A stretch of DNA of 64,000 nucleotides. Source: Chloranthus sessilifolius. Its lineage: Eukaryota > Streptophyta > Magnoliopsida > Chloranthales > Chloranthaceae. Location: NCBI GenBank assembly GCA_021018995.1, contig CM037593.1, positions 12,490,088 through 12,554,087 of the forward strand, written 5' to 3'. The position numbers and the translations under genes were made by a program. Below are positions 1 to 64,000 of this stretch, in pieces; position 1 is the first letter of the stretch; the number at the start of each line of letters is the position of its first letter. The notes beneath the pieces were generated by a model that was given only the letters and a program-made list of their open reading frames with translations, did no database searches and had not been told where the DNA came from.

Positions 1-78
1 CTACAAACATTCAAGAATCAACAAAAAAAATTAGGAAAAATGACGTCTAAATCGGAACTTTTCGGTTCTGAAACGTAC

Positions 79-219
79 CTGCGGGCGACAACAAGTTGCT
101 GTTATTTTCTGATACCGCTTCCGTCGAAGCTTACGGTGGCGGAAACAGAGATCGATGAGAATGTTAAGGTTTAATAGTTGAATTTGGAGTTCTGGGTTTC
201 GTTCCGCCATTAAAGACAT
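79..219 (-). CDS. Possible first exon of an unidentified host gene running off the left edge
   Basis: Read on the minus strand, an ATG at 219 opens 47 codons that end CCGCAG followed by GTACG, a good plant splice donor. The peptide starts MSLMAERNPELQIQLL, ends ITATCCRPQ and is rich in basic residues (RHRKLRRKRYQK). The sequence upstream of the ATG (220-250 read backwards) is pyrimidine-rich, as plant 5' leaders often are. I do not recognise the family, and no second exon lies in the window. It could be a chance reading frame, or the start could be the internal ATG three codons later. The call rests only on the ATG, open frame and donor. Confidence 0.25.
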
Positions 220-409
220 GTGAGAGGAGTTGCAGAGGCATTTTTTAATTAATATTTCTTAAATTCTGATTTGTTTTCGAGGCATGATCTATGTACTATG
301 GAGTCATGGAGATTGTGTAGCGAGTGGCGGCGAGATTACGGATCATGGAACTTAGTTATTTGGAGAAACTAATATGTTGAGCGGATGTACATAGCCACCT
401 CTTAGTTTA

Positions 410-789
410 AGGTACCCGTATTTGCAATCCAACTATCAGGGTTTTTGCATGCGAAAACCGTTGGACTGCTTTGAATGAGACGATAGATATCGTTTTGTGA
501 CCCAATCTTCCAACATAAATTATGCTTAGATCATGGATCAAACGGTCAGATGCTGATTTCAGATGGCACACATCCCTAAACCCATTCTCATGATATGTCC
601 ATAATCACATTTATTGTTTGGGATGTGTGCCTCATGAAATTAACATTTGATCGGCTGATGGATGAGTTAAAGCTCATTTGTGTGAAAGATTGGGTCTAGA
701 AATGATCTCCCATTCAAGGCCGTCAATGTTTTTTATATGTGAAAACTATGATTACAGATACTAATCTTTAGGTGCAAATACAGTACCCA
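410..789. mobile_element. Foldback MITE, probably Mutator-like
   Basis: The two halves of this 380-bp stretch are imperfect inverted copies of each other. The ends match as GGTACCCGTATTTGCA (left) and GGGTACTGTATTTGCA (right, read inverted). Inside, both arms carry the same text around GACCCAATCTTCCAACA and the CACACATCCC motif. The arms resemble those of the foldback elements at 2432-3043 and 3287-3693. I found no clear target-site duplication, so the copy is probably old. Confidence 0.55.
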
Positions 790-1975
790 AAACATAATTA
801 TAAAGTATTAGAAAAGGGGAGGGGAAATGCAACCCATTGCATGGGTGCTTTTTCACGTGCGATGGGACATGATAAATCCATACAATACCCATTTCGAGTT
901 TATCAGAAATGAGTCAAAGATTGATCACCCAAGTTGTGATCATTTATAGGTAATAGAGTTAAAATTTGGGAGCAACGACTTGTACATGAAATTGATACAA
1001 AAATTAATCTATATCATCTGATTCAACAAACTCAGCCATTGAAGTAGATGATGGGCTTTAACTATGTTGAATGAGATCATAGATATAGTGTTTGGAGAAA
1101 ACCGGTGCCACCAAAGATTATACACCATGGCCTTCAAGTCAAATGTTTGAAATGGTCTCTCATGTGGCATGTTTCCAAAATAAGTCTTTGTCTTTCCTTT
1201 TAAACTATGTGCAAAAATATAAATCTTGTGTACAACTAATGGCTCCTTTGAAATTTTATCTTGGAGAAATCACATAAACCTCCTCACCTTTGACTGGTAT
1301 TCACTAAGGATCATAGTCCCTCTCACAGATCTCTATTCTTTTAAAGTCCATAGGTCCATCTGTTCAAGATGAGAGTAATATTATTGATATGAGAATTAGA
1401 GCATGTTCAAGTGTTAATGTATTTTTCTTCTTGTTAAGAAATGGTACAAGCTCAAGGGCTTATGATCATTTTACCCCTTAATGGCAGCTTTCCAAAGTCT
1501 AACCTTTTTTTCTTTTTTTGCTAAATAGATATTTTAACAACCCTAGTTACATCATTATAGTGAAATCTTGACTCGACTTAGACTCAATTCAAATCACCAT
1601 TCAACTCGGTATCTCAGGAGTTGAATTACTCAATTGACTGGCCGAGTTTTAGAACTATAGATTTCGAGTTAAGTTACTCAGTTGACTTGCTGAGTTTTAG
1701 AACTATGGCATTAGATAGCTCAATCTACCTCAGTTGAAGTTGCGAGGATTGATGGACTGATATTTTTAGTGTCTAATTAGTGAAAGATCAAAAGTGTACT
1801 TTTCAAGTTTGCGTGCTTGTAAATTACTATAAACTTCTAGAGCTTCGAAGTGTGTGATCAGTGATAGGTAGGCAAAAATAAATTTGATTGATTTGTGTAC
1901 TTATAAATAATTGTGCATTTTCCAAGACTTGTTTTGGCAAAAAAAGATAGACTTGGCCGTTGGCATTGCGCATTA
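790..1975. other. Intergenic stretch with no recognised feature
   Basis: No open frame here has protein-like composition or a recognisable motif. The text is AT-rich with pyrimidine runs and short direct repeats (a CTCAGTTGACT-like phrase recurs near 1620-1720). It is probably decayed transposon or intergenic sequence. Confidence 0.5.
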
Positions 1976-2431
1976 GAGCATCTCCGGTCCAATGGGAAAT
2001 AGTCGAAAATAGATGTTGAAGAATGAGATGTCAGTATGGACTACTGAATCTCGGGCTTCAAATTTTGAATGATCCAATAGGAAATGTCAACAGTAACCGT
2101 TTGGTTGCAAATTACTATATTAAGGAAGCAAAACGTTACATTTTCTATATAAAAGATAGTAGGGTTTTTTGCAAATACCTCCTTAGTTATGTTGATATTA
2201 CAAATAACCCCCCCAATTATAGTTATTTGCTTTAAACCCCCTGAGTTAGCATTTTTGTGTTTATAAAACACCCTCTTTAACGGATACTACTTTAAATGAT
2301 TAATCAGCCGTTAAAGAATAGCTTAAATACCATATTTATCCTTTTTAAAATTAAATTATTAAATTGCCACCCTCTACACGTGGTAAGATAATTTTAAATC
2401 CACCCCTCCACTTACAAAAAAGAATAGTTTT

Positions 2432-3043
2432 AAATCCACCCACCAAATATTTGAGTTCACCCACGCTGAAAAACATTGACTGCATTGAATCGGACGATGG
2501 AGATCGTTTATCGTCTCAACCTTTCACATGATGGATCTTGAGATCACGGTGGCACTATTAGACGGTTGACTGCATTGAATCGGACGATGGAGATCATTTA
2601 TCGTCCTAACCTTTCACACGATGTATCTTGAGATCATGGTGGCACCATCAGACAGTTGATTGCATTGAATTGGATGATGGAGGTCGTTTATCGTCCCAAC
2701 CACTCACATGATGGATCTTGAGATCATGGTGGCACCATCAGACGGTTGATTGTACTGAATCGGACGATGGAGATTGTTTATCGTCCCAAGCTTTCACAAA
2801 ATGGATCTTGAGATCATGGTGGCACCATCAAATGGTTGATTTTTTATTTCATACGGTACACACCCAAAAAAATGACCTTAAAATTAATTTTAACCGTATA
2901 CGTGATGTTAAAGTCACTTCTTTGATATGTGTGCCACGAAATAAAACACCGATTGTCTAATCGTATGCCTAAACGATCTCCATTATCTTATTCAATGCAA
3001 TCAATGTGTTTTAGCTTAGGTGAACTCAAAGATTCGGTGGATG
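2432..3043. mobile_element. Foldback MITE I with an expanded arm
   Basis: The left arm (AAATCCACCCACC, then TTTGAGTTCACC) recurs inverted at the right end (GGTGAACTCAAAGATTCGG, then GGTGGAT). The arms continue inward with the phrase CATTGAATCGGACGATGGAG and its inverse. The family is that of 3287-3693, but this copy is longer because a segment of the left arm is repeated four times in tandem. No duplication of the target is evident. Confidence 0.6.
2476..2834. repeat. Four tandem copies of a 90-bp unit
   Basis: Each unit runs from GTTGACTGCATTGAATCGG through a TCACATGATGGATCTTGAG phrase to GGTGGCACCATCAGACG. Units begin near 2476, 2565, 2655 and 2745, with a handful of differences between neighbours. 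The array lies only in the left arm of foldback MITE I; the inverted right arm has one unit. The asymmetry points to a later local expansion. Confidence 0.85.
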
Positions 3044-3260
3044 GAAGCAGACGCGGTTAGGCAATCTAATTCCTAAAAATGGGTCTTGAATCATGTAGGA
3101 AATTGGAGGGACGAGTATTTTGAGTAGAACACGTAGATTGAAGGTTTTCTTTTCAAGAATAATGGTATCGTTTGCCACAAATCCTCCATTGGTTGAATAT
3201 TTGTCCAAATGTTGGCATGCTTTAATGGGGGAATCACCCATCTGATGAGTCTTGAATCTG

Positions 3261-3840
3261 ATGGGTGAATGAAAGGCCTTTTAGAAGAGTACCTTTAAAT
3301 CCACCCACTGAATCTTTAAGCTCACCTGCACTGAAACACGTTGATTGAATTGAATCGAACGATGGATATCATTTATCCTCCCAATCTTTCACATGATGGA
3401 TCTTGAGATTATGATCGTACCATCAGACGGTCAGTGTTTTATTTCACATGACACACATCTCAGAAAAGTGGCCTTAACATCACGTGCATGCTTAAAATTG
3501 ATATTAAGGTCACTTTTAGGGGTGTGTACCACATGAAGTAAATAGTCGACCGTTTGATGGTACACCCATGATCTAAAGATCGATCTCATGAAAGATTGGG
3601 ACGATAAAAAATCTCCATCGTTTGATTCAATGCAGTCGATGTGTTTCAGTATGGGTGAACTCAAAGATTTTGTGGGTGGATTTAAAGGTACTCCTTTTAG
3701 AATAGTGGTAAATTATAATGACATGATTTGTAAATAAAGGTGGATGAAGAGCCTTTTAGAATGGTGATAAACTTTAATGGCATGACTTATAAATATAGAT
3801 GAATGAAGGGCCTTTCAGAATAATGGTATTTTTAAAATAT
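3261..3840. repeat. About 60-bp minisatellite interrupted by foldback MITE II
   Basis: Units containing GATGAA, then GGCCTTTTAGAAT, then TGGTAAA, then ATGACATGA are seen at 3261-3286 (continuing at 3703-3725), 3726-3784 and 3785-3835. The MITE landed in the CTTTTAGAA part of the first unit. The arrangement shows that the repeat array is older than the MITE. Confidence 0.6.
3287..3693. mobile_element. Foldback MITE II, Mutator-like, with perfect 9-bp target duplication
   Basis: The 407-bp element starts GAGTACCTTTAAATCCACCC and ends with the inverse GGGTGGATTTAAAGGTACTC. It is flanked on both sides by CTTTTAGAA (3278-3286 and 3694-3702), an exact 9-bp repeat that marks it as mobilised by a Mutator-like transposase. 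Almost the whole length folds back on itself, around a centre near 3490. A transcript would form a long hairpin of the kind that feeds 24-nt siRNA production. It has no coding capacity. Confidence 0.8.
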
Positions 3841-4012
3841 TGGTTTCATTAAGGGCAAAATAGGCTTTCCATCCATAAACTCACGACTAGTTAACTACAA
3901 GGATTTATATAAAACAGAAACACAAAAATAAGGGCTGCAGAATAAATACTGATAACTCAGAAGATTTCTTATAATATTAGCATAACACGGGAGGTTATAT
4001 ACAGAAAATCCA

Positions 4013-4079
4013 AGATACTATATTAGAATTTGAAGCTTGGACTGCCCAGTACCAAGCTTTAAATTCTAATATAGTATCC
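4013..4079. repeat. Strong 27-bp stem-loop
   Basis: GATACTATATTAGAATTTG (left arm, continuing AAGCTTGG) pairs with its inverse ending ATATAGTATC, with about 26 of 27 positions complementary and a loop of roughly ten bases (ACTGCCCAGT). The left arm overlaps the target duplication of the MULE-type insertion, so the hairpin belongs to the older host element. It is most likely a TIR-element core and not a microRNA. Confidence 0.6.
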
Positions 4080-4169
4080 ACGTGGTACTGCGTTGGAGAC
4101 ATTTTAGGTGTCAAAGAGTCTTGTTGGAGGCAGTTGATGTGGATTTGGCGTCTCCAATGGAGATGCTCG

Positions 4170-4544
4170 TAGGGCTTTCAACATGTTGGATAAGGCTAAG
4201 TGAAAATTCTGGTTGCCCAATAGGAACCGAGCATATGCTCGACTCAACTAAACCCGACCCGATGGTGCATCTAACCTAAACTTATTTGAAACCCGCCCCG
4301 AAAACAACCCCCCACCCACACCCAGGGCACTAGTTTCCATGATGTAGTTTCCATGATGTTGTATATGTAAAATATAGGGTCAAGTTGTGTTGACCCAACC
4401 TCTTAGTTGACCCGCTCAACCTTACTCAGCCAACCTGATTGGGCCTTTTCTCATGACCGACCTGACCCATGGGTCTACTACCCGATATAAAAGTGGTTCT
4501 CGGGAAGATCAGGTATCGGGTGGACGTGGCCGTTGACAGCCCTA
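4170..4544. mobile_element. hAT-type MITE (TAGGGCTGTCAAC ends) just upstream of the host gene
   Basis: The left end TAGGGCTTTCAACATG and the right end read inverted, TAGGGCTGTCAACGGCC, match well. The interior is rich in the CCCGACC/GGGTCGG phrases typical of this plant MITE group. The same terminal motif bounds 61070-61420. No clean 8-bp duplication is visible. It leaves only about 220 bp before the host start codon. Confidence 0.55.
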
Positions 4545-4599
4545 CTCAGGTCGGGTATCTAAGGTGCTTCGTGCTCGGGTGATGTACCAAATACCAACT

Positions 4600-4766
4600 C
4601 TTAGCCGACGGTGACGGTGGGCCCTGTCTATCTCTAGAATATTCTGCCACGTGGACGCTCTAAATTTGCATACACTTAAGCCCCACTTACCCCAACACCA
4701 ACTTTCTAAATAATAAGGTTTAAAAGAGTTGGCCGAGCAAATTGCCTAGAAATCTGAAGTCTTTCT
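4600..4766 (+). promoter_or_regulatory. Likely core promoter and 5' leader of the host gene
   Basis: Between the MITE and the start codon lie a TGGGCC box (4618-4623), which matches the plant site II motif common in constitutively expressed genes, and a perfect G-box CCACGTGG (4647-4654), a binding site for bZIP and bHLH factors. An AT-rich TAAATAATAAG (about 4706) could serve as a weak TATA. The motifs are seen directly; their use is inferred from position. Confidence 0.4.
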
Positions 4767-4925
4767 ATGGCGAAGAAGAGGAAATCAGATGCGACGCGGC
4801 TCGACGAAGTAAATCGAACGATGCACACTACCTTTTGCACCGCGGCGAATTCACTGTCGCAGCTCTATACCCAAGCCATGAATCAGCAGAAGCTCGTTTT
4901 CCAAGCAGGAGAGCGTCATGGCCTG
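4767..4925 (+). CDS. Host gene exon 1 (53 codons)
   Basis: The ATG at 4767 opens [18 protein letters not shown] and continues to FQAGERHGL. The next bases, GTTTGG, form the donor after CTG. Relatives read AGERHALEKLYQW at this point, so the break between L53 and E54 agrees with exon 2 beginning GAG AAA CTG. The frame stays open past the donor to 4970, but that tail ([14 protein letters not shown]) is intron translation. The overlapping frame that starts at 4742 is a shadow. Confidence 0.88.
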
Positions 4926-7900
4926 GTTTGGGCTCTTCTCTTTTTAAAATACAAGTTTTTTCTCGATTAATCATGGTTTTATTGAGTGTGATTAGATGGG
5001 TTTTCGTTAAGTTGAGTTTGATTTTATGGGTTGGTCTTCTTTTGTTCTCAATTTGATTGATTGATCTTCTCTTGGTGTCGTGGTTGATTGTATATTCATA
5101 TTTTCGACTTAAGTTTAGTTTCTTGATAGGTCTTCACGGATTTGAGTTTTGTTCGATGAGTTGATCTTCTTTGGGTTGTTTTTTTTTTATGGGTTTGCGT
5201 GTTTTAGACTTACTTATCGTTTTAGTGGGTTTGGGCACTTTACTTTTAAAAAATAAAAGATTTAAAAAAAAAAAAAAATCGATTAATGGTGGTTTTATCG
5301 AGTTTGATTAGATGGAGTTTCATTGATTTGAGTTTAATTTGTGTGGATCTTATTTTGTTCTCAGTTTGATGGATTGATCTTTTGGTATCCTTGTTTGATT
5401 ATATTTGCATATTTTTTACTAAATTTCGTTTCCTGATAGGTCTTCACGTATTTGAGTTTTGTTTGATGAGTTGGTTATCTTTGACTTTGGGTGATCTTTT
5501 TAATGGGTTTGCGTGTTTGTGACTTATTGTTTTAATGGGTTTGGGTTCTGTACTTTCTAAAAATACAAGATTTTTATTCTTTTCGATTAATCATGGTTTG
5601 TTTAAGTTTGATTAGATGAGGTTTCATTTATTTGAGTTTAATTTGATGGGTTGTTCTTCTTTTGTTTTCAATTTGATTGATTGATCTTCTTTTGGTGGTG
5701 GTGTTTGATTATATTTACATATTTTTGACTTAAATTTCGTTTGTAGATGGGTTTTCATGGATTTGAGTTTTGTTTGATGAGTTGGTCTTCTTTGGGTGAT
5801 CCTTTTAATGGTTTTGCATGTTTTTGACTTACCGTTTTAATGGGTTTGGGTTCTTTACCTTTTAAAAATACAAGATTTTTTTGATTTATCATTTTGATAG
5901 GTTGTTCTTCTTTGGGGTCGTTGTTGATTATATTGCATGCTTTCTACTTTAAATTTCATTTCTTGATCATTGGTGGGTCGAGTTTTGTTTGATGAGTTGG
6001 TCTTCTTTGGGTGTTCTTGTTAATGGGTTTGCATGTTTTTTACTTACTTATCGTTTTCTTTTTGGGTGCCATTATAATTATATTCACCGGCCAAGAATGA
6101 TGGGTATATTATCTGATGGGTCAAAATATCATCCGATACTGTCGGTTTTGGACCTCACCGATACGGTACATTTAAGGTACTGTATCGGTGTCTCCCATAC
6201 AAAAATTCAAAATACCGGACGATACATTGGAATGTATCGTCCGGAACCGATACGTATCGGTTTTGGGGCTGGACGATACGCATCGTTTTCCGAGATTTTG
6301 ATCCATGGTCTTCATGTATTTGAGTTTTGATTATGCGTTCTTCTTCATTTGATTTTTTTGTTCGTGGGCATTTTAAAAAAAATTAAATTTTCTTTCTTGG
6401 ATCAATATCATTATCCTCGCCAACCAAGAACAGGTTCTATTTGATCTGATGGCTGTTCTTTGTTTTGAATTCCATTTAATGGTTGATCTTCTTTTGGTGT
6501 TCTTGTTCGCGGATTTGCATGTGTTGGCTTAAATTTTTGTCTATTTATCAGTATTGTCATTTTTGACTTCAAAGAGCTTATATTTTTGGTTGGGCTTTGT
6601 GTGTGTGTGTGTGTGTGTGTTATGGTTATATTCTCAAGTTCTGGTGGTTCATGAACGTGATGATATCCATTTCCTAAACTCAGGAAAGATTTGTACATGT
6701 ATGCTACTGGTCTGCTGGAATTTGTGGCTGTAATGGACGATTATTTATTTCTAAAGTGTATGAGTTTTACAAATGATCTTTAGCTTATTTTCTTTTGACA
6801 GTTAATCTTATTTTGTATGCATTTTATTATTCTCATTGTTAATCTTTGAAATTTCGGGTAATCAAGAATTTAACTAGTGAAGTACTATTGTAGACAATAT
6901 GATCACAACCACACAACACAAGGATTTTAATGTGGAAACCCAACCAGGAAAAAAACCACGAGACCTATCTCAGGTCCAAGGCAAACAATCCACTATGAAA
7001 AATGTAAAGCTTACAGTGATGTGTGAATGTTGCTAACACTCCGCTCACCAGCAACGTTCGAGTCCCACAAACGTCCTTTCATAATGCGGACGGTTATCGC
7101 CTCCAGTCAACGCGTCCTACGTTGATCCACTCGAGTCACACGAGCAAGCACAAAGCTTGAGTCTTACAAGCTTCTAATCTTTTTTTGATGAATGGCAAGA
7201 TCTCCTTGAGTTTACACAATGGGTGATGATATATAAGAAGTAATTCAAGGAGTTAAGGTTATAATTTTATTTCGGATTATAAGTGTCAGTAGTTTGGTTT
7301 CCGAAAGAATTACAATAAAACACACTCGGATGTGTTTATATAACCCATGCACAGCCGACCTCCACAACCGTCTGTGCGCGCGGACGTTTGCCACGGTCAT
7401 CCCTGAATTGCAGACGGCTGTGTTTTCGTCCGCCCACAATAGTTGACCGTCATCATCATGGTCATCCGCAGATCACGGACAGCTGTGGTGCCATCCACCC
7501 AAGATATTTTGACCGACATCAACAGGTCGGCATGTGATGTCGGTTTAGGTGGTTCTTGTGTTGATTTCGGTTTAGGTGGTTCTTGCTGTTTTTCTTTGCA
7601 AAGTTCTTCTGAGAAGTGGCCTGAAGTCAGTTGACTCCTTGGAGGATCAGTTGAGTTGTATAATTCGCAGTTGCATACACTAATGGGAGTATAACTAGAT
7701 TTTAGCCATGATTGAGACAAAAATATGCTAACAATCTTCCCCTTTGTCACAATCATGACAAAATCTTTACATGGACTCATGAAATTTGGTAACCATGATG
7801 TTGCTTTATCTAATTCCTATACATCAAGTCTATATCCAATGTGAAAAAATACAACACAAGGACTCCCCCTAAACACAATGCCAATTATAAAAACTTGAAA

Positions 7901-10900
7901 AACTCATGAACCTATATCCTGAAACAGTGAACAAACAGATCAAGTGTAGTGTGCAAAAATAACAATAATGATAAAACTAAAACAAACGCAAACAGATACT
8001 ATCTCCCCCTTTTTGTCATGATGGGACAAGGGTAAACAAACACACACAATAGGGTTATATTCTACATTAGGTGAAAAAGTTGAACTGATTACAGTGAAAA
8101 CAGAAAAAGAGAGGGCTTATAAACATGGATGCCCAGTCAACCAGACAGAAGAAAATTACATAACGTTAACCAAGAAAATCCCCGTTGGGATCATCTTCTC
8201 CTTCTGGTGGGAGCGATGGTGCGGGTTGTGGTGGTGGTACGATCACCGGAGGAGGGGGTGCCAAATATACTTGATCAAACCGGTGAAGAAGTGTATCAAC
8301 AGAGCCTTGGAAATTGGCCTTCATGTTGCCATTCAAATCGAATCCGGTAGCCATCTGAACGGATAGGGCGTGGATATTGGCCTCAAGCTGGTTAAAGCGA
8401 GGATCGAAATAATCCAAGCCTGGATATGGGTTTTGGGGCATAAAAGGCGATGGAATAAATGGTGGATCACCTTGCATACCGAACCCCGGAACCATAGGCA
8501 CCTGTGTCTGGGCTCCAGCAAGTTCGTCCTCTTCTTTCTCTTCATTATCAGACTATCAGTCTAGTCTTCATCATCAGCTTCTTCAGATGGCGTGTCAATA
8601 CAGAGAACACGAGGGCGCTTGTTGATGGAAGAAGTTTTACCCATAGCCTCCTGAGGACGCTTGATTGCCATATGACTAGGCCAGTTGAGCGGCAGATGAT
8701 GACTGGGTAGGGAAGACTGTGATTGCTAGATTGATCATGCATACGTCGAACGATAGAATTATAAATGATTGAAGCAAGACATAATGGTTGACTTGTTTCC
8801 ATCAAGTAGATGAGGTAGACCGTATCCTATTGAACTTGTTCTTGATTTCCACGCCATGGAGTAAGCGTAGCAAAGAGGACGTAGCGGAACCATTGGTAGC
8901 ATTCACGAAGTTGGCACCAATGGATGGCAGTTTTGGGAGGATGAGTGTGAACGCAGACATGATCGTACACCAACCGAGGAATGGAGGTGGAAATGGCATG
9001 ATCTTAGGACAATGGGAAGTCCATTGCATCAGGAACCAACGACACATCAAGGACTTCAACAATCTGTCGAGGTGAGATCTGAACAGTATGCCCATAAACG
9101 TAACTTAATGTGTAGTGATCGCGAGGATTCGAAGCCATATGTTCATGGCTAAAGTTGGCATAGAAGTAACAAACGACATCGATGTATGCGGGACCATTGA
9201 TGTGACATAGGCATAACCACCACGGTTGGTGAATTCATCGTATAACTGATGTTCGTGCAAGTAGGATTCGTGAATTGGACGCTCAACAACAAGGGAATGT
9301 TTGCAAAAAGTTTCATGATATCGAATACGTCCAAGATTGGTTTCGAGAGTCTATCAAAACCGGGCTTCAGGGGGTCCCACCGGTGGTGAAGATGGAAACA
9401 CTCGTGATGCAAACGCGAACGCGCAATTAGGTGGACGACGAGGAGCCATTTGATTTGAAATAACGCGCGAAAAACCGTTAGAAACCGACAACCGTCAGGA
9501 AAAGATAAAAAGAAGAAACTAAGAAAAATTCGGTTGAAATTTTTGGAGAAGAAAATGAAGGCGATAGCACTTAATAAACATGTGGACGGCTGCGTCTATC
9601 GACGTGGACGACTGCACCACGTGGACGATTAAGGATGATTTGGTACAAAAATGAGCCAATGGATGGCATTAAGGGGGATTGACATAGAGGAAGTTGCAGA
9701 CGTTTGTGCATTTGTGCGAACGTTTGCTCCACGTGGCGGTGGTGTAGGGATTGGATCCGACAAATGTGCAGACAATTGCATGTGCATGCGGTCGTCCGCC
9801 GATGAAGAAACAACGAGACATTATGTTTGCGGACGTCTGCATGCGCATGCAGACATCCGCTCAAGAAGAAACAGTGAGGGCCCTTTTTTGTAGACATCCG
9901 CATGTGTTGCGGATGTCCATGCATAAACGATTTTGTAGGCAGCACAATGGACGCAAACACGTGGACGGCCTAGGGCGATTTGGTACCAAAATGAGCCAAT
10001 GGATGGCATTCAGGGTTGTGCAGGGATTGGATCCGACAAGGATGCGCGGACGTCCGCTCCACGTGGCGGTTGTGCAGGGATTGGATCCGACAAGGATGCG
10101 CGAACATCCGCTCCACATGATGGTTGTGCAAGGATTGGATCCGACAAATGTGCGGACGACTGCATGTGCATGCGGTCGTCCGCCAATAAAGAAACAACGA
10201 GACATTATGTTTGCGGACATCTACATGCGCATGCGGACGTCTGCCCAAGAAGAAATAGTGAGGGCCCTTTTTTGCAGACGTCTGGATGTGCATGCGGACG
10301 TCCGTGCATAGACGATTTTGTAGGCAGCACAATGGACACGAGGGAAGGCCCGCGGATGTTTGTGAACCCATGATCGTGTGTTTTTTCCAAAAAACCTATA
10401 AAAATTATTGAGTTTTGAAAATTTTGAGATCAATATAAAATAACCTTGCAATATATATTTGTTATTATTATTATTATTTTTAAAAAGATTCAGAAAGATG
10501 AATTTGAGCTCAAGATTAGGTATCCAAATAGGAGATCAAGCAATATTAAAAAAATTCTTTATACATTACTTAATGTCAATTATTTTTGATAAAACAATAA
10601 CCATGAACTATGATTATGTGAGCAGAATTTTAGATGGATCAGGTGAATTTCAACTCGCTACTCACATATCACTTATTACCGACATTAAGCTTGCTGATAC
10701 TTGGAAAATGTGAGCAATATTTTTTTAAAAAAACTAAACAGAACATCAACAATCAAATGCATAAAAGAGCAACATATAATAACGCAATCCTCAACATTAA
10801 AAGAATACAGTACCATGCAGTAACTTTATTAAATACTCACAGTGAGTAAAGGGAGAGAAGTGAATCCTCAAGAAGCTTGTCGATCACCCTATATAGTCCA

Positions 10901-13900
10901 TGTCTGCACCTCACCCAAACTCGATATCAGTAAGATCTGTCAACATAAGTCGAGGGATGAGCGTTTTGCCACGGTGCTCAGTAGGGGTAACCACTGATCC
11001 CAAAAGACTCGTCTTAATCATAACATGGTCGTATCTTAGAAATTTTAACTTATCATATAATTTCAATTCATTCTCTTATCTTATTAAAAACATATTATTT
11101 ACATATTTCTTATATAAAACATGCGGTTGAGTTTTGGAGCTGCCTACGTACCCTAATTGGGATCAAGCCGACCGTAGTTCTAAAACTTACATATTCATAA
11201 TATAATAGATGCATAACAGGGGCCCACAATGCAGTAAGGGTCACAAGCATCACTCAACCAGATAACCGCATCCTTTCACGTGGAAGCAATTCTATACGTC
11301 CCATTCCGTATAGAGGAAACTTCCGGATCGGATGACTCAATCCGGTCTTGTGAAATCCCGTGAAGGTAACTACACCATGGGTAGAACGTAACATAGCTTA
11401 TTCTTATTGTTGAATTCATAATTTACTTATAACGTGTTAGAATTTCTTCATTTCCACAATTTACTTCTCGCATCATATCTTAGCTTATTTCACCAACAGC
11501 TTAAGTCTTGTGGCTTATCTTTAACTTATCTTGGCTTATCTCGCCTATGGCTTAAGTCCCGTGGCTTATCTTAACTTATCTTAGCTTATCTCGCCTGCGG
11601 CTTATATTGACTTATCTTATTTTATCTTATCTGCGGCTTAGGTCCCGCGATTATACTTTTAGGTTCACGGCTTAGGTCCCGTTCACCTTGCTTAGGTCCC
11701 ATTCACCTTTTCTTAACTTGACTTAACTCATCACTCTTATTCTTAACAGAGAACACATTCATCATATCATTACCTTAAATTGTAACTTAAAATAGCTTAG
11801 GTGCATAGACAATACCCTAAGACTACATATAATAAGACGGGAATACCTACCGTCGATAGTTGGTCAACTCATATCACCGGATGCGAACATCCTATTATGT
11901 CACCGAAGGCTGCGGACCTTTAACTAATCACCGGAGGTGAACCCCCTACTAATCACTAGAGGCCACGGTCCTCCAACTATATCAACAGATGCAAGCATCC
12001 TAATAAATGGACTTGGTATTCGACACAAATCATTAATAAACTTATCGCTTGCCTCAAAAATATTATTTTCGTATCTTAACTTTGGATGAGCCGTTATGTG
12101 ATTAAACTCTCAATCACGTCCTATCTCAAGGCATGAAGTTATCACCACAATCCTCGTACTGTAACGCCCCATACCATCATAGTGAACAAGGATTGGGAAA
12201 TGAAATAATACCCATTGACAAACGGGATCGCTTGTAGAATTACACAAGAGCATGGGCTTACTTACTACATAACTCATATTCATATTTAAATCATATAAGT
12301 GATGCAATGCATACACAACTTAAAAAGTAGCTTAGCGTATTCTTATCTCGGGCTTAACGTATACCTGTGCCTTACATGATCTTAATGTGTTCTTAAATCT
12401 TAGATAACCCATTATTTACAACGTATCACATAGCTTAACATTGTCTTACACGATCTTATCGTATTCTTAATTCTTAGATGTTCCATTATCAAAGCTTCAT
12501 AACATACACGGGTTTTGGAACTTTATTCGTGTACATAGGAATATTCATTTCGCACATGTACGGTTAATAATAATAATACTTATACACACTTAATAACTTG
12601 AGCAAATGTAATTATATAGCAATATATTATAACAATAATTATATGTATACATGTAAATACACATACATGCATTTTACGTGAATAACATGGATTTAGGATT
12701 TTCGTGAATGGTCGTTGATAGTGCAATATAATAATAATTTTATTTTAGTGTAAGAAGTATAAAATTATATAATAATGTGGCATTAATCACATTACCTCAG
12801 TGGCTAGTATTAGAACAATCTGAACCACCAATTAAATTCTTTGGGTCGAGATAGATAGGGTTGGAACTCTAGAGTCGAACCCAAATTTTGGCCTAATACC
12901 CGATTCTAAGACTAATTAACTGGTCACGATCTGATTTAATGAAACGATTTGAGGCCTTGTTTAAATAAATTGTGAAGTGATCTGGGCCCGTGCCTTAGAC
13001 GGCCTTTGGCGTTTAGTTAAAAAAAAAAAGGCCTAATAACTGTATAGTTGAATGGAAGGGAGCCATGGGCTTGTGCATATCAATATAGGCCATGGGCTTA
13101 TACATATCAATAAAAGCCATGGGGCCAGTTTGTTTAAAGTTACAACCAGTATTAGGTATGTTGTTAATAAGAGAGCCTAGGGCCTTATTCACACAAAGGT
13201 ATCATCGCCCCCGTTTCTAGGAGGACCACTGAGTGTTCAAACTATATAAGGGTCATTGGCCATAGAAATTAAATAAGAACCATGATCGTTGTTTGAATTT
13301 TAATAAAGGCCACACACTTTTTATTTATTTATTATTATTGTTATTATTACTTTTATTCTATTTTATTAATAAGGCTCTTGGGCCATGACATTAACAATTA
13401 GAAAGGCCATCAACCCATCAAACCACAAAATAATAATTTTATTTTATACTAATTTTCTGGTATAAAACTCTATAAAAAGGAAAATTTAGTAGTTATAACA
13501 TTGATAGTTTTAATCACATACTATGGTCAGATTCACATAATCTGGTCCGTTGGATGCAAAGAGGAGGCAAAATGGCGAGGGTCAGTTTCTAAGAATATTT
13601 TCAAATGTATCCAAAGGCTCCATGTTCTATTTTTATTTATTTATTATTATTTTGCCAAAAGCACGTAAAAGACAGCCATTTATATGTATTTATTTTGATC
13701 ATCATTATTATTATTTTGAATATGATAAAAAACCTAATCTAATGGGCACAAGAGATGGGTGAGTCGTGCCTGGTACTTCGGGTGGGGGATTGGATTTGCA
13801 ACCAGTGTCGCAACGTCAACTTCCGTCGACGTGCGTTCTGTCATCGCTATGGTTGTGTCTCCCCAAGGTCCCGAGGCACGGCTGTTAAGTTGGGTGATGA

Positions 13901-16900
13901 TAGGCTTCCCAAGCCTACAAGTTCGCATCAATCTACCCTTACTGCATTGCAACTTAGGGATGTGCAGTGGGGATGGTCGATCACCGGGAAGGCATACAGA
14001 CGGGTGGCTGCGACCCTGGGACCGGTCGTGCATCGCCATACATCATCGTCGGATGATAATGCGGGATATGGCCCGAGGGTAGAAGCAGACGTGAGTATTC
14101 AGTCGAAGTCGGACTTCGGGACTCTGACTTTTGACTCACCGCATCTACGGTCTCTGGCTATTAACCTACGCTAGTTTTGGGTGGTGCTACATGTTACGAG
14201 AGACTCGTTATCTCTTTTTCTTTTACATCAATGGATTAATCACAACTGGGACATATCTGATCGACCGACGGTATCTACCTTGTCTATCACTAAATTCCTA
14301 TTGAGATTTGGGTCGGAAGAGGGGGCCAAAGAACTTTGTATTCACAAAAACTTTTACATTCAAAAGTGCCCGGTGGTCTGCCGGTGCTGGGAGTCGTCCG
14401 TGGAGATATTCAGGTACACCGGGAGAGAGAAGGGATCTGGATAAGAGTTTTTGGTCTACCGATACATGCATGGTCCCCGGAGGTGTTCAAAGGGATCGGT
14501 GACCGGTGTGGCAGATTCATTCAGGTTGATAGACGCACTGTCGACCTCTGGGACACGGACCATACCCGGATCCTTGTTGATGTCAATTCCCTCGATAACA
14601 TCCCCAGGAGCTGTGATATCTTGATTGGCGGCTAAGTTGCTCAGCTCCTAATAGAAGTGGCGTGGTTGGATCGGCTGATCCTCCCGCATCAGGCAGACGA
14701 AGGATCCGAGGGGACCTGGGGTAGAGGCATCGATATGCTCCATATTTCCACAGAAGTAGCTCACCTGATTCACGATCTAGTCGGTGGAGAGATGGCTGCT
14801 CCCGGCTGGTTGCTGGCGAGAAACGCGGAGAGGGGCGTGACCTCAAACTCGACGCTCCGTTTGGGGCCTCTAAGGGGGTCGTCAGTGGAGGGTTACGTAT
14901 CCTCTAAGATGTCGGGGTGGACCCATGTTCCGGTACTAGAGTGTACCGCCGTTGTTTTTGGGGACGGGATACCTTGCGTCGTGATCGGGGATGTTGCTAC
15001 TAGTGGTGTGCCGACGGTTCTTTCGTCGATTTCGGATCTATCGCCGCCTAATGGGACTACGGCTGAGATTGTCTCGTACGTTGAAGCAGATTCCGTACAC
15101 CTGCACAGACAGGGGATAGGTGAAATGTGGGCGATGTCGGATAGGACGGCCGAGGTTTGCTGTCGTACCTGGGATACGATGGAGATCGAGGCGGTCGGCT
15201 ACCTTCTGAGGGAAGCTTCTTCTATCTTCAAAAAAGGTTTTAGGGTTTATCGCAGAAGGTGTAGGGTGGTGCCTCGGGGAGCGAGAAGTGCTACGGAGAA
15301 GCCACGTCGCCTGCCTTTGGAACTCTCTGGAGTTTCTTCGGAGCAGAGGAAGGGTTTTGACCACGGGGTATCCTCGAGGGAGGATTTATATTCTGCATTG
15401 GCGATGGAGGCACGTGACATGCTAACGTGTCGTGCTATGGGACCTCACTGGGTTGACACGTGGAGGCTAGCTGGAGTGGAGCTTTGCAACAGGGGGTTAC
15501 AGGTCACGGGACGGCGCTAGGGTCTGCTGGGGAGGGTCGGGTTGGGGCCCGAGCGTCTTTCGGGCCCGAACATTTGGGTTGGCCTGGCTCATATTTCTAT
15601 CGGGCCTTGCTTGCTGGGTCTTACCCATCGTTTGTGGGCCGTCTCGGTTGCTCAGGACATTTCTTTGGATGGGGGAGAGGGGACCCGTGGATTTAATTCT
15701 AAGGGAGCTCTCGAAGTAATTGGGAAGCACAGGGGCTTCGGTCTGGAGGATCTCCGGTACTGCAGAGGTAGTTCCCAGGATGCCGGTTCGTGGCATGTAG
15801 CCGGAATGTGTTTGGTTTGTGGTGTGCCAGGGATGGGCACACAGATGGGGAGCTTGCCCGATCCTTTTGGTGATGAGGTGGAGACCCAGATGGCCGAGCA
15901 TCTGCAACTCAGACCATTGAAGGTGTGAATGACGTTGGGCCTGCTCCGGAAAATAGTTTCGCCGTGGAGATTGACCGTTTGATCGAAGTGGGGTGTAACC
16001 TTGGGATGTCGTTTAAAGGTTCTCAGGTTGAGCTGCGGGAGGTGTTTAGGTCCATCCTCACCAATCGCCAGGATATCAAGAGGAAGCGACGGGGTGGGTC
16101 GCAAGAGCTTGCGCGTTTACCAATGGGGAATGTCGGATGGGAGAGGGGCCGCCGGGGGGGGGGGGTAATCGTTTCCTCCGGTTGGGTGGGCTTCTGATCA
16201 GTTTCGTCAATGAAGATGTTATCATGGAATGTGAGAAGCATTAGTGATCGCATGAAACGGGCGGGGGTTAAGCAGGTGATTGCGGGGTTTAAGTCGATCA
16301 TTGTTACCCTTCAAGAGACTAAGTGAGGAAGTTGTGAAAGAAGGAAAGTCGAGTCGGTCCTGGGGGGTGGTAGTTGGGACTGGGTTGGTGTTGATTCCAT
16401 CGAAGCTTTCAGAGGGATTCTTATGGCCTGGTCTTCAGTTCTTTTCGATAAATTGGACGAGGAATTAGGCTTGTTTTCCGCTTCCGTGGAGCTTCGGGAT
16501 AAGGTGTCTGGGAAACTGTGGACCTTTGCGGGCATTTATGGCCCGGCGACTGACCGGGAGAGAACTGATTTTTGGTTCGAGCTGAACGCTCTCGCTGCTC
16601 GGTGGGACTATCCCCTCCGCCTGGGAGGAGATTTCAATGCTATCCAGTGGGATTTCGAAAAGCAAGGTGGGCCGCCAAATATGGGATCATGCGGGATTTC
16701 AACTCCTTCATTTCGGACTGGGGGTTATTAGATGTCCCCCTAATTGGGACGCGGTTCACGTGATCTAGTCTCCAGGATACTCCGTCTCTTAGCAGGTTGG
16801 ACAGATTTCTTTGCTCTCTTGAATGGTTAGAAATTTTTTCGGGGGCTCGGTTGGAAGCTTTTGCCCGAGCTCTTTCTGATCATCGCCCTCTCGCTTTGAC

Positions 16901-19900
16901 GTGTGAGTCTATTGGAAAGGGGCCTTCTCCTTTTCGATTTGAAAACATGTGGCTGTTGGATGAGACTTTTCGGGTGAAGGTCCGGGGATGGTGGTCTGAA
17001 TTGGTGACGACTGGGACTACTGCGTATCGATTCTTGTCTAAACTTCGCCGGCTAAAAGATAGAATTAAAATCTGGAATAGGGATGAGTATGGTCAGGTTC
17101 ACGTTAAAAAGGAGGCCTTGCTCTCGAAGCTGAAGGTGTTGGATAATTTGGAGGAGTCCAGAAACCTTACGGCGGATGAGAGGGAGGTAAGATTGCAAAC
17201 GAAAGTGGAGTTCAGTAGTGGCTGTAGAGCTGAAGAAGTGCTATGGATGTAGAAAGCTAAGACTCGTTGGTTTAAAGAGGGGGATGCTAACACTAAGTAT
17301 TTCCATGTGGTTGCCAATGCACATAACAAGTCGAAGTATTTGGGAAGCATTGTCGTGGATGGGGTGACGTATTCGGGCCACGATCAGGTTCGGGATAATA
17401 TTGTCGACTTCTACAAACGGATGTACACGGATGAGGGATTCACGAGGCCAAAGCTGGATGAGATCCCATTTAATTCTCTCTCGGAGGAGGTTAGCAGGGG
17501 GCTAGAGAGTAGCTTCACTGAAGACGAAGTGTGGAGAGCGATCAGGTTTGGAGGTAGAAATAAAGCGCCGGGGCCGGACGGGTTTACCATGGAATTTTAC
17601 TGTGCTTTTTGGGAGACCATTAAGGATGACATGATGGAGGTTTTCAACGAGTTCCACACGACTGGATTTATCGGAAGATCCTTAAACTCTACCTTTATTA
17701 CCCTCATACCCAAGATTCATGGGGCTGAAAATATTTCCGATTACCGTCCGATCAGTCTTATCAATTGCCTCTACAAGATTTTATCGAGGGTGTTGGCTAA
17801 CAGGCTCAAGTGGGAGATGAATACTATTATCTCCGGCAATCAGCGGGCATTTGTCCGTGGTAGAGAGCTAACGGATCTCGTGGCGGTGGCCAATGAGACA
17901 ATTCATTCGGCTCATGTGCAGCGTCGACCGGCCGCGGTTTGGAAGGTGGATATGGAGAAAGCGTATGACCAGGTCAACTGGGAGAATCTAGACTACATGT
18001 TAGGGAGGTTGGGGTTTGGCAACATATGGAGGAAATGGATGCGCGGATGTTATTCCGCTCCGTGGTTCTCGATAATGGTAAACGACACGCCGGTCGGGTA
18101 TTTTAAGAGTTCTAGAGGCATCAGCCAGGGAGACCCTTTATCCTCGTTTCTATTTAATATGATTGGGGAGGCTTTATCCGGGCTGATCGTGCGCGCCAGG
18201 AAGTTAAATTTAATTACTGGCATCCAGGTGGGAGAGCGGGGCAGATTCCGCATCTGCAATATGCAGACGATATGATTTTATTCGGGAAGGCTGATGTGGC
18301 GGAATTCTGCGCGTTGGCTGATGTGCTTTCGGTTTATGACGCGATGTCAAGGCAGCGGATTAACCCCCTCAAGTTTGCTGACTCTGGCATTGATGTGGAG
18401 GAAGCCTTGCTGACCGACCTAGCTGGTTCGGTTGGATGTGGTATCGAGGTGCTGCCTATCAAGTACCTCGGCTTACCTCTTGGTCTCAGACAGTCCACGA
18501 TCCGTGAGTGGCTCCCGGTTGTGCAGAGGTTTGAACAGCGGTTGTTGTCTTGGAAAGGTAAATTGCTGAGCAGTGGGGGGAGGCTGATTTTGGTTAAAGC
18601 GGTGCTTTCGTCGATTCCCTTCTTCTTTATGTCCATGCCTAAGTGTCCCGCTAAAATTCTCTATCAGCTGGAACACATCCAACGATCGTTTCTCTGGGAG
18701 GGGTCAGGCATGAATAGGCGATATCATCTTGTTAACTGGGACATGTGTCAGTTGCCTATCGCTTGCGGTGGGTTGGGGACTCGGAGTTTAAAAAGGACTA
18801 ACCTGGCTATGCTTGGTAAGTGGCCCTGGAGAGCGGGAAGGGCGGAGGAGAGGGGAAGTCTCAAGTGGATGGTGCTGTCCGAAAAATACGGGCTTCCCTA
18901 GGGGAGCTGGGGGATATGTCCTTCGACCCACAGGAGCACCTCGGTGTGGTGGAGAGGTATATCCTGCCTGTGAGAGATCTTTGCTAAAGGTGTGCGATAT
19001 AGTTGGGGGTGTGGAACACGCATCCGGTTCTGGGAGGATGTTTGGTTGGATATGGATCCGCTTAAGGCTGCTTACTCGGACATCTTCGCTATATCCTCGA
19101 ATCCAGGTGGAAGGATTGATGAGTTTGTCTCAGTTACCAATGGGAGGAAGGTTTGGGAAGTCGCCACTAGAAGGTTTCTCAGGAACAATGAGGTAGGGAG
19201 CTATTTGGACCTATTGAGAAGGCTATACGAGACGCAACAGAACTCCCGAGGGTATGACCAAAGGGTTTGGGTCCTGAATCGTGAAGGGCAATTCAGCGTC
19301 AAATCTCTGTACCGCTGGCTTTCGCGTCGCCTGCTCATCAAATTTGAAGGTAATTGGTTGTGGAGTGATCCTATTCCTTTGAAGATCCGCTTCTTTGTTT
19401 GGGCGCTCTGTAAGGATAGAATTCTAACCAGGGACCAACTGATTCGGAGGGGTAAAGATATTCCGAACGTGTGTGTGATGTGTTCTGACGGGGAGGAGTC
19501 TACTGCTCATCTCTTCCTCCATTGCAGAGTGGCTTGCGAGATTTGGGGTGCCATCCTCAAATCCTTTGGGTTGTGCTAGGTTACGCTAGAGTCGCCTTAT
19601 CTGCAATTGCTAAGTTGGGATGCTGTCAAGGTGGAGGGGGAGAGAAGGGACCTTTGGAGGGCTACATTGTTCGCCGTTCTGTGGTGCATATGGTGCGAGA
19701 GGAATTGCAAAATTTTTGAAAAGAAAAGTAAACCTGTGGGTATGGTTATTAGATTGGTATCGGAGATGGTTAGATTTTGGGTCGCGAGAGATGGGGCGGG
19801 TGATAGTGATTCTTCCTTTGGGATCCGGGTTAAGTGGGCCGGTTTCTTTTTTGGGGCCCGAGTGTTGTTGTTTTTCTATTCCTTTTTGCTTGCCCCTGTT

Positions 19901-22900
19901 TTGGTTGTATTGGTCTTCAGTGCCTTGCTGCTCATATATATAATCTCTATTACTGATCAAAAAAAGAAAAAAAAGAAAAAGGGCACAAGAGTTATCCCTA
20001 CCTGTGATCCTAGCGTCGCAAGGAGTCGATCCCAAATTGCTGTGGTGTTATTGCATTGATGGTGCAATTCGTAGTCATCATTGTGTGTCCGATTTGCAAG
20101 ACGTAATAATGAGGATATGAACTGATCTCGATAGCGGCTGCCATATTTTTGATTCATGTACATTGGCGCGAGTCTAGTGTTGTGTGCATTGGCGTGGAAC
20201 TTCAAGTTGGATCTACGCATCCTTTTTATTTCATCGACAAATCGGATGGAGATAGAGCAGTGCTTGGGGCTGTTGTTGTGTGTTGAGCCAGTATGAGGGC
20301 CGCAAAAGAAGATGGTGAAGGTTGTGCATGGTATGAGATGGATGGTCCAGGTGCATTGCCACGATTATCAAAATCTCGTGATATCTGGGTCACTCGTACT
20401 GCAAAGTGAAGTCGTCAAATGGGATTAACAAAGAGAGAGGAAGAGAGCAAGAGAGAGTTGTATGGAGATGGGGCTCTCAAGAGTCCCATATGTGCTAATT
20501 TGGAGAATGCCACGTGGCACATTCCCATTAGGTAACAAAATCTCATAAATTTGGGATTCCTTAAATCACTCGGTAAAGGAGTTGCTAAAGGCAACTCTAC
20601 AAATTAGGTACCAGGTCAGTTTGGATTTTCGGCATTTATTTTTTAAGAGGGTCTTACTATCTTGTGCCTTAAAAACACCCAATATGTTGTGTGTACATCT
20701 AGCACCACACACCAAATGGTTACAATACCAATGGCACACCATCTCTTAGTATGTATATATATAAATTATGTACAATTATGATTTTCCTACAAATGGAACA
20801 GGGTAGGGTCCCTGTGTCTGGGTCTGCCGTTAGGATTCAGGCTTGAGTTAGTCTCGGGTGCACATAGTCGCACCCGATTGCACATGCCACTTGATTATAA
20901 TGTTCAAAACAATATTCTATGTATTAAATAAATGCATTATATGTTTCAACACTTATACATATGCACTTACGTATATTATTATCAAGATAGGCCCGAGATG
21001 GCGTCTCAGCGGGTCAAAGGGTTGATCATGATAAAACTAATCATACTAATCAACAATTCTTCCCAAAAGTCAACAAGTCAACATGAGGAAAAATCGGGTT
21101 ATTACAATGGTTGCATGTAAAATCATGATTTTAAATTTATATATTATATTTAGACTAATCTTATCATCATGAGCATGTGATCAAATTAGCTATAAACAAT
21201 GTTTGTAAGTCAATTGGACAATATTTGTGACAGTGCAATGCTTAATTTTTTAAAGCTTTCTAATTGACCTTTGTAGTGAGCTTTAGATCAATATACCCTT
21301 TACCAGTTGATATAGGGCTATAGGTGTAAAGACACCCCAAAGGATTTACTTACTTGAGTCAAAGAGGCTACGTTATTAAGCAGGTGACAAAGGAGACAAA
21401 ATATAATTTAGCTGGATAAATACTGGTTGCTTTGCCCTTTTTCTTGCTTTCTACTCGATTGATTTAGCGATTGTTAGGTCAATGACTCCCAATTCAGTTG
21501 AATTAGGGCATTAAGTTAAAGAGATCTCCTTCAGACTTAATAATTCGAGTCGAGTAGGCTTATTGAGCTAGGCTATTTTAATGGTAGAGTTGAGAGTTTT
21601 TTTGTTGAAGATAGCTAGCTTGGTTTAAGATTCAGGGTTAGAGCAGATACATAAAAGAAGCTCAGTATTCTTGGAATTACAAACATTATGTATAGTAATG
21701 GATCACATAGCTGATGTGAGAAGTGTTAGAAAAAAGCATGATATATATGAATAGTAATCATAAGAAAACATGTTACTGGTTTACGTTGATCCAAGTACCA
21801 ATAATTCAGACATAATCAGATTGTCGTGGAATTTTTCTCAAAAGTGACATAAGCAAGCATAAGACATTATCAGATTAGATATTGCCCCCCCCCCCCCCCC
21901 CCCCCCCTTTAAATGAAAATAAAAACTAGATATATACAAAAAATAAATGGAAAGAAACCAATCGATAATGCACAGACCTATGGATTTTTTAAGATTTTCA
22001 AAACGAGCTAAATCCAGAGGTTTTGTGAAAATGTCTGCCAGTTGCACATCAGTGTCTGTGCTTAAGAAGAATATTTTTTTCTTCGACCAATTCACGTATG
22101 AAATGATGTTGGATATCGATGTGCTTTGTTCTTGAATGCTGAACACAGGATTTTCTGAAATACGAATGGCACTGGTATTATCGCAGAAGAGTGTCATAAC
22201 ATTCTGAATAATCCCATAGTTAGACAACATTTGCTTCATCGAAAGAAGATGAGTGCAACAACTACCAGCAACAATATACTCTGCTTCAGCAGTTGACAGA
22301 GATATTGAAGCTTGTTTCTTAATGTGCTATGAAACAAGCCAGTTTCCAACATAAAACAACCACTGCTGGTGCTTTTACGATCATCTGAATTCTCAACCCA
22401 AGCGGCATCAATAAATCCCACTACTTGAGAAGTAGTATCAAAAGGAGACCACAATCCAAGATTTAGAGTCCCATTAACATATCTAATTATTCTTTTAAGA
22501 ATGGTTAAATAAGACTCTTTCAGAGTTGCTTGATATCTTGCACACATGCCCACGCCGAGGGATATGTTTGGTCAACTCGACGGTTAAATACAACAAACTT
22601 CCAATCATGCTTCTGTGGAGAGTTTCTCCTACAAGAGTACTAGACACATCTTTGGATAGTTTAACAGAAGTACTCATTGGAGTACGAGCAGGTTTACATG
22701 ATTCCAAACCAAACTTTTTGACAAGTTCTTTTGCGTATTTGGATTGGGTAATGAAAATACTAGAATCACATTGTTTTATTTGTAATCCCAGGAAGCAAGT
22801 CAATTCACCAAGCATGCTCATTTCAAATTTATTTTTCATTATATTACTAAATTCATGAGCAAATTCATCAAGTGTGGAACCAAAGATGATATCGTCTACA

Positions 22901-25900
22901 TAGATTTGAGCTACAATCAGATGACTAGACTTTTCTTTTAAAAACAAAGTTTTATCCACACTTCCTCATTGAAAACCATTTTGGATCAGGTATCGAGACA
23001 ATCTTTCATACCAAGCACGAGGTGCTTGTTTTAAACCATACATATCTTTCTTAAGTCTGCAAACATCTTGAGGTCGATGTGGATCTTCAAATCCTTTTGG
23101 CTGTGCTGTTCCACATAGACTTCTTTAGAGAGAAAGTACTCTTCACATCCATTTGATATAGCTTGAAACGTAAGCTACAAGCCATAGCTAATAGAATTCG
23201 GACAGACTCAAGTCTAGCTACAGGGCAAATGTTTCATGGAAATCTATGCCTTTCACCTGTGTGTATCCTTGAGCCACAAGCCTAGCCTTATTTCGAACAA
23301 CGTTACCTTTCTCATCAGTTTTATTTTTGAAAACCCATTTAGTTTCGATGATACGATTGTTTGAAGGTCTAGGTACAAGTTCCCATACCTCATTTCTAGA
23401 GAATTGGGTGAGTTCATCTTACATAACAAAGATCCAGTGTGGATCAAGAGGAGCTTCTTTGATGTTTTTGGGTTCTACAAATTAGGTGTAGCAAATATTG
23501 CAAAAAATAATTTTCAAACTCTGCAACTTATGCCTGGTCATCATATCAGCAGATGCTTCTCCAATGATGGCACTCGAGGGATGATTTTTCATATCTCTAG
23601 CATAAGTTGGCCTTGTTCTAGAAGGTTTTGGAGAGATATTATTTACTACTTCAATGTCTGACGTTTTGTCATCACACGGAGCTGTAGAGGGAGTATCAAT
23701 ATCATCATTTGAATGCTCCCCCTTATCAGGATCTCCATGGGAATTAGAGATAGTAAAAATCTCATCCTCTTTGTCACAGACTGTGATAGGCTCAAAGTTG
23801 ACATCCTCTACAATCACATTAGTTGACTCCATAACGGTGAGGGTTCTTAAATTATAAACCCTGTAAGCTCGACTGTTCAAGGATCAAGGAGTAACCAATG
23901 AAAATACCAGGGTCTGTCTTGGAGTCAAATTTACTGAGAGATTCTCTCTCTTTCTCTCTTAGAATATGACAGGGGCTTTCAAAGACGCGAAAATAACCAA
24001 CTTGGGGTTTTTTACCATTCCAAATCTCGTAAGGAGTTTTGGATGTATTAGGTTTGAGATAGACCCTGTTTGACACATAACAAGCAATACTGACTGCTTC
24101 AGCCCACAAGGTTTTGGCTATGTTACTGGCATTCAACATTACTCATGCCATTCTTGTAACACAATTTTTCCTTTCAACGAGCCCATTCTGTTGTGGTGCG
24201 TGAGGGGCAGAGAACTCATGTTTTATTCCATGTGAAGAACAAAATTCATGGAAACAAGAATTATCAATTTCTTTTCCACAATCGCCTCGAAGCCGAATGA
24301 TAGGTCGATTTTTTTCGACTTGAGTTCTCTTTGCGATGATGACAAATTCATCAAAAGCTTGTGACTTTTCTCTCAAGAATGCAACCCAACTGAATCTTGA
24401 GAAGTCATCTACCATTACTAGGATATATCTTTTTCCACCAAGGCTACTTACTCTCATATGACCAACTAGATCAAAATGTAATAGTTCTAAGATCCTTTTT
24501 TGACATGGGAGTATTCACCTTTTTATGAGATGCTCTTGTCTGTTTACCCATTTGACAAGCACTACAGATAGAGCCAGTTGGTTTTCCTAGTTTAGGCAGA
24601 CCTCTAATTAGTTGTTCTGAGGCAAGTTTGCAGAGATCTTGAGTATTCATGTGATCCATTCTTTTGTGCCATAGTTCTACGTTACTTGTCTTGGCCAAAA
24701 AGCAGGTGGTTTCATGGGGATCAATAAAACTATAACAATTGTCAGAAGATCTGATCCCTTCTAACACAACTTTTCCCTTAGTATCCACTACTGTGCAAGT
24801 TTTGCTTGAAAAGTTAATGTGCATTCCATCATCACACAAATGACTAATGCTGATGAGATTAGCCTCGAGTCCTTCAACGTAAAGAATATCATTCAGTTTG
24901 GGACAACCAGGGGGATTAGTAGATCCTTTTCCCTTGATTTTGCATGAGCTTCCATTATCGAAGGTCACTGTACCCTCATCACATGACTGAGATATGAAAA
25001 ATATGATTTTTCACCTGTCATATGTCGTGAGCATCCACTGTCAAGAAACCATCTCGACACTTCACAGGCTTTAAGTGAGATGTGGGCATCTGGAGCCAAC
25101 AGGTCTTCTTTCCTAACCCACACACGCTTGTATTTAGGTTTAGGTCAAACCTGTTTCATTTTAGGATTGGCAGGAGCACATTTATAATCTACCCTATTGT
25201 ATTTGTGTTGACTAAAATTGTTGGTCCAATTCCCTGTTAATCCAATAAAAGGAATAAGGAGAAGAAAAATTCCTATAATGATAAGGATAGATCAAATATA
25301 CATGACCTTTCCTTTCGCAGGTATAACAGATAGGAACCCTTTTTCCCAAGACTCGAGGTTAGGCTTTGGGTTACTTTGTACCTGTTCCGGTACAACTCCT
25401 AGAATGGATTTTGAGTCATTCAGATGACCCAAATGATTATTTTTAACCAAGAAATGATGAGGAGCAAATTGTTCTTACCCAATGCCTTGATTGGTAGAAG
25501 TAACAGTTGTAGCCTTGACAAGCATGGGTGTAGTATTGGAGTTAGGTTTTTGATTATGAGAAGCAAATTTATCATACCCTATTCCAGATTTGTCTGTTTT
25601 AGATTGACCCATGCCAAGGAGGTTCTCAAGTTTTTCATCACCTTTGCAAAAATTTGTGAATTTTAATGAGGAGGTGATTACTTTACTTTTTAAGTTTCTC
25701 ATTTTCAAGAATGAGAGACTTATAGTTACTACACTGTTCTTCTTAATTGATTTGTAGAGACCTCACTTTTTCTTGAAGAGACTCGATGGCCTTTTCCATT
25801 GTTTCTTTAATGCTCAAGTGGGTTTCTAGTTGTGCATTCAGAGTATTTGAAGTACTCTTTAGCTTGTGAATTTCCTTGGATAATTTTGTTTTATCCTTGG

Positions 25901-28900
25901 TAAGTCAAATACATTCCTTGTATAGACTTTCAAAAGCCTCATGAATACCCAAACTTTCACCTTTTGATTCTTCATAAGAGGTTAGGCTTTGAAGTTTAAC
26001 ACTTCCACAGTGAGAAGTGTTAATAGACTGATGAAGATTGAGCTCATTCACAGAGGCGGCCCTGAATCCATGAGAGTTTTCACTTGAGTCATCAGATGAG
26101 GATTCATTTATAATCTCATTTCCTTTTGAAGTTGTCATGGCTTTGGATTTGAATTTATCTTTCTTCCGATTTGGGTATTCAACAGCAAAATGTCCAAAAC
26201 CACGACATTTGTAACATTGTAAGGGATATGATGATTCTTTCAAGGACCTTTTTTCAAACGGCTTGAAGTGATTAAGTTTTTTAAATTTCTTGAAAGGTGT
26301 ATTTCTGTTGTCCTTATAGATTTTTTTGAATTTTTTAACAAGAAGGGCAAGTTCATTGGAGTCATCCTGATCATTATCTGATTCTGACTCTTCCTTTGAA
26401 GCTTTGAAAGCAACACCTCTCGAACTATGACTCTCTTGAATTTCATATTCATAGGTTTGTATAGAACCTACAAGCTCGTCGAGATTGAGATTATCAATGT
26501 CTTTGCTTTCCACAACAGCATTAACTTTTGACCTAAATTGTTTAGGCAAAGATCGAAGGATTTTTCGAACAGTTTTGGAAGTGGTAATTGGCTCTCCCAA
26601 ATTGAAGGATCCATTGACAATATCTTTTAGACGGGCATAGAAATCTGAAAACTTTTCGTCTTCTTCCATGCGAAGATTCTCAAATTGAGTAGTTAACATT
26701 TTTAACTTGGAAATCTTCACTTGGGTAGTGCCCTCGTAAGTAGTCTCAAGAATTTTCCTAGCGTCCCTAGCAATGGTACATGTATTGATTCGTCGAAATT
26801 CGGATGCAGTAACTGCACCAAATAGGGCATTGAGAGCTTTGAAATTGTATCCAAGAGCATCAAATTCTTAAGTAGTCCACAAAGACTTGTGTTTCACTGT
26901 GGTCTTAGTAGTTTCTCCTTCAATCGAGGTGGTAGTTGGAGGAGTCCAACCATCTTCAATGGTATACCAAACACGAGGATCAATGGAGATAAGAAAGGCT
27001 TTAATGCGAGCCTTCTAGTATGGATAATTTGAACCATAAAAAAGGGGCGGTCTAGTCGTTGAAGCACCTTCTCTAGGAAGATCCTGATATCCCAAAGAGG
27101 CCATTACACTCGGTTCGTTAGAAAACAAATCGAGTATACCGGCTCTAATACCAAATGAAATTTCTGGTAATCAAGAATTTAACTACTGAAGTAATAATGT
27201 AAGACAATATGATCACAACCACACAACACAAGGATTTTAACGTGGAAACCCAACCAGGGGAAAAACCACGAGATCTATCTCAGGTCCAAGGCAAACAATC
27301 CACTATGAAAAATATAAAATTTACGGTGATGTATGAATGTTCCGAACACTCCGCTTACCAACAACGTTCGAGTCCCACGAACGTCCTTTCACAATGTAGA
27401 TGGTTATCGGCTTCAATCAACGTGTCCTACGTTAATCCACTCGAGTCACGAGCAAACACAACTTGAGTCTTACAAGCTTCTAATCCTTTTTTTGATGAAT
27501 GGCAATTGGCAAGATCTCCTTGAGTTTACACAAAGGGTGATGATATATAAGAAGTAACTCAAGGAGTTAGGGTTATAATTTTATTTCGGATTATAAGTGT
27601 AAGTAGTTTGGATTCCGAAAGAATTACAACAAAACACACTTTGATGTGTTCATATAGCCCATGCACAATCGACTTCCACAACCGTCTGTGCGCGCGAACG
27701 TCTGCCACGGTCGTCCGCGAATCGGGGATGGCTGTGCTGCAGCCCACCCACAATAGTTGACCGTCATCATCATGGTCATCTGCAGATCGCAGTTGGCTGT
27801 GCTGCCGTCCACCCAAGATATTTTGACAGACATCAACAGGTCGGCATGTGATGTCGGTTCAGGTGGTTCTTGCTGTTTTTCTTTGCAAAGTTCTTTTGAG
27901 AAGTGGCCTGAAGTCAGTTGACTCCTTGGCGGATCAATTGAGCTGTATAATTGGCAGTTGCATACACTAATGGGAGTATAACTAAATTTTAGCCATGATT
28001 GAGACAAAAATATGCTAACAACCTTAATTAAAGACAAGTTTATTTTGTAGTCTTCTTGTTCTCATTGTTAATCTTAATTAGAGACATTTATTTTGTTATG
28101 TTTTCTTGTTCTCATTGTTAATCTTAATTAATGACTTATTTATTTTGCTATTTAGGATCTTCTTGTTCTTGTCGCTAATCTTAATGAAGATGTATATATT
28201 TTGTTATGTCTTATCAATGACTTCTATTAGATATGTACATTTAAGGGACATGCTTTGCTATGGGTTATAATCTTGGCATCAGGATACTCTTGGCCAGATC
28301 TTATACCAAAACAATAATTTCGGAATCATTTGATATAACCTTGTCCCAGATGATAAACCAATGAAAAATGCTTCATACAAAGGTTTATATTGCTTGAGAG
28401 AAACAATATGTATATGTGTTACCGAGCTCTGATATTGCATTGAAGCTACTATATGTTCTAATATCATCCTGCACAACTTGCGTGCTTTATGGGGTGTAGA
28501 GAGAAGATTAAGAATAGATGCTCACCTCTAAACTTATGCATAACGGAAATTGCATATTGAAGAATTGGGAATTTTCTTTTTTTTGTTGTTTTTGTAGAAA
28601 ATTGTTCTGCAGTGGTAAAGAGGTTGTAAAGAGTATTAAAATTGAAACATGCAACACATTCCTAAATCCAAACCACCCATGACAAGAGCACTAATACAAC
28701 CTTCCCTGAAAATCTCTAAGAAAAATCTATGGTTTCATATTCCTAATGTGCAAAGAATCTCTACCAACTCCCTCTAATTATTCTATCTGTCAAGTCATTT
28801 TCTTTCTTATTGATTGTTAAAATTAACAGTCGAGTAATATAATAAAGGAAATAACTAAGAAGAGAATACCCATTAGCGTTTACAAGAGAGAGATGGAGAA

Positions 28901-31900
28901 GAAGGGGGACGAGAGTGAAGAGAGCACAATAAACCACAAATGACCATATTGGTAATATTTGGGATCACTAATACAATGAAGTAGAGTCTTGTATATAGAG
29001 CTTCCCTCATAGGTTCACACATTCTTTTACAACTTAAGTGATTTTTATTGCTTTGTAGATTAGATATCCAAGGTTCCTTAATCACAATTGACGATTGAGA
29101 TTGAGAGCTGGAAGATTAGTGTAGATATCTGTAGTTTCTTAGAAGCAATTGACGACTGCGGCTGAGGGGTGAAAGATATATTTTATTTGCTTTCTAGTTT
29201 AGATTTATTTTTATGCAATTTACTGCTCTGTAAACATCTTCAAGTTTTAATTTGAATTGACGATTCAGGTTGGAATTTGCAGATTAGTGTAACGGATTTT
29301 ACTTTTCCATCTTCAATTTTCTGGAGTTTGATTGACGCTCAAATTTCTGGTAGATTGTTGATTAGATTAAATCTGTATTAATAGAATTCTAGTTTTATTG
29401 ATGCCCAATGCTAGGAGACTAGATACATGGTGTAACGGTATTTTAAATTTGTAAACATCCGATAGCTGAAGATTGTGATTGACGACCACAATCTGAAGGA
29501 GGATTTAGGATTTATTTTCTGCAAAAATTAGTTTAAGAAACCATTCTTTATTCATATTTCTCAAGTAGTTTAGGACCTTAAAGATAAATATAAATTTCTT
29601 AAATAGACTAACACTGTGTTGCCAAACATCCTCGTGCGAACGATCCTATACTAGTTCTACAATTTCCATTGTGCGCTTGCAATCGGTTAAACTCACACCT
29701 CTAATTCTAGAAACTTGCACATTTACTACTAACACACCATACCATCTCCAACACTCCCCCTCAAGTTGAATCTTCCATGATGTGGAAGTTCAACTTGTCC
29801 ATAAAAACATGAAAGTCTTTACATCATCAACTCCTCCTTACAACCAATATGGTCTTAACTTGGTGTCCAAGATACAATAAGTGGCCATGTCGTACCTACT
29901 ATGAACACCTAACGTCTTGGTGCACCACCGCACTCAAGCGATCATGTGGTACACACTACGATCCAACTATCGGTTAGTTTCATCTTTTTACGTGGCTATG
30001 GCCTCTCTCTATGGTCCCATCGGAGGCTTACTACCTCTTACAATGGTTGTTCTTGGCACCATTAGATCATACCTAAATTCAATCTAAGGGTGTTACAAGA
30101 TACACATGAGCCTTTTTACAGTACTTGTAGAAACTTGGGGGGTTATAACGCACAAGAGTCCAACCAGCTAGTTCAAATCGGCAGCCATCCATCACTTCAC
30201 ACTTTGAATTTCACTAACATCTACCACCAATGACAACTTGTTTTCCTTCCATACTTGAGAAACCTTAATGCTGAAGATGTCTACAAGGCACTTTCAAAGC
30301 AAACAATACCAAAAGCCTTCAGAGACAATTCAATAACCACCATGTAGGCAACACTTTTGATAACTAAACTCCTCCACACACAAGCTGTTGTATACATAGC
30401 CCACAAAAAAAGAGTCACAATGCCACTGCAGATTACCCACAACACCACTGGTGTTCACAGATTCCAGCCACACAGGTTACAGCATGTTTTGATAGATTTC
30501 ATCATAACACCATCAAATATTTTTTACAACTAAGAGTGAGCCTCAATAGCACAAATGAATCATTGGATTGATAAGCAGCAACAAATCAAGTCAGTCAACT
30601 TCATCAAACAGCTGGTCAACAGATCAACAATGCAGGAAATCAAATCTTTCATTTCATCAAACAGCTGGTCAACAGATGAACAATGCAGCAGAGTAAGTCA
30701 GTCAGCAGCTCCATTGGCTGCTACAACAACATGGTGGCTACTATATAGCAGCCAACAACATCTCACGACCATTTTATCGAATGCCTACGATGCGAGCATG
30801 GTTCTTTAGCACAACAATTCTGCAGTCAACGACATCGCTACTCACAGTCCTTTTATCGAACATCTGCGATGTGAGCATGTTTCTTTAGCACAATCAATTC
30901 TGCAGCCAACAACATCTCTACTCAGTCTGTTCATAAAATACCTACAATGTGAGCATGATTCTTTATCATGAAACAATTCATTAAACAGTCCAAAAACAGA
31001 TTGCAGTCCATTACAATCCATAATCAGCGAAAAAAACTAAAAGAACAACTCCATGAAACACACAAAAAATTGACCTTCAAATTATCTTAAGTTGTCTCTT
31101 CAAAGAGCTCCACAACAACAACCAAAGAGCAACAGTACAACAACTGAAAAAACAGCAAATAGATCTTCATAAGGAACTTGCAAACTGCTCAGAAACAATG
31201 AATCTCCCCTTCATGATAACCTTCAATACAAACCGCATTCCGACAGTAGCAAAAAAGATTTAAAACCCCAACTTAAAACATGCACTTCAACATTAATGGC
31301 TGCACATCAGGCATTTCACCAAACACCTGAAATCCACTCAAGAATTTCACCAAACACCTGCTAGGCATCTTTTTAATCCCACCATGGCTGCACAACAACC
31401 CACTTTTTTTTCTTGCCTTCAATGACTGCTACAGAATAACTCTCCTTCTCTACATCATCATCTCCTCCTATTCCCCCCTTAAAAGAAAAAAAACTGGACC
31501 ATGTAGCCATAGGGGAAAGAGAACTCACATAAAAATCTGGATTGGTGGCTGCAATAACAGTAGATCTGGACCTTGAATGAAGATGAACGAGATTGTTGGC
31601 AAAACCCTAGGCTGGATGCAATGTGCGGAGTGAACCCTCTCTGATACCATGTTAAAACTAATAATTGAGTAATATAATAAGGGAAATAACTAAGAAGAGA
31701 ATACCCATTAGGGTTTATGAGAGAAAGAGAGATGGAGAAGAAGGGGGAAGAGAGAGAAGAGAGCACAATAAACCACAAAGGACTAATATTTGGAATAACT
31801 AATACAAGGAAGTAGTCTTTATATAGAGGTTCCCTCACACATTCTTTTACAACTTAAAGGATGTGAGACTAAACCCACACCTCTAACTCTAGACACTTGC

Positions 31901-34900
31901 ACATTTACTTCTAACACACCATACCATCTCCAACATTGATATGGTTAAGTTGCTTGTATCCTGTCTTGGATGGTACCGATTTGTTCAAGAATTGAAGCTG
32001 AATCTCCCATTTCCAAACTCATTATTTGTTTCCCATCCAACTGTGGAGGGAATATAGGCAAAATTTTAAAGATCAGGATGCCTTCCAGTTTTGCGACATC
32101 TGTTTCTACTCCCTGATTCCAATAGGTATCCAAGAAACACCTCAACCACTTGTAAATTATTTGGAGACTTATTTTGAGGTCATGGGTTCAATCCCATATG
32201 ACCATAAAAGAAAAAAAAGAAGAAAATTCATTTGGCAAAAAATGCCTTCATGATTCTCTATGTATAGATCTGCCATACAATAACATGTTGTGGACGACTT
32301 ACCTACTCAGGCATGTATATCAAGTTTTGAAAATGAATGATTCGCTCGTTCCTAATATTTCTTCGAACTATGATTCCCGAAACACACTTACTCTTCGAGC
32401 CATAATTACAATTTCATGAGAGAAATAAACAAATTATAACAATCCTTACCTAAAATTTTCTTCCCAATACTACTCTATAGATACTCATAAACATGTTACA
32501 TAAAACATCCTCCCCTAATTATTGATCTTTCATTGAATTTAGATATATTTTTGTTTATGTTGGATTTTGGACCACATCACAACATCCTTAGAAGTGTGTC
32601 TTTAACTTGGTTCAACATTATTTAGTTGGCTTCTCTTTTCTGTGTTCGTATCCTTGTTAAGGGAATTCTCTCAAAGATGGGATAGGTTACAAGGGTGTTG
32701 ATGCGGATTTTTTAGTTGTTGAGACTCTGTAACATGTTATAAATTTTGGCTTTTGGTCTTCTCCTTCTCATACATTATTTTTTTCTAATGAAGATAGCAT
32801 ACTTCACTGCTAATAATTGTGTATGATAGTGAATTGAGTCTACTGATAAATTCATTAAATCCCTAACTAGTCAAGGATTTGTGTCTTATGCAGGAGAAAC
32901 TGTACCAGTGGATCTTGAGACAACATGAGGAGGGCTCGAGAGCGACTGGGGCTGATATAGTTGCTTACCTACAGGTTTTTCTGATTCGATCATTTTCCCA
33001 GCATTTTTTCCTTGAGTTGTTCTCATTCTTCACTTAGTTCCCATTTATCTTATTTTTCTAAGTGTGAGAAGGCTTATCCAATGTGATGGAATCACTGCAA
33101 GCAAGAAACCACACTTTTGTATGTACTTCTGCATTTCTTTGGTTTTTATTGGTAAACGACTTTCATTAAAACGTGAAACAAAGAATCGGGAGGAGCACAG
33201 TGAGGTGCTACACCTAGCAGCAGATGAAGGAAAGAACATAAAAAAAGAAAGGAAAGAGAACTAACAATGAAACCAAATAGAACAATATAAGGGATTGCTA
33301 TACCCAACAAAAGACAAAAGAACAGAAAAATCAACAAGAGTAGAAAACAATGAAACAAAATAGAACCAAATAAGAGGGAAACAAGTCTGAAAAGGACCCT
33401 CCCATAGAGGAAAAGGCCCCAAAAAGATGTAGTCACTCAAGGGGGGTTGAAACTTTTCCACTCCACAGATCTCAGAAAAAGTGTCAGCTGAGCAGTGCCA
33501 CGAGCCCAAACACCACCAATGGAGCAAAGTCCCCAATGGAAACTGAAGTTTATTATTGAAAATCCTTCGATTTCTGCTCCGTCAAAATCCCCCATGAAAT
33601 TGCAGTGGGCAGAAGCGACCAATTTACACTATATCAAGAGGGCATATTTCAAACATCGACATGAAGTAAATGGGCAAATTTATGAGGATTGCCTTTATAA
33701 TTATCACTCTCCCCTTTCAACAATAAAGCCCCCTTTTTTAATCAAATCTTTCAACCACTAGATCTCATCCCTAGATCCCATAAAGTCTTTGATTGTTTTA
33801 CAATGCGAAGAGGCAAGCCTTTCCACAGGTATGACCTTAAATATCAAGTATAATAAGGAATAAGAAATCGAGTATTAAAGAGAGGGGAAAAAATATTAAA
33901 GAAAGAAGTAAGAAAGCGATGAGGTAGGAAGCTTACAATTCAAAGAGGTACTCCAATACTAACATGGGAGTACACCCCAACTACATCCCACGAAGTTTGT
34001 TGTGGAGGCCACTTCCTACCCTTCCATCTGCTCCCCAAACAACTTCGTCTCACGGTATATTTAATCTTTGTCTAAACACTAGCTTGTAACACCTTATCAA
34101 CGGTATATTTAATCTTTGTCTAAACACTAGCTTGTAACACCTTATCACTGCCTTCGCATTAGAGAGCTTCCCAATTAAATTGTGCTTCCTATGTGTAGAA
34201 TAGATAGATTTCGACTTTGCATTTCTTTTTCCCTGTTCAGTTACTACATGGAATAGAAGAGTGTGCAAGAAATAAGGATGTTAAATTGGTCTCTCAAGAA
34301 GGCTTAATAACATATAGAATTGGTTTAGGAATCAACAGCCTTTGAGGACCTAAATTTGGTAATTGAAATGCCTAATTTCCCTTAGAAAGATGACTTTGAA
34401 TAATTTAATTATACATTTATCTAATTTTGTAATTCATGGGGTTCCTAGGAGGCTTAATAACATATAGAATTGGTTTAGGAATCAACAGTGTTTGAGAACC
34501 TAAATTTGGTAATTGAAATGCCTAATTTCCCACAGAAAGATGATTTTTAATAATTTAATTATACATTTACCTAATTTTGTAATTCATGGGGTTTTCCAGT
34601 TATAAAGTGGGAGTCACGAACATCGTTGACCTTTTGGGTGTTACTCCTAACCTCGTTAGAGACACCAGAAATCAATGAGCTTTTGTGGTAGTTTTGGAGT
34701 AAATTGACATAAATTAATTGGGCCCTATTTGAAGGGTTTAGCCTATCTGGAGCATACACAAATCTATTGTTTTATCTATTAGAATTATCCTAATTTTACA
34801 TCTTTGTATAATATGTTGAAAGGAAACTTTTCATAAGCAAGTAGGATTGGGTCATTGCATTTGATTTTGATAAACTATTTAACGACAGTTCTTTGGAAAC

Positions 34901-37900
34901 CTAGCATGGTATAGGGAAAACCTATCAATTCTTATGAAGGGATAATGGCTCCTGACCGACATTTAAACACCGAATGGTGTTTAAACAGTCTTGCACCGTT
35001 AGACTAGAGAATTTGATCTGACACCATTGAAGTGTGGTTTATTATTATGACATGTGGAGCACATTTATGATCAATCTAAATTGCCCAGATGGCAATCCAT
35101 CATTAGAACATATTTTAGCCAAAGAATCATGCCCATAAGTGAATGTGAACCATCAGAGTGGCAAACTTTAATATCAGCCATTAAAACTAAGCACAACAGC
35201 TGATAGTAGAGTGCACAGATTGGGTGGTTCAAAACTCTAAAAAAATGTGATTTTTGTGCACATTGCCTTTTAACTCTAAAAAATGTATGACCAGGTCCGT
35301 GAGAGTATTGTGGAATTTTACAAGCGATTATATACGGAGGAGGGGGGGATGAGACCGTAGCTGGATGGACTTCCTTTTAAGTCTATCTCGGAGGAGGTGA
35401 GTAAGGGGCTCGAGGGCTGTTTTACTGAGGAAGAGGTATGGCGGGCGATAAAGAGTGGGGGTAGGAACAAGGCGCCGGGTCCGGATGGGTTTACCATGGA
35501 GTTTTATCGTGCTTGTTGGTTGACTATAAAGGCCGATTTGATGGAGGTTATGTGTGAATTTCATTAGTCCGGGTTTATTGGGAGAGCCTTAAATTCCACT
35601 TTCATTACCCTCATTCCCAAATCGTGTGGGGTTGAGAATATTGCGGGTTATCGCCCGATCAGCCTCACCAACTGCCTGTACAGGATCGTATCGAAGGTGC
35701 TTGCTAATAGGCTCAGGCTGGTGATGAGTACTATTATTTCTGGAAACCAGGGGGCTTTTGTTCATGGGTGGCAACTAACGGATCTTGTTGCAGTGGCCCA
35801 CGAGACCATCCATTTGGCCCACATCCAGCGGATCCTGGTTGCGATTTAGAAGGTCGATATGGAAAAAGCGTATGATCGGGTCAATTGGGAGAACATCAAT
35901 TATATGCTACGTCGCTTGGGGTTTGGGGTGACTTGGAGGAAGTGGTTGCTGGGATGTTACTCCTCTTCGTAGTTCTCGGTGATGATAAACGGTACTCCTA
36001 CTGGGTATTTTAAGAGCTCCAAGGGTATCAGGCAGGGAGACCCTCTATCCCCGTTCCTATTTATTCTGGTTGGGGAGGCGTTAACGGGGCTGATGACAAA
36101 TGCCAGGGAGTTGCACCTGATATCCGATGTGTAGGTGGGAGCTGAGGGAAGGTACATCTTGCATCTGTGTAGTTTGCTGACGACACAATCTTATTTGGGA
36201 AGACTGATGTCTCTGAGTTCAGTGCGCTTGCCGGGGTTCTTTCGGTGTATGAGGCCGTGTCGGGGCAGCGGATTAATTTCCACAAGTCTGCTGTCACGGG
36301 GATTGGAGCTGAGGATTCTATTGTTCAGGAGTTGGCGGATACGGTCAACTGTGCTAGCGAGAAGTTGCCTATTAGGTACCTCGGGTTGCCCCTCGGGTTG
36401 AGGAAGCCCACGGCACGGGACTGGCTTCCGGTGGTGCAAAGGTTTGAACAGAGGCTTTCGTCCTGGAAAGGGAAGCTGCTAAGCAATGGAGGTAGGTTGA
36501 TTCTTCTCAAAGCCGTGCCATCTTCGATGCCTATTTTTAGATGCCCTGTGGAGATTGTCAACCACCTAGAACAAATCCAGCGGTCGTTTCTTTGAAAGGG
36601 ATCGGGTTTGCAAAGAAGATATCATCTGGTTAATTGGGACTGTTGTCAACTGCCGATTTCTTGTGGAGGTTTGGGCATCCGTAGCCTAAAATTGACTAAC
36701 CTGGCTCTACTTGGCAAATGGCATTGGAGAGCGGCGAGGGCTGAGGAGGGGCAATTTATGGTGATTGGTTCTGACCGAGAAGTATGACACTTCTCCAAGT
36801 GGGTGGGGAATCTCTCCCACGGTTCACAGAGGGTCCTCTATGTGGTGGAAAGGAGTTTGTAGCACTTGGGGGAGTTTTGCTAAGGGCTTGTGGTATCGGT
36901 GGGGATGTGGTACTCGCATCAGATTCTGGGAGGATGTTTGGGTCGACGGGGCTCCCCTTAAGGATGATTTCCCGACGATTTTCGCCATCTCTTCGAACCC
37001 GGGGGGCATGATTGACGAATTCGTGTCTCACACACAGGGAGGGGATGTTTGGGAGGTTGGCACAAGAAGGGCATTGAGAGATAGTGAGTTTGTTTGCTTC
37101 GCGGCTCTAATGTTGAAATTATATGACCTGCAGCGGAATCCTCAGGGGTAGGATCTACGAATTTGGGACCCTAACAAGGACGGTAAATTTTCTGTTAAGT
37201 CTTATTATGGGCTGTTGTCGAGGCGGTCACTCACTATTTTCGCGGGAAAGGGGTTGTGGAGGCTGCCTATTCCGTTGAAGATTCGTTTTTTTGGATGAAC
37301 GTTGTGCAAGGACAGGATCCTTGCCAGGGACTTGCTGATCCGGAGGGGGCTCGATGTTCAGAATTCTTGCGTGATGTGTACCACTGGTGTCGAATCCGCT
37401 GCCCATCTATTCCTGCACTGCAGCCTCACTTTCGAGGTTTGGACGGCAATGTATAAGGCGCTTGGTGTTAGATGGGTCGTGCCAGAGACACCTTATCAGC
37501 AGGTGTTGAGTTGGGCGGGTGCGAGGATTGACAGGGAGAGTGGGGGATACTGGACCGCATCTTTGTTAGCTGTCTTCTGGTGTTTATGGTGCGAAAGAAA
37601 CGCCAGAATTTTCGAGAATAAGAGTAAACCTGTGGGGATGGTCGTTAAGGTGGTCACAGGCGGTCACAAACTTGGTCAGATTTTGGGTGACGAGAGGTGA
37701 GGGTGGCGAGAGCCGCAATGCTTTCTCGTGGGATCCGGGCTGAGTGCGACACGTTTCGTTGTGGTGTGGCTGTCATGTGTGTTGATGTTGTTCTTTTGGC
37801 TTTATTTTTTTTTTGTTTTCTCCGGTTTTGATTTCTGTATACTAGGGTTGTATTGTTGCTCAACGTCTTGCTGTTTCTAATATAATCTCTATTACCTATC

Positions 37901-39727
37901 AAAAAAAAAATGTATGATCTATCACTTTGACTGTGTGGAGTACCCACATCTTTAACCATTGATGGTATACGAACATTTAAACACCATTTTGGTGTTTAAA
38001 TGATGGCCAGGAGTCCATTGCCCATATGTTCTACCATTGACTGAAATCTCTCCCTAGAAAGATTTGTTCAATTTTATACTGCCAAAGGCAGTTGACGAGC
38101 CAATGGTGTAAGATTATCATGTATTTTTTATTCATCAATTGTAGGGAAAGTGTGCTTTATAAATATTACAAGACATTAAAATGCTGTGTATATTCTGAAT
38201 AAAATTGTTGAAAGGTGGATTGTTGTTGGTTACACAAGCTTCTTTTAGTGCTGGAAATTAATGTGATTACCCTTTGTGGGATTGGAATTAGTGGAGTGAA
38301 GCAACTACCTTTCTATGAGTTCTTTTATGAAAATAATATCGATTATGTACAAAGTCTCCTATTGGCCAAATCTTGGCATTCATAGTGATCAATCTTTTGG
38401 CCCCCTCAGAGACGGGCCATAGCTCAATAATGACAGGTCATACATTTTCAAATACCAACCATACGAGAAATGAGCTTTTTTGTAGGTCCTGATAAATAAA
38501 TTTAGACCATCCAACTTGGATTTTTTCGTAGGGTGACCCATTCCCAGTCTAGATTGTGACCATGTTATAATTTTGGATGCCTATGGCAGTAATTTTCATA
38601 GATTATTCCTCATGACGCAAGAGACCCAATGTGGAGACCCGGTGAGTCGATCATGTGATTCAAACAGTCGAACACCTTTAAAATGAATGGCTAAATCTGA
38701 TTTTGGAGATTTACACGACGACTGTTCATTTAAAAGTCGTTTCACCTCTTTGAATCACAGGGAAGATGCATTTTCGATGCAATCTTCGACACTGCAGATA
38801 CTTGGCTTGTGAACGGGTTGGGTATCCTCTACCAGCACATCCAAATAGTGGAGATTGATTCAATTTTTAGGAACTATGGCCCATCTGAGGTATGCCATGA
38901 TGATTTGACTGTTCAGTTCTTCGATAGATGTATGAAGAGGTAGCTAAAAGAATCTTTATCTTAAGGACTCTGGTCTGGAACCAGGGGCCTTATCCTTTAC
39001 ATAGTCACCAAGTCGGGGTTTGGTAAGGTTAAAATTCGAAAAATTCTGCAAAATTCGGCAGGTTCGGGGAAAAACTTGGAGAAAGATCGGCGTCAAATTA
39101 AGATTAAAAAGTACAAAATTAAAATATATTAAAAATCACGATTTATTGGAAAAAAAATCATGAATTATTCGTGAAGTTTTAAGAAACATACGAATTTTTC
39201 AAAAATTTGCAAATAATTCGTGATTAATTCGTGTAACCTTAAATTCGCAAATTATTCGTGAATTTATCCATAAGTTGGAGAATTTGGTGACTGATCCTTT
39301 ATAGCTGGATAACTTAGTTTCTAGCATTGACAAACCCTAATGTGAACCGTTTCTTATCTTGCAGAACGAGCTTGACTATGGAGGAGAGGACAGATCAATG
39401 TCTCCGAGGTTGCAATTTCAACACCATCAGTCCCAGTCAAGTGGGGATTTTGCGCTGGCTACAGTGGGACATGGTCTTCGGTCAGGGCATTCCGATCAAA
39501 CAAAAAATTCCATGTTCTCAAATGCTCTATCGAGTCCTGTTAGGCGGAGCCTTCAGCCTTTTGACATGGGCCAGGGAGGGTATTATCCAAACAGTGGTTT
39601 GCCAAATGGAAATGGCGCACGGAATCACGAAACGACTCCTCATCAGAACCGTGATGGTAATTCTAACAGTTCCAACGATTCATCCATGGACATGCGCGAA
39701 GAAAGCCCCCGTCATGAATCTTACTGA
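4767..39727 (+). CDS. Conserved plant protein of the 'holocarboxylase synthetase'-labelled family; three exons spanning 35 kb
   Basis: The exons at 4767-4925, 32894-32974 and 39365-39727 join in phase 0 to give 200 residues. The N-terminus [18 protein letters not shown], the [20 protein letters not shown] segment and the C-terminal [13 protein letters not shown] match a small plant family that I recall being labelled 'holocarboxylase synthetase'. No biotin-ligase domain is visible, so that name is doubtful; the true function is unknown. Residues 1-80 look helical and residues 81-200 are low-complexity, rich in Ser, Asn, Gln and Gly. The basic KKRK near the start could be a nuclear signal. Relative to my memory of relatives, the linker after [10 protein letters not shown] is shorter. 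All exon boundaries use GT-AG. The introns, 27,968 and 6,390 bp, consist largely of transposons, and the big elements lie antisense to the gene. Confidence 0.85.
4926..6075 (+). repeat. Tandem array of a ~305-bp T-rich unit at the start of intron 1
   Basis: Units begin with the phrase GGTTTGGG-TTCTTTAC-TTTTAAAAATACAAG at about 4926, 5230, 5541 and 5846; the fourth is incomplete and is followed by a MITE. Each carries TTGATTAGATG, TTTGATTGATTGATCTTC and GGTCTTCACG-ATTTGAGTTTTG phrases. The first unit starts right at the splice donor, so each later unit repeats a donor-like GTTTGGG. The units are diverged (roughly 80-85% by eye). The sequence is T-rich, as plant introns usually are. Confidence 0.75.
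6115..6307. mobile_element. hAT MITE of the GGGTCAAAATATC family (copy 1, intron 1)
   Basis: The ends ATGGGTCAAAATATCATCC and, inverted, CATGGATCAAAATCTCGG match those of the 5.2-kb hAT at 53231-58468. The interior is built of repeated CGATACGTATCGG palindromes. The target duplication is not recognisable. The right flank returns to the 305-bp intron repeat (GGTCTTCATGTATTTGAG), so the element landed in that array. Confidence 0.65.
6599..6620. repeat. (GT)n microsatellite, about 11 units, intron 1
   Basis: An uninterrupted GT run stands in otherwise ordinary intron sequence. It is directly visible and probably length-variable. Confidence 0.9.
6779..6846 (+). repeat. Left part of a ~60-bp intron minisatellite split by the Copia insertion
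   Basis: The phrases TTATTTTGT and TTCTCATTGTTAATCTT continue on the other side of the Copia element at 28021-28200, where TTCTCATTGTTAATCTTAATTA recurs with a spacing of about 60 bp. The Copia target duplication (ATCTT) is part of the unit. Confidence 0.6.
6847..7733 (-). repeat. 3' LTR of the Sirevirus-like element
   Basis: The 887-bp repeat starts, on the minus strand, TGTTAGCATATTTTTGTC and ends GAAATTTCA. A TATA box, TATATAAA (minus strand, about 7335-7342), lies about 400 bp from its start. Long GTC/GAC-rich phrases with CGGACG motifs fill the middle. Its partner lies at 27156-28020. Confidence 0.9.
7734..8010 (-). promoter_or_regulatory. Polypurine tract and further PPT-like motifs
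   Basis: On the minus strand, ACAAAGGGGAAGAT abuts the 3' LTR as a polypurine tract. Two further purine blocks, TTTAGGGGGAGTCC (about 7862-7875) and GACAAAAAGGGGGAGATAG (about 8000-8018), lie upstream. Repeated PPT-like blocks before the 3' LTR are a known Sirevirus feature. Confidence 0.65.
8100..9480 (-). other. Accessory coding-like region between pol and the 3' LTR (relic)
   Basis: The minus strand carries protein-like stretches, including a proline-rich one at 8166-8501 ([15 protein letters not shown], then [19 protein letters not shown]). Further pieces run to a start-like [11 protein letters not shown] near 9450. None resembles gag or pol. Sireviruses commonly carry an extra ORF in this position, and plant databases hold a 'putative plant transposon protein' family often found beside retroelements. 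The region is broken, and its identity is not settled. Confidence 0.4.
9590..10345. repeat. GC-rich tandem repeats with GGACGTCC palindromes inside the Copia relic
   Basis: Two large units of about 345-360 bp begin at GATTTGGTACAAAAATGAGC (about 9636) and GATTTGGTACCAAAATGAGC (about 9979). The second holds three ~60-bp subunits starting GTTGTGCAGGGATTGGATCC (near 10015, 10070 and 10124). The units are packed with CGGACGTCCG, CATGCGCATGC and CCACGTGG palindromes. Base composition is far above the local GC level. All frames look open only because the repeat length and composition allow it. Confidence 0.75.
13755..15520 (+). pseudogene. LINE copy 1 ORF1 region with a RanBP2-type zinc finger at its start
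   Basis: The first frame (13755-14174) reads [18 protein letters not shown] and continues [16 protein letters not shown]. It fits the RanBP2 zinc-finger pattern W-x-C-x2-C-x3-N-x6-C, with a Tyr where the last Cys of the usual CxxC would stand (CHRYGC). After it, frames at 14336-14635 ([20 protein letters not shown], then [11 protein letters not shown]) match the DUF4283-type middle of plant LINE ORF1. The 14657-15520 frame is the variable C-terminal part. At least two frame changes and a stop separate the parts. The zinc finger could be a native ORF1 module or a captured host exon. Confidence 0.65.
16210..19830 (+). pseudogene. LINE copy 1 ORF2: endonuclease, reverse transcriptase, zf-RVT
   Basis: ORF2 opens [19 protein letters not shown], the N-terminus of an EEP-type endonuclease, and [12 protein letters not shown] (near 16623) and [10 protein letters not shown] (near 16870) supply the catalytic D/N and SDH motifs. 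The RT core runs from [15 protein letters not shown] (near 17560) through [20 protein letters not shown] and [14 protein letters not shown] to YADDMILFG (near 18261). The C-terminal zf-RVT domain ([19 protein letters not shown], then [18 protein letters not shown]) lies at 19350-19530. A stop after the first QETK (16323), frame changes near 16670, 18260, 18900-18990 and 19575, and a TAG near 17250 disable it. No RNase H domain is seen. Confidence 0.85.
21838..26720 (-). pseudogene. gag-pol region of the Sirevirus-like relic
   Basis: On the minus strand, from high to low coordinate, it shows gag (26720-25905, with a zinc-knuckle-like [10 protein letters not shown]), a GAG-pre-integrase segment (24968-24471, [19 protein letters not shown]), an integrase core (24457-23852, with [10 protein letters not shown]), reverse transcriptase (about 23450-22495, YVDDIIFGS) and RNase H (22553-21838, with ADIFTKPL). 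It is a broken fossil with numerous interruptions. A 23-base C run (G on the coding strand) ends the recognisable coding part. Confidence 0.85.
21885..21907. repeat. Homopolymer of 23 C
   Basis: The C run is directly visible near the pol end of the Copia relic. Its true length may be uncertain because homopolymers are prone to sequencing and assembly error. Confidence 0.85.
27140..27155 (-). promoter_or_regulatory. Primer-binding site of the Sirevirus-like relic
   Basis: Directly inside the 5' LTR the minus strand reads TTTGGTATTAGAGCCGG. Its TGGTATTAGAGC core matches the 3' end of initiator Met-tRNA, the usual Copia primer, with one difference. It confirms the minus orientation of the element. 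Confidence 0.75.
27156..28020 (-). repeat. 5' LTR of the Sirevirus-like element
   Basis: The 865-bp partner of the repeat at 6847-7733 has the same TG...CA ends and internal order. Reading frames within it (for example 27624-28037) are LTR text, not genes. Confidence 0.9.
28021..28260 (+). repeat. Right part of the intron minisatellite
   Basis: Three or four diverged ~60-bp units carrying TTCTCATTGTTAATCTTAATTA and TTTATTTTGTTATG phrases continue the array cut by the Copia insertion at 6846. Confidence 0.6.
28261..28809 (+). other. Intron 1 sequence with no recognised feature
   Basis: The sequence is AT-rich and has no repeat ends, coding motif or RNA-gene pattern that I can identify. Confidence 0.5.
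28815..29753 (-). repeat. 3' LTR of the small Copia-type element with a ~650-bp foreign segment
   Basis: The segment between about 29038 and 29690 has no counterpart in the 5' LTR. It ends with the phrase CCAAACATCCTCGTGCGAAC, followed by CATTGTGCGCTTGC, which resembles the LTR/leader junction text of plant retroelements. Its ends and any duplication are not resolved. Confidence 0.6.
31636..31649 (-). promoter_or_regulatory. Met-tRNA primer-binding site of the small Copia-type element
   Basis: The minus strand reads TGGTATCAGAGAGGG directly after the 5' LTR, which is the standard plant Copia primer site. Confidence 0.75.
31650..31935 (-). repeat. 5' LTR of the small Copia-type element
   Basis: The 286-bp repeat matches the outer parts of 28815-29753 closely (about 90% by eye). 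Confidence 0.8.
31941..32893 (+). other. End of intron 1, including branch and acceptor region
   Basis: Ordinary T-rich intron text leads to the acceptor TGTCTTATGCAG (ending 32893). A GGTTCAATCCC phrase at about 32187, followed by an A-rich run, recalls the B box of a tRNA-derived SINE. No convincing A box or duplicated flank supports that, so it is left uncalled. Confidence 0.55.
32894..32974 (+). CDS. Host gene exon 2 (27 codons)
   Basis: The exon reads [19 protein letters not shown] and continues ADIVAYLQ, the central conserved motif of the family. It is flanked by TTATGCAG and GTTTTTCTG. Both boundaries are phase 0. The exon is an exact 81 bp with no open-frame start of its own, so ORF searches miss it. 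It joins L53 of exon 1 to N81 of exon 3. Confidence 0.9.
33130..33600 (-). mobile_element. LINE 3'-end remnant in intron 2
   Basis: Read on the minus strand, a T-rich stretch ends GTTTCACGTTTTAATGAAAG followed by TCGTTTACCAATAAAAACC, the typical close of plant L1 3' UTRs. No coding domain is present. The 5' boundary is approximate. Confidence 0.4.
33601..34052 (+). other. Intron 2 sequence with no recognised feature
   Basis: Nothing recognisable is seen here: no repeat ends, no coding motif. Confidence 0.45.
34053..34148. repeat. Perfect tandem duplication of 48 bp
   Basis: CGGTATATTTAATCTTTGTC through to ACACCTTATCA is present twice in a row (34053-34100 and 34101-34148). The copies differ only at the last base, so the duplication is recent. 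Confidence 0.9.
34301..34599. repeat. Tandem duplication of 150 bp
   Basis: The unit starting GGCTTAATAACATATAGAAT occurs at 34301-34450 and 34451-34599 with about 95% identity. It includes the phrase TAATTTAATTATACATTTA. It is a local duplication, not a transposon. Confidence 0.9.
34944..38020. mobile_element. MITE of about 460 bp split by LINE copy 2
   Basis: The left end ATGGCTCCTGACCGACATTT and the right end read inverted, ATGGACTCCTGGCCATCATTT, match. Each carries a short inner palindrome (TTTAAACACC, then GGTGTTTAAA). The inner flanks resume at either side of the LINE. No family-specific target duplication was identified; a hAT or Mutator origin is possible. Confidence 0.6.
35291..37904 (+). 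mobile_element. L1-type LINE, copy 2, 5'-truncated, intron 2
   Basis: This 2.6-kb copy aligns with copy 1 from about 17386 to its 3' end (roughly 75% identity by eye). It ends with the same CTCTATTACCTATC-An tail. AAAAAATGTATGA occurs at 35278-35290 and about 37905-37917, a target duplication overlapping the A tail. RT motifs [13 protein letters not shown] (near 35470) and FADDTILFG (near 36171), and zf-RVT phrases (near 37370-37450), are visible. It is damaged by several stops and frame changes. The 5' truncation starts inside ORF2, as is usual for incomplete target-primed reverse transcription. Confidence 0.88.
38021..38992 (+). other. Intron 2 sequence with no firm feature
   Basis: The only structure seen is a weak inverted repeat at about 38651-38760 (GTGATTCAAACAGTCGAAC against an inverse near 38750), possibly a small decayed MITE. 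Confidence 0.4.
39001..39294. mobile_element. hAT-type MITE 70 bp before exon 3
   Basis: The ends ATAGTCACCAA and (inverted) TCAGTCACCAA are flanked by TCCTTTAC (38993-39000) and TCCTTTAT (39295-39302), a 7-of-8 match to an 8-bp hAT duplication. The interior is AT-rich with repeated AATTCGTG and ATTATTCGTGAA phrases. The element lies directly upstream of the exon 3 branch-point region. Confidence 0.6.
39365..39727 (+). CDS. Host gene exon 3 (120 codons and stop)
   Basis: The exon begins after TCTTATCTTGCAG with [19 protein letters not shown], continues through [20 protein letters not shown] and ends [12 protein letters not shown] with TGA at 39725-39727. The [15 protein letters not shown] block is strongly conserved in the family as I recall it. 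The overlapping frame at 39327-39809 is a shadow. The exon codes for the serine- and asparagine-rich tail, which probably lacks fixed structure. Confidence 0.9.
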   Translation, partial: NELDYGGEDRSMSPRLQFQHHQSQSSGDFALATVGHGLRSGHSDQTKNSMFSNALSSPVRRSLQPFDMGQGGYYPNSGLPNGNGARNHETTPHQNRDGNSNSSNDSSMDMREESPRHESY

Positions 39728-40040
39728 TAAAAGGAGGACGCTACGACCATATGTTGGTGGGTCTTGCAATTTTACTTTTGAGCTTGGTTTTTATATGGAG
39801 GAATTGTAGCATGGTGGTTTCACTATGGAAGTTGGTGGAAGGTGCTCTTGCTCATTGATCCAGACCGTCCAATCAATTGTCCCCTGTTTGCATATATCAA
39901 AGCTCAAAGTGGCGCATGACCTAGGCATTCAAGGCGTCAAGTGCTTCATGAGAAATGCCCCACAAAAGACGGTTCAAAGGTTGGCCCTGTGTTGTGTGGG
40001 TCATCTCTCATCCAATAAAGAGCTGGCCCTTTGTTTGCAT
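39728..40040 (+). terminator. 3' UTR and likely polyadenylation signal of the host gene
   Basis: About 300 bases of 3' UTR follow the stop. A canonical AATAAA at 40014-40019 is followed by TG-rich text (TTTGTTTGCATGG), so cleavage near 40040 is plausible. Plants use loose signals, so other sites are possible. Confidence 0.45.
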
Positions 40041-41637
40041 GGTACTGATTGATGAGTACGAACTAGAACCATATGGCTAATAACCACACTATATTTCCTC
40101 ATCTCTTTCTATTAATTTAGTGCAATACTAACTGAAAAAGAAAGCATGATACAATAGGTTGCTACTTATGGATATATGCATGTGGTGCCTGTATCTTGGG
40201 AGGAGAATGCAATGAAAAGTACAAAGGACATTCTCATGCATGGTGATTGCCTATGCTGTCTGTTGATCCGTCAAAAGGTCCTTGCCATCTTTTACTTTTT
40301 GGCATTCTACAAAAATTCTACTGTAGTGTTTCCTTTGAATCTATGATGCATGTTCATTCGTCAGCGGCATTTTCAGATTCATTTGGAAAGTTTGTTGATG
40401 TTTTCTTACATTGTTATAATCATATATTGATATGTTTTTCTTGAATTTCTTCTCAAATCTGAATGCGGGATGCTCCTTCTAGCATTGATATGTATGTGGG
40501 ACGCATGTAATCAACAAGGGATTTTTAAATTTTGTTATTTATGGGTAATTCTATAAATTTCATTAAAGATGAACAAAGCTTACAGCAGATCAAAAGAGGC
40601 TCAGCAAGGTGCTCAGCCTGCAAGTAAAATTCAACAAGGGATGCTTGTTCCTTGCTGATGTTTGTTTGCCTCTCCATTTACATTTTCTAGCAAATTTCCA
40701 TAATTGTGGTTTATGGGTTATTTGTATCTTTAGTGTTGGGGGAATAATCTGTACTCATGTGCATTTATAATATGGATTTGCAATTACCTTCATAGGTCTG
40801 TCTATTTTTGATGGAGGAAATTATCATGACCATTATTATTTTCCTTTTTTTTTTAATAACCTGGGTGTCCAAGCCTCTTAGAGCACCCCACTAATCACAG
40901 GGGCATGTGCGCACCCCAAGTTGGCACGTGCCGAGTTAGCATGGGATATAAATCCCTAGGGTGGCCACAAGGGGGATTCAGACTATTATTATTAGTAGTA
41001 GTATTAGTACTAGTAATAGCAGAAGAGGAAGAGGAAGAAGTCCAACCCATGCACCAAGTGCAATGCACCTGTCTCTCTCCGTCTGCAAACATGGTCAATC
41101 CCAAGGATTGACCATGTGGGAATTTATGAATGCTCAAATCTGTAAAGTACGTTTTTTTTACTTTTGCTGATTTGGCACTGGAAAATATCTTTGCATTTTC
41201 CAAGGTCAGTGAGGTGAATGAAGAGTGCCCTGTGCACCGCCTTTGATAATGCAGACCACACCATAATAGTCCCAAATAGATGAAAATATTGCCACAAATG
41301 ATCAAAAACCAGACTGCAGAAATAATGGAGATGGAAACCTACTTCTATTTCAAGATGATTGCGTAAAACACAATCAGTAAATTAACTGCTACTGAAACAG
41401 CAATTGATTGTGAATCTGGGATTAAATCTGATGAACAAACTCTGTATTCAGGTATGTTACAGCAGAAAAAATCCTTAATAAACAAGAGTAATATGAACTC
41501 TTTAAACAGTTATACCCAGCACTAATCAGCAGTGAGAAGTACGAAATAGTATGAATTAGTAACTCTGTAACAGCAGCAACTATCAAAAGACAGTTAAAAA
41601 TAATGTTTTCGTCCAGCTAATAAAATCCAGAGAAAGT
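40041..41637. other. Intergenic stretch with minor repeats
   Basis: A likely LINE 3'-end scrap on the minus strand lies at about 40540-40640 (ATTAAAGATGAACAAAGC, inverted). An ATT/AGT trinucleotide run is at 40982-41020. A GC-richer block at 40890-40975 with GCACGTGCC resembles no repeat I can name. There is no gene. Confidence 0.45.
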
Positions 41638-41654
41638 CCCTAAAACGGTAATAA

Positions 41655-41819
41655 AAAAAGGTCGTACCCAGTCCACAAGGCTCCCGCTTTCAGTGGGGTC
41701 TGGGAGAGGTAGATGGCAGGCAGCCATACCCGCATTTTGGAGAGGCTGATTCCAGGACTCGAACATGCGACCTATCTCTTTGGGCGGACAGCACTTGCCA
41801 TCGCACCAAGGTCGCCCTC
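41655..41819 (-). mobile_element. Au-type SINE (tRNA-derived)
   Basis: On the minus strand it reads GGGCGACCTTGGTGCGATGG with an A-box-like start, and GTTCGAGTCC as a B box. The Au core CAGCCTCTCCAAAATGCGGG and CTCTCCCAGACCCCACT follow, ending GGGTACGACCTTTTTTT. The flanks CCCTAAAACGGTAATAA (41638-41654) and CCCTAAAGCAGTAATAA (41820-41836) are a 17-bp target duplication with two differences. It is nearly full length. Confidence 0.9.
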
Positions 41820-41836
41820 CCCTAAAGCAGTAATAA

Positions 41837-42990
41837 TATTATCCTAATGTGACTTCGACACCAAGCAACCCAAAATACAAACTAATTAGTTGTTAATACC
41901 CTATTTTCTTCTAGGACCCAAAATAGTAAAACAAAAACAAAATGGTGCAACAACATAAATGCCTACCTTTTAGGGCTCTAACTATGCAATTAAGAGCTGT
42001 TGCTGGAATAAAGAGATCCCAAGATTTATCTCTCGTTAATCTCAGTTTATAGGGCACGTGATCACTTGAAGTGGTCAAGTGCTGGTCTTGGATAGTAAGA
42101 TCTCAGGTCCTTTTCTGAGTCTTCCGTTATGAAAAAATATTAGGGCCAATAAACTTTGAATCAAAGACCCAATAACCCTAATGTTTAAAGGCAAAGTGCG
42201 TCTTTAGTTTGAGTCCATTTTAGGACCCAGTAAACCCTTGTTATAGACTCTCTTTCAGGCCATTAACTAGCGTATTTTTATGGCTTTACAGCTCCTGTTG
42301 CTGCTGCTGCGGCAACTTTATAATAACTCCCCTCTTTCCATCTAATGCCATCATCCTTCTGGGTTGAGAAGACCTCGACTCTGGCGAGTTGTTCTTGTCA
42401 TACAATTTCAGACAACTTCTTTCTTTTTATTCTCTATGCCTTCTCTTTTTTATTTTTTGTCGGCCTCACTTGAGTGCATCCTCCTCCCGAGGTTGATAGA
42501 ACTCTCGATTCCGGTGAGTTGTTGTGGACATTCTTCTAATGATGCCTTGTGCAGCTTTTCAAATCTGTATCCAACAGTCCATATGGCTCTCCTTCCGGAG
42601 AGTGCACCTCGTCGTAAAATTCCTTCTTCCATACTCTTCAGTGCCTTGAAAACTAGACATGATACCTTTTCATGCTCTTTAGGACTCATCCAATAGTGTG
42701 GAAGTTTTGGTAAAGTTTGTCTTGGCATGAGATCCATATGATGTTGATTTTGTCTCATGAGAGGCAGCCCATTCGGCAATTCTTCATGTGTTATGTCTTC
42801 TTACTCTTTTTGGAGGGATGGAATAGGCTTAGGGATGGGTGTTGGATCAAAACCTCTTTAGCTACAAATGGCTAAACCAGCCCCGTTTCTTTGCTGCTCG
42901 CCATAGAATTTTACACGTTAAGAAGGTTTTCACCCTACTCTTTACAAAATATGGATGAAAACCACCCTTTAAGTGGTATTAGTAGCAGTC
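41837..42990. other. Intergenic stretch with no recognised gene
   Basis: A minus-strand open frame at 42450-42779 has mixed composition ([17 protein letters not shown]) but matches no family I know. It could be a scrap of an unidentified transposon or host exon. Confidence 0.4.
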
Positions 42991-42995
42991 CCACT

Positions 42996-43265
42996 TATTG
43001 AGGGTAATGTTCGATTGATTGCAGAGTTGATGTGTAGTAGGTAATATTGGGTATTTGGTTGTGTGAGTTGTAAATGTTGTATTGATGCTATTGTGGTGTG
43101 TAGTAGGTAATATTAGGTTTGTGAGTTGTAAAGGGTATAGTGCTAGTGGGGCTCTCTAACCCTAACTAAGCCATTCTACTCTCTCTCTCTCTCTCTCTCC
43201 CACCCCTAATGCGAATCTCTAATACGTAAATCAACTGTGAACATCTTTAGATACTGATCTCTTCT
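42996..43265 (+). repeat. 5' LTR of the plus-strand Copia relic
   Basis: It starts TATTGAGGGTAATG and ends CTGATCTCTTCT. It contains two GTGTAGTAGGTAATATT phrases and a CT microsatellite (43172-43200). The primer site TGGTGTCAGAGCCACC follows at once at 43266. Confidence 0.8.
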
Positions 43266-44567
43266 TGGTGTCAGAGCCACCTTAACCGGACCCATCTCTT
43301 CTCCAATATGTGTTGACGTCTTGCTGGTGTCAACTGGTTATATATATTTTACTTTCTTTGACCAGAACACCGCCATCAACAGCATCATAATTTAATTCTG
43401 CATCTTTTTTGTAAAGGGCACCATATATTTGAGTTGTATTTTTTGGAGATTCAAAGGCCCTTTTCGTAATCCAGTGATTCACAGTTTTCTGGGCATGAAT
43501 GCCTTTTGGTCTCACTTGTCTCGTCGAATCTGGGTTGGATTGAATCGATTTTTGATTCCCCACATTTTTCGTTCTTTCATCGTGATTGTTGAATCCTTCT
43601 CATGCTGAAGGAGTTTGCTTATATTTTGAAGGGTATTGAGCCATTTTGGATGATTTGTGCTGTCATCTTCCTCGGGTATACCTCGTATCCATTGCTCACA
43701 ATTTACTGCTCTAGTTTTTCTGTAGTTTTTAAAGGCACTTTTTGGGGTGTTTCTGTCGATTATGCCTCATATTGGGCAGTTATTCTATGTGGTCAGGTTT
43801 GGAGCCTGTTTGTGCTTGTGGATGTTTTCCCTACAGTTTTAGATTAGTGTTTGTGCCTTGCCTCCATTGTATTGTTGATCATGGAGCCGAAAACCACTTG
43901 TTACTACCTCAGCTGATCCCAATCCATCTCATGGGATTACCAGTGCCAATCTTGATGGAAAAAGCTTTATTTCTTGGACCCGCTCCGTAAAGCTGTATTT
44001 GGGAAGCTGCGGCAAGTTGCATCATATCCTTGTTAATCCTTCCCGCTCATCAGATCCTACCCCTTCCACTCATCAGACCCTACCCACACTTAATTGGAAG
44101 TAAAAAATTGTACTATTGTTGGATGGTTATGAATTCCATGGAGGAGCCCATATGCAATATGCTCATGTTTCACCCTACCCACACTTTATGGGAAGTCAAA
44201 AATTGTACTATCGTTGGATGATTATGAACTTCATGGGGGAGCCCATGCAATATGTTCATGTGTCATGACACCGCACATAGTTAATGGGATGTCCATACTC
44301 ATATGTATGCACATTCCAAGAATGACTGCTGAATTTACCAATTATATTGTGAGGGTATCTCGTATCGAACAAGGGGATAAATCTACGGTTGATTATTTTG
44401 GATATCTACAACGAAGGTGAGATGAACTTAGCCAGTATGAGCCACCATCTGAATATCTAGGAGAAGGTTCCAAGTTTGCTACCGTAGGCTCGAGCATCGG
44501 CAAATTTATTGTTCCCTCATGGGATTGCGCCCCGAGTTTGCGCAGTTGAGAGCTCAAATACTTGCTA

Positions 44568-44873
44568 CTATGGGTCTTGACGGGCCGAGGTCGATCCCTG
44601 CCACAATGGACCAGGTATGGGCCTATGTAAGTGGCCCAATGCATAAATGGGCTTACCCGGCCCGATTAGTAAGCCGACTGGGTATGGGTTAGTTTCGAAA
44701 GCGCGATTAAAAATCAACCTGTTTAAGCCCGACCTGAACTCGGCCCGAATCCATCAAATTAGTTTATTTATATAGACCGCGACTCGACCCGACATGGGTC
44801 GGGTATGGCCTAAGGTAAGGCAAGCCCGATTCATAATGGGCTGGCATTTAATGCCCGACCTGACCCACTGAAC
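44568..44873. mobile_element. MITE in the gag part of the Copia relic
   Basis: TACTTGCTA occurs on both sides (44559-44567 and 44874-44882). The ends TATGGGTCTTGACGGGC and (inverted) CAGTGGGTCAGGTCGGGC resemble each other. The interior is rich in GGCCCGA and CGACCCGAC phrases, as in the elements at 4170-4544 and 61070-61420. The 9-bp repeat would suggest Mutator, the end motif hAT. Confidence 0.55.
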
Positions 44874-45167
44874 TACTTGCTATTGATCATTTTTCCCCTT
44901 ATTGTTTTTTCTACCATCAATTGGGATGAGCGTCGAGGTGTCATTATTGCCCCATCTAGTACCACTCCTACTCCTGAGCATATTGCCCTTGCTATTGAGT
45001 CTCGGGGTAAGGAGTGGAGGTCCGACGGAGATTGTCGTTGGGGAGTGGAGGTCGTAGCGGCCGCCACAACACTTTGGTTTGCACTTCTATTGATGCAAGT
45101 TGCCACTCTTCTGAAGATCTTTATGCCAACACTGATACTGTATTTGACTCGAGTACTCTTTGATCTG

Positions 45168-48100
45168 AACTGATGGAGACATCAGATTCAAGCAGTCGTC
45201 AGTGATGTATCAAAAGCGGAAGAAGATCAACAAAGGCGAAAGAAAGAAAATCATCACTACTCACACCCAAGAAAGATGGAACATGGAGGATGTGTGTCGA
45301 TAGCCACGCTATTAACAAGATCACAGTCAAGTATCGGTTCTCAATATCGAAACTGGACGATATGTTGGACATGATGGTCGCTGGCACGATATTTTTGAAG
45401 ATCTATTTGAAGAGTGGGTACCATCAAATCCGAGTTCGTCTCGGGGACGAATGGTAAACTGCCTTCAAAACCAAAGATGGTTTGTATGAGTGGTTTGTCA
45501 TGCCTTTCGGCCTTTCAAATGCCCCAAGCACATTCATGCGTATCATGACACTGGTGTTGAGGTCTTTCATAGGCAAGTTCCTTGTGGTCTATTTTGACGA
45601 CATCCTTATCTATAGCTACAATAGGGAACAACACGTGGACCACTTAAGGCAAGTTTGCACAACTCTCAAAGGAGAGAAATTATACGCGAACCTGAAGAAG
45701 TGCACATTCATGTCACATAGCGTTGCCTTCTTAGGGTTTGTAGTGACCTCTGAAGGAAGGACTGCGGACCCCGAAAAGGTCAAAGCTATCGTTAAATGAC
45801 TTGAACCTCAGAACATTCACGAAGTCTGTAGCTTCCATGGGTTAGCCAACTTCTACAGGCGGTTCATCCATAATTTCAGCACGGTAACTTCCCCTATCAC
45901 CGATTGCATAAGAAAGAGAGTTTAAATGGACACCTGTTGCGACAAAGGCTTTCAAGGAGATTAAGTCTCGAATGACGGAAGCTCTTGTCATGCGCCTTCC
46001 TGACTTTTCTAAGGTCTTTGAGGTTCTGTGTGACGTGTCAGGTGTAGGTATTGGAGGAGTGTTGAGCTAAGAGGGCCACCCGATAACTTATTTTAGTGAA
46101 AAGTTAAATGAGGCCAGACAGAAATACTCGACCTACGACAAAGAATTATATGCGGTAGTACAATCTCTTAAATATTGGAAACACTATCTACTCTCACATG
46201 AATTCCTCTTGTTCTCGGATCACGAAGCCCTTCAGTTTTTGAGTTCCCAAAAGAAGTTGAACCCACGACATGTGAAATGGGTTGAGCAACTTCAATGGTT
46301 CACCTTTGTGTTGAAATATAGGGCTGGTGTGGAGAATCGAGTTGCCGACGCGCTTAGCGGCAGAGTGGCAACGTTGCACTCATTAAGTGTTGAGGTAATG
46401 AGATTTGATCGCCTCGTGGAGGATTATCCCACATGTCCGAATTTTGGTGAAGAGTATACCTCACTTTTGAGTGGACAACCTGTCAGAGAAAGTAAGTACA
46501 CCCTACAGGAAGGGTACTTGTTCCTCAAACTCCGATTGTGTATTCCCCGCACTTCTTTACGAGACTATCTTGTTTGGGAACTATGCGTTGGAGGGGTTGC
46601 CAGCCACTTTGGTCGCAGCAAAACCACCGCATTGGTTGAAGACCGATTCTGTTGGCCCAATCTCACCCGAGATGTTGCCAAAATTATCAGCCAGTGTCGT
46701 GTTTGTCAACTGGCAAAGCAAAAGAAGCAAAACACCGGATTATACACACTTTTACCGGTGCCACACACCCCTTGGCAAGACCTGTTTATGGATTTTGTGT
46801 TGGGCCTCCCCAAAACCCTTCGAAAGCACAACTTCGTCGTTGTCGACCGTTTCTCAAAAGTGGCCCACTTCATTGCGTGTTTAAAGACCTCTGATGCAAG
46901 TAGCATTGCCACCCTTTTCTTTAGCAAGGTCGTTCGTCTACACGGTTTGCCTAAGACTATAGTGTCTGACCGCGATGTTAAATTTGTCGAGTTGCATTTG
47001 AAAGACACTGTGGCACAAAATGGGGACCCGACTTCAATTTTCATCTGCATATCATCCCCAAACTGATGGACAAACCGAGCTTGTCAATAGGAGTCTAAGT
47101 AATTTGTTACGGTGTTTAGTAGGTGAGCACATTAGGAGTTGAGATTCCATCTTACCTGTCGCTGAATTTGCATATAACAATTCTGTTAATAGAACCACAG
47201 GCATGAGTTCATTCCAAATTGTGCATGGGTATAAACCTAGGATACCCGCAGATCTCATTCCAATGTCCATTCATCAAAGGTTATCAGAGTCTGCATCCAC
47301 ATTTGCGCATCGCATTCATGAGTTACACGCTGAGATTAAGAAAATAATTAATGCAAACAATGAAAAATACAAGTTTTCTGCAGATTCTCATAAACGGGTC
47401 AAATAATTCCAAGAGGGTGATTTTGTGATGTTCGGAATAGACCCGAGCGATTCCCGCAAGGAGTTGCAAAGAAGTTACAAGCTTGTGGTGTTGGATCCTA
47501 TAAGATCTTGAAGTGTGTCGGTTCTAATGCTTACATCTTAGATTTTCCACCATAATTGGAGAGTAGCACGACTTTCAACGTGGATGTTCTCGTTTCGTTC
47601 CATGACCGTTCAACCATCCCACCCAACCCCTTTGAACCTTCTACATCCGATGCCCCAATTATTCCCCTACCCACACCATTACCTCCACCTACTCGGCAAA
47701 CTTGTGAGATCATCGAAGATGTGTTGGAAGATCAAATTGTGTCCACCAACCAACGGGGACTTCAGAAGTATTTGGTCAAGTAGAAGAACAAGCTCGATTC
47801 AGAGAATACGTGGATTACAAGGGAAGAGTTTTAGTAGATTGATCCGGATCTCTTGGACCTCTATCACTACCAGTATTCATCAGGGATGCATCTGTCTAAC
47901 CCAAGGAGAGTTGATGGGGACATTAGATTCAAATAGCCATCAGTGGCGTATCGAAAGCGGAAGAAGATCATCAAAGACGAAAGAAAGAAAATCAGCTTAA
48001 ATGCGAAAGACTGAAAAGTATTCAGTCGATCGATCGACTCCAGCCATCGATCGAGAATGGACAATGGACAAATTCTAAGGCGGAATTATATTTCTCAGTC

Positions 48101-48884
48101 GATCGATCGAGCAGGAATTTTCGATCGATCGATTTAAATCTGTGGCGTCAGGCGATTTAGTTGTTTTCTCTGTTGATCGATCGCCCAAGATTTTTAATTG
48201 ATCTATTTCGGACAGAAACTTGGACAAATTTTATATTTATATAATCGATCAATCGACGCTAGGGACAAATCGTGCGAATTTTGATGGAAGTTTATTATTT
48301 TAGTCAAAAATTTTCATTTTGTGTTTTATTTGCATTAGGACCTTCTAATTTCGTATTAGGGTTTTGGTTAGCCTATTTAAAGGCTTGTAAACAACTTTAT
48401 TATTAGTTTTAGGTGAATTAAAATTGCTTATGCAAACTTGAGAGTTTTAAACTTTCGTGAGGGTGTGATTCTCTCAAAACGAAGAGCGATTCTTCGATCC
48501 CGCTTGCGGTTTGGTGCGAAGCCAGCTTTTCTTCTATCTCTATCTTCTTTTGATTACGATTGCGTAAGTAGTGTAACCCTAGTTTAGTTATTTCCTAATT
48601 AAATCCCAGATCTAGCATATTTATCTCATAAAATCCAAAATCAACCTACATATATTCGTTAAATCATTGATTAGCCTTTTATTTTCGTACGGTATCGAGA
48701 GAACTCTATCAGAGATTTAGCCGTTCGCTAAGAACCCTAGTCTTCTAATCCAATAGGGAATGTACACGAAAAGTAACGCTATTCTGGGCCGAAATTAAAT
48801 TATCCAATTGAATTCTAGAATATTTCTGTGACAATTTGTTTAGAGAAATTGTTATTTTAGTTGTTTGAATTAATTTTAATTTTT
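45168..48884 (+). mobile_element. Ty3/Gypsy chromovirus relic inside the Copia relic
   Basis: A plus-strand Gypsy fossil shows reverse transcriptase (45270-45800, [11 protein letters not shown] and [11 protein letters not shown]), RNase H (about 45950-46400), integrase (about 46500-47300, CQLAKQKK and TPWQDLFMDFVLGLPKT) and a chromodomain-like tail (about 47750-47890). A downstream LTR-like block (about 47912-48884) starts TGATGGGGACATTAGATTC; a short match to its start lies at the upstream edge (45173-45258). The element is broken and incomplete. Boundaries are approximate to some tens of bases. Confidence 0.75.
48020..48260. repeat. Cluster of TCGATCGATCGA palindromes in the Gypsy LTR
   Basis: The motif or a one-base variant occurs at about 48023, 48050, 48094, 48120, 48173 and 48242. 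Spaced GATC palindromes in an LTR upstream region could be protein-binding sites or methylation-prone motifs; the role is inferred. Confidence 0.7.
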
Positions 48885-51800
48885 GATCTCTGCCCTAGCA
48901 TTGCATTTAGTAAGTTCCCGCATCATGAACCCATTGTTGTTATTCAAAAGACTCTCAAGGCATCTCAGGCTCCTCCAGGTACTACTACGTCCTCTACCTA
49001 CTATGTGGTTATTTGTTCCCCATCTTCTGCTGCTTGGGTCATTGACTCCAACGTCTCTGATTATGATTGGTGAGTCTACTCTTCCTTCTTATATAAACTC
49101 CTATGAATCCTCATAGGCCGGTGCGTTTGGCTGATGATTCTTACACCCCTATCATTAGTGAAGGGAGTGGTCCTGTCACAACCAATCCTTCCCTTCCAAA
49201 AGATCTCCATTTTCCTCAATTAAATACCAATTTGCTATCTTTTAGTTGTCTTATTAAGTCTTTGCATTGTTCTCTAATTTTCTTTCCTACTCATTGTGTG
49301 ACGTGTGGACTAGAAGGCAGATTTTGACATAGGGCATGAGAGAAGATTGGCTCTACCACTTGGATGGACCTGCTACTTTCTGTTCAAGTTCTCTTGTTTT
49401 ACCTACATCGAGTCTAGTTTTTTGATTCCTGATACTTTTGAGTATATGGCATGCTAGGCTTGGCCGTGCTAGTGTCCAAAACTTATGTTTGTTATTTCCC
49501 TATTTGAAACTTAAAAGGGTTCAAGTGAAATTTCAATATCAGAGATGTGAGATTTATTTCCTTGTTTGAAACCTAAAAAGGATCAACTTAAATTTCAATG
49601 TCAGACATGTGAGCTTTCTAAATATACTCATTATAGCTATCTTTCATATATGTATCGTTCTACCTCATTATTTGATATTATACATACGATGTACGGGGAC
49701 CCTCTTGACTTCTTTTGATGGGTTCAGATACTTTGTTACTTTTATTGGTGGCCATTTCAGGCGTACTTGGGTGTACTTGCTCAAATATAAAGATGCAGTT
49801 CTCTCCACCATTATCACTTTTTGTACCATTATCCAAACTCAATTTGGACAACCCAATTTGGACAACCTATTAAACTCACAGTTTACTAATTGTGGGGAAT
49901 ACACATCTTCAATTTTTTCCCCTATCTCCACAAGATGAGCATATTGCATCAATTTTCCTGTCCTTATTCTCTCTAACCAAATAGTGTTTTTGAGTGTAAG
50001 AGCAGTCACCTCATGGTGATTACTCCATCTTTACTATGTTAGATGCATGTTCCTCAATCTTACTGTTCCATGGTTCTTTTGACTGTAACTTGTTTGGTGA
50101 ATTTGCAGCTTTAATGGTCAAAGCTATTCTATATAATTTCCTTGGATATTATGCGAGTTCGAAAGTGTATAAGTGTTATGATCCTAAATATAGGAAGTTT
50201 TTCACGTCTATATAATGTTCATTTGCCTTCCGTCTCATTGCCCTCTACTGAATCATTGATTGAGAATGCTAGTTCTAATGTGTGCCCCTGCTTCCTGTTT
50301 ATGATGTCTCTGCATGATCCTCATCATCTCTAGTGTACTCCTCTCCTCCTGCTTCACAGAATTCCTCCCTTTTATAAGCAGTTCTCTATTAGTCGAGGGT
50401 TGTCAGAGCATCTCTTTCATCTTCATGTGCCATCAGGATCCTCTAGCCCAGGTGAGTAGGTATACCTGCAACATCTTCTCCTATTTCTTTATTTCCTCTT
50501 CAGGATGACCTCTCTCATGCCTGTTGCTCTCCGCAAAGGCCATAGAAGTTGTGTCACTCCTCATCCTCACGCTATGTTTCTTATCAGAGAATATCCCACT
50601 CTTATCATGTCGCTTTATCCATTGCTTCCACAATTAACATTCCACACTCAAGTCTCAGAGGCTCTTCAAAATTCATGAATGGGAGATAATGCCTAGGAAC
50701 CAGTTGATGGAGGCTCTTGAGAAAAATAGAACTTAGGAACCGGTTGATCTTCCTCTTGATAAGCAGACATGTCACACTTGGCTGTCGTTGAGTATTCACA
50801 GTTAAACACTGAGAGGATGGGATTGACGAGTGATGTAAAGCTCATCTTGTTGTAAAAGATTTACTCAACTCTATGGACTTGATATTGCTGCTACTTTTCC
50901 TCCGGTCGCTAAGTTTACTTTTGTCGGAGTTATCATCTCCGTTGAGGCTCGTTTTCATTGGCCTTTACATCAATTGGATGTTAAGAACCCCTCCTGATTT
51001 TCGACCTCAGGGAAGTATAGCGGAAAGGTCTTCCGCCCACTATAATCCATTTATGGTCTTAATCAATCACCTCGGGCTCTATTCAGGAGATTCATTTCAG
51101 CTGTCCTAGCAATGGGCTTCACTAGATGCCACTCGGACCATACTTGTTTTGTGCATGCTAGCTCAGGTGGTCTATTGACCATTCTTTTGTTTTATGTAGA
51201 TGATATTGTTATTATTGGAGATGACAAAGCATTTATTTCTTTGGTGAAAGTTGAACTAAGTCAAGTGTTTGAGATTAAGGATCTAGGGAGCCTCGGGTTC
51301 TTTCTTTCTTGGCATAGAGGTTTCCCACTCTTCTCATGGGCTATGTCTCTCTCTCAAGGGGAATATGCTTTGAATCTTCTACAAACACAAACATGTTAAG
51401 GTGTATACCCTCTGAATCTCCAATGGAGATCCCAAACACCATTGTCGTGCTGATCTGAGTGAATTTCCTTCTGATCCATCTGAGTATTAGGTTGATGGGA
51501 CATCTCATTTACCTCAACAATACTCGACTAGACTTTACTTTTCCTGTATCTGTATGTCACAGTTTATGCACTCTCCTCAGGTTCCTCATTTTGCTGCAGT
51601 TCATCCTATTTTGCAATAAATTAAGTCATCTCCTGGTAGAGGGCTATTCTATTGATGGTGGGCACTCTTTGGCGAGTTGTTATAGTGATGCTGACTAATG
51701 CTGATGTCCAACTGATTATTGCTATAGAATTTCGTTATTGTACCTTTGTGGGAGGCCCTTTGTTGTTTGAAAAACTAAGAAGTAAGACGTGGTATCCGGG

Positions 51801-52138
51801 TCTAGTGCTGAATTGGGATATCGGGCTATGACACATGGTACTTGTGAACTTTTGTGGCTCCGGTCCATTCTTTCTATAGTAGGGTCTCCTCCTGTCATTC
51901 CTCTACCTCATCACAATGATTACCACGTTGTGATTGGTGTTGCTTCTGATTCTGTTCTCCGTGAAAGAACCAAGCATGTTGAAGTTGATATACACTTCCT
52001 TCTTGAAAAATTGCAAGCCAGGTGTCTTCCTCTGACAACCTACTGATGCTTTCACTGAGGCAGTTGGTCCTACCCTCTTTCAGGATATGCTTGTGAAGCT
52101 GTCCATGATGGATGTCTATGCACCAGTTTGAGGGGGAG

Positions 52139-52329
52139 TATTGAGGGTAACGTTTTGAATTGTTGGTGTGTAGTAGGCAATATTAGGTATGTGAGTTGTA
52201 AATGTCATATTGATTATATTGTTGGTGTGTAGTAGCTAATATTAGGTGTGTGAGTTGTAAAGGTATAGTGGTCCTTTGTTTCTAATGTAAATGCTAGTAG
52301 TGCTCTCTAACCCTAACTAAGCCATTCTA

Positions 52330-52360
<31 letters not shown>

Positions 52361-52421
52361 AACCCTTATATCTAATACCTAATCATCTGACCCAAAACGT
52401 CTCTAGATACTGATCTCTTCT
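52139..52421 (+). repeat. 3' LTR of the plus-strand Copia relic
   Basis: It is preceded by the purine tract TTTGAGGGGGAG. It matches 42996-43265 in order and motif, including the CT microsatellite (52332-52362). Confidence 0.8.
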
Positions 52422-52426
52422 GCACT

Positions 52427-52712
52427 TTCCTTCCATCCGTCACAAAAGAATAGTTATATTTCTTCCCTCTGTGTAGTATCACGGTCCGATTGCCAGACGA
52501 CGAAGTAGTATGTGGTATGCGTCCATGGAGACCGCATCATGCCACAATTTATGTACATAACTCTTTTCAATGCAAAGAGAGACCATGCAATGAGGAATAA
52601 CAACAATCTGTCCTCCTTTTCCTGAACCATTGAATTATGTAGTGCTATGGAATATGGATACTTTCTTCTTTTAGTTTTAGCTTGGCTACCATCCCCTGTG
52701 ACTATATGCTTG
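52427..52712. other. Short intergenic stretch with no recognised feature
   Basis: Nothing recognisable is seen between the Copia flank and the CACTA-type MITE. Confidence 0.45.
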
Positions 52713-52861
52713 CACTACAAAAAATAAGAGTATTAGCGGCAGTTTTTTGCTGCAAAAAACTGCTGCTATTAACAAAAAAAACTATTAAGAGTAGTAGCGG
52801 CAGTTCTTTTGTTAATAGCGACAATTATTGGCTGCCGCTAATAGTCTTTTTTTTTGTAGTG
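52713..52861. mobile_element. CACTA-type MITE
   Basis: The 149-bp element starts CACTACAAAAAATAAG and ends CTTTTTTTTTTGTAGTG, the hallmark CACTA ends. Subterminal AGCGGCAGTT and AACTGCTGCT repeats face each other. The 3-bp flanks (TTG and TGG) are not a perfect duplication. Confidence 0.75.
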
Positions 52862-52888
52862 TGGCTACTCCCACCATCAATAATCATG

Positions 52889-52945
52889 ATGCATAATCGA
52901 CCACTGCATCTAAGATTAAATCTGATGCATAATCGACCACTGCAT
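52889..52945. repeat. Short tandem duplication (ATGCATAATCGACCACTGCAT)
   Basis: A segment of about 34 bp beginning TGATGCATAATCGACCACTG occurs twice in a row with slight change. Confidence 0.7.
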
Positions 52946-53639
52946 CCGGGATTGAACCATTGAATCGACTCAACAGGGTTAGGAGCCCTTACTAGCCTTT
53001 ATATTAATACTGAAAGATAATATTATTCTTACATTAACACACTCAATATTATGTATAAGAACCACTATACACTGTAATTTATAGTTAAAAATTATATCCC
53101 AGTACTTCTAGTCAAGCTGGTGCATGGATATTTATCATGCCCATCTTGACTAGAATACTCTGAAGTTGTGAAGGACCAAGTGCCTTAGTGAAGATATCCG
53201 TCAACTGATCTGAAAAGGAAGCTTTAGGAGCATGGGTCAAAATATCGTCCGATACTGGTACGTATCGTACGATACGTATCGGTTTTGGAGGTCAGCGGTA
53301 CGATACATAGGATATGTATCGTACCTTATATAAAATAGATAAATTATCGGCCGATACGGACAAAATATCGTCTGTATCGTCTGTATCAGACGATAATTTG
53401 GTTAAAAGTATAAAATAAAAAAAAGGACGAAATTATCGGTGGGCCCCACCCTTTGACCCGACTAAAGGGTCGGGTTTCCCTTTTTTTTTCCCCATTTTCC
53501 TCCGTTCTTCCTCTCTCATTTTTGGGTTATTTGCACCCTAAATCGGCGCCAAATTGTAAAAAAAATCACGGGATCAACGTGGAAGGTACGTGTTTATCAT
53601 TTTACCATCATTTTATTTCATTTTAAATACTAAAATAAG

Positions 53640-54720
53640 GTAGATCTATCTAATTTAAAGGTAGATCTACCTTAAATAAGTGTAGATCTACCTTAAATAA
53701 GTGTAGATCTACCTTATTTAAGGGTAGATCTACCTTATATAAGTGTAGATCTACCCTTAAATTAGGTAAATCTACCTTTAAATTTTATCATTTACCTATA
53801 ATATTAATTATTATAATTATTATAATTATTTAAAATTATTTAAATTATTTAAAATTATTAAAATTATTTAAAATAATTAAATTATTTAAATAAATTATTT
53901 AAATTAAGAAGAGGGGAAAAATAATTTAAAATATTTAAATTAATTAAAAATAATATAAATAATTGGTCAAAAATAATATGATGGGTCAAAAATAATTATA
54001 TGTGACCCCATTTAAAATATTTAAATTGATGGGTCAAAAATAATATAAATAATTATAATTAAGGGTCAGATGTAATCAATATGGGTAACATATAATATGG
54101 GTCACACATAATTAATAAAATAATGGGGTCAATATGGGTCACATATAATTTAAACTTAAAATTAATATGGGTCACATATTAAATTATATGTGACCCATAT
54201 TAATTTTAATAATAAATTTAATTATATGTGACCCATATTGATTATATGTGACCGTCACATATAATTAAAATAATTAATATTATGGGATATGTCCCATAAA
54301 ATATTAGAATAATATGGAATAAATTTTAAATAAAATTTTAAAAATTATAATAATATCAAATAAATATTCATAAATTAAAATAATATCAAATAAATGTTTA
54401 AAAATGAAAATAATATGAAATAAACATTCAAAAATTATAATAATATCAAATAAACATTCATAAATTATAATAATATCAAATAAATATTCATAAATTAAAA
54501 TAATATCAAATAAGCATTCATAAATTATAATAATATCAAATAAATTTGATAAACTATAATCTAATATTTTAAAAATTAGAATAATATAAAATAAAAATTC
54601 AAATGTAATCTAAATTTTATAAAAATTAGAATAATATTAAATAAATTTAATAAAATATAATCTAATATTTTTAAAATAGCAATAATTAAAAAATAAATTT
54701 TATTTTCAAGTGTAAATTAG
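53640..54720 (+). repeat. Leader of the hAT: AGATCT palindromes and AT-rich tandem repeats
   Basis: GTAGATCTAC-type palindromes recur about every 22 bases at 53641-53770. ATATGTGACCCATAT phrases follow (54000-54270). Then come about six ~29-bp units of the form ATAATATCAAATAAACATTC (54340-54560). This is probably an intron or untranslated leader of the transposase gene. Confidence 0.7.
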
Positions 54721-54767
54721 ATGTTTACTTTAATGCAATCGTTTGCTCATTCATGCAGGTGAAATAA

Positions 54768-57645
54768 GGCAAAATACCAAGAGATCAAAGAATAGATGGT
54801 AATAGACTCCAGATACAATGTAAGCTTTGTGGAAAAAAATTGCTGGGAGGAAGTATCACACGATTAAAGGAGCATCTGGCTCATGTAAAGGGAGAGACAA
54901 GAGGGTGTCCCAGTGTACCCAGAGAGGTAAAAGAAAATATCAGAGCTAGTTTACAAGCGGCAAAGGGAAAGAAAAAAGCTGAAGCCGATTGTGATAGGGA
55001 AATGTATGAGAGAATCAGGAGGCCAGATACAGTGTTTACATCAGCTGCACCTGAGGATGATGAGAATGAGGATGAGGATGAGCAGATAGCGAGAGCTATG
55101 AGAGAGTGCCAGAGAAGCACAACAGCGACGAGATCAGAAAGAAGCCGATTATTGGTTTCGGTCCAGGTTGAGGGGCCCATCCATGTCTGCTACCGGTGCT
55201 GGATCTAGTCATAGGCCACATGTTGTTGAGGATGATGAGGATGTTGAGCAGACTGTCGGGTTGCGTAGGTCAGCATCTAGGAGGGATTATAGGCCGTCTA
55301 CTAGAGGCCGTACTACAACCCCCATAGATCCATTCATGTATCGCACTGAAAGCTCCAAACAAACCAAATTGAGTGCAATCTCACTTACAAAAATGAGGAA
55401 GAAGCTTGGAAAATCCATTGCCAAGTTTTTTATATACAACCACATTCCGAGCCAAGTAGCAGACTCGTCGTACTTCAAAAGCATGATTGATACAAGTGCA
55501 GAAGTTGGTCAAGGAGTTAAAAAGTCTTCTCCATACGAGATATCTGGGCCCTTACTAACAGATGAGTACGATGAGATAACTGCTTATGTACAAAGCTTTG
55601 AGGATGTATGAGATGAGAGAGGTTGCACAATTATGTGCGATGGATGGACTGGTCCCACAAAGAAGAGTTTGATAAGCTTTTTGGTTTACAGTGATACCGG
55701 GACAGTATTTTTGAAATCAGTTGATGCTTCTAGACACGTAAAGACTGCTGACTACCTCTTTCAACTAATGGATATGGTAGTTCATGAGGTTGGAGAGCAG
55801 CGGGTTGTGCAGGTGGTAACAGACAATGCGGCAAACTACAAAGCCACTAGATTAAAACTAATGGCGAAGAGACGTCACCTGTACTGGACCCCGTCACATT
55901 GCGTGGACCTCATTCTTGAGGATTTAGGAAAGAGAAGCAACGCACAGGCAACTATTCAAAAGGGAAGAACAATTACTTCCTACATGTACAACAGTGACAA
56001 GCTGGTCAATTTAATGAGAGCCTTCACGAACAATGAGTTGCTCCGACCTGCGATTACACGTTTTGCAACACAGTTCTTAGCCCTACAGAGTTTGGCTAGA
56101 TATAGGCGTGAGCTGAAAAGCATGGTGTTGTCGGAAGAATGGAATCAACATGAAATAGGACTCCCACGAGCGAAGAGACTAGCTTGCACTGAAGTTGCTG
56201 ACTTGATCTACAGCACGCAATTTTGGACAGATGTCGACCACCTGATCGCCGTCACTACCCCGTTGGTGCAAGTGTTGAGATTGGTTGATAGTGATGATAA
56301 ACCAACGATGGGGTACGTTTATGAGTCAATGGATAAGACAAAATTGGCTATAAAAATTAAATGCCCTACACAATATAAACGATACTGGGCGATTATCGAC
56401 AAGAGATGGGTTGCACAATTTCACCAGTACTTGCATGCAGCAGGTATAACATGTTGCACAATTATGTAGTGATTTTTATTTATTTATTCATTATTTTCAT
56501 ATACTGATGAAATTACTCATATTTGATGTGTAGCACACTACTTGAATCCAGCCTTCCAGTATACGCGACGCTTCGAGCTGAGTGACACTGATGAAGTGTA
56601 TACCGGTTTGTTCAATATAATACAAAGAATGCTCCCAGAGTTGGCGGACCAAGGCCAAGCCATAAGAGATGTGAGTGATCATAGTATCATACCTTATAAG
56701 TAATAAGTCAAATGTCATTGATATTATCATCTATTTATTGATATGTGCCTTACTGTGTTTCATCTTTATAGATTGACATGTTTCGCAAGAGACATGGGTC
56801 ATTTGGGACCCCGTTGGCGCAATCCCAAATTAAACACGACAAACCCACTGATTGGTGGATGCATTATGGAGGTGATGGTTCAATATTGAGGTGGGTAGCA
56901 ATGAGGGTATTGTCGCAAACGTGTTTCTCGTCCAACTGCGAGCGGAATTGGAGCACTTTCTCTCTCATTCATACTAAGACAAGAAATAGACTAACTATGG
57001 ACCGATTGGAAAAGTTAGTCTACTGCCACTACAACATGCGATTAAGGGTCATGAATATACAGAGGACCAACCGTGGTAAGCAATTACATGAAGTCTTAGA
57101 TCCTCAATTATATGAAGTCTTACTTACATATTATACTAATTCATCTATCATATTCTACCTTGCAGACGGTGATTATTTTGATCACATCCAGTTGGATTAT
57201 ATATTCGAGGAGGATGACCCTTTGAATGAATGGATCGAAGAGAGAGAAGAGCCAGTCTTTGTATAGTGAGAGCACTGAATGGCTGGACAATGTTGAAAGA
57301 GTAGCGAAGCAGCAGACTTCCCAACCACCGAGGCGGAAAAAAAGATTGAATCGTCATTCAGTGGTTGGATCTGATGACGAAACGCAGCCCGGTAGTGATG
57401 ATGGGAGTGGTGAGGATGATGGTGGAGGGGACGTTGGCACTAGTGGTGGAGGGGGGGATGCTGGTACCTCTGATCCTTATAGAGATATGGCGGCATGGGA
57501 CGATGACTCGACGCCGTTAACACAGTTCGACACTCCTACATTTAGAATGGGAGGGGTTGAAGGAAGAGGAGCGTCGGGATCATATCAAACACCACCACCA
57601 CCAACCCACGATGACACGGATATGGGATATATGACGGGGATTTAA
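54768..57645 (+). pseudogene. hAT transposase gene, five recognisable exons, disrupted
   Basis: Exon text begins with a BED zinc finger: CKLCGKKLLGGSITRLKEHL has the C-x2-C and the first H. It continues through a DUF659-type domain (MCDGWTGPTKKSLISFLVYS, then VVTDNAANYKATRLKLM with a catalytic D) and a WTPSHCVDLILEDLGK segment. Exons then run to 56443, 56534-56670, 56772-57075 and 57166 onward, with good GT-AG junctions. The hAT dimerisation domain is at 56880-57060 (LSQTCFSSNCERNWSTFSLI). The acidic, glycine-rich tail ends MGYMTGI at 57643. A frame change near 55110, a TGA at 55609-55611 and a frame change near 57255 suggest it no longer makes active protein. The first exon is not identified. 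Confidence 0.85.
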
Positions 57646-59035
57646 AAATACCAAGATTCAAAGAACTAGTAACCCATACTACTACCACACAACAAACTTA
57701 CCCTGGTGCCATATGACTTCGTTGGTCGATTTTTGGAGGACCGGCCTTACGCATTATTACATCGAGCCATATTCGTTGCTACCCTCGCCTAAGGGGCACA
57801 TATAATCATGGGTATCAATATGGGCAACATTATAGGCAAAGGCCGGAAAGCTCGCGCACCGATGATGACGATAATCATGAGGGCCAAGAACCACCATGAA
57901 ATTCAATGTGGCTCTAATGTAAGTTTTCCATGTACAATTAAATTTATTTTTATCAACATAGCTATTATTTTTGACAATATATAATTTATTTTTGTCAATA
58001 TACATTGTAATTTAGTTTCTGCGTGTCTGTGTCGATCAAATTATGAAATATTGTTAATAAAATAGGCATGTGATCAGCTGGTCGAACATAATGTTAGAAG
58101 ATTTATTACATTAAGTCAAAAATGTGATCTTAAGTCAAAAATAAGTTACAAAATAGGCATGTGACTTGGGTTAAGTTACAAAATAGGCATCTTACTTATA
58201 TATTCATCTAAATAATGCATCAAATAAGTCAAAAATAAAAGTAAAAATAGTTGAAATAAATACAAAATAAACAAATATAATTTTTCAAAATTTTTGGGAT
58301 TTTCTGGATTTTTTTGGAATTTTTTTTTCAAAAAATCGGTTTTTTGAATGTATCAAACCGATACATTCAATGTATTGCCGATACATTGAATGTATCGGAC
58401 GATACCCGGTACGTATCGTCCTGGAGGTCAGGACGATACGTACCGGATTTCCGGTATTTTGACCCTTGTTTAGGAGTGTTAATAAGGCTAGCTTGAATCA
58501 TTTCCCAAGTGAAATGAGTATCTCCTTCGATGTGCGTCGCGCTCTCATGGAGAACAGAGTTGACAGCAATATAAATGGCTGCTTGGTTACCATAATGCAG
58601 AGGCATGAGAAAGGATGAAGTAGACCTGAGCTCGCTGAGAAGATAACAAAGCAATTAAAGCTCGCAGGTGTCATGCGCCATAGCTCTATACTCGAGACTC
58701 ATCACTTGATTTGGAGGCCACGTTCCTACTCTTCCACACCACCAGATTACCCTTGAGAAATGCACAATAGTCAAAGATAGAACGGCGATCAGTGAGTTTG
58801 CCAGCATAGTTTGCGTCACTGTAACAACTAAGGGAAGAAGAATGCTAACATCAGAATAGACGAACATTTTCTAGGAGAAGGGTTAATATAACAGAGAATG
58901 TGATGGAACGAGTGAAGAGGAACCTGTAGCAGTATACGAGTTTGGATCCTGACTTTGATTTCTTCCCTTAACTCGTTCACAAGAACTGAAGTTTTGAAAA
59001 TGACCTTGATTTCTTCCCCCCCCCCTTTTTTATTT

Positions 59036-59055
59036 TATTATTATTATTATTATTT
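59036..59055. repeat. TTA microsatellite
   Basis: A run of TTA triplets follows a C- and T-rich run. It is directly visible. Confidence 0.8.
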
Positions 59056-59114
59056 TAATTATTTTAAGTTGCTCTTTTGGCCAACAAGGGCAACCATTGG
59101 GTCTATGCCATGAC

Positions 59115-59298
59115 CATGGATCAAATTTCGTCCGATACCGATACATATCGGTATTGGATCCTACCGATATGGTACATTGAATGTACCGTATGGTTCTACC
59201 CCATTCAAATACTAGATGATACATTCAATGTATTGTCCGATACGTATCGGTTTTGGGCTCAGACGATAAGTATCGGTTTTTCGGCATTTAGATCCATG
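59115..59298. mobile_element. hAT MITE of the GGGTCAAAATATC family (copy 2), perfect 8-bp duplication
   Basis: The 184-bp element starts CATGGATCAAATTTCGTCC and ends AGATCCATG, flanked by GCCATGAC on both sides (59107-59114 and 59299-59306). Its interior of CGATACGTATCGG and CATTCAATGTA phrases matches the subterminal parts of the hAT at 53231-58468. It has no coding content, so it must have been moved by a transposase supplied in trans. Confidence 0.85.
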
Positions 59299-59612
59299 GC
59301 CATGACTTTATAGGCCATAGGATTCCTTGGGTAGTTCATGAGCGTGAAAAGCCAAAACTAGTTCGGCATATGTAGGAAGCAGTGGTTTTGATACCATTGA
59401 GGTAACATAGCCTTTGTAGCTCTCGGTCCAACCCCATTCGTTAACCAGAAGGCTTTGTTATCATCGGATACGGGCTTTGGAACCGCACCAAGGTCTTCAC
59501 GTACGGCCTTAAATTTTTGATGAAATTAGTAAGAGTACCTTAACTAGAACACACTAACTTTGGTGGGTATATAACAGTTTAACAGATTGCAGATTTGGTA
59601 TAAATTTTAAAT

Positions 59613-60011
59613 GAGAGCCATTACTTGTACGCTTTCCAAGTGATTGCACCGAATTTAAAAGAAAGACTTTCAAGTTTGGCGACCTCTACCATGTAAAAAC
59701 ACCATCTAAGCTTTTGATTTGAAGGCCATGATTTAAAGACATCAATTGCAAAAGATTAGAACAAAATATAATTTTCATCATTTGATTAAATGGAGTCAAA
59801 GGCTATTATATAATTCAACAGTTTGTCTACAGTAGATCATATGACAAGTATAGTGTTTTGCTCTAATTTTATGTACCAAAGATTTATTGATCATGAAGTT
59901 CAAATCGGATGGAACATATTGCATTTTTATATATCACATGTCCCTAAAATACCAAGTCTTTCTTTAAATTCAGTGCAATCACTTGAAAACCGTGTGCAAG
60001 TAGTGACTCCC
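59613..60011. mobile_element. Mutator-type foldback MITE, copy A
   Basis: The ends GAGAGCCATTACTTGTACGC and (inverted) GGGAGTCACTACTTGCACAC are flanked by exact ATTTTAAAT on both sides (59604-59612 and 60012-60020). The arms fold back over most of 399 bp (GATTGCACCGAATTTAAA and its inverse TTTAAATTCAGTGCAATC). There is no coding content. Confidence 0.85.
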
Positions 60012-60020
60012 ATTTTAAAT

Positions 60021-60960
60021 TTATGCCAAAAAGTAGGATGGTGAGGGGAGGAGGGCCAAGGAAAAAGACACAAGGACAGAACCCAAAAAAGAAAAAGAAA
60101 ATCCCCCTTAGAAAACTAAAAAGACCAGGAGACTAACTCGAATTATGCCCATTAGGCTTCCCCCCCTCACCAAGAGGAAAGAAGGTTAAAATGCAGGCTG
60201 TCCCAAGTTTCCAATATATGCCTGTCCAAAACAACTTCCCTCCAAAAAGCTCCTTTGAGTCCTTCAAACTTGACTCCATTCCAGGCTGCCATCATTTCCA
60301 GTAAGCTCTTAACCGTCACTGTTAGGTTTAATGATTTATTGAAATTTAAATATACAAGGAACGACCATCTAAGTTTGAAGGATGTTTTCGGTTATCGGAG
60401 TGATGGTTCTCTTGAAAACAACTGCCTCCTAGGTGCGAAAATGGCTCACCCACAAACCTATCCAATCTAATCGTTGGAAGGCTCATATAATACTAAAAAA
60501 ATATTGATTAAATTACTGACTTTTGTTCTTCATTTTTTTCGACTCGACACACAGTCTGTCTTCTCAAGAAGATTTCACTGTTCTCTCATAGTACATGTGC
60601 AACGTAGTTTAACAGGGATTAGGTTCACAAGAGAATCAGGAAGGAGGGAAGCAGTCTCTAGTTTCAACTGCCGTGATTCTGATCGGAGACTCAGGTTTCC
60701 AAAAACATGGTGATTGGATGATTCTAACCATTAGATCATGGCACTTATATGAAAAATGTTGACTGCTGCATATGTGCACTCTTGGAGGTAGTTGATCATA
60801 GAGCTAGGATTGTGAAATCACACAGATATTTAAGAGTGCCAATAAACTTGGTACTTTTCAGCCTGTCACTGATTCGATTGTTAATAAAATATAGATGCGT
60901 CTTCAAAAATTTGACAAACTTAGTGGAGGGAGATTGACCCACGTATCTTTTCCTAAAAAT
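60021..60960. other. Intergenic stretch with no firm feature
   Basis: The purine-rich text at 60040-60130 and the phrase GGCTGCCATCATTTCC near 60285 could be the inverted 3' part of an old LINE, but no domain is visible. Nothing else is recognised. Confidence 0.4.
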
Positions 60961-60963
60961 AGA

Positions 60964-61455
60964 GGTTGGACCTTGGTACAATAGCAAGTGTTGTCCGCTC
61001 AAAGCAACGCATCACATGCTCTATGCATAACATGTTTGAGTTTGATAATCAGCCTCTCTAAAATGGGGCTAGGGCTGTCAACGGGCTGGGCCGAGTTTGC
61101 GCTGGGTTTTCACCCGACCTGTTTATTTTTTTTTAAAAATTGGGCTCGGGCTCAGCCCGATTTTAAAATTATGTAGCCCGAACCCTGCCTGTTTAGCTAT
61201 CCGGGCCGGGCCGGGTTTCTAATATTTTTATATAAAAATTTTAAGTTTTTTTTTAAAGGACCTCAGCTAAACAGGCCGGGCCTTAAACTTTGAAGCCCGA
61301 ACCTAGGCTTGTTTCTTATCCAGGCCAGGTCAGGCCCGTTTAATAAATTCCTAAAAAATTGGGCTTGAACTCAGCCCATTCAGGCCTGGCCCAAGCCAGC
61401 CCGGCCCGTTGACAGCCCTAGGTAAGGGCGCTTACCATCTACTCTCGCACACGTG
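60964..61455 (+). mobile_element. Au-type SINE, diverged, split by a hAT-type MITE
   Basis: GGACCTTGGTACAATAGCAA (A-box region), GTTTGAGTTTGATAATCAGC (B-box region) and CCTCTCTAAAATGGGG follow the Au order. After the MITE the text GTAAGGGCGCTTACCATCTA continues the SINE. It is more diverged than the copy at 41655-41819 and carries a small internal insertion around 61008-61030. Confidence 0.65.
61070..61420. mobile_element. hAT-type MITE inside the SINE
   Basis: The ends TAGGGCTGTCAACGGGC and their exact inverse GCCCGTTGACAGCCCTA bound about 350 bp. The interior is full of GGCCGGGCC and CAGCCCGA phrases arranged as inverted arms. No 8-bp duplication is visible. The same end motif is found at 4170-4544. 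Confidence 0.7.
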
Positions 61456-61606
61456 CTTTAAAAAGAAAATAAACTTAAACATAAATCAATATTATACACG
61501 TGCCGCGGTTGATAACAGATGGAGAGGCAGTTATAAATATCATTGCCCATTTTCAGCTCGTGTCACATGTTATCAAAGTTGTAGCTTATACATTGAGCTC
61601 GAGAAA

Positions 61607-61986
61607 GGGAGTCATTCGGCCCTTGCACCAAATTTAAAGAAAAGACTGGTATCATAGAGACGTGTGAGATGTGAAAATGCAATCTAGGCCATCTGATTTG
61701 AAGTTTATAATCAATAGATCCCCAGTGTTTGTTAAGATTAGATCAATATTAGATCAATATACGATACTTATCGTATGATCTATTGTGGTCAACTATTGAA
61801 TCGGATAATAGCCTAACTACATTTCCATATTTTGTGCTAATCTTTTGCATTTAATATTTTTAAATTGTGACCTTTAAATCAAACGGTTTAAATGGGGTTT
61901 TCATATAGCAGAGGTTGCCAAACTTGGAAGTCTTTCTTTTAAATTCAGTGCAAGGGCCAATATCCCGAGTGTAAGTAATGGCTCCC
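61607..61986. mobile_element. Mutator-type foldback MITE, copy B
   Basis: It starts GGGAGTCATTCGGCCCTTGC and ends GTGTAAGTAATGGCTCCC. The interior matches copies A and C (TCTGATTTGAAGTTTATAAT, GATCTATTGTGGTCAACT). The 9-bp flanks no longer match. Confidence 0.75.
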
Positions 61987-63491
61987 ATAAAGAAGAAATC
62001 TTGATGATAATCTCTTTCTACGAATGAGGGAGGCCATTTTGATATGATCCAACGGGCAACTACCCCTGTGTAGCCATTTAGGCCACACAAGGATAGAAAT
62101 CTCATATAGATTACATTAAGCACAGATGTAATCTTGTATATATGAGACTGGTTTTCATCAAGTGTACAAGTGGATGAAAAGTAATCAATGGCTACATCAA
62201 CTATTAAAAATGTGCCTCGATCGATCGCGACTAAGAGCAAATATGAATGGATATCCCCAAAAATGTTTTGGCCGTTAATTTTGTTGCGGTTGGCCTTCCT
62301 GAATCATATGGAACGTATAGGGGTGCTTTCTCGCCGGCATTTTTGGCATGATTGATCTAACAATTGTCTACTTTGTATCCATTGGTCGCTTGAAAAAAAT
62401 CATATAGAAAAAATAGAGTGCACTAGCTAATCTTTATATTAATTGATGAGAAAGTCCAACGAAGAAAATAATAATAATAAAAATAAAAATCATACTGGCT
62501 ATTTGAAATAGTTAGATTTATTTCGAGAAGGATCAGTTTGATCTGTTTTTCCGAGATCTAAACATAAACGGATAGCCAGATCAAGCAACCACAATTAAGA
62601 CGTAGCAATTGTGGTCGCAATCAAGCATGCACAATCGAATTACTATTATTAGACAGTTAGGATCGAGGCCATTGCTTGGTGCCATAGAAAAGCCATGGCG
62701 GTCAAGTTCGAGTTTGGACGGCAACCACTTTGTGCGTAAAATGTCATATCTCGTCCGCCCCATAGATATGGATCAACATTGGGTAATGGCTGTTTTTTTT
62801 TCTTGTACTTCTTTTTTTTTGGGTAAGATTGAGATCCTGTGATCATTATGTGATTAAGTGGTCATAAATGAGTGGCTGGGATTAACCGACTATTATGAAT
62901 AGAATATGAGTTAAGCAACGCCAATTGAGTGTCCATGATGGAGTTGCTATGATTTCAACAAACAGAAGCAATGCTATTATTGTTTCTGTAGCCTTTTTCA
63001 CCTAAAAATTGAGATAGAGTCACCGCATCTAATAGTGTTCAATCCAAGATACGGACAGTTTAAGATTACTCTATTGTCATGGTTAATACTTTGAATACAT
63101 TTTAACTAGTCGATTACTGATAAAATGGATACATATTAACTAATTGATTTCCGCAATGAAAGTTGAGATTGTGCCTTAAATTCTGTTGACGGAACTGGAC
63201 AATAGGTTAAATTGTACACCTAGCCACAGCTGTGAGGGTCGAGCTAAGGGTTTTTTATCATATTTTATGTTGGGCAGTTATACTTTGTATTAGATATAAA
63301 CTCTAATTATAGATTAGAGTTATATTGAAGGAAACTCGATTTCTCTATTTGAGTGAGGTGAGATCTTAGAGATTTGTAATTCTAGTTTTTCACATATTAG
63401 TGAAAGGACTAGTATCACCTATAGACGTAGGCAAATTGCTGAACCACGTAAATCTTGTGTGTGTTTCGTTTGCTGTGTGTGATTTTTTATT
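61987..63491. other. Intergenic stretch with no recognised gene
   Basis: AT-rich, with T runs (62795-62820) and an ATA/AAT run (62468-62490). No coding motif, RNA gene or repeat end was recognised. Confidence 0.45.
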
Positions 63492-63877
63492 GGGAGCCAT
63501 TACTTGCACACAATTTTCAAGTGACTGCACCGAATTTAAAGAAAGACTAAGTATTTTAAGGACATGTGATATGTAAAAATGCAATATGGGCCGTCTGATT
63601 TGAAGTTTATAATCAATAGATCTCTGGTATATAAAATTGGACCAAAACACAATACTTGGCATATGATCTATTGTGGTCAACTGTTGAATTATATAATAGC
63701 CTTTGACTCCATTTAATCAAACGATGAAATTATATTTTGTTCTAATTTTTTACAATTGATATTTTTAAATCATGGCCTTCAAATCAAACGGCTTGGATAG
63801 TGTTTTCACATAGTAGAGGTCACCAAAGTTACAAGTCTTTCTTTTAAATTCGTGCAATCCGGTACAATGTGGCTCTC
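63492..63877. mobile_element. Mutator-type foldback MITE, copy C
   Basis: It starts GGGAGCCATTACTTGCACAC and ends GGTACAATGTGGCTCTC, with the same arms as copies A and B. The 9-bp flanks TTTTTTATT and TGTTTTCAT agree at six of nine bases, a decayed duplication. Confidence 0.75.
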
Positions 63878-64000
63878 TGTTTTCATTACCATAATTTCTA
63901 CATATACCTTTCGTGATTCACCCTCAAAAAGCTAAAATAAGTAATTTGTTTTAGACCTAACAAACAGAAAAGCGAAGAATTCTGTAGGTAGGTTTCAGCA

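Follow-up and report, generated by a model that had tools for sequence, protein, structure and literature searches.

A conserved three-exon gene of Chloranthus sessilifolius whose introns were very probably lengthened by retrotransposon insertions after gene duplication

Long genes with introns lengthened by transposable elements are already known, in print, from Chloranthus sessilifolius, where 8187 of 34,065 genes exceed 20 kb and the long introns are ascribed to the accumulation of transposable elements (PMC8626421). Those parts of the same report that concern us here describe an assembly of 2168.73 Mb with 15 pseudo-chromosomes, the shortest of 95.71 Mb and the longest of 199.17 Mb, an annotation pipeline that drew on GeMoMa homology, ab initio prediction and transcript assemblies, and a single whole-genome duplication (PMC8626421). 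For C. spicatus, extracts of the corresponding report give 876 of 2184 orthologues longer than 20 kb and an average intron length of about 3.35 kb (PMC8626473). Beyond this genus, the excerpted account of the gymnosperms describes introns of more than 20 kb that harbour both LINEs and LTR elements, like those of the gene discussed below in another lineage (PMC9364684), and the long introns of Magnolia biondii, again in another lineage, present nothing different in kind in the portion of the source that deals with them (PMC7917104). Set against the available parts of the two Chloranthus reports (PMC8626421, PMC8626473), the gene of the current study is no different in kind, except that its protein is short for a gene of such length. 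It mainly illustrates a genome-wide pattern published for this species, and its value is that of a clean worked example, in which two insertions with defined ends account for 68% of the gene length and two paralogues show introns that lack these insertions.

An earlier note on this DNA, made from its letters, had implied that a gene of this kind would be a rarity, an implication that does not agree with the published count cited above or with the chaperonin family, which we used as a control within the same assembly. For this control, 66 of 89 matches were used, and the loci counted are those with three or more matches; the other 23, consisting of a single-exon match on contig C1 and isolated single matches, were omitted by hand, and two further clusters of two matches lie outside the 13 loci. 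The spans so obtained are rough, since neighbouring genes might be merged and outer exons might be missing, and on this basis 8 of the 13 loci are longer than 20 kb and 5 are longer than 34,961 bp, with a maximum of 54,476 bp. The gaps between profile-adjacent matches (n = 23) have a median of 2,985 bp and a maximum of 26,651 bp; the first intron of our gene (27,968 bp) is larger than all 23 of them, which is a point against calling it ordinary. Based on the published gene lengths and the chaperonin control, the overall length of the gene is ordinary for this genome. The note had also predicted that automatic annotation would very likely split the gene or miss its 81-bp middle exon; the published pipeline annotated the 8187 genes longer than 20 kb cited above (PMC8626421).

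The window, by which we mean the whole stretch of 64,000 nucleotides that was analysed, contains no N bases and carries the gene on its forward strand, in the following parts:

4767..4925, plus strand: coding part of exon 1 (159 bp, 53 codons, ATG start, donor GTTTGG)
4926..32893, plus strand: intron 1 (27,968 bp, of which 6,789 bp remain once the Copia insertion is removed)
32894..32974, plus strand: exon 2 (81 bp, 27 codons)
32975..39364, plus strand: intron 2 (6,390 bp, of which 3,763 bp remain once the LINE is removed)
39365..39727, plus strand: coding part of exon 3 (363 bp, 120 codons plus TGA)

All three exon lengths are multiples of 3, both introns are in phase 0, and the joined exons form a single ATG-to-TGA frame of 200 amino acids. 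The introns are of the GT-AG type, with donors GTTTGG and GTTTTT and with acceptors that end in ATGCAG (intron 1) and TTGCAG (intron 2). The in-phase join across correct splice sites that had been proposed from the letters was thus borne out, all six exon boundaries were exact, and the proposed coding share of less than 2% came to 1.72% by computation (603 of 34,961 bp). Measured against the consensus GTAAGT, both donors are weak; they gain support from the donors of the paralogue on contig C7 (GTTTGA and GTTTTC), which are almost the same. Judged by its sequence, the gene is intact, real and conserved. We infer that it is transcribed and spliced in the plant, in which case the spliceosome would remove introns of 28.0 kb and 6.4 kb to leave the 603-nt reading frame.

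When the whole assembly (2,168,743,587 bases in 32 contigs) was searched with the protein, nine matches were obtained, three of them in the window (on contig C10), three on C7 and three on C4, and the C7 and C4 pieces represent the same three exons in the same order. Exons 2 and 3 of C4 are weak when taken alone (E = 0.035 and 0.7) and lie in order beside C4 exon 1. Both paralogues consist of three exons, have GT-AG junctions of their own placed at the same codons, and keep their frames intact, which upholds the reading of the window copy as a host gene. The exon-intron structure is conserved among these relatives while intron length varies: the gene spans are 34,961 bp on C10, 23,771 bp on C7 and 12,827 bp on C4, with introns 1 and 2 of 27,968 and 6,390 bp, 11,794 and 11,353 bp, and 5,633 and 6,501 bp, respectively. 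Between C10 and C7, 46 of 53 residues of exon 1 and 24 of 27 residues of exon 2 are identical. The motifs that the earlier note had picked out at the exon junctions recur with some variation in C7 (GERHGM, EKLYQW, ADIVTYLQ, NELDH) and in C4 (GERHAL, EKLNQW, TDIVAFIQ, NELDY), and they are therefore motifs of the family. None of the nine matches in the whole assembly is an intronless copy, on which ground we rejected the idea of a retrocopy or an expressed copy without introns. A match to the codon pattern of EKLYQW on contig C3 is probably due to chance; by hand estimate a genome this large should contain about one match of the kind, and the protein search gave no match on C3. On C7, the acceptor of exon 3 and the codons that follow it occur as two further, partial tandem copies at positions 30,682,880-30,683,459, upstream of the genuine exon; splicing to either copy would add NELDH and three residues before a stop codon. 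Separately, positions 2160-3718 of the window have a 91% match of 1.56 kb to sequence downstream of the C4 gene; with its 90-bp repeats, both tandem and inverted, this segment has the look of a dispersed repeat.

The introns of the window copy contain the following repeats and insertions:

4963..5878, no strand: tandem array of a 310-bp unit in 3 copies, near the start of intron 1
6847..28020, minus strand: Copia-type LTR retrotransposon (21,174 bp with nested insertions; target-site duplication ATCTT/ACCTT)
6847..7733, minus strand: Copia 3' LTR, 887 bp (K2P distance from the 5' LTR 0.097)
10634..13400, no strand: another dispersed repeat inside the Copia element (scored for 40 of 420 candidates)
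13755..19980, plus strand: LINE nested in the Copia element (6,226 bp; RVT_1 and zf-RVT domains; A-rich tail; flanked on each side by the 11-bp direct repeat GGGCACAAGAG)
27156..28020, minus strand: Copia 5' LTR, 865 bp
28023..28212, no strand: tandem array of 50-bp units adjoining the Copia insertion on its right
29022..29690, no strand: 0.66-kb repeat of high copy number, in intron 1 outside the Copia element (scored for 40 of 9174 candidates)
35278-35290 and 37905-37917: direct repeats AAAAAATGTATGA of the intron 2 LINE, 13 bp each
about 35291..37904, plus strand: 5'-truncated LINE in intron 2, between these direct repeats

The element at 6847-28020 has the paired LTRs, the TG..CA ends and the target-site duplication (AYCTT, identical at 4 of 5 positions with one mismatch) of Ty1/Copia retrotransposons, and on its minus strand it carries domains of the Copia order, namely gag (PF14223), gag-pre-integrase (PF13976) and RVT_2 (PF07727). 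The frames of these domains are broken, such that they read as separate open pieces; a weak SH3_retrovirus match, below the cut-off, lies between them, and an integrase core was not found in the Copia pieces scanned. The sequence by the 5' LTR resembles the plant initiator-Met-tRNA primer site, and a purine tract is also present. On the left flank, the 39 bases next to the element match three units of the 50-bp array (88% and 82% for two of them, 72% for the other), and because both flanks thus share the tandem-repeat unit, the element entered that array. The LINE nested within it contains PF00078 and PF13966 and ends in an A-rich tail directly before the 11-bp repeat, and no LTR pair surrounds it in the self-comparison, in keeping with its classification. 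For the dispersed repeat that begins at about 10634, most of the long copies among the matches listed start within about 15 bases of one point, and its far end is not defined. Among the matches listed for the 0.66-kb repeat, many places in the genome show 86-91% identity; genome copy counts for the repeats of the window and for the intron 2 LINE are to be read as "at least". Outside the gene, the window also includes an LTR-element remnant with an integrase zinc-binding domain at 45252-47473, which shares 68% identity with part of the first intron of the C7 gene, AT-rich tandem arrays with units of 21, 30 and 51 bp at 53630-54700, and, at 55633-57266 downstream of the gene, pieces of a hAT-type transposase (DUF659 and hAT dimerisation domains).

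The earlier note had attributed the length of the gene to transposons, and insertions flanked by direct repeats are indeed found in both introns, with three of the elements (the Copia element and the two LINEs) having defined ends or domains that place them as transposable-element insertions within introns. When the Copia element (21.2 kb) and the intron 2 LINE (2.6 kb) are subtracted, each with one copy of its direct repeat, they amount to 23,806 bp or 68.1% of the span, and the remainder of 11,155 bp is near the 12,827 bp of the C4 gene. Both of these insertions lie about 1.4 kb or more away from the nearest splice site. The substitution rate in rice is 1.3e-8 per site per year, at which the divergence between the two Copia LTRs (K2P 0.097 at 856 sites) would correspond to an insertion 3.7 My ago. 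At 1.51e-9 per site per year, the rate given in the relevant excerpt of the C. spicatus report (PMC8626473), the corresponding age would be 32 My. In either case the two LTRs have diverged about one tenth as far as the C10 and C7 genes have at synonymous sites (dS 0.9-1.2), and blastn (E up to 1e-5) gave no match to 6847-28020 in the fetched C7 and C4 gene regions, two observations from which we place the Copia insertion after the gene duplication. It is thus very probable that we are dealing with an intact three-exon gene whose introns were lengthened by retrotransposon insertions after it had been duplicated. In this very probable sequence of events, the three-exon gene was duplicated first, and separate insertions then lengthened the C10 introns: a Copia element entered the 50-bp tandem array of intron 1, where it now holds the nested LINE and other repeats, and a truncated LINE entered intron 2.

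The C10 and C7 proteins are identical at 153 of 194 aligned residues. For this pair, to which our dN/dS figures refer (the C10-C4 pair yielded no NG86 dS), dN/dS is 0.104 with a dS of 1.21 by NG86 and 0.141 with a dS of 0.92 by YN00, each over 194 codons, and the NG86 ratio has a bootstrap range of 0.053-0.174 (200 replicates). A dS of about 0.9-1.2 suggests that the duplication is old, with the values near 1 being close to saturation. The C10 copy bears the mark of past purifying selection. With C4 as the outgroup, 9 changes are unique to C10 and 13 to C7 among 182 sites, and because of the low dN/dS and a protein evolution no faster than that of C7, the C10 copy does not look like a decaying relic. 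The concern that a tighter copy elsewhere might carry the expressed gene was well placed insofar as two tighter paralogues exist, of 23.8 and 12.8 kb; its second part, by which the long copy would be a relic, is weakened by the purifying selection and the lack of a rate excess, and we rejected it on the dN/dS and the relative rate.

A different scenario is one in which an insertion has recently stopped the expression of the C10 copy and the C7 or C4 paralogue does the work. Although the existence of these paralogues, the shorter exon 3 of C10 (363 bp, as compared with 384 bp on C7 and 450 bp on C4) and the younger age of the insertion relative to the duplication would all fit such a scenario, the start, stop, frame and splice sites of C10 have stayed intact in the presence of a Copia element that has itself aged to an LTR distance of 0.097, the dN/dS is about 0.1, and the protein has accumulated changes at a rate not above that of C7. 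We consider recent silencing to be improbable, with the proviso that a very recent event would leave no trace in the sequence. There is next to no likelihood that the three exons are scattered fragments or a chance chain and not one gene, a reading in favour of which only the large distance between them can be cited, given that their order, strand, codon junctions and phase are the same at three loci and that the intron edges at exons 2 and 3 align with C7 (32850-32979 and 39335-39731) in a comparison that, within the gene and at E up to 1e-5, aligned exons and exon edges only; since the homologous C7 and C4 loci share the structure, chance chaining was rejected. An assembly artefact as the source of the 35-kb span is hardly credible in the face of insertions with direct repeats of their own, related repeats at many places in the genome, a window without N, and Nanopore reads of 95x with an N50 of 36.4 kb (PMC8626421).

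The product of the gene is a lead worth keeping, being an apparently uncharacterised conserved plant protein that resembles HAPSTR1. HAPSTR1, also named TAPR1 or C16orf72, is a stress-response regulator described in mammals, and its Pfam entry PF15251 (TAPR1-like) corresponds to the DUF4588 domain. PF15251 is the best Pfam match of all three full-length paralogues, with E values of 6.5e-5 (C10), 2.4e-5 (C7) and 4.1e-4 (C4) and with scores of 23.3, 24.7 and 20.7 bits, respectively, that fall below the gathering cut-off of 27; the first 88 residues of C10 alone score 19.8 bits. A six-frame search of the whole genome with PF15251 gave no match, and neither did its controls; a PDB sequence search returned 0 matches at E up to 10, and among the papers retrieved on HAPSTR1 and Arabidopsis, none had, by title, plant HAPSTR1 as its subject. 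The part of the HAPSTR1 study that treats conservation names F90, A93-94, L100-Y101 and G119 of the human protein as invariant (PMC9834230), and residues F23, A26, A27, L33 and Y34 of C10 correspond by eye to 5 of these 6 positions with exact spacing. The spacing F-x2-AA-x5-LY is present, again by eye, in C10, C7 and C4, and it forms, together with the shared best Pfam match, the likeness of these proteins to HAPSTR1/TAPR1. On the other side of the comparison are the scores below the Pfam cut-off and the invariant glycine, whose equivalent (G48) fits only with a gap of 4 residues, C4 having an alanine at the ungapped place. The cited portion of the same study describes HAPSTR1 as conserved in certain plants and leaves open whether this reflects divergence or convergence (PMC9834230). 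We would put the chances about even that the Chloranthus protein is kin to HAPSTR1/TAPR1 as a diverged plant member.

In yeast, according to an extract of the relevant report, the HUWE1 homologue Tom1 interacts with a DUF4588 protein (PMC8045932). The Chloranthus protein may work with a ubiquitin ligase of the UPL1/HUWE1 type in the stress response or in protein quality control. The plant ligases UPL1 and UPL2 are relatives of HUWE1. A broader proposal, that the 200-residue protein and its two paralogues constitute the flowering-plant HAPSTR1 working with UPL1/UPL2 and that the transposon load has set pre-mRNA lengths of 35.0, 23.8 and 12.8 kb such that the timing or dose of expression differs, strikes us as unlikely when taken as a whole. 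DUF913, a domain of the HUWE1/UPL type, is encoded at four places in the assembly, and these are candidate partner genes. Two of the DUF913 matches (C2:25877248-25878351 and C7:60529605-60530603) lie in open frames of 2745 and 2263 aa, which stand out in a genome where long introns abound.
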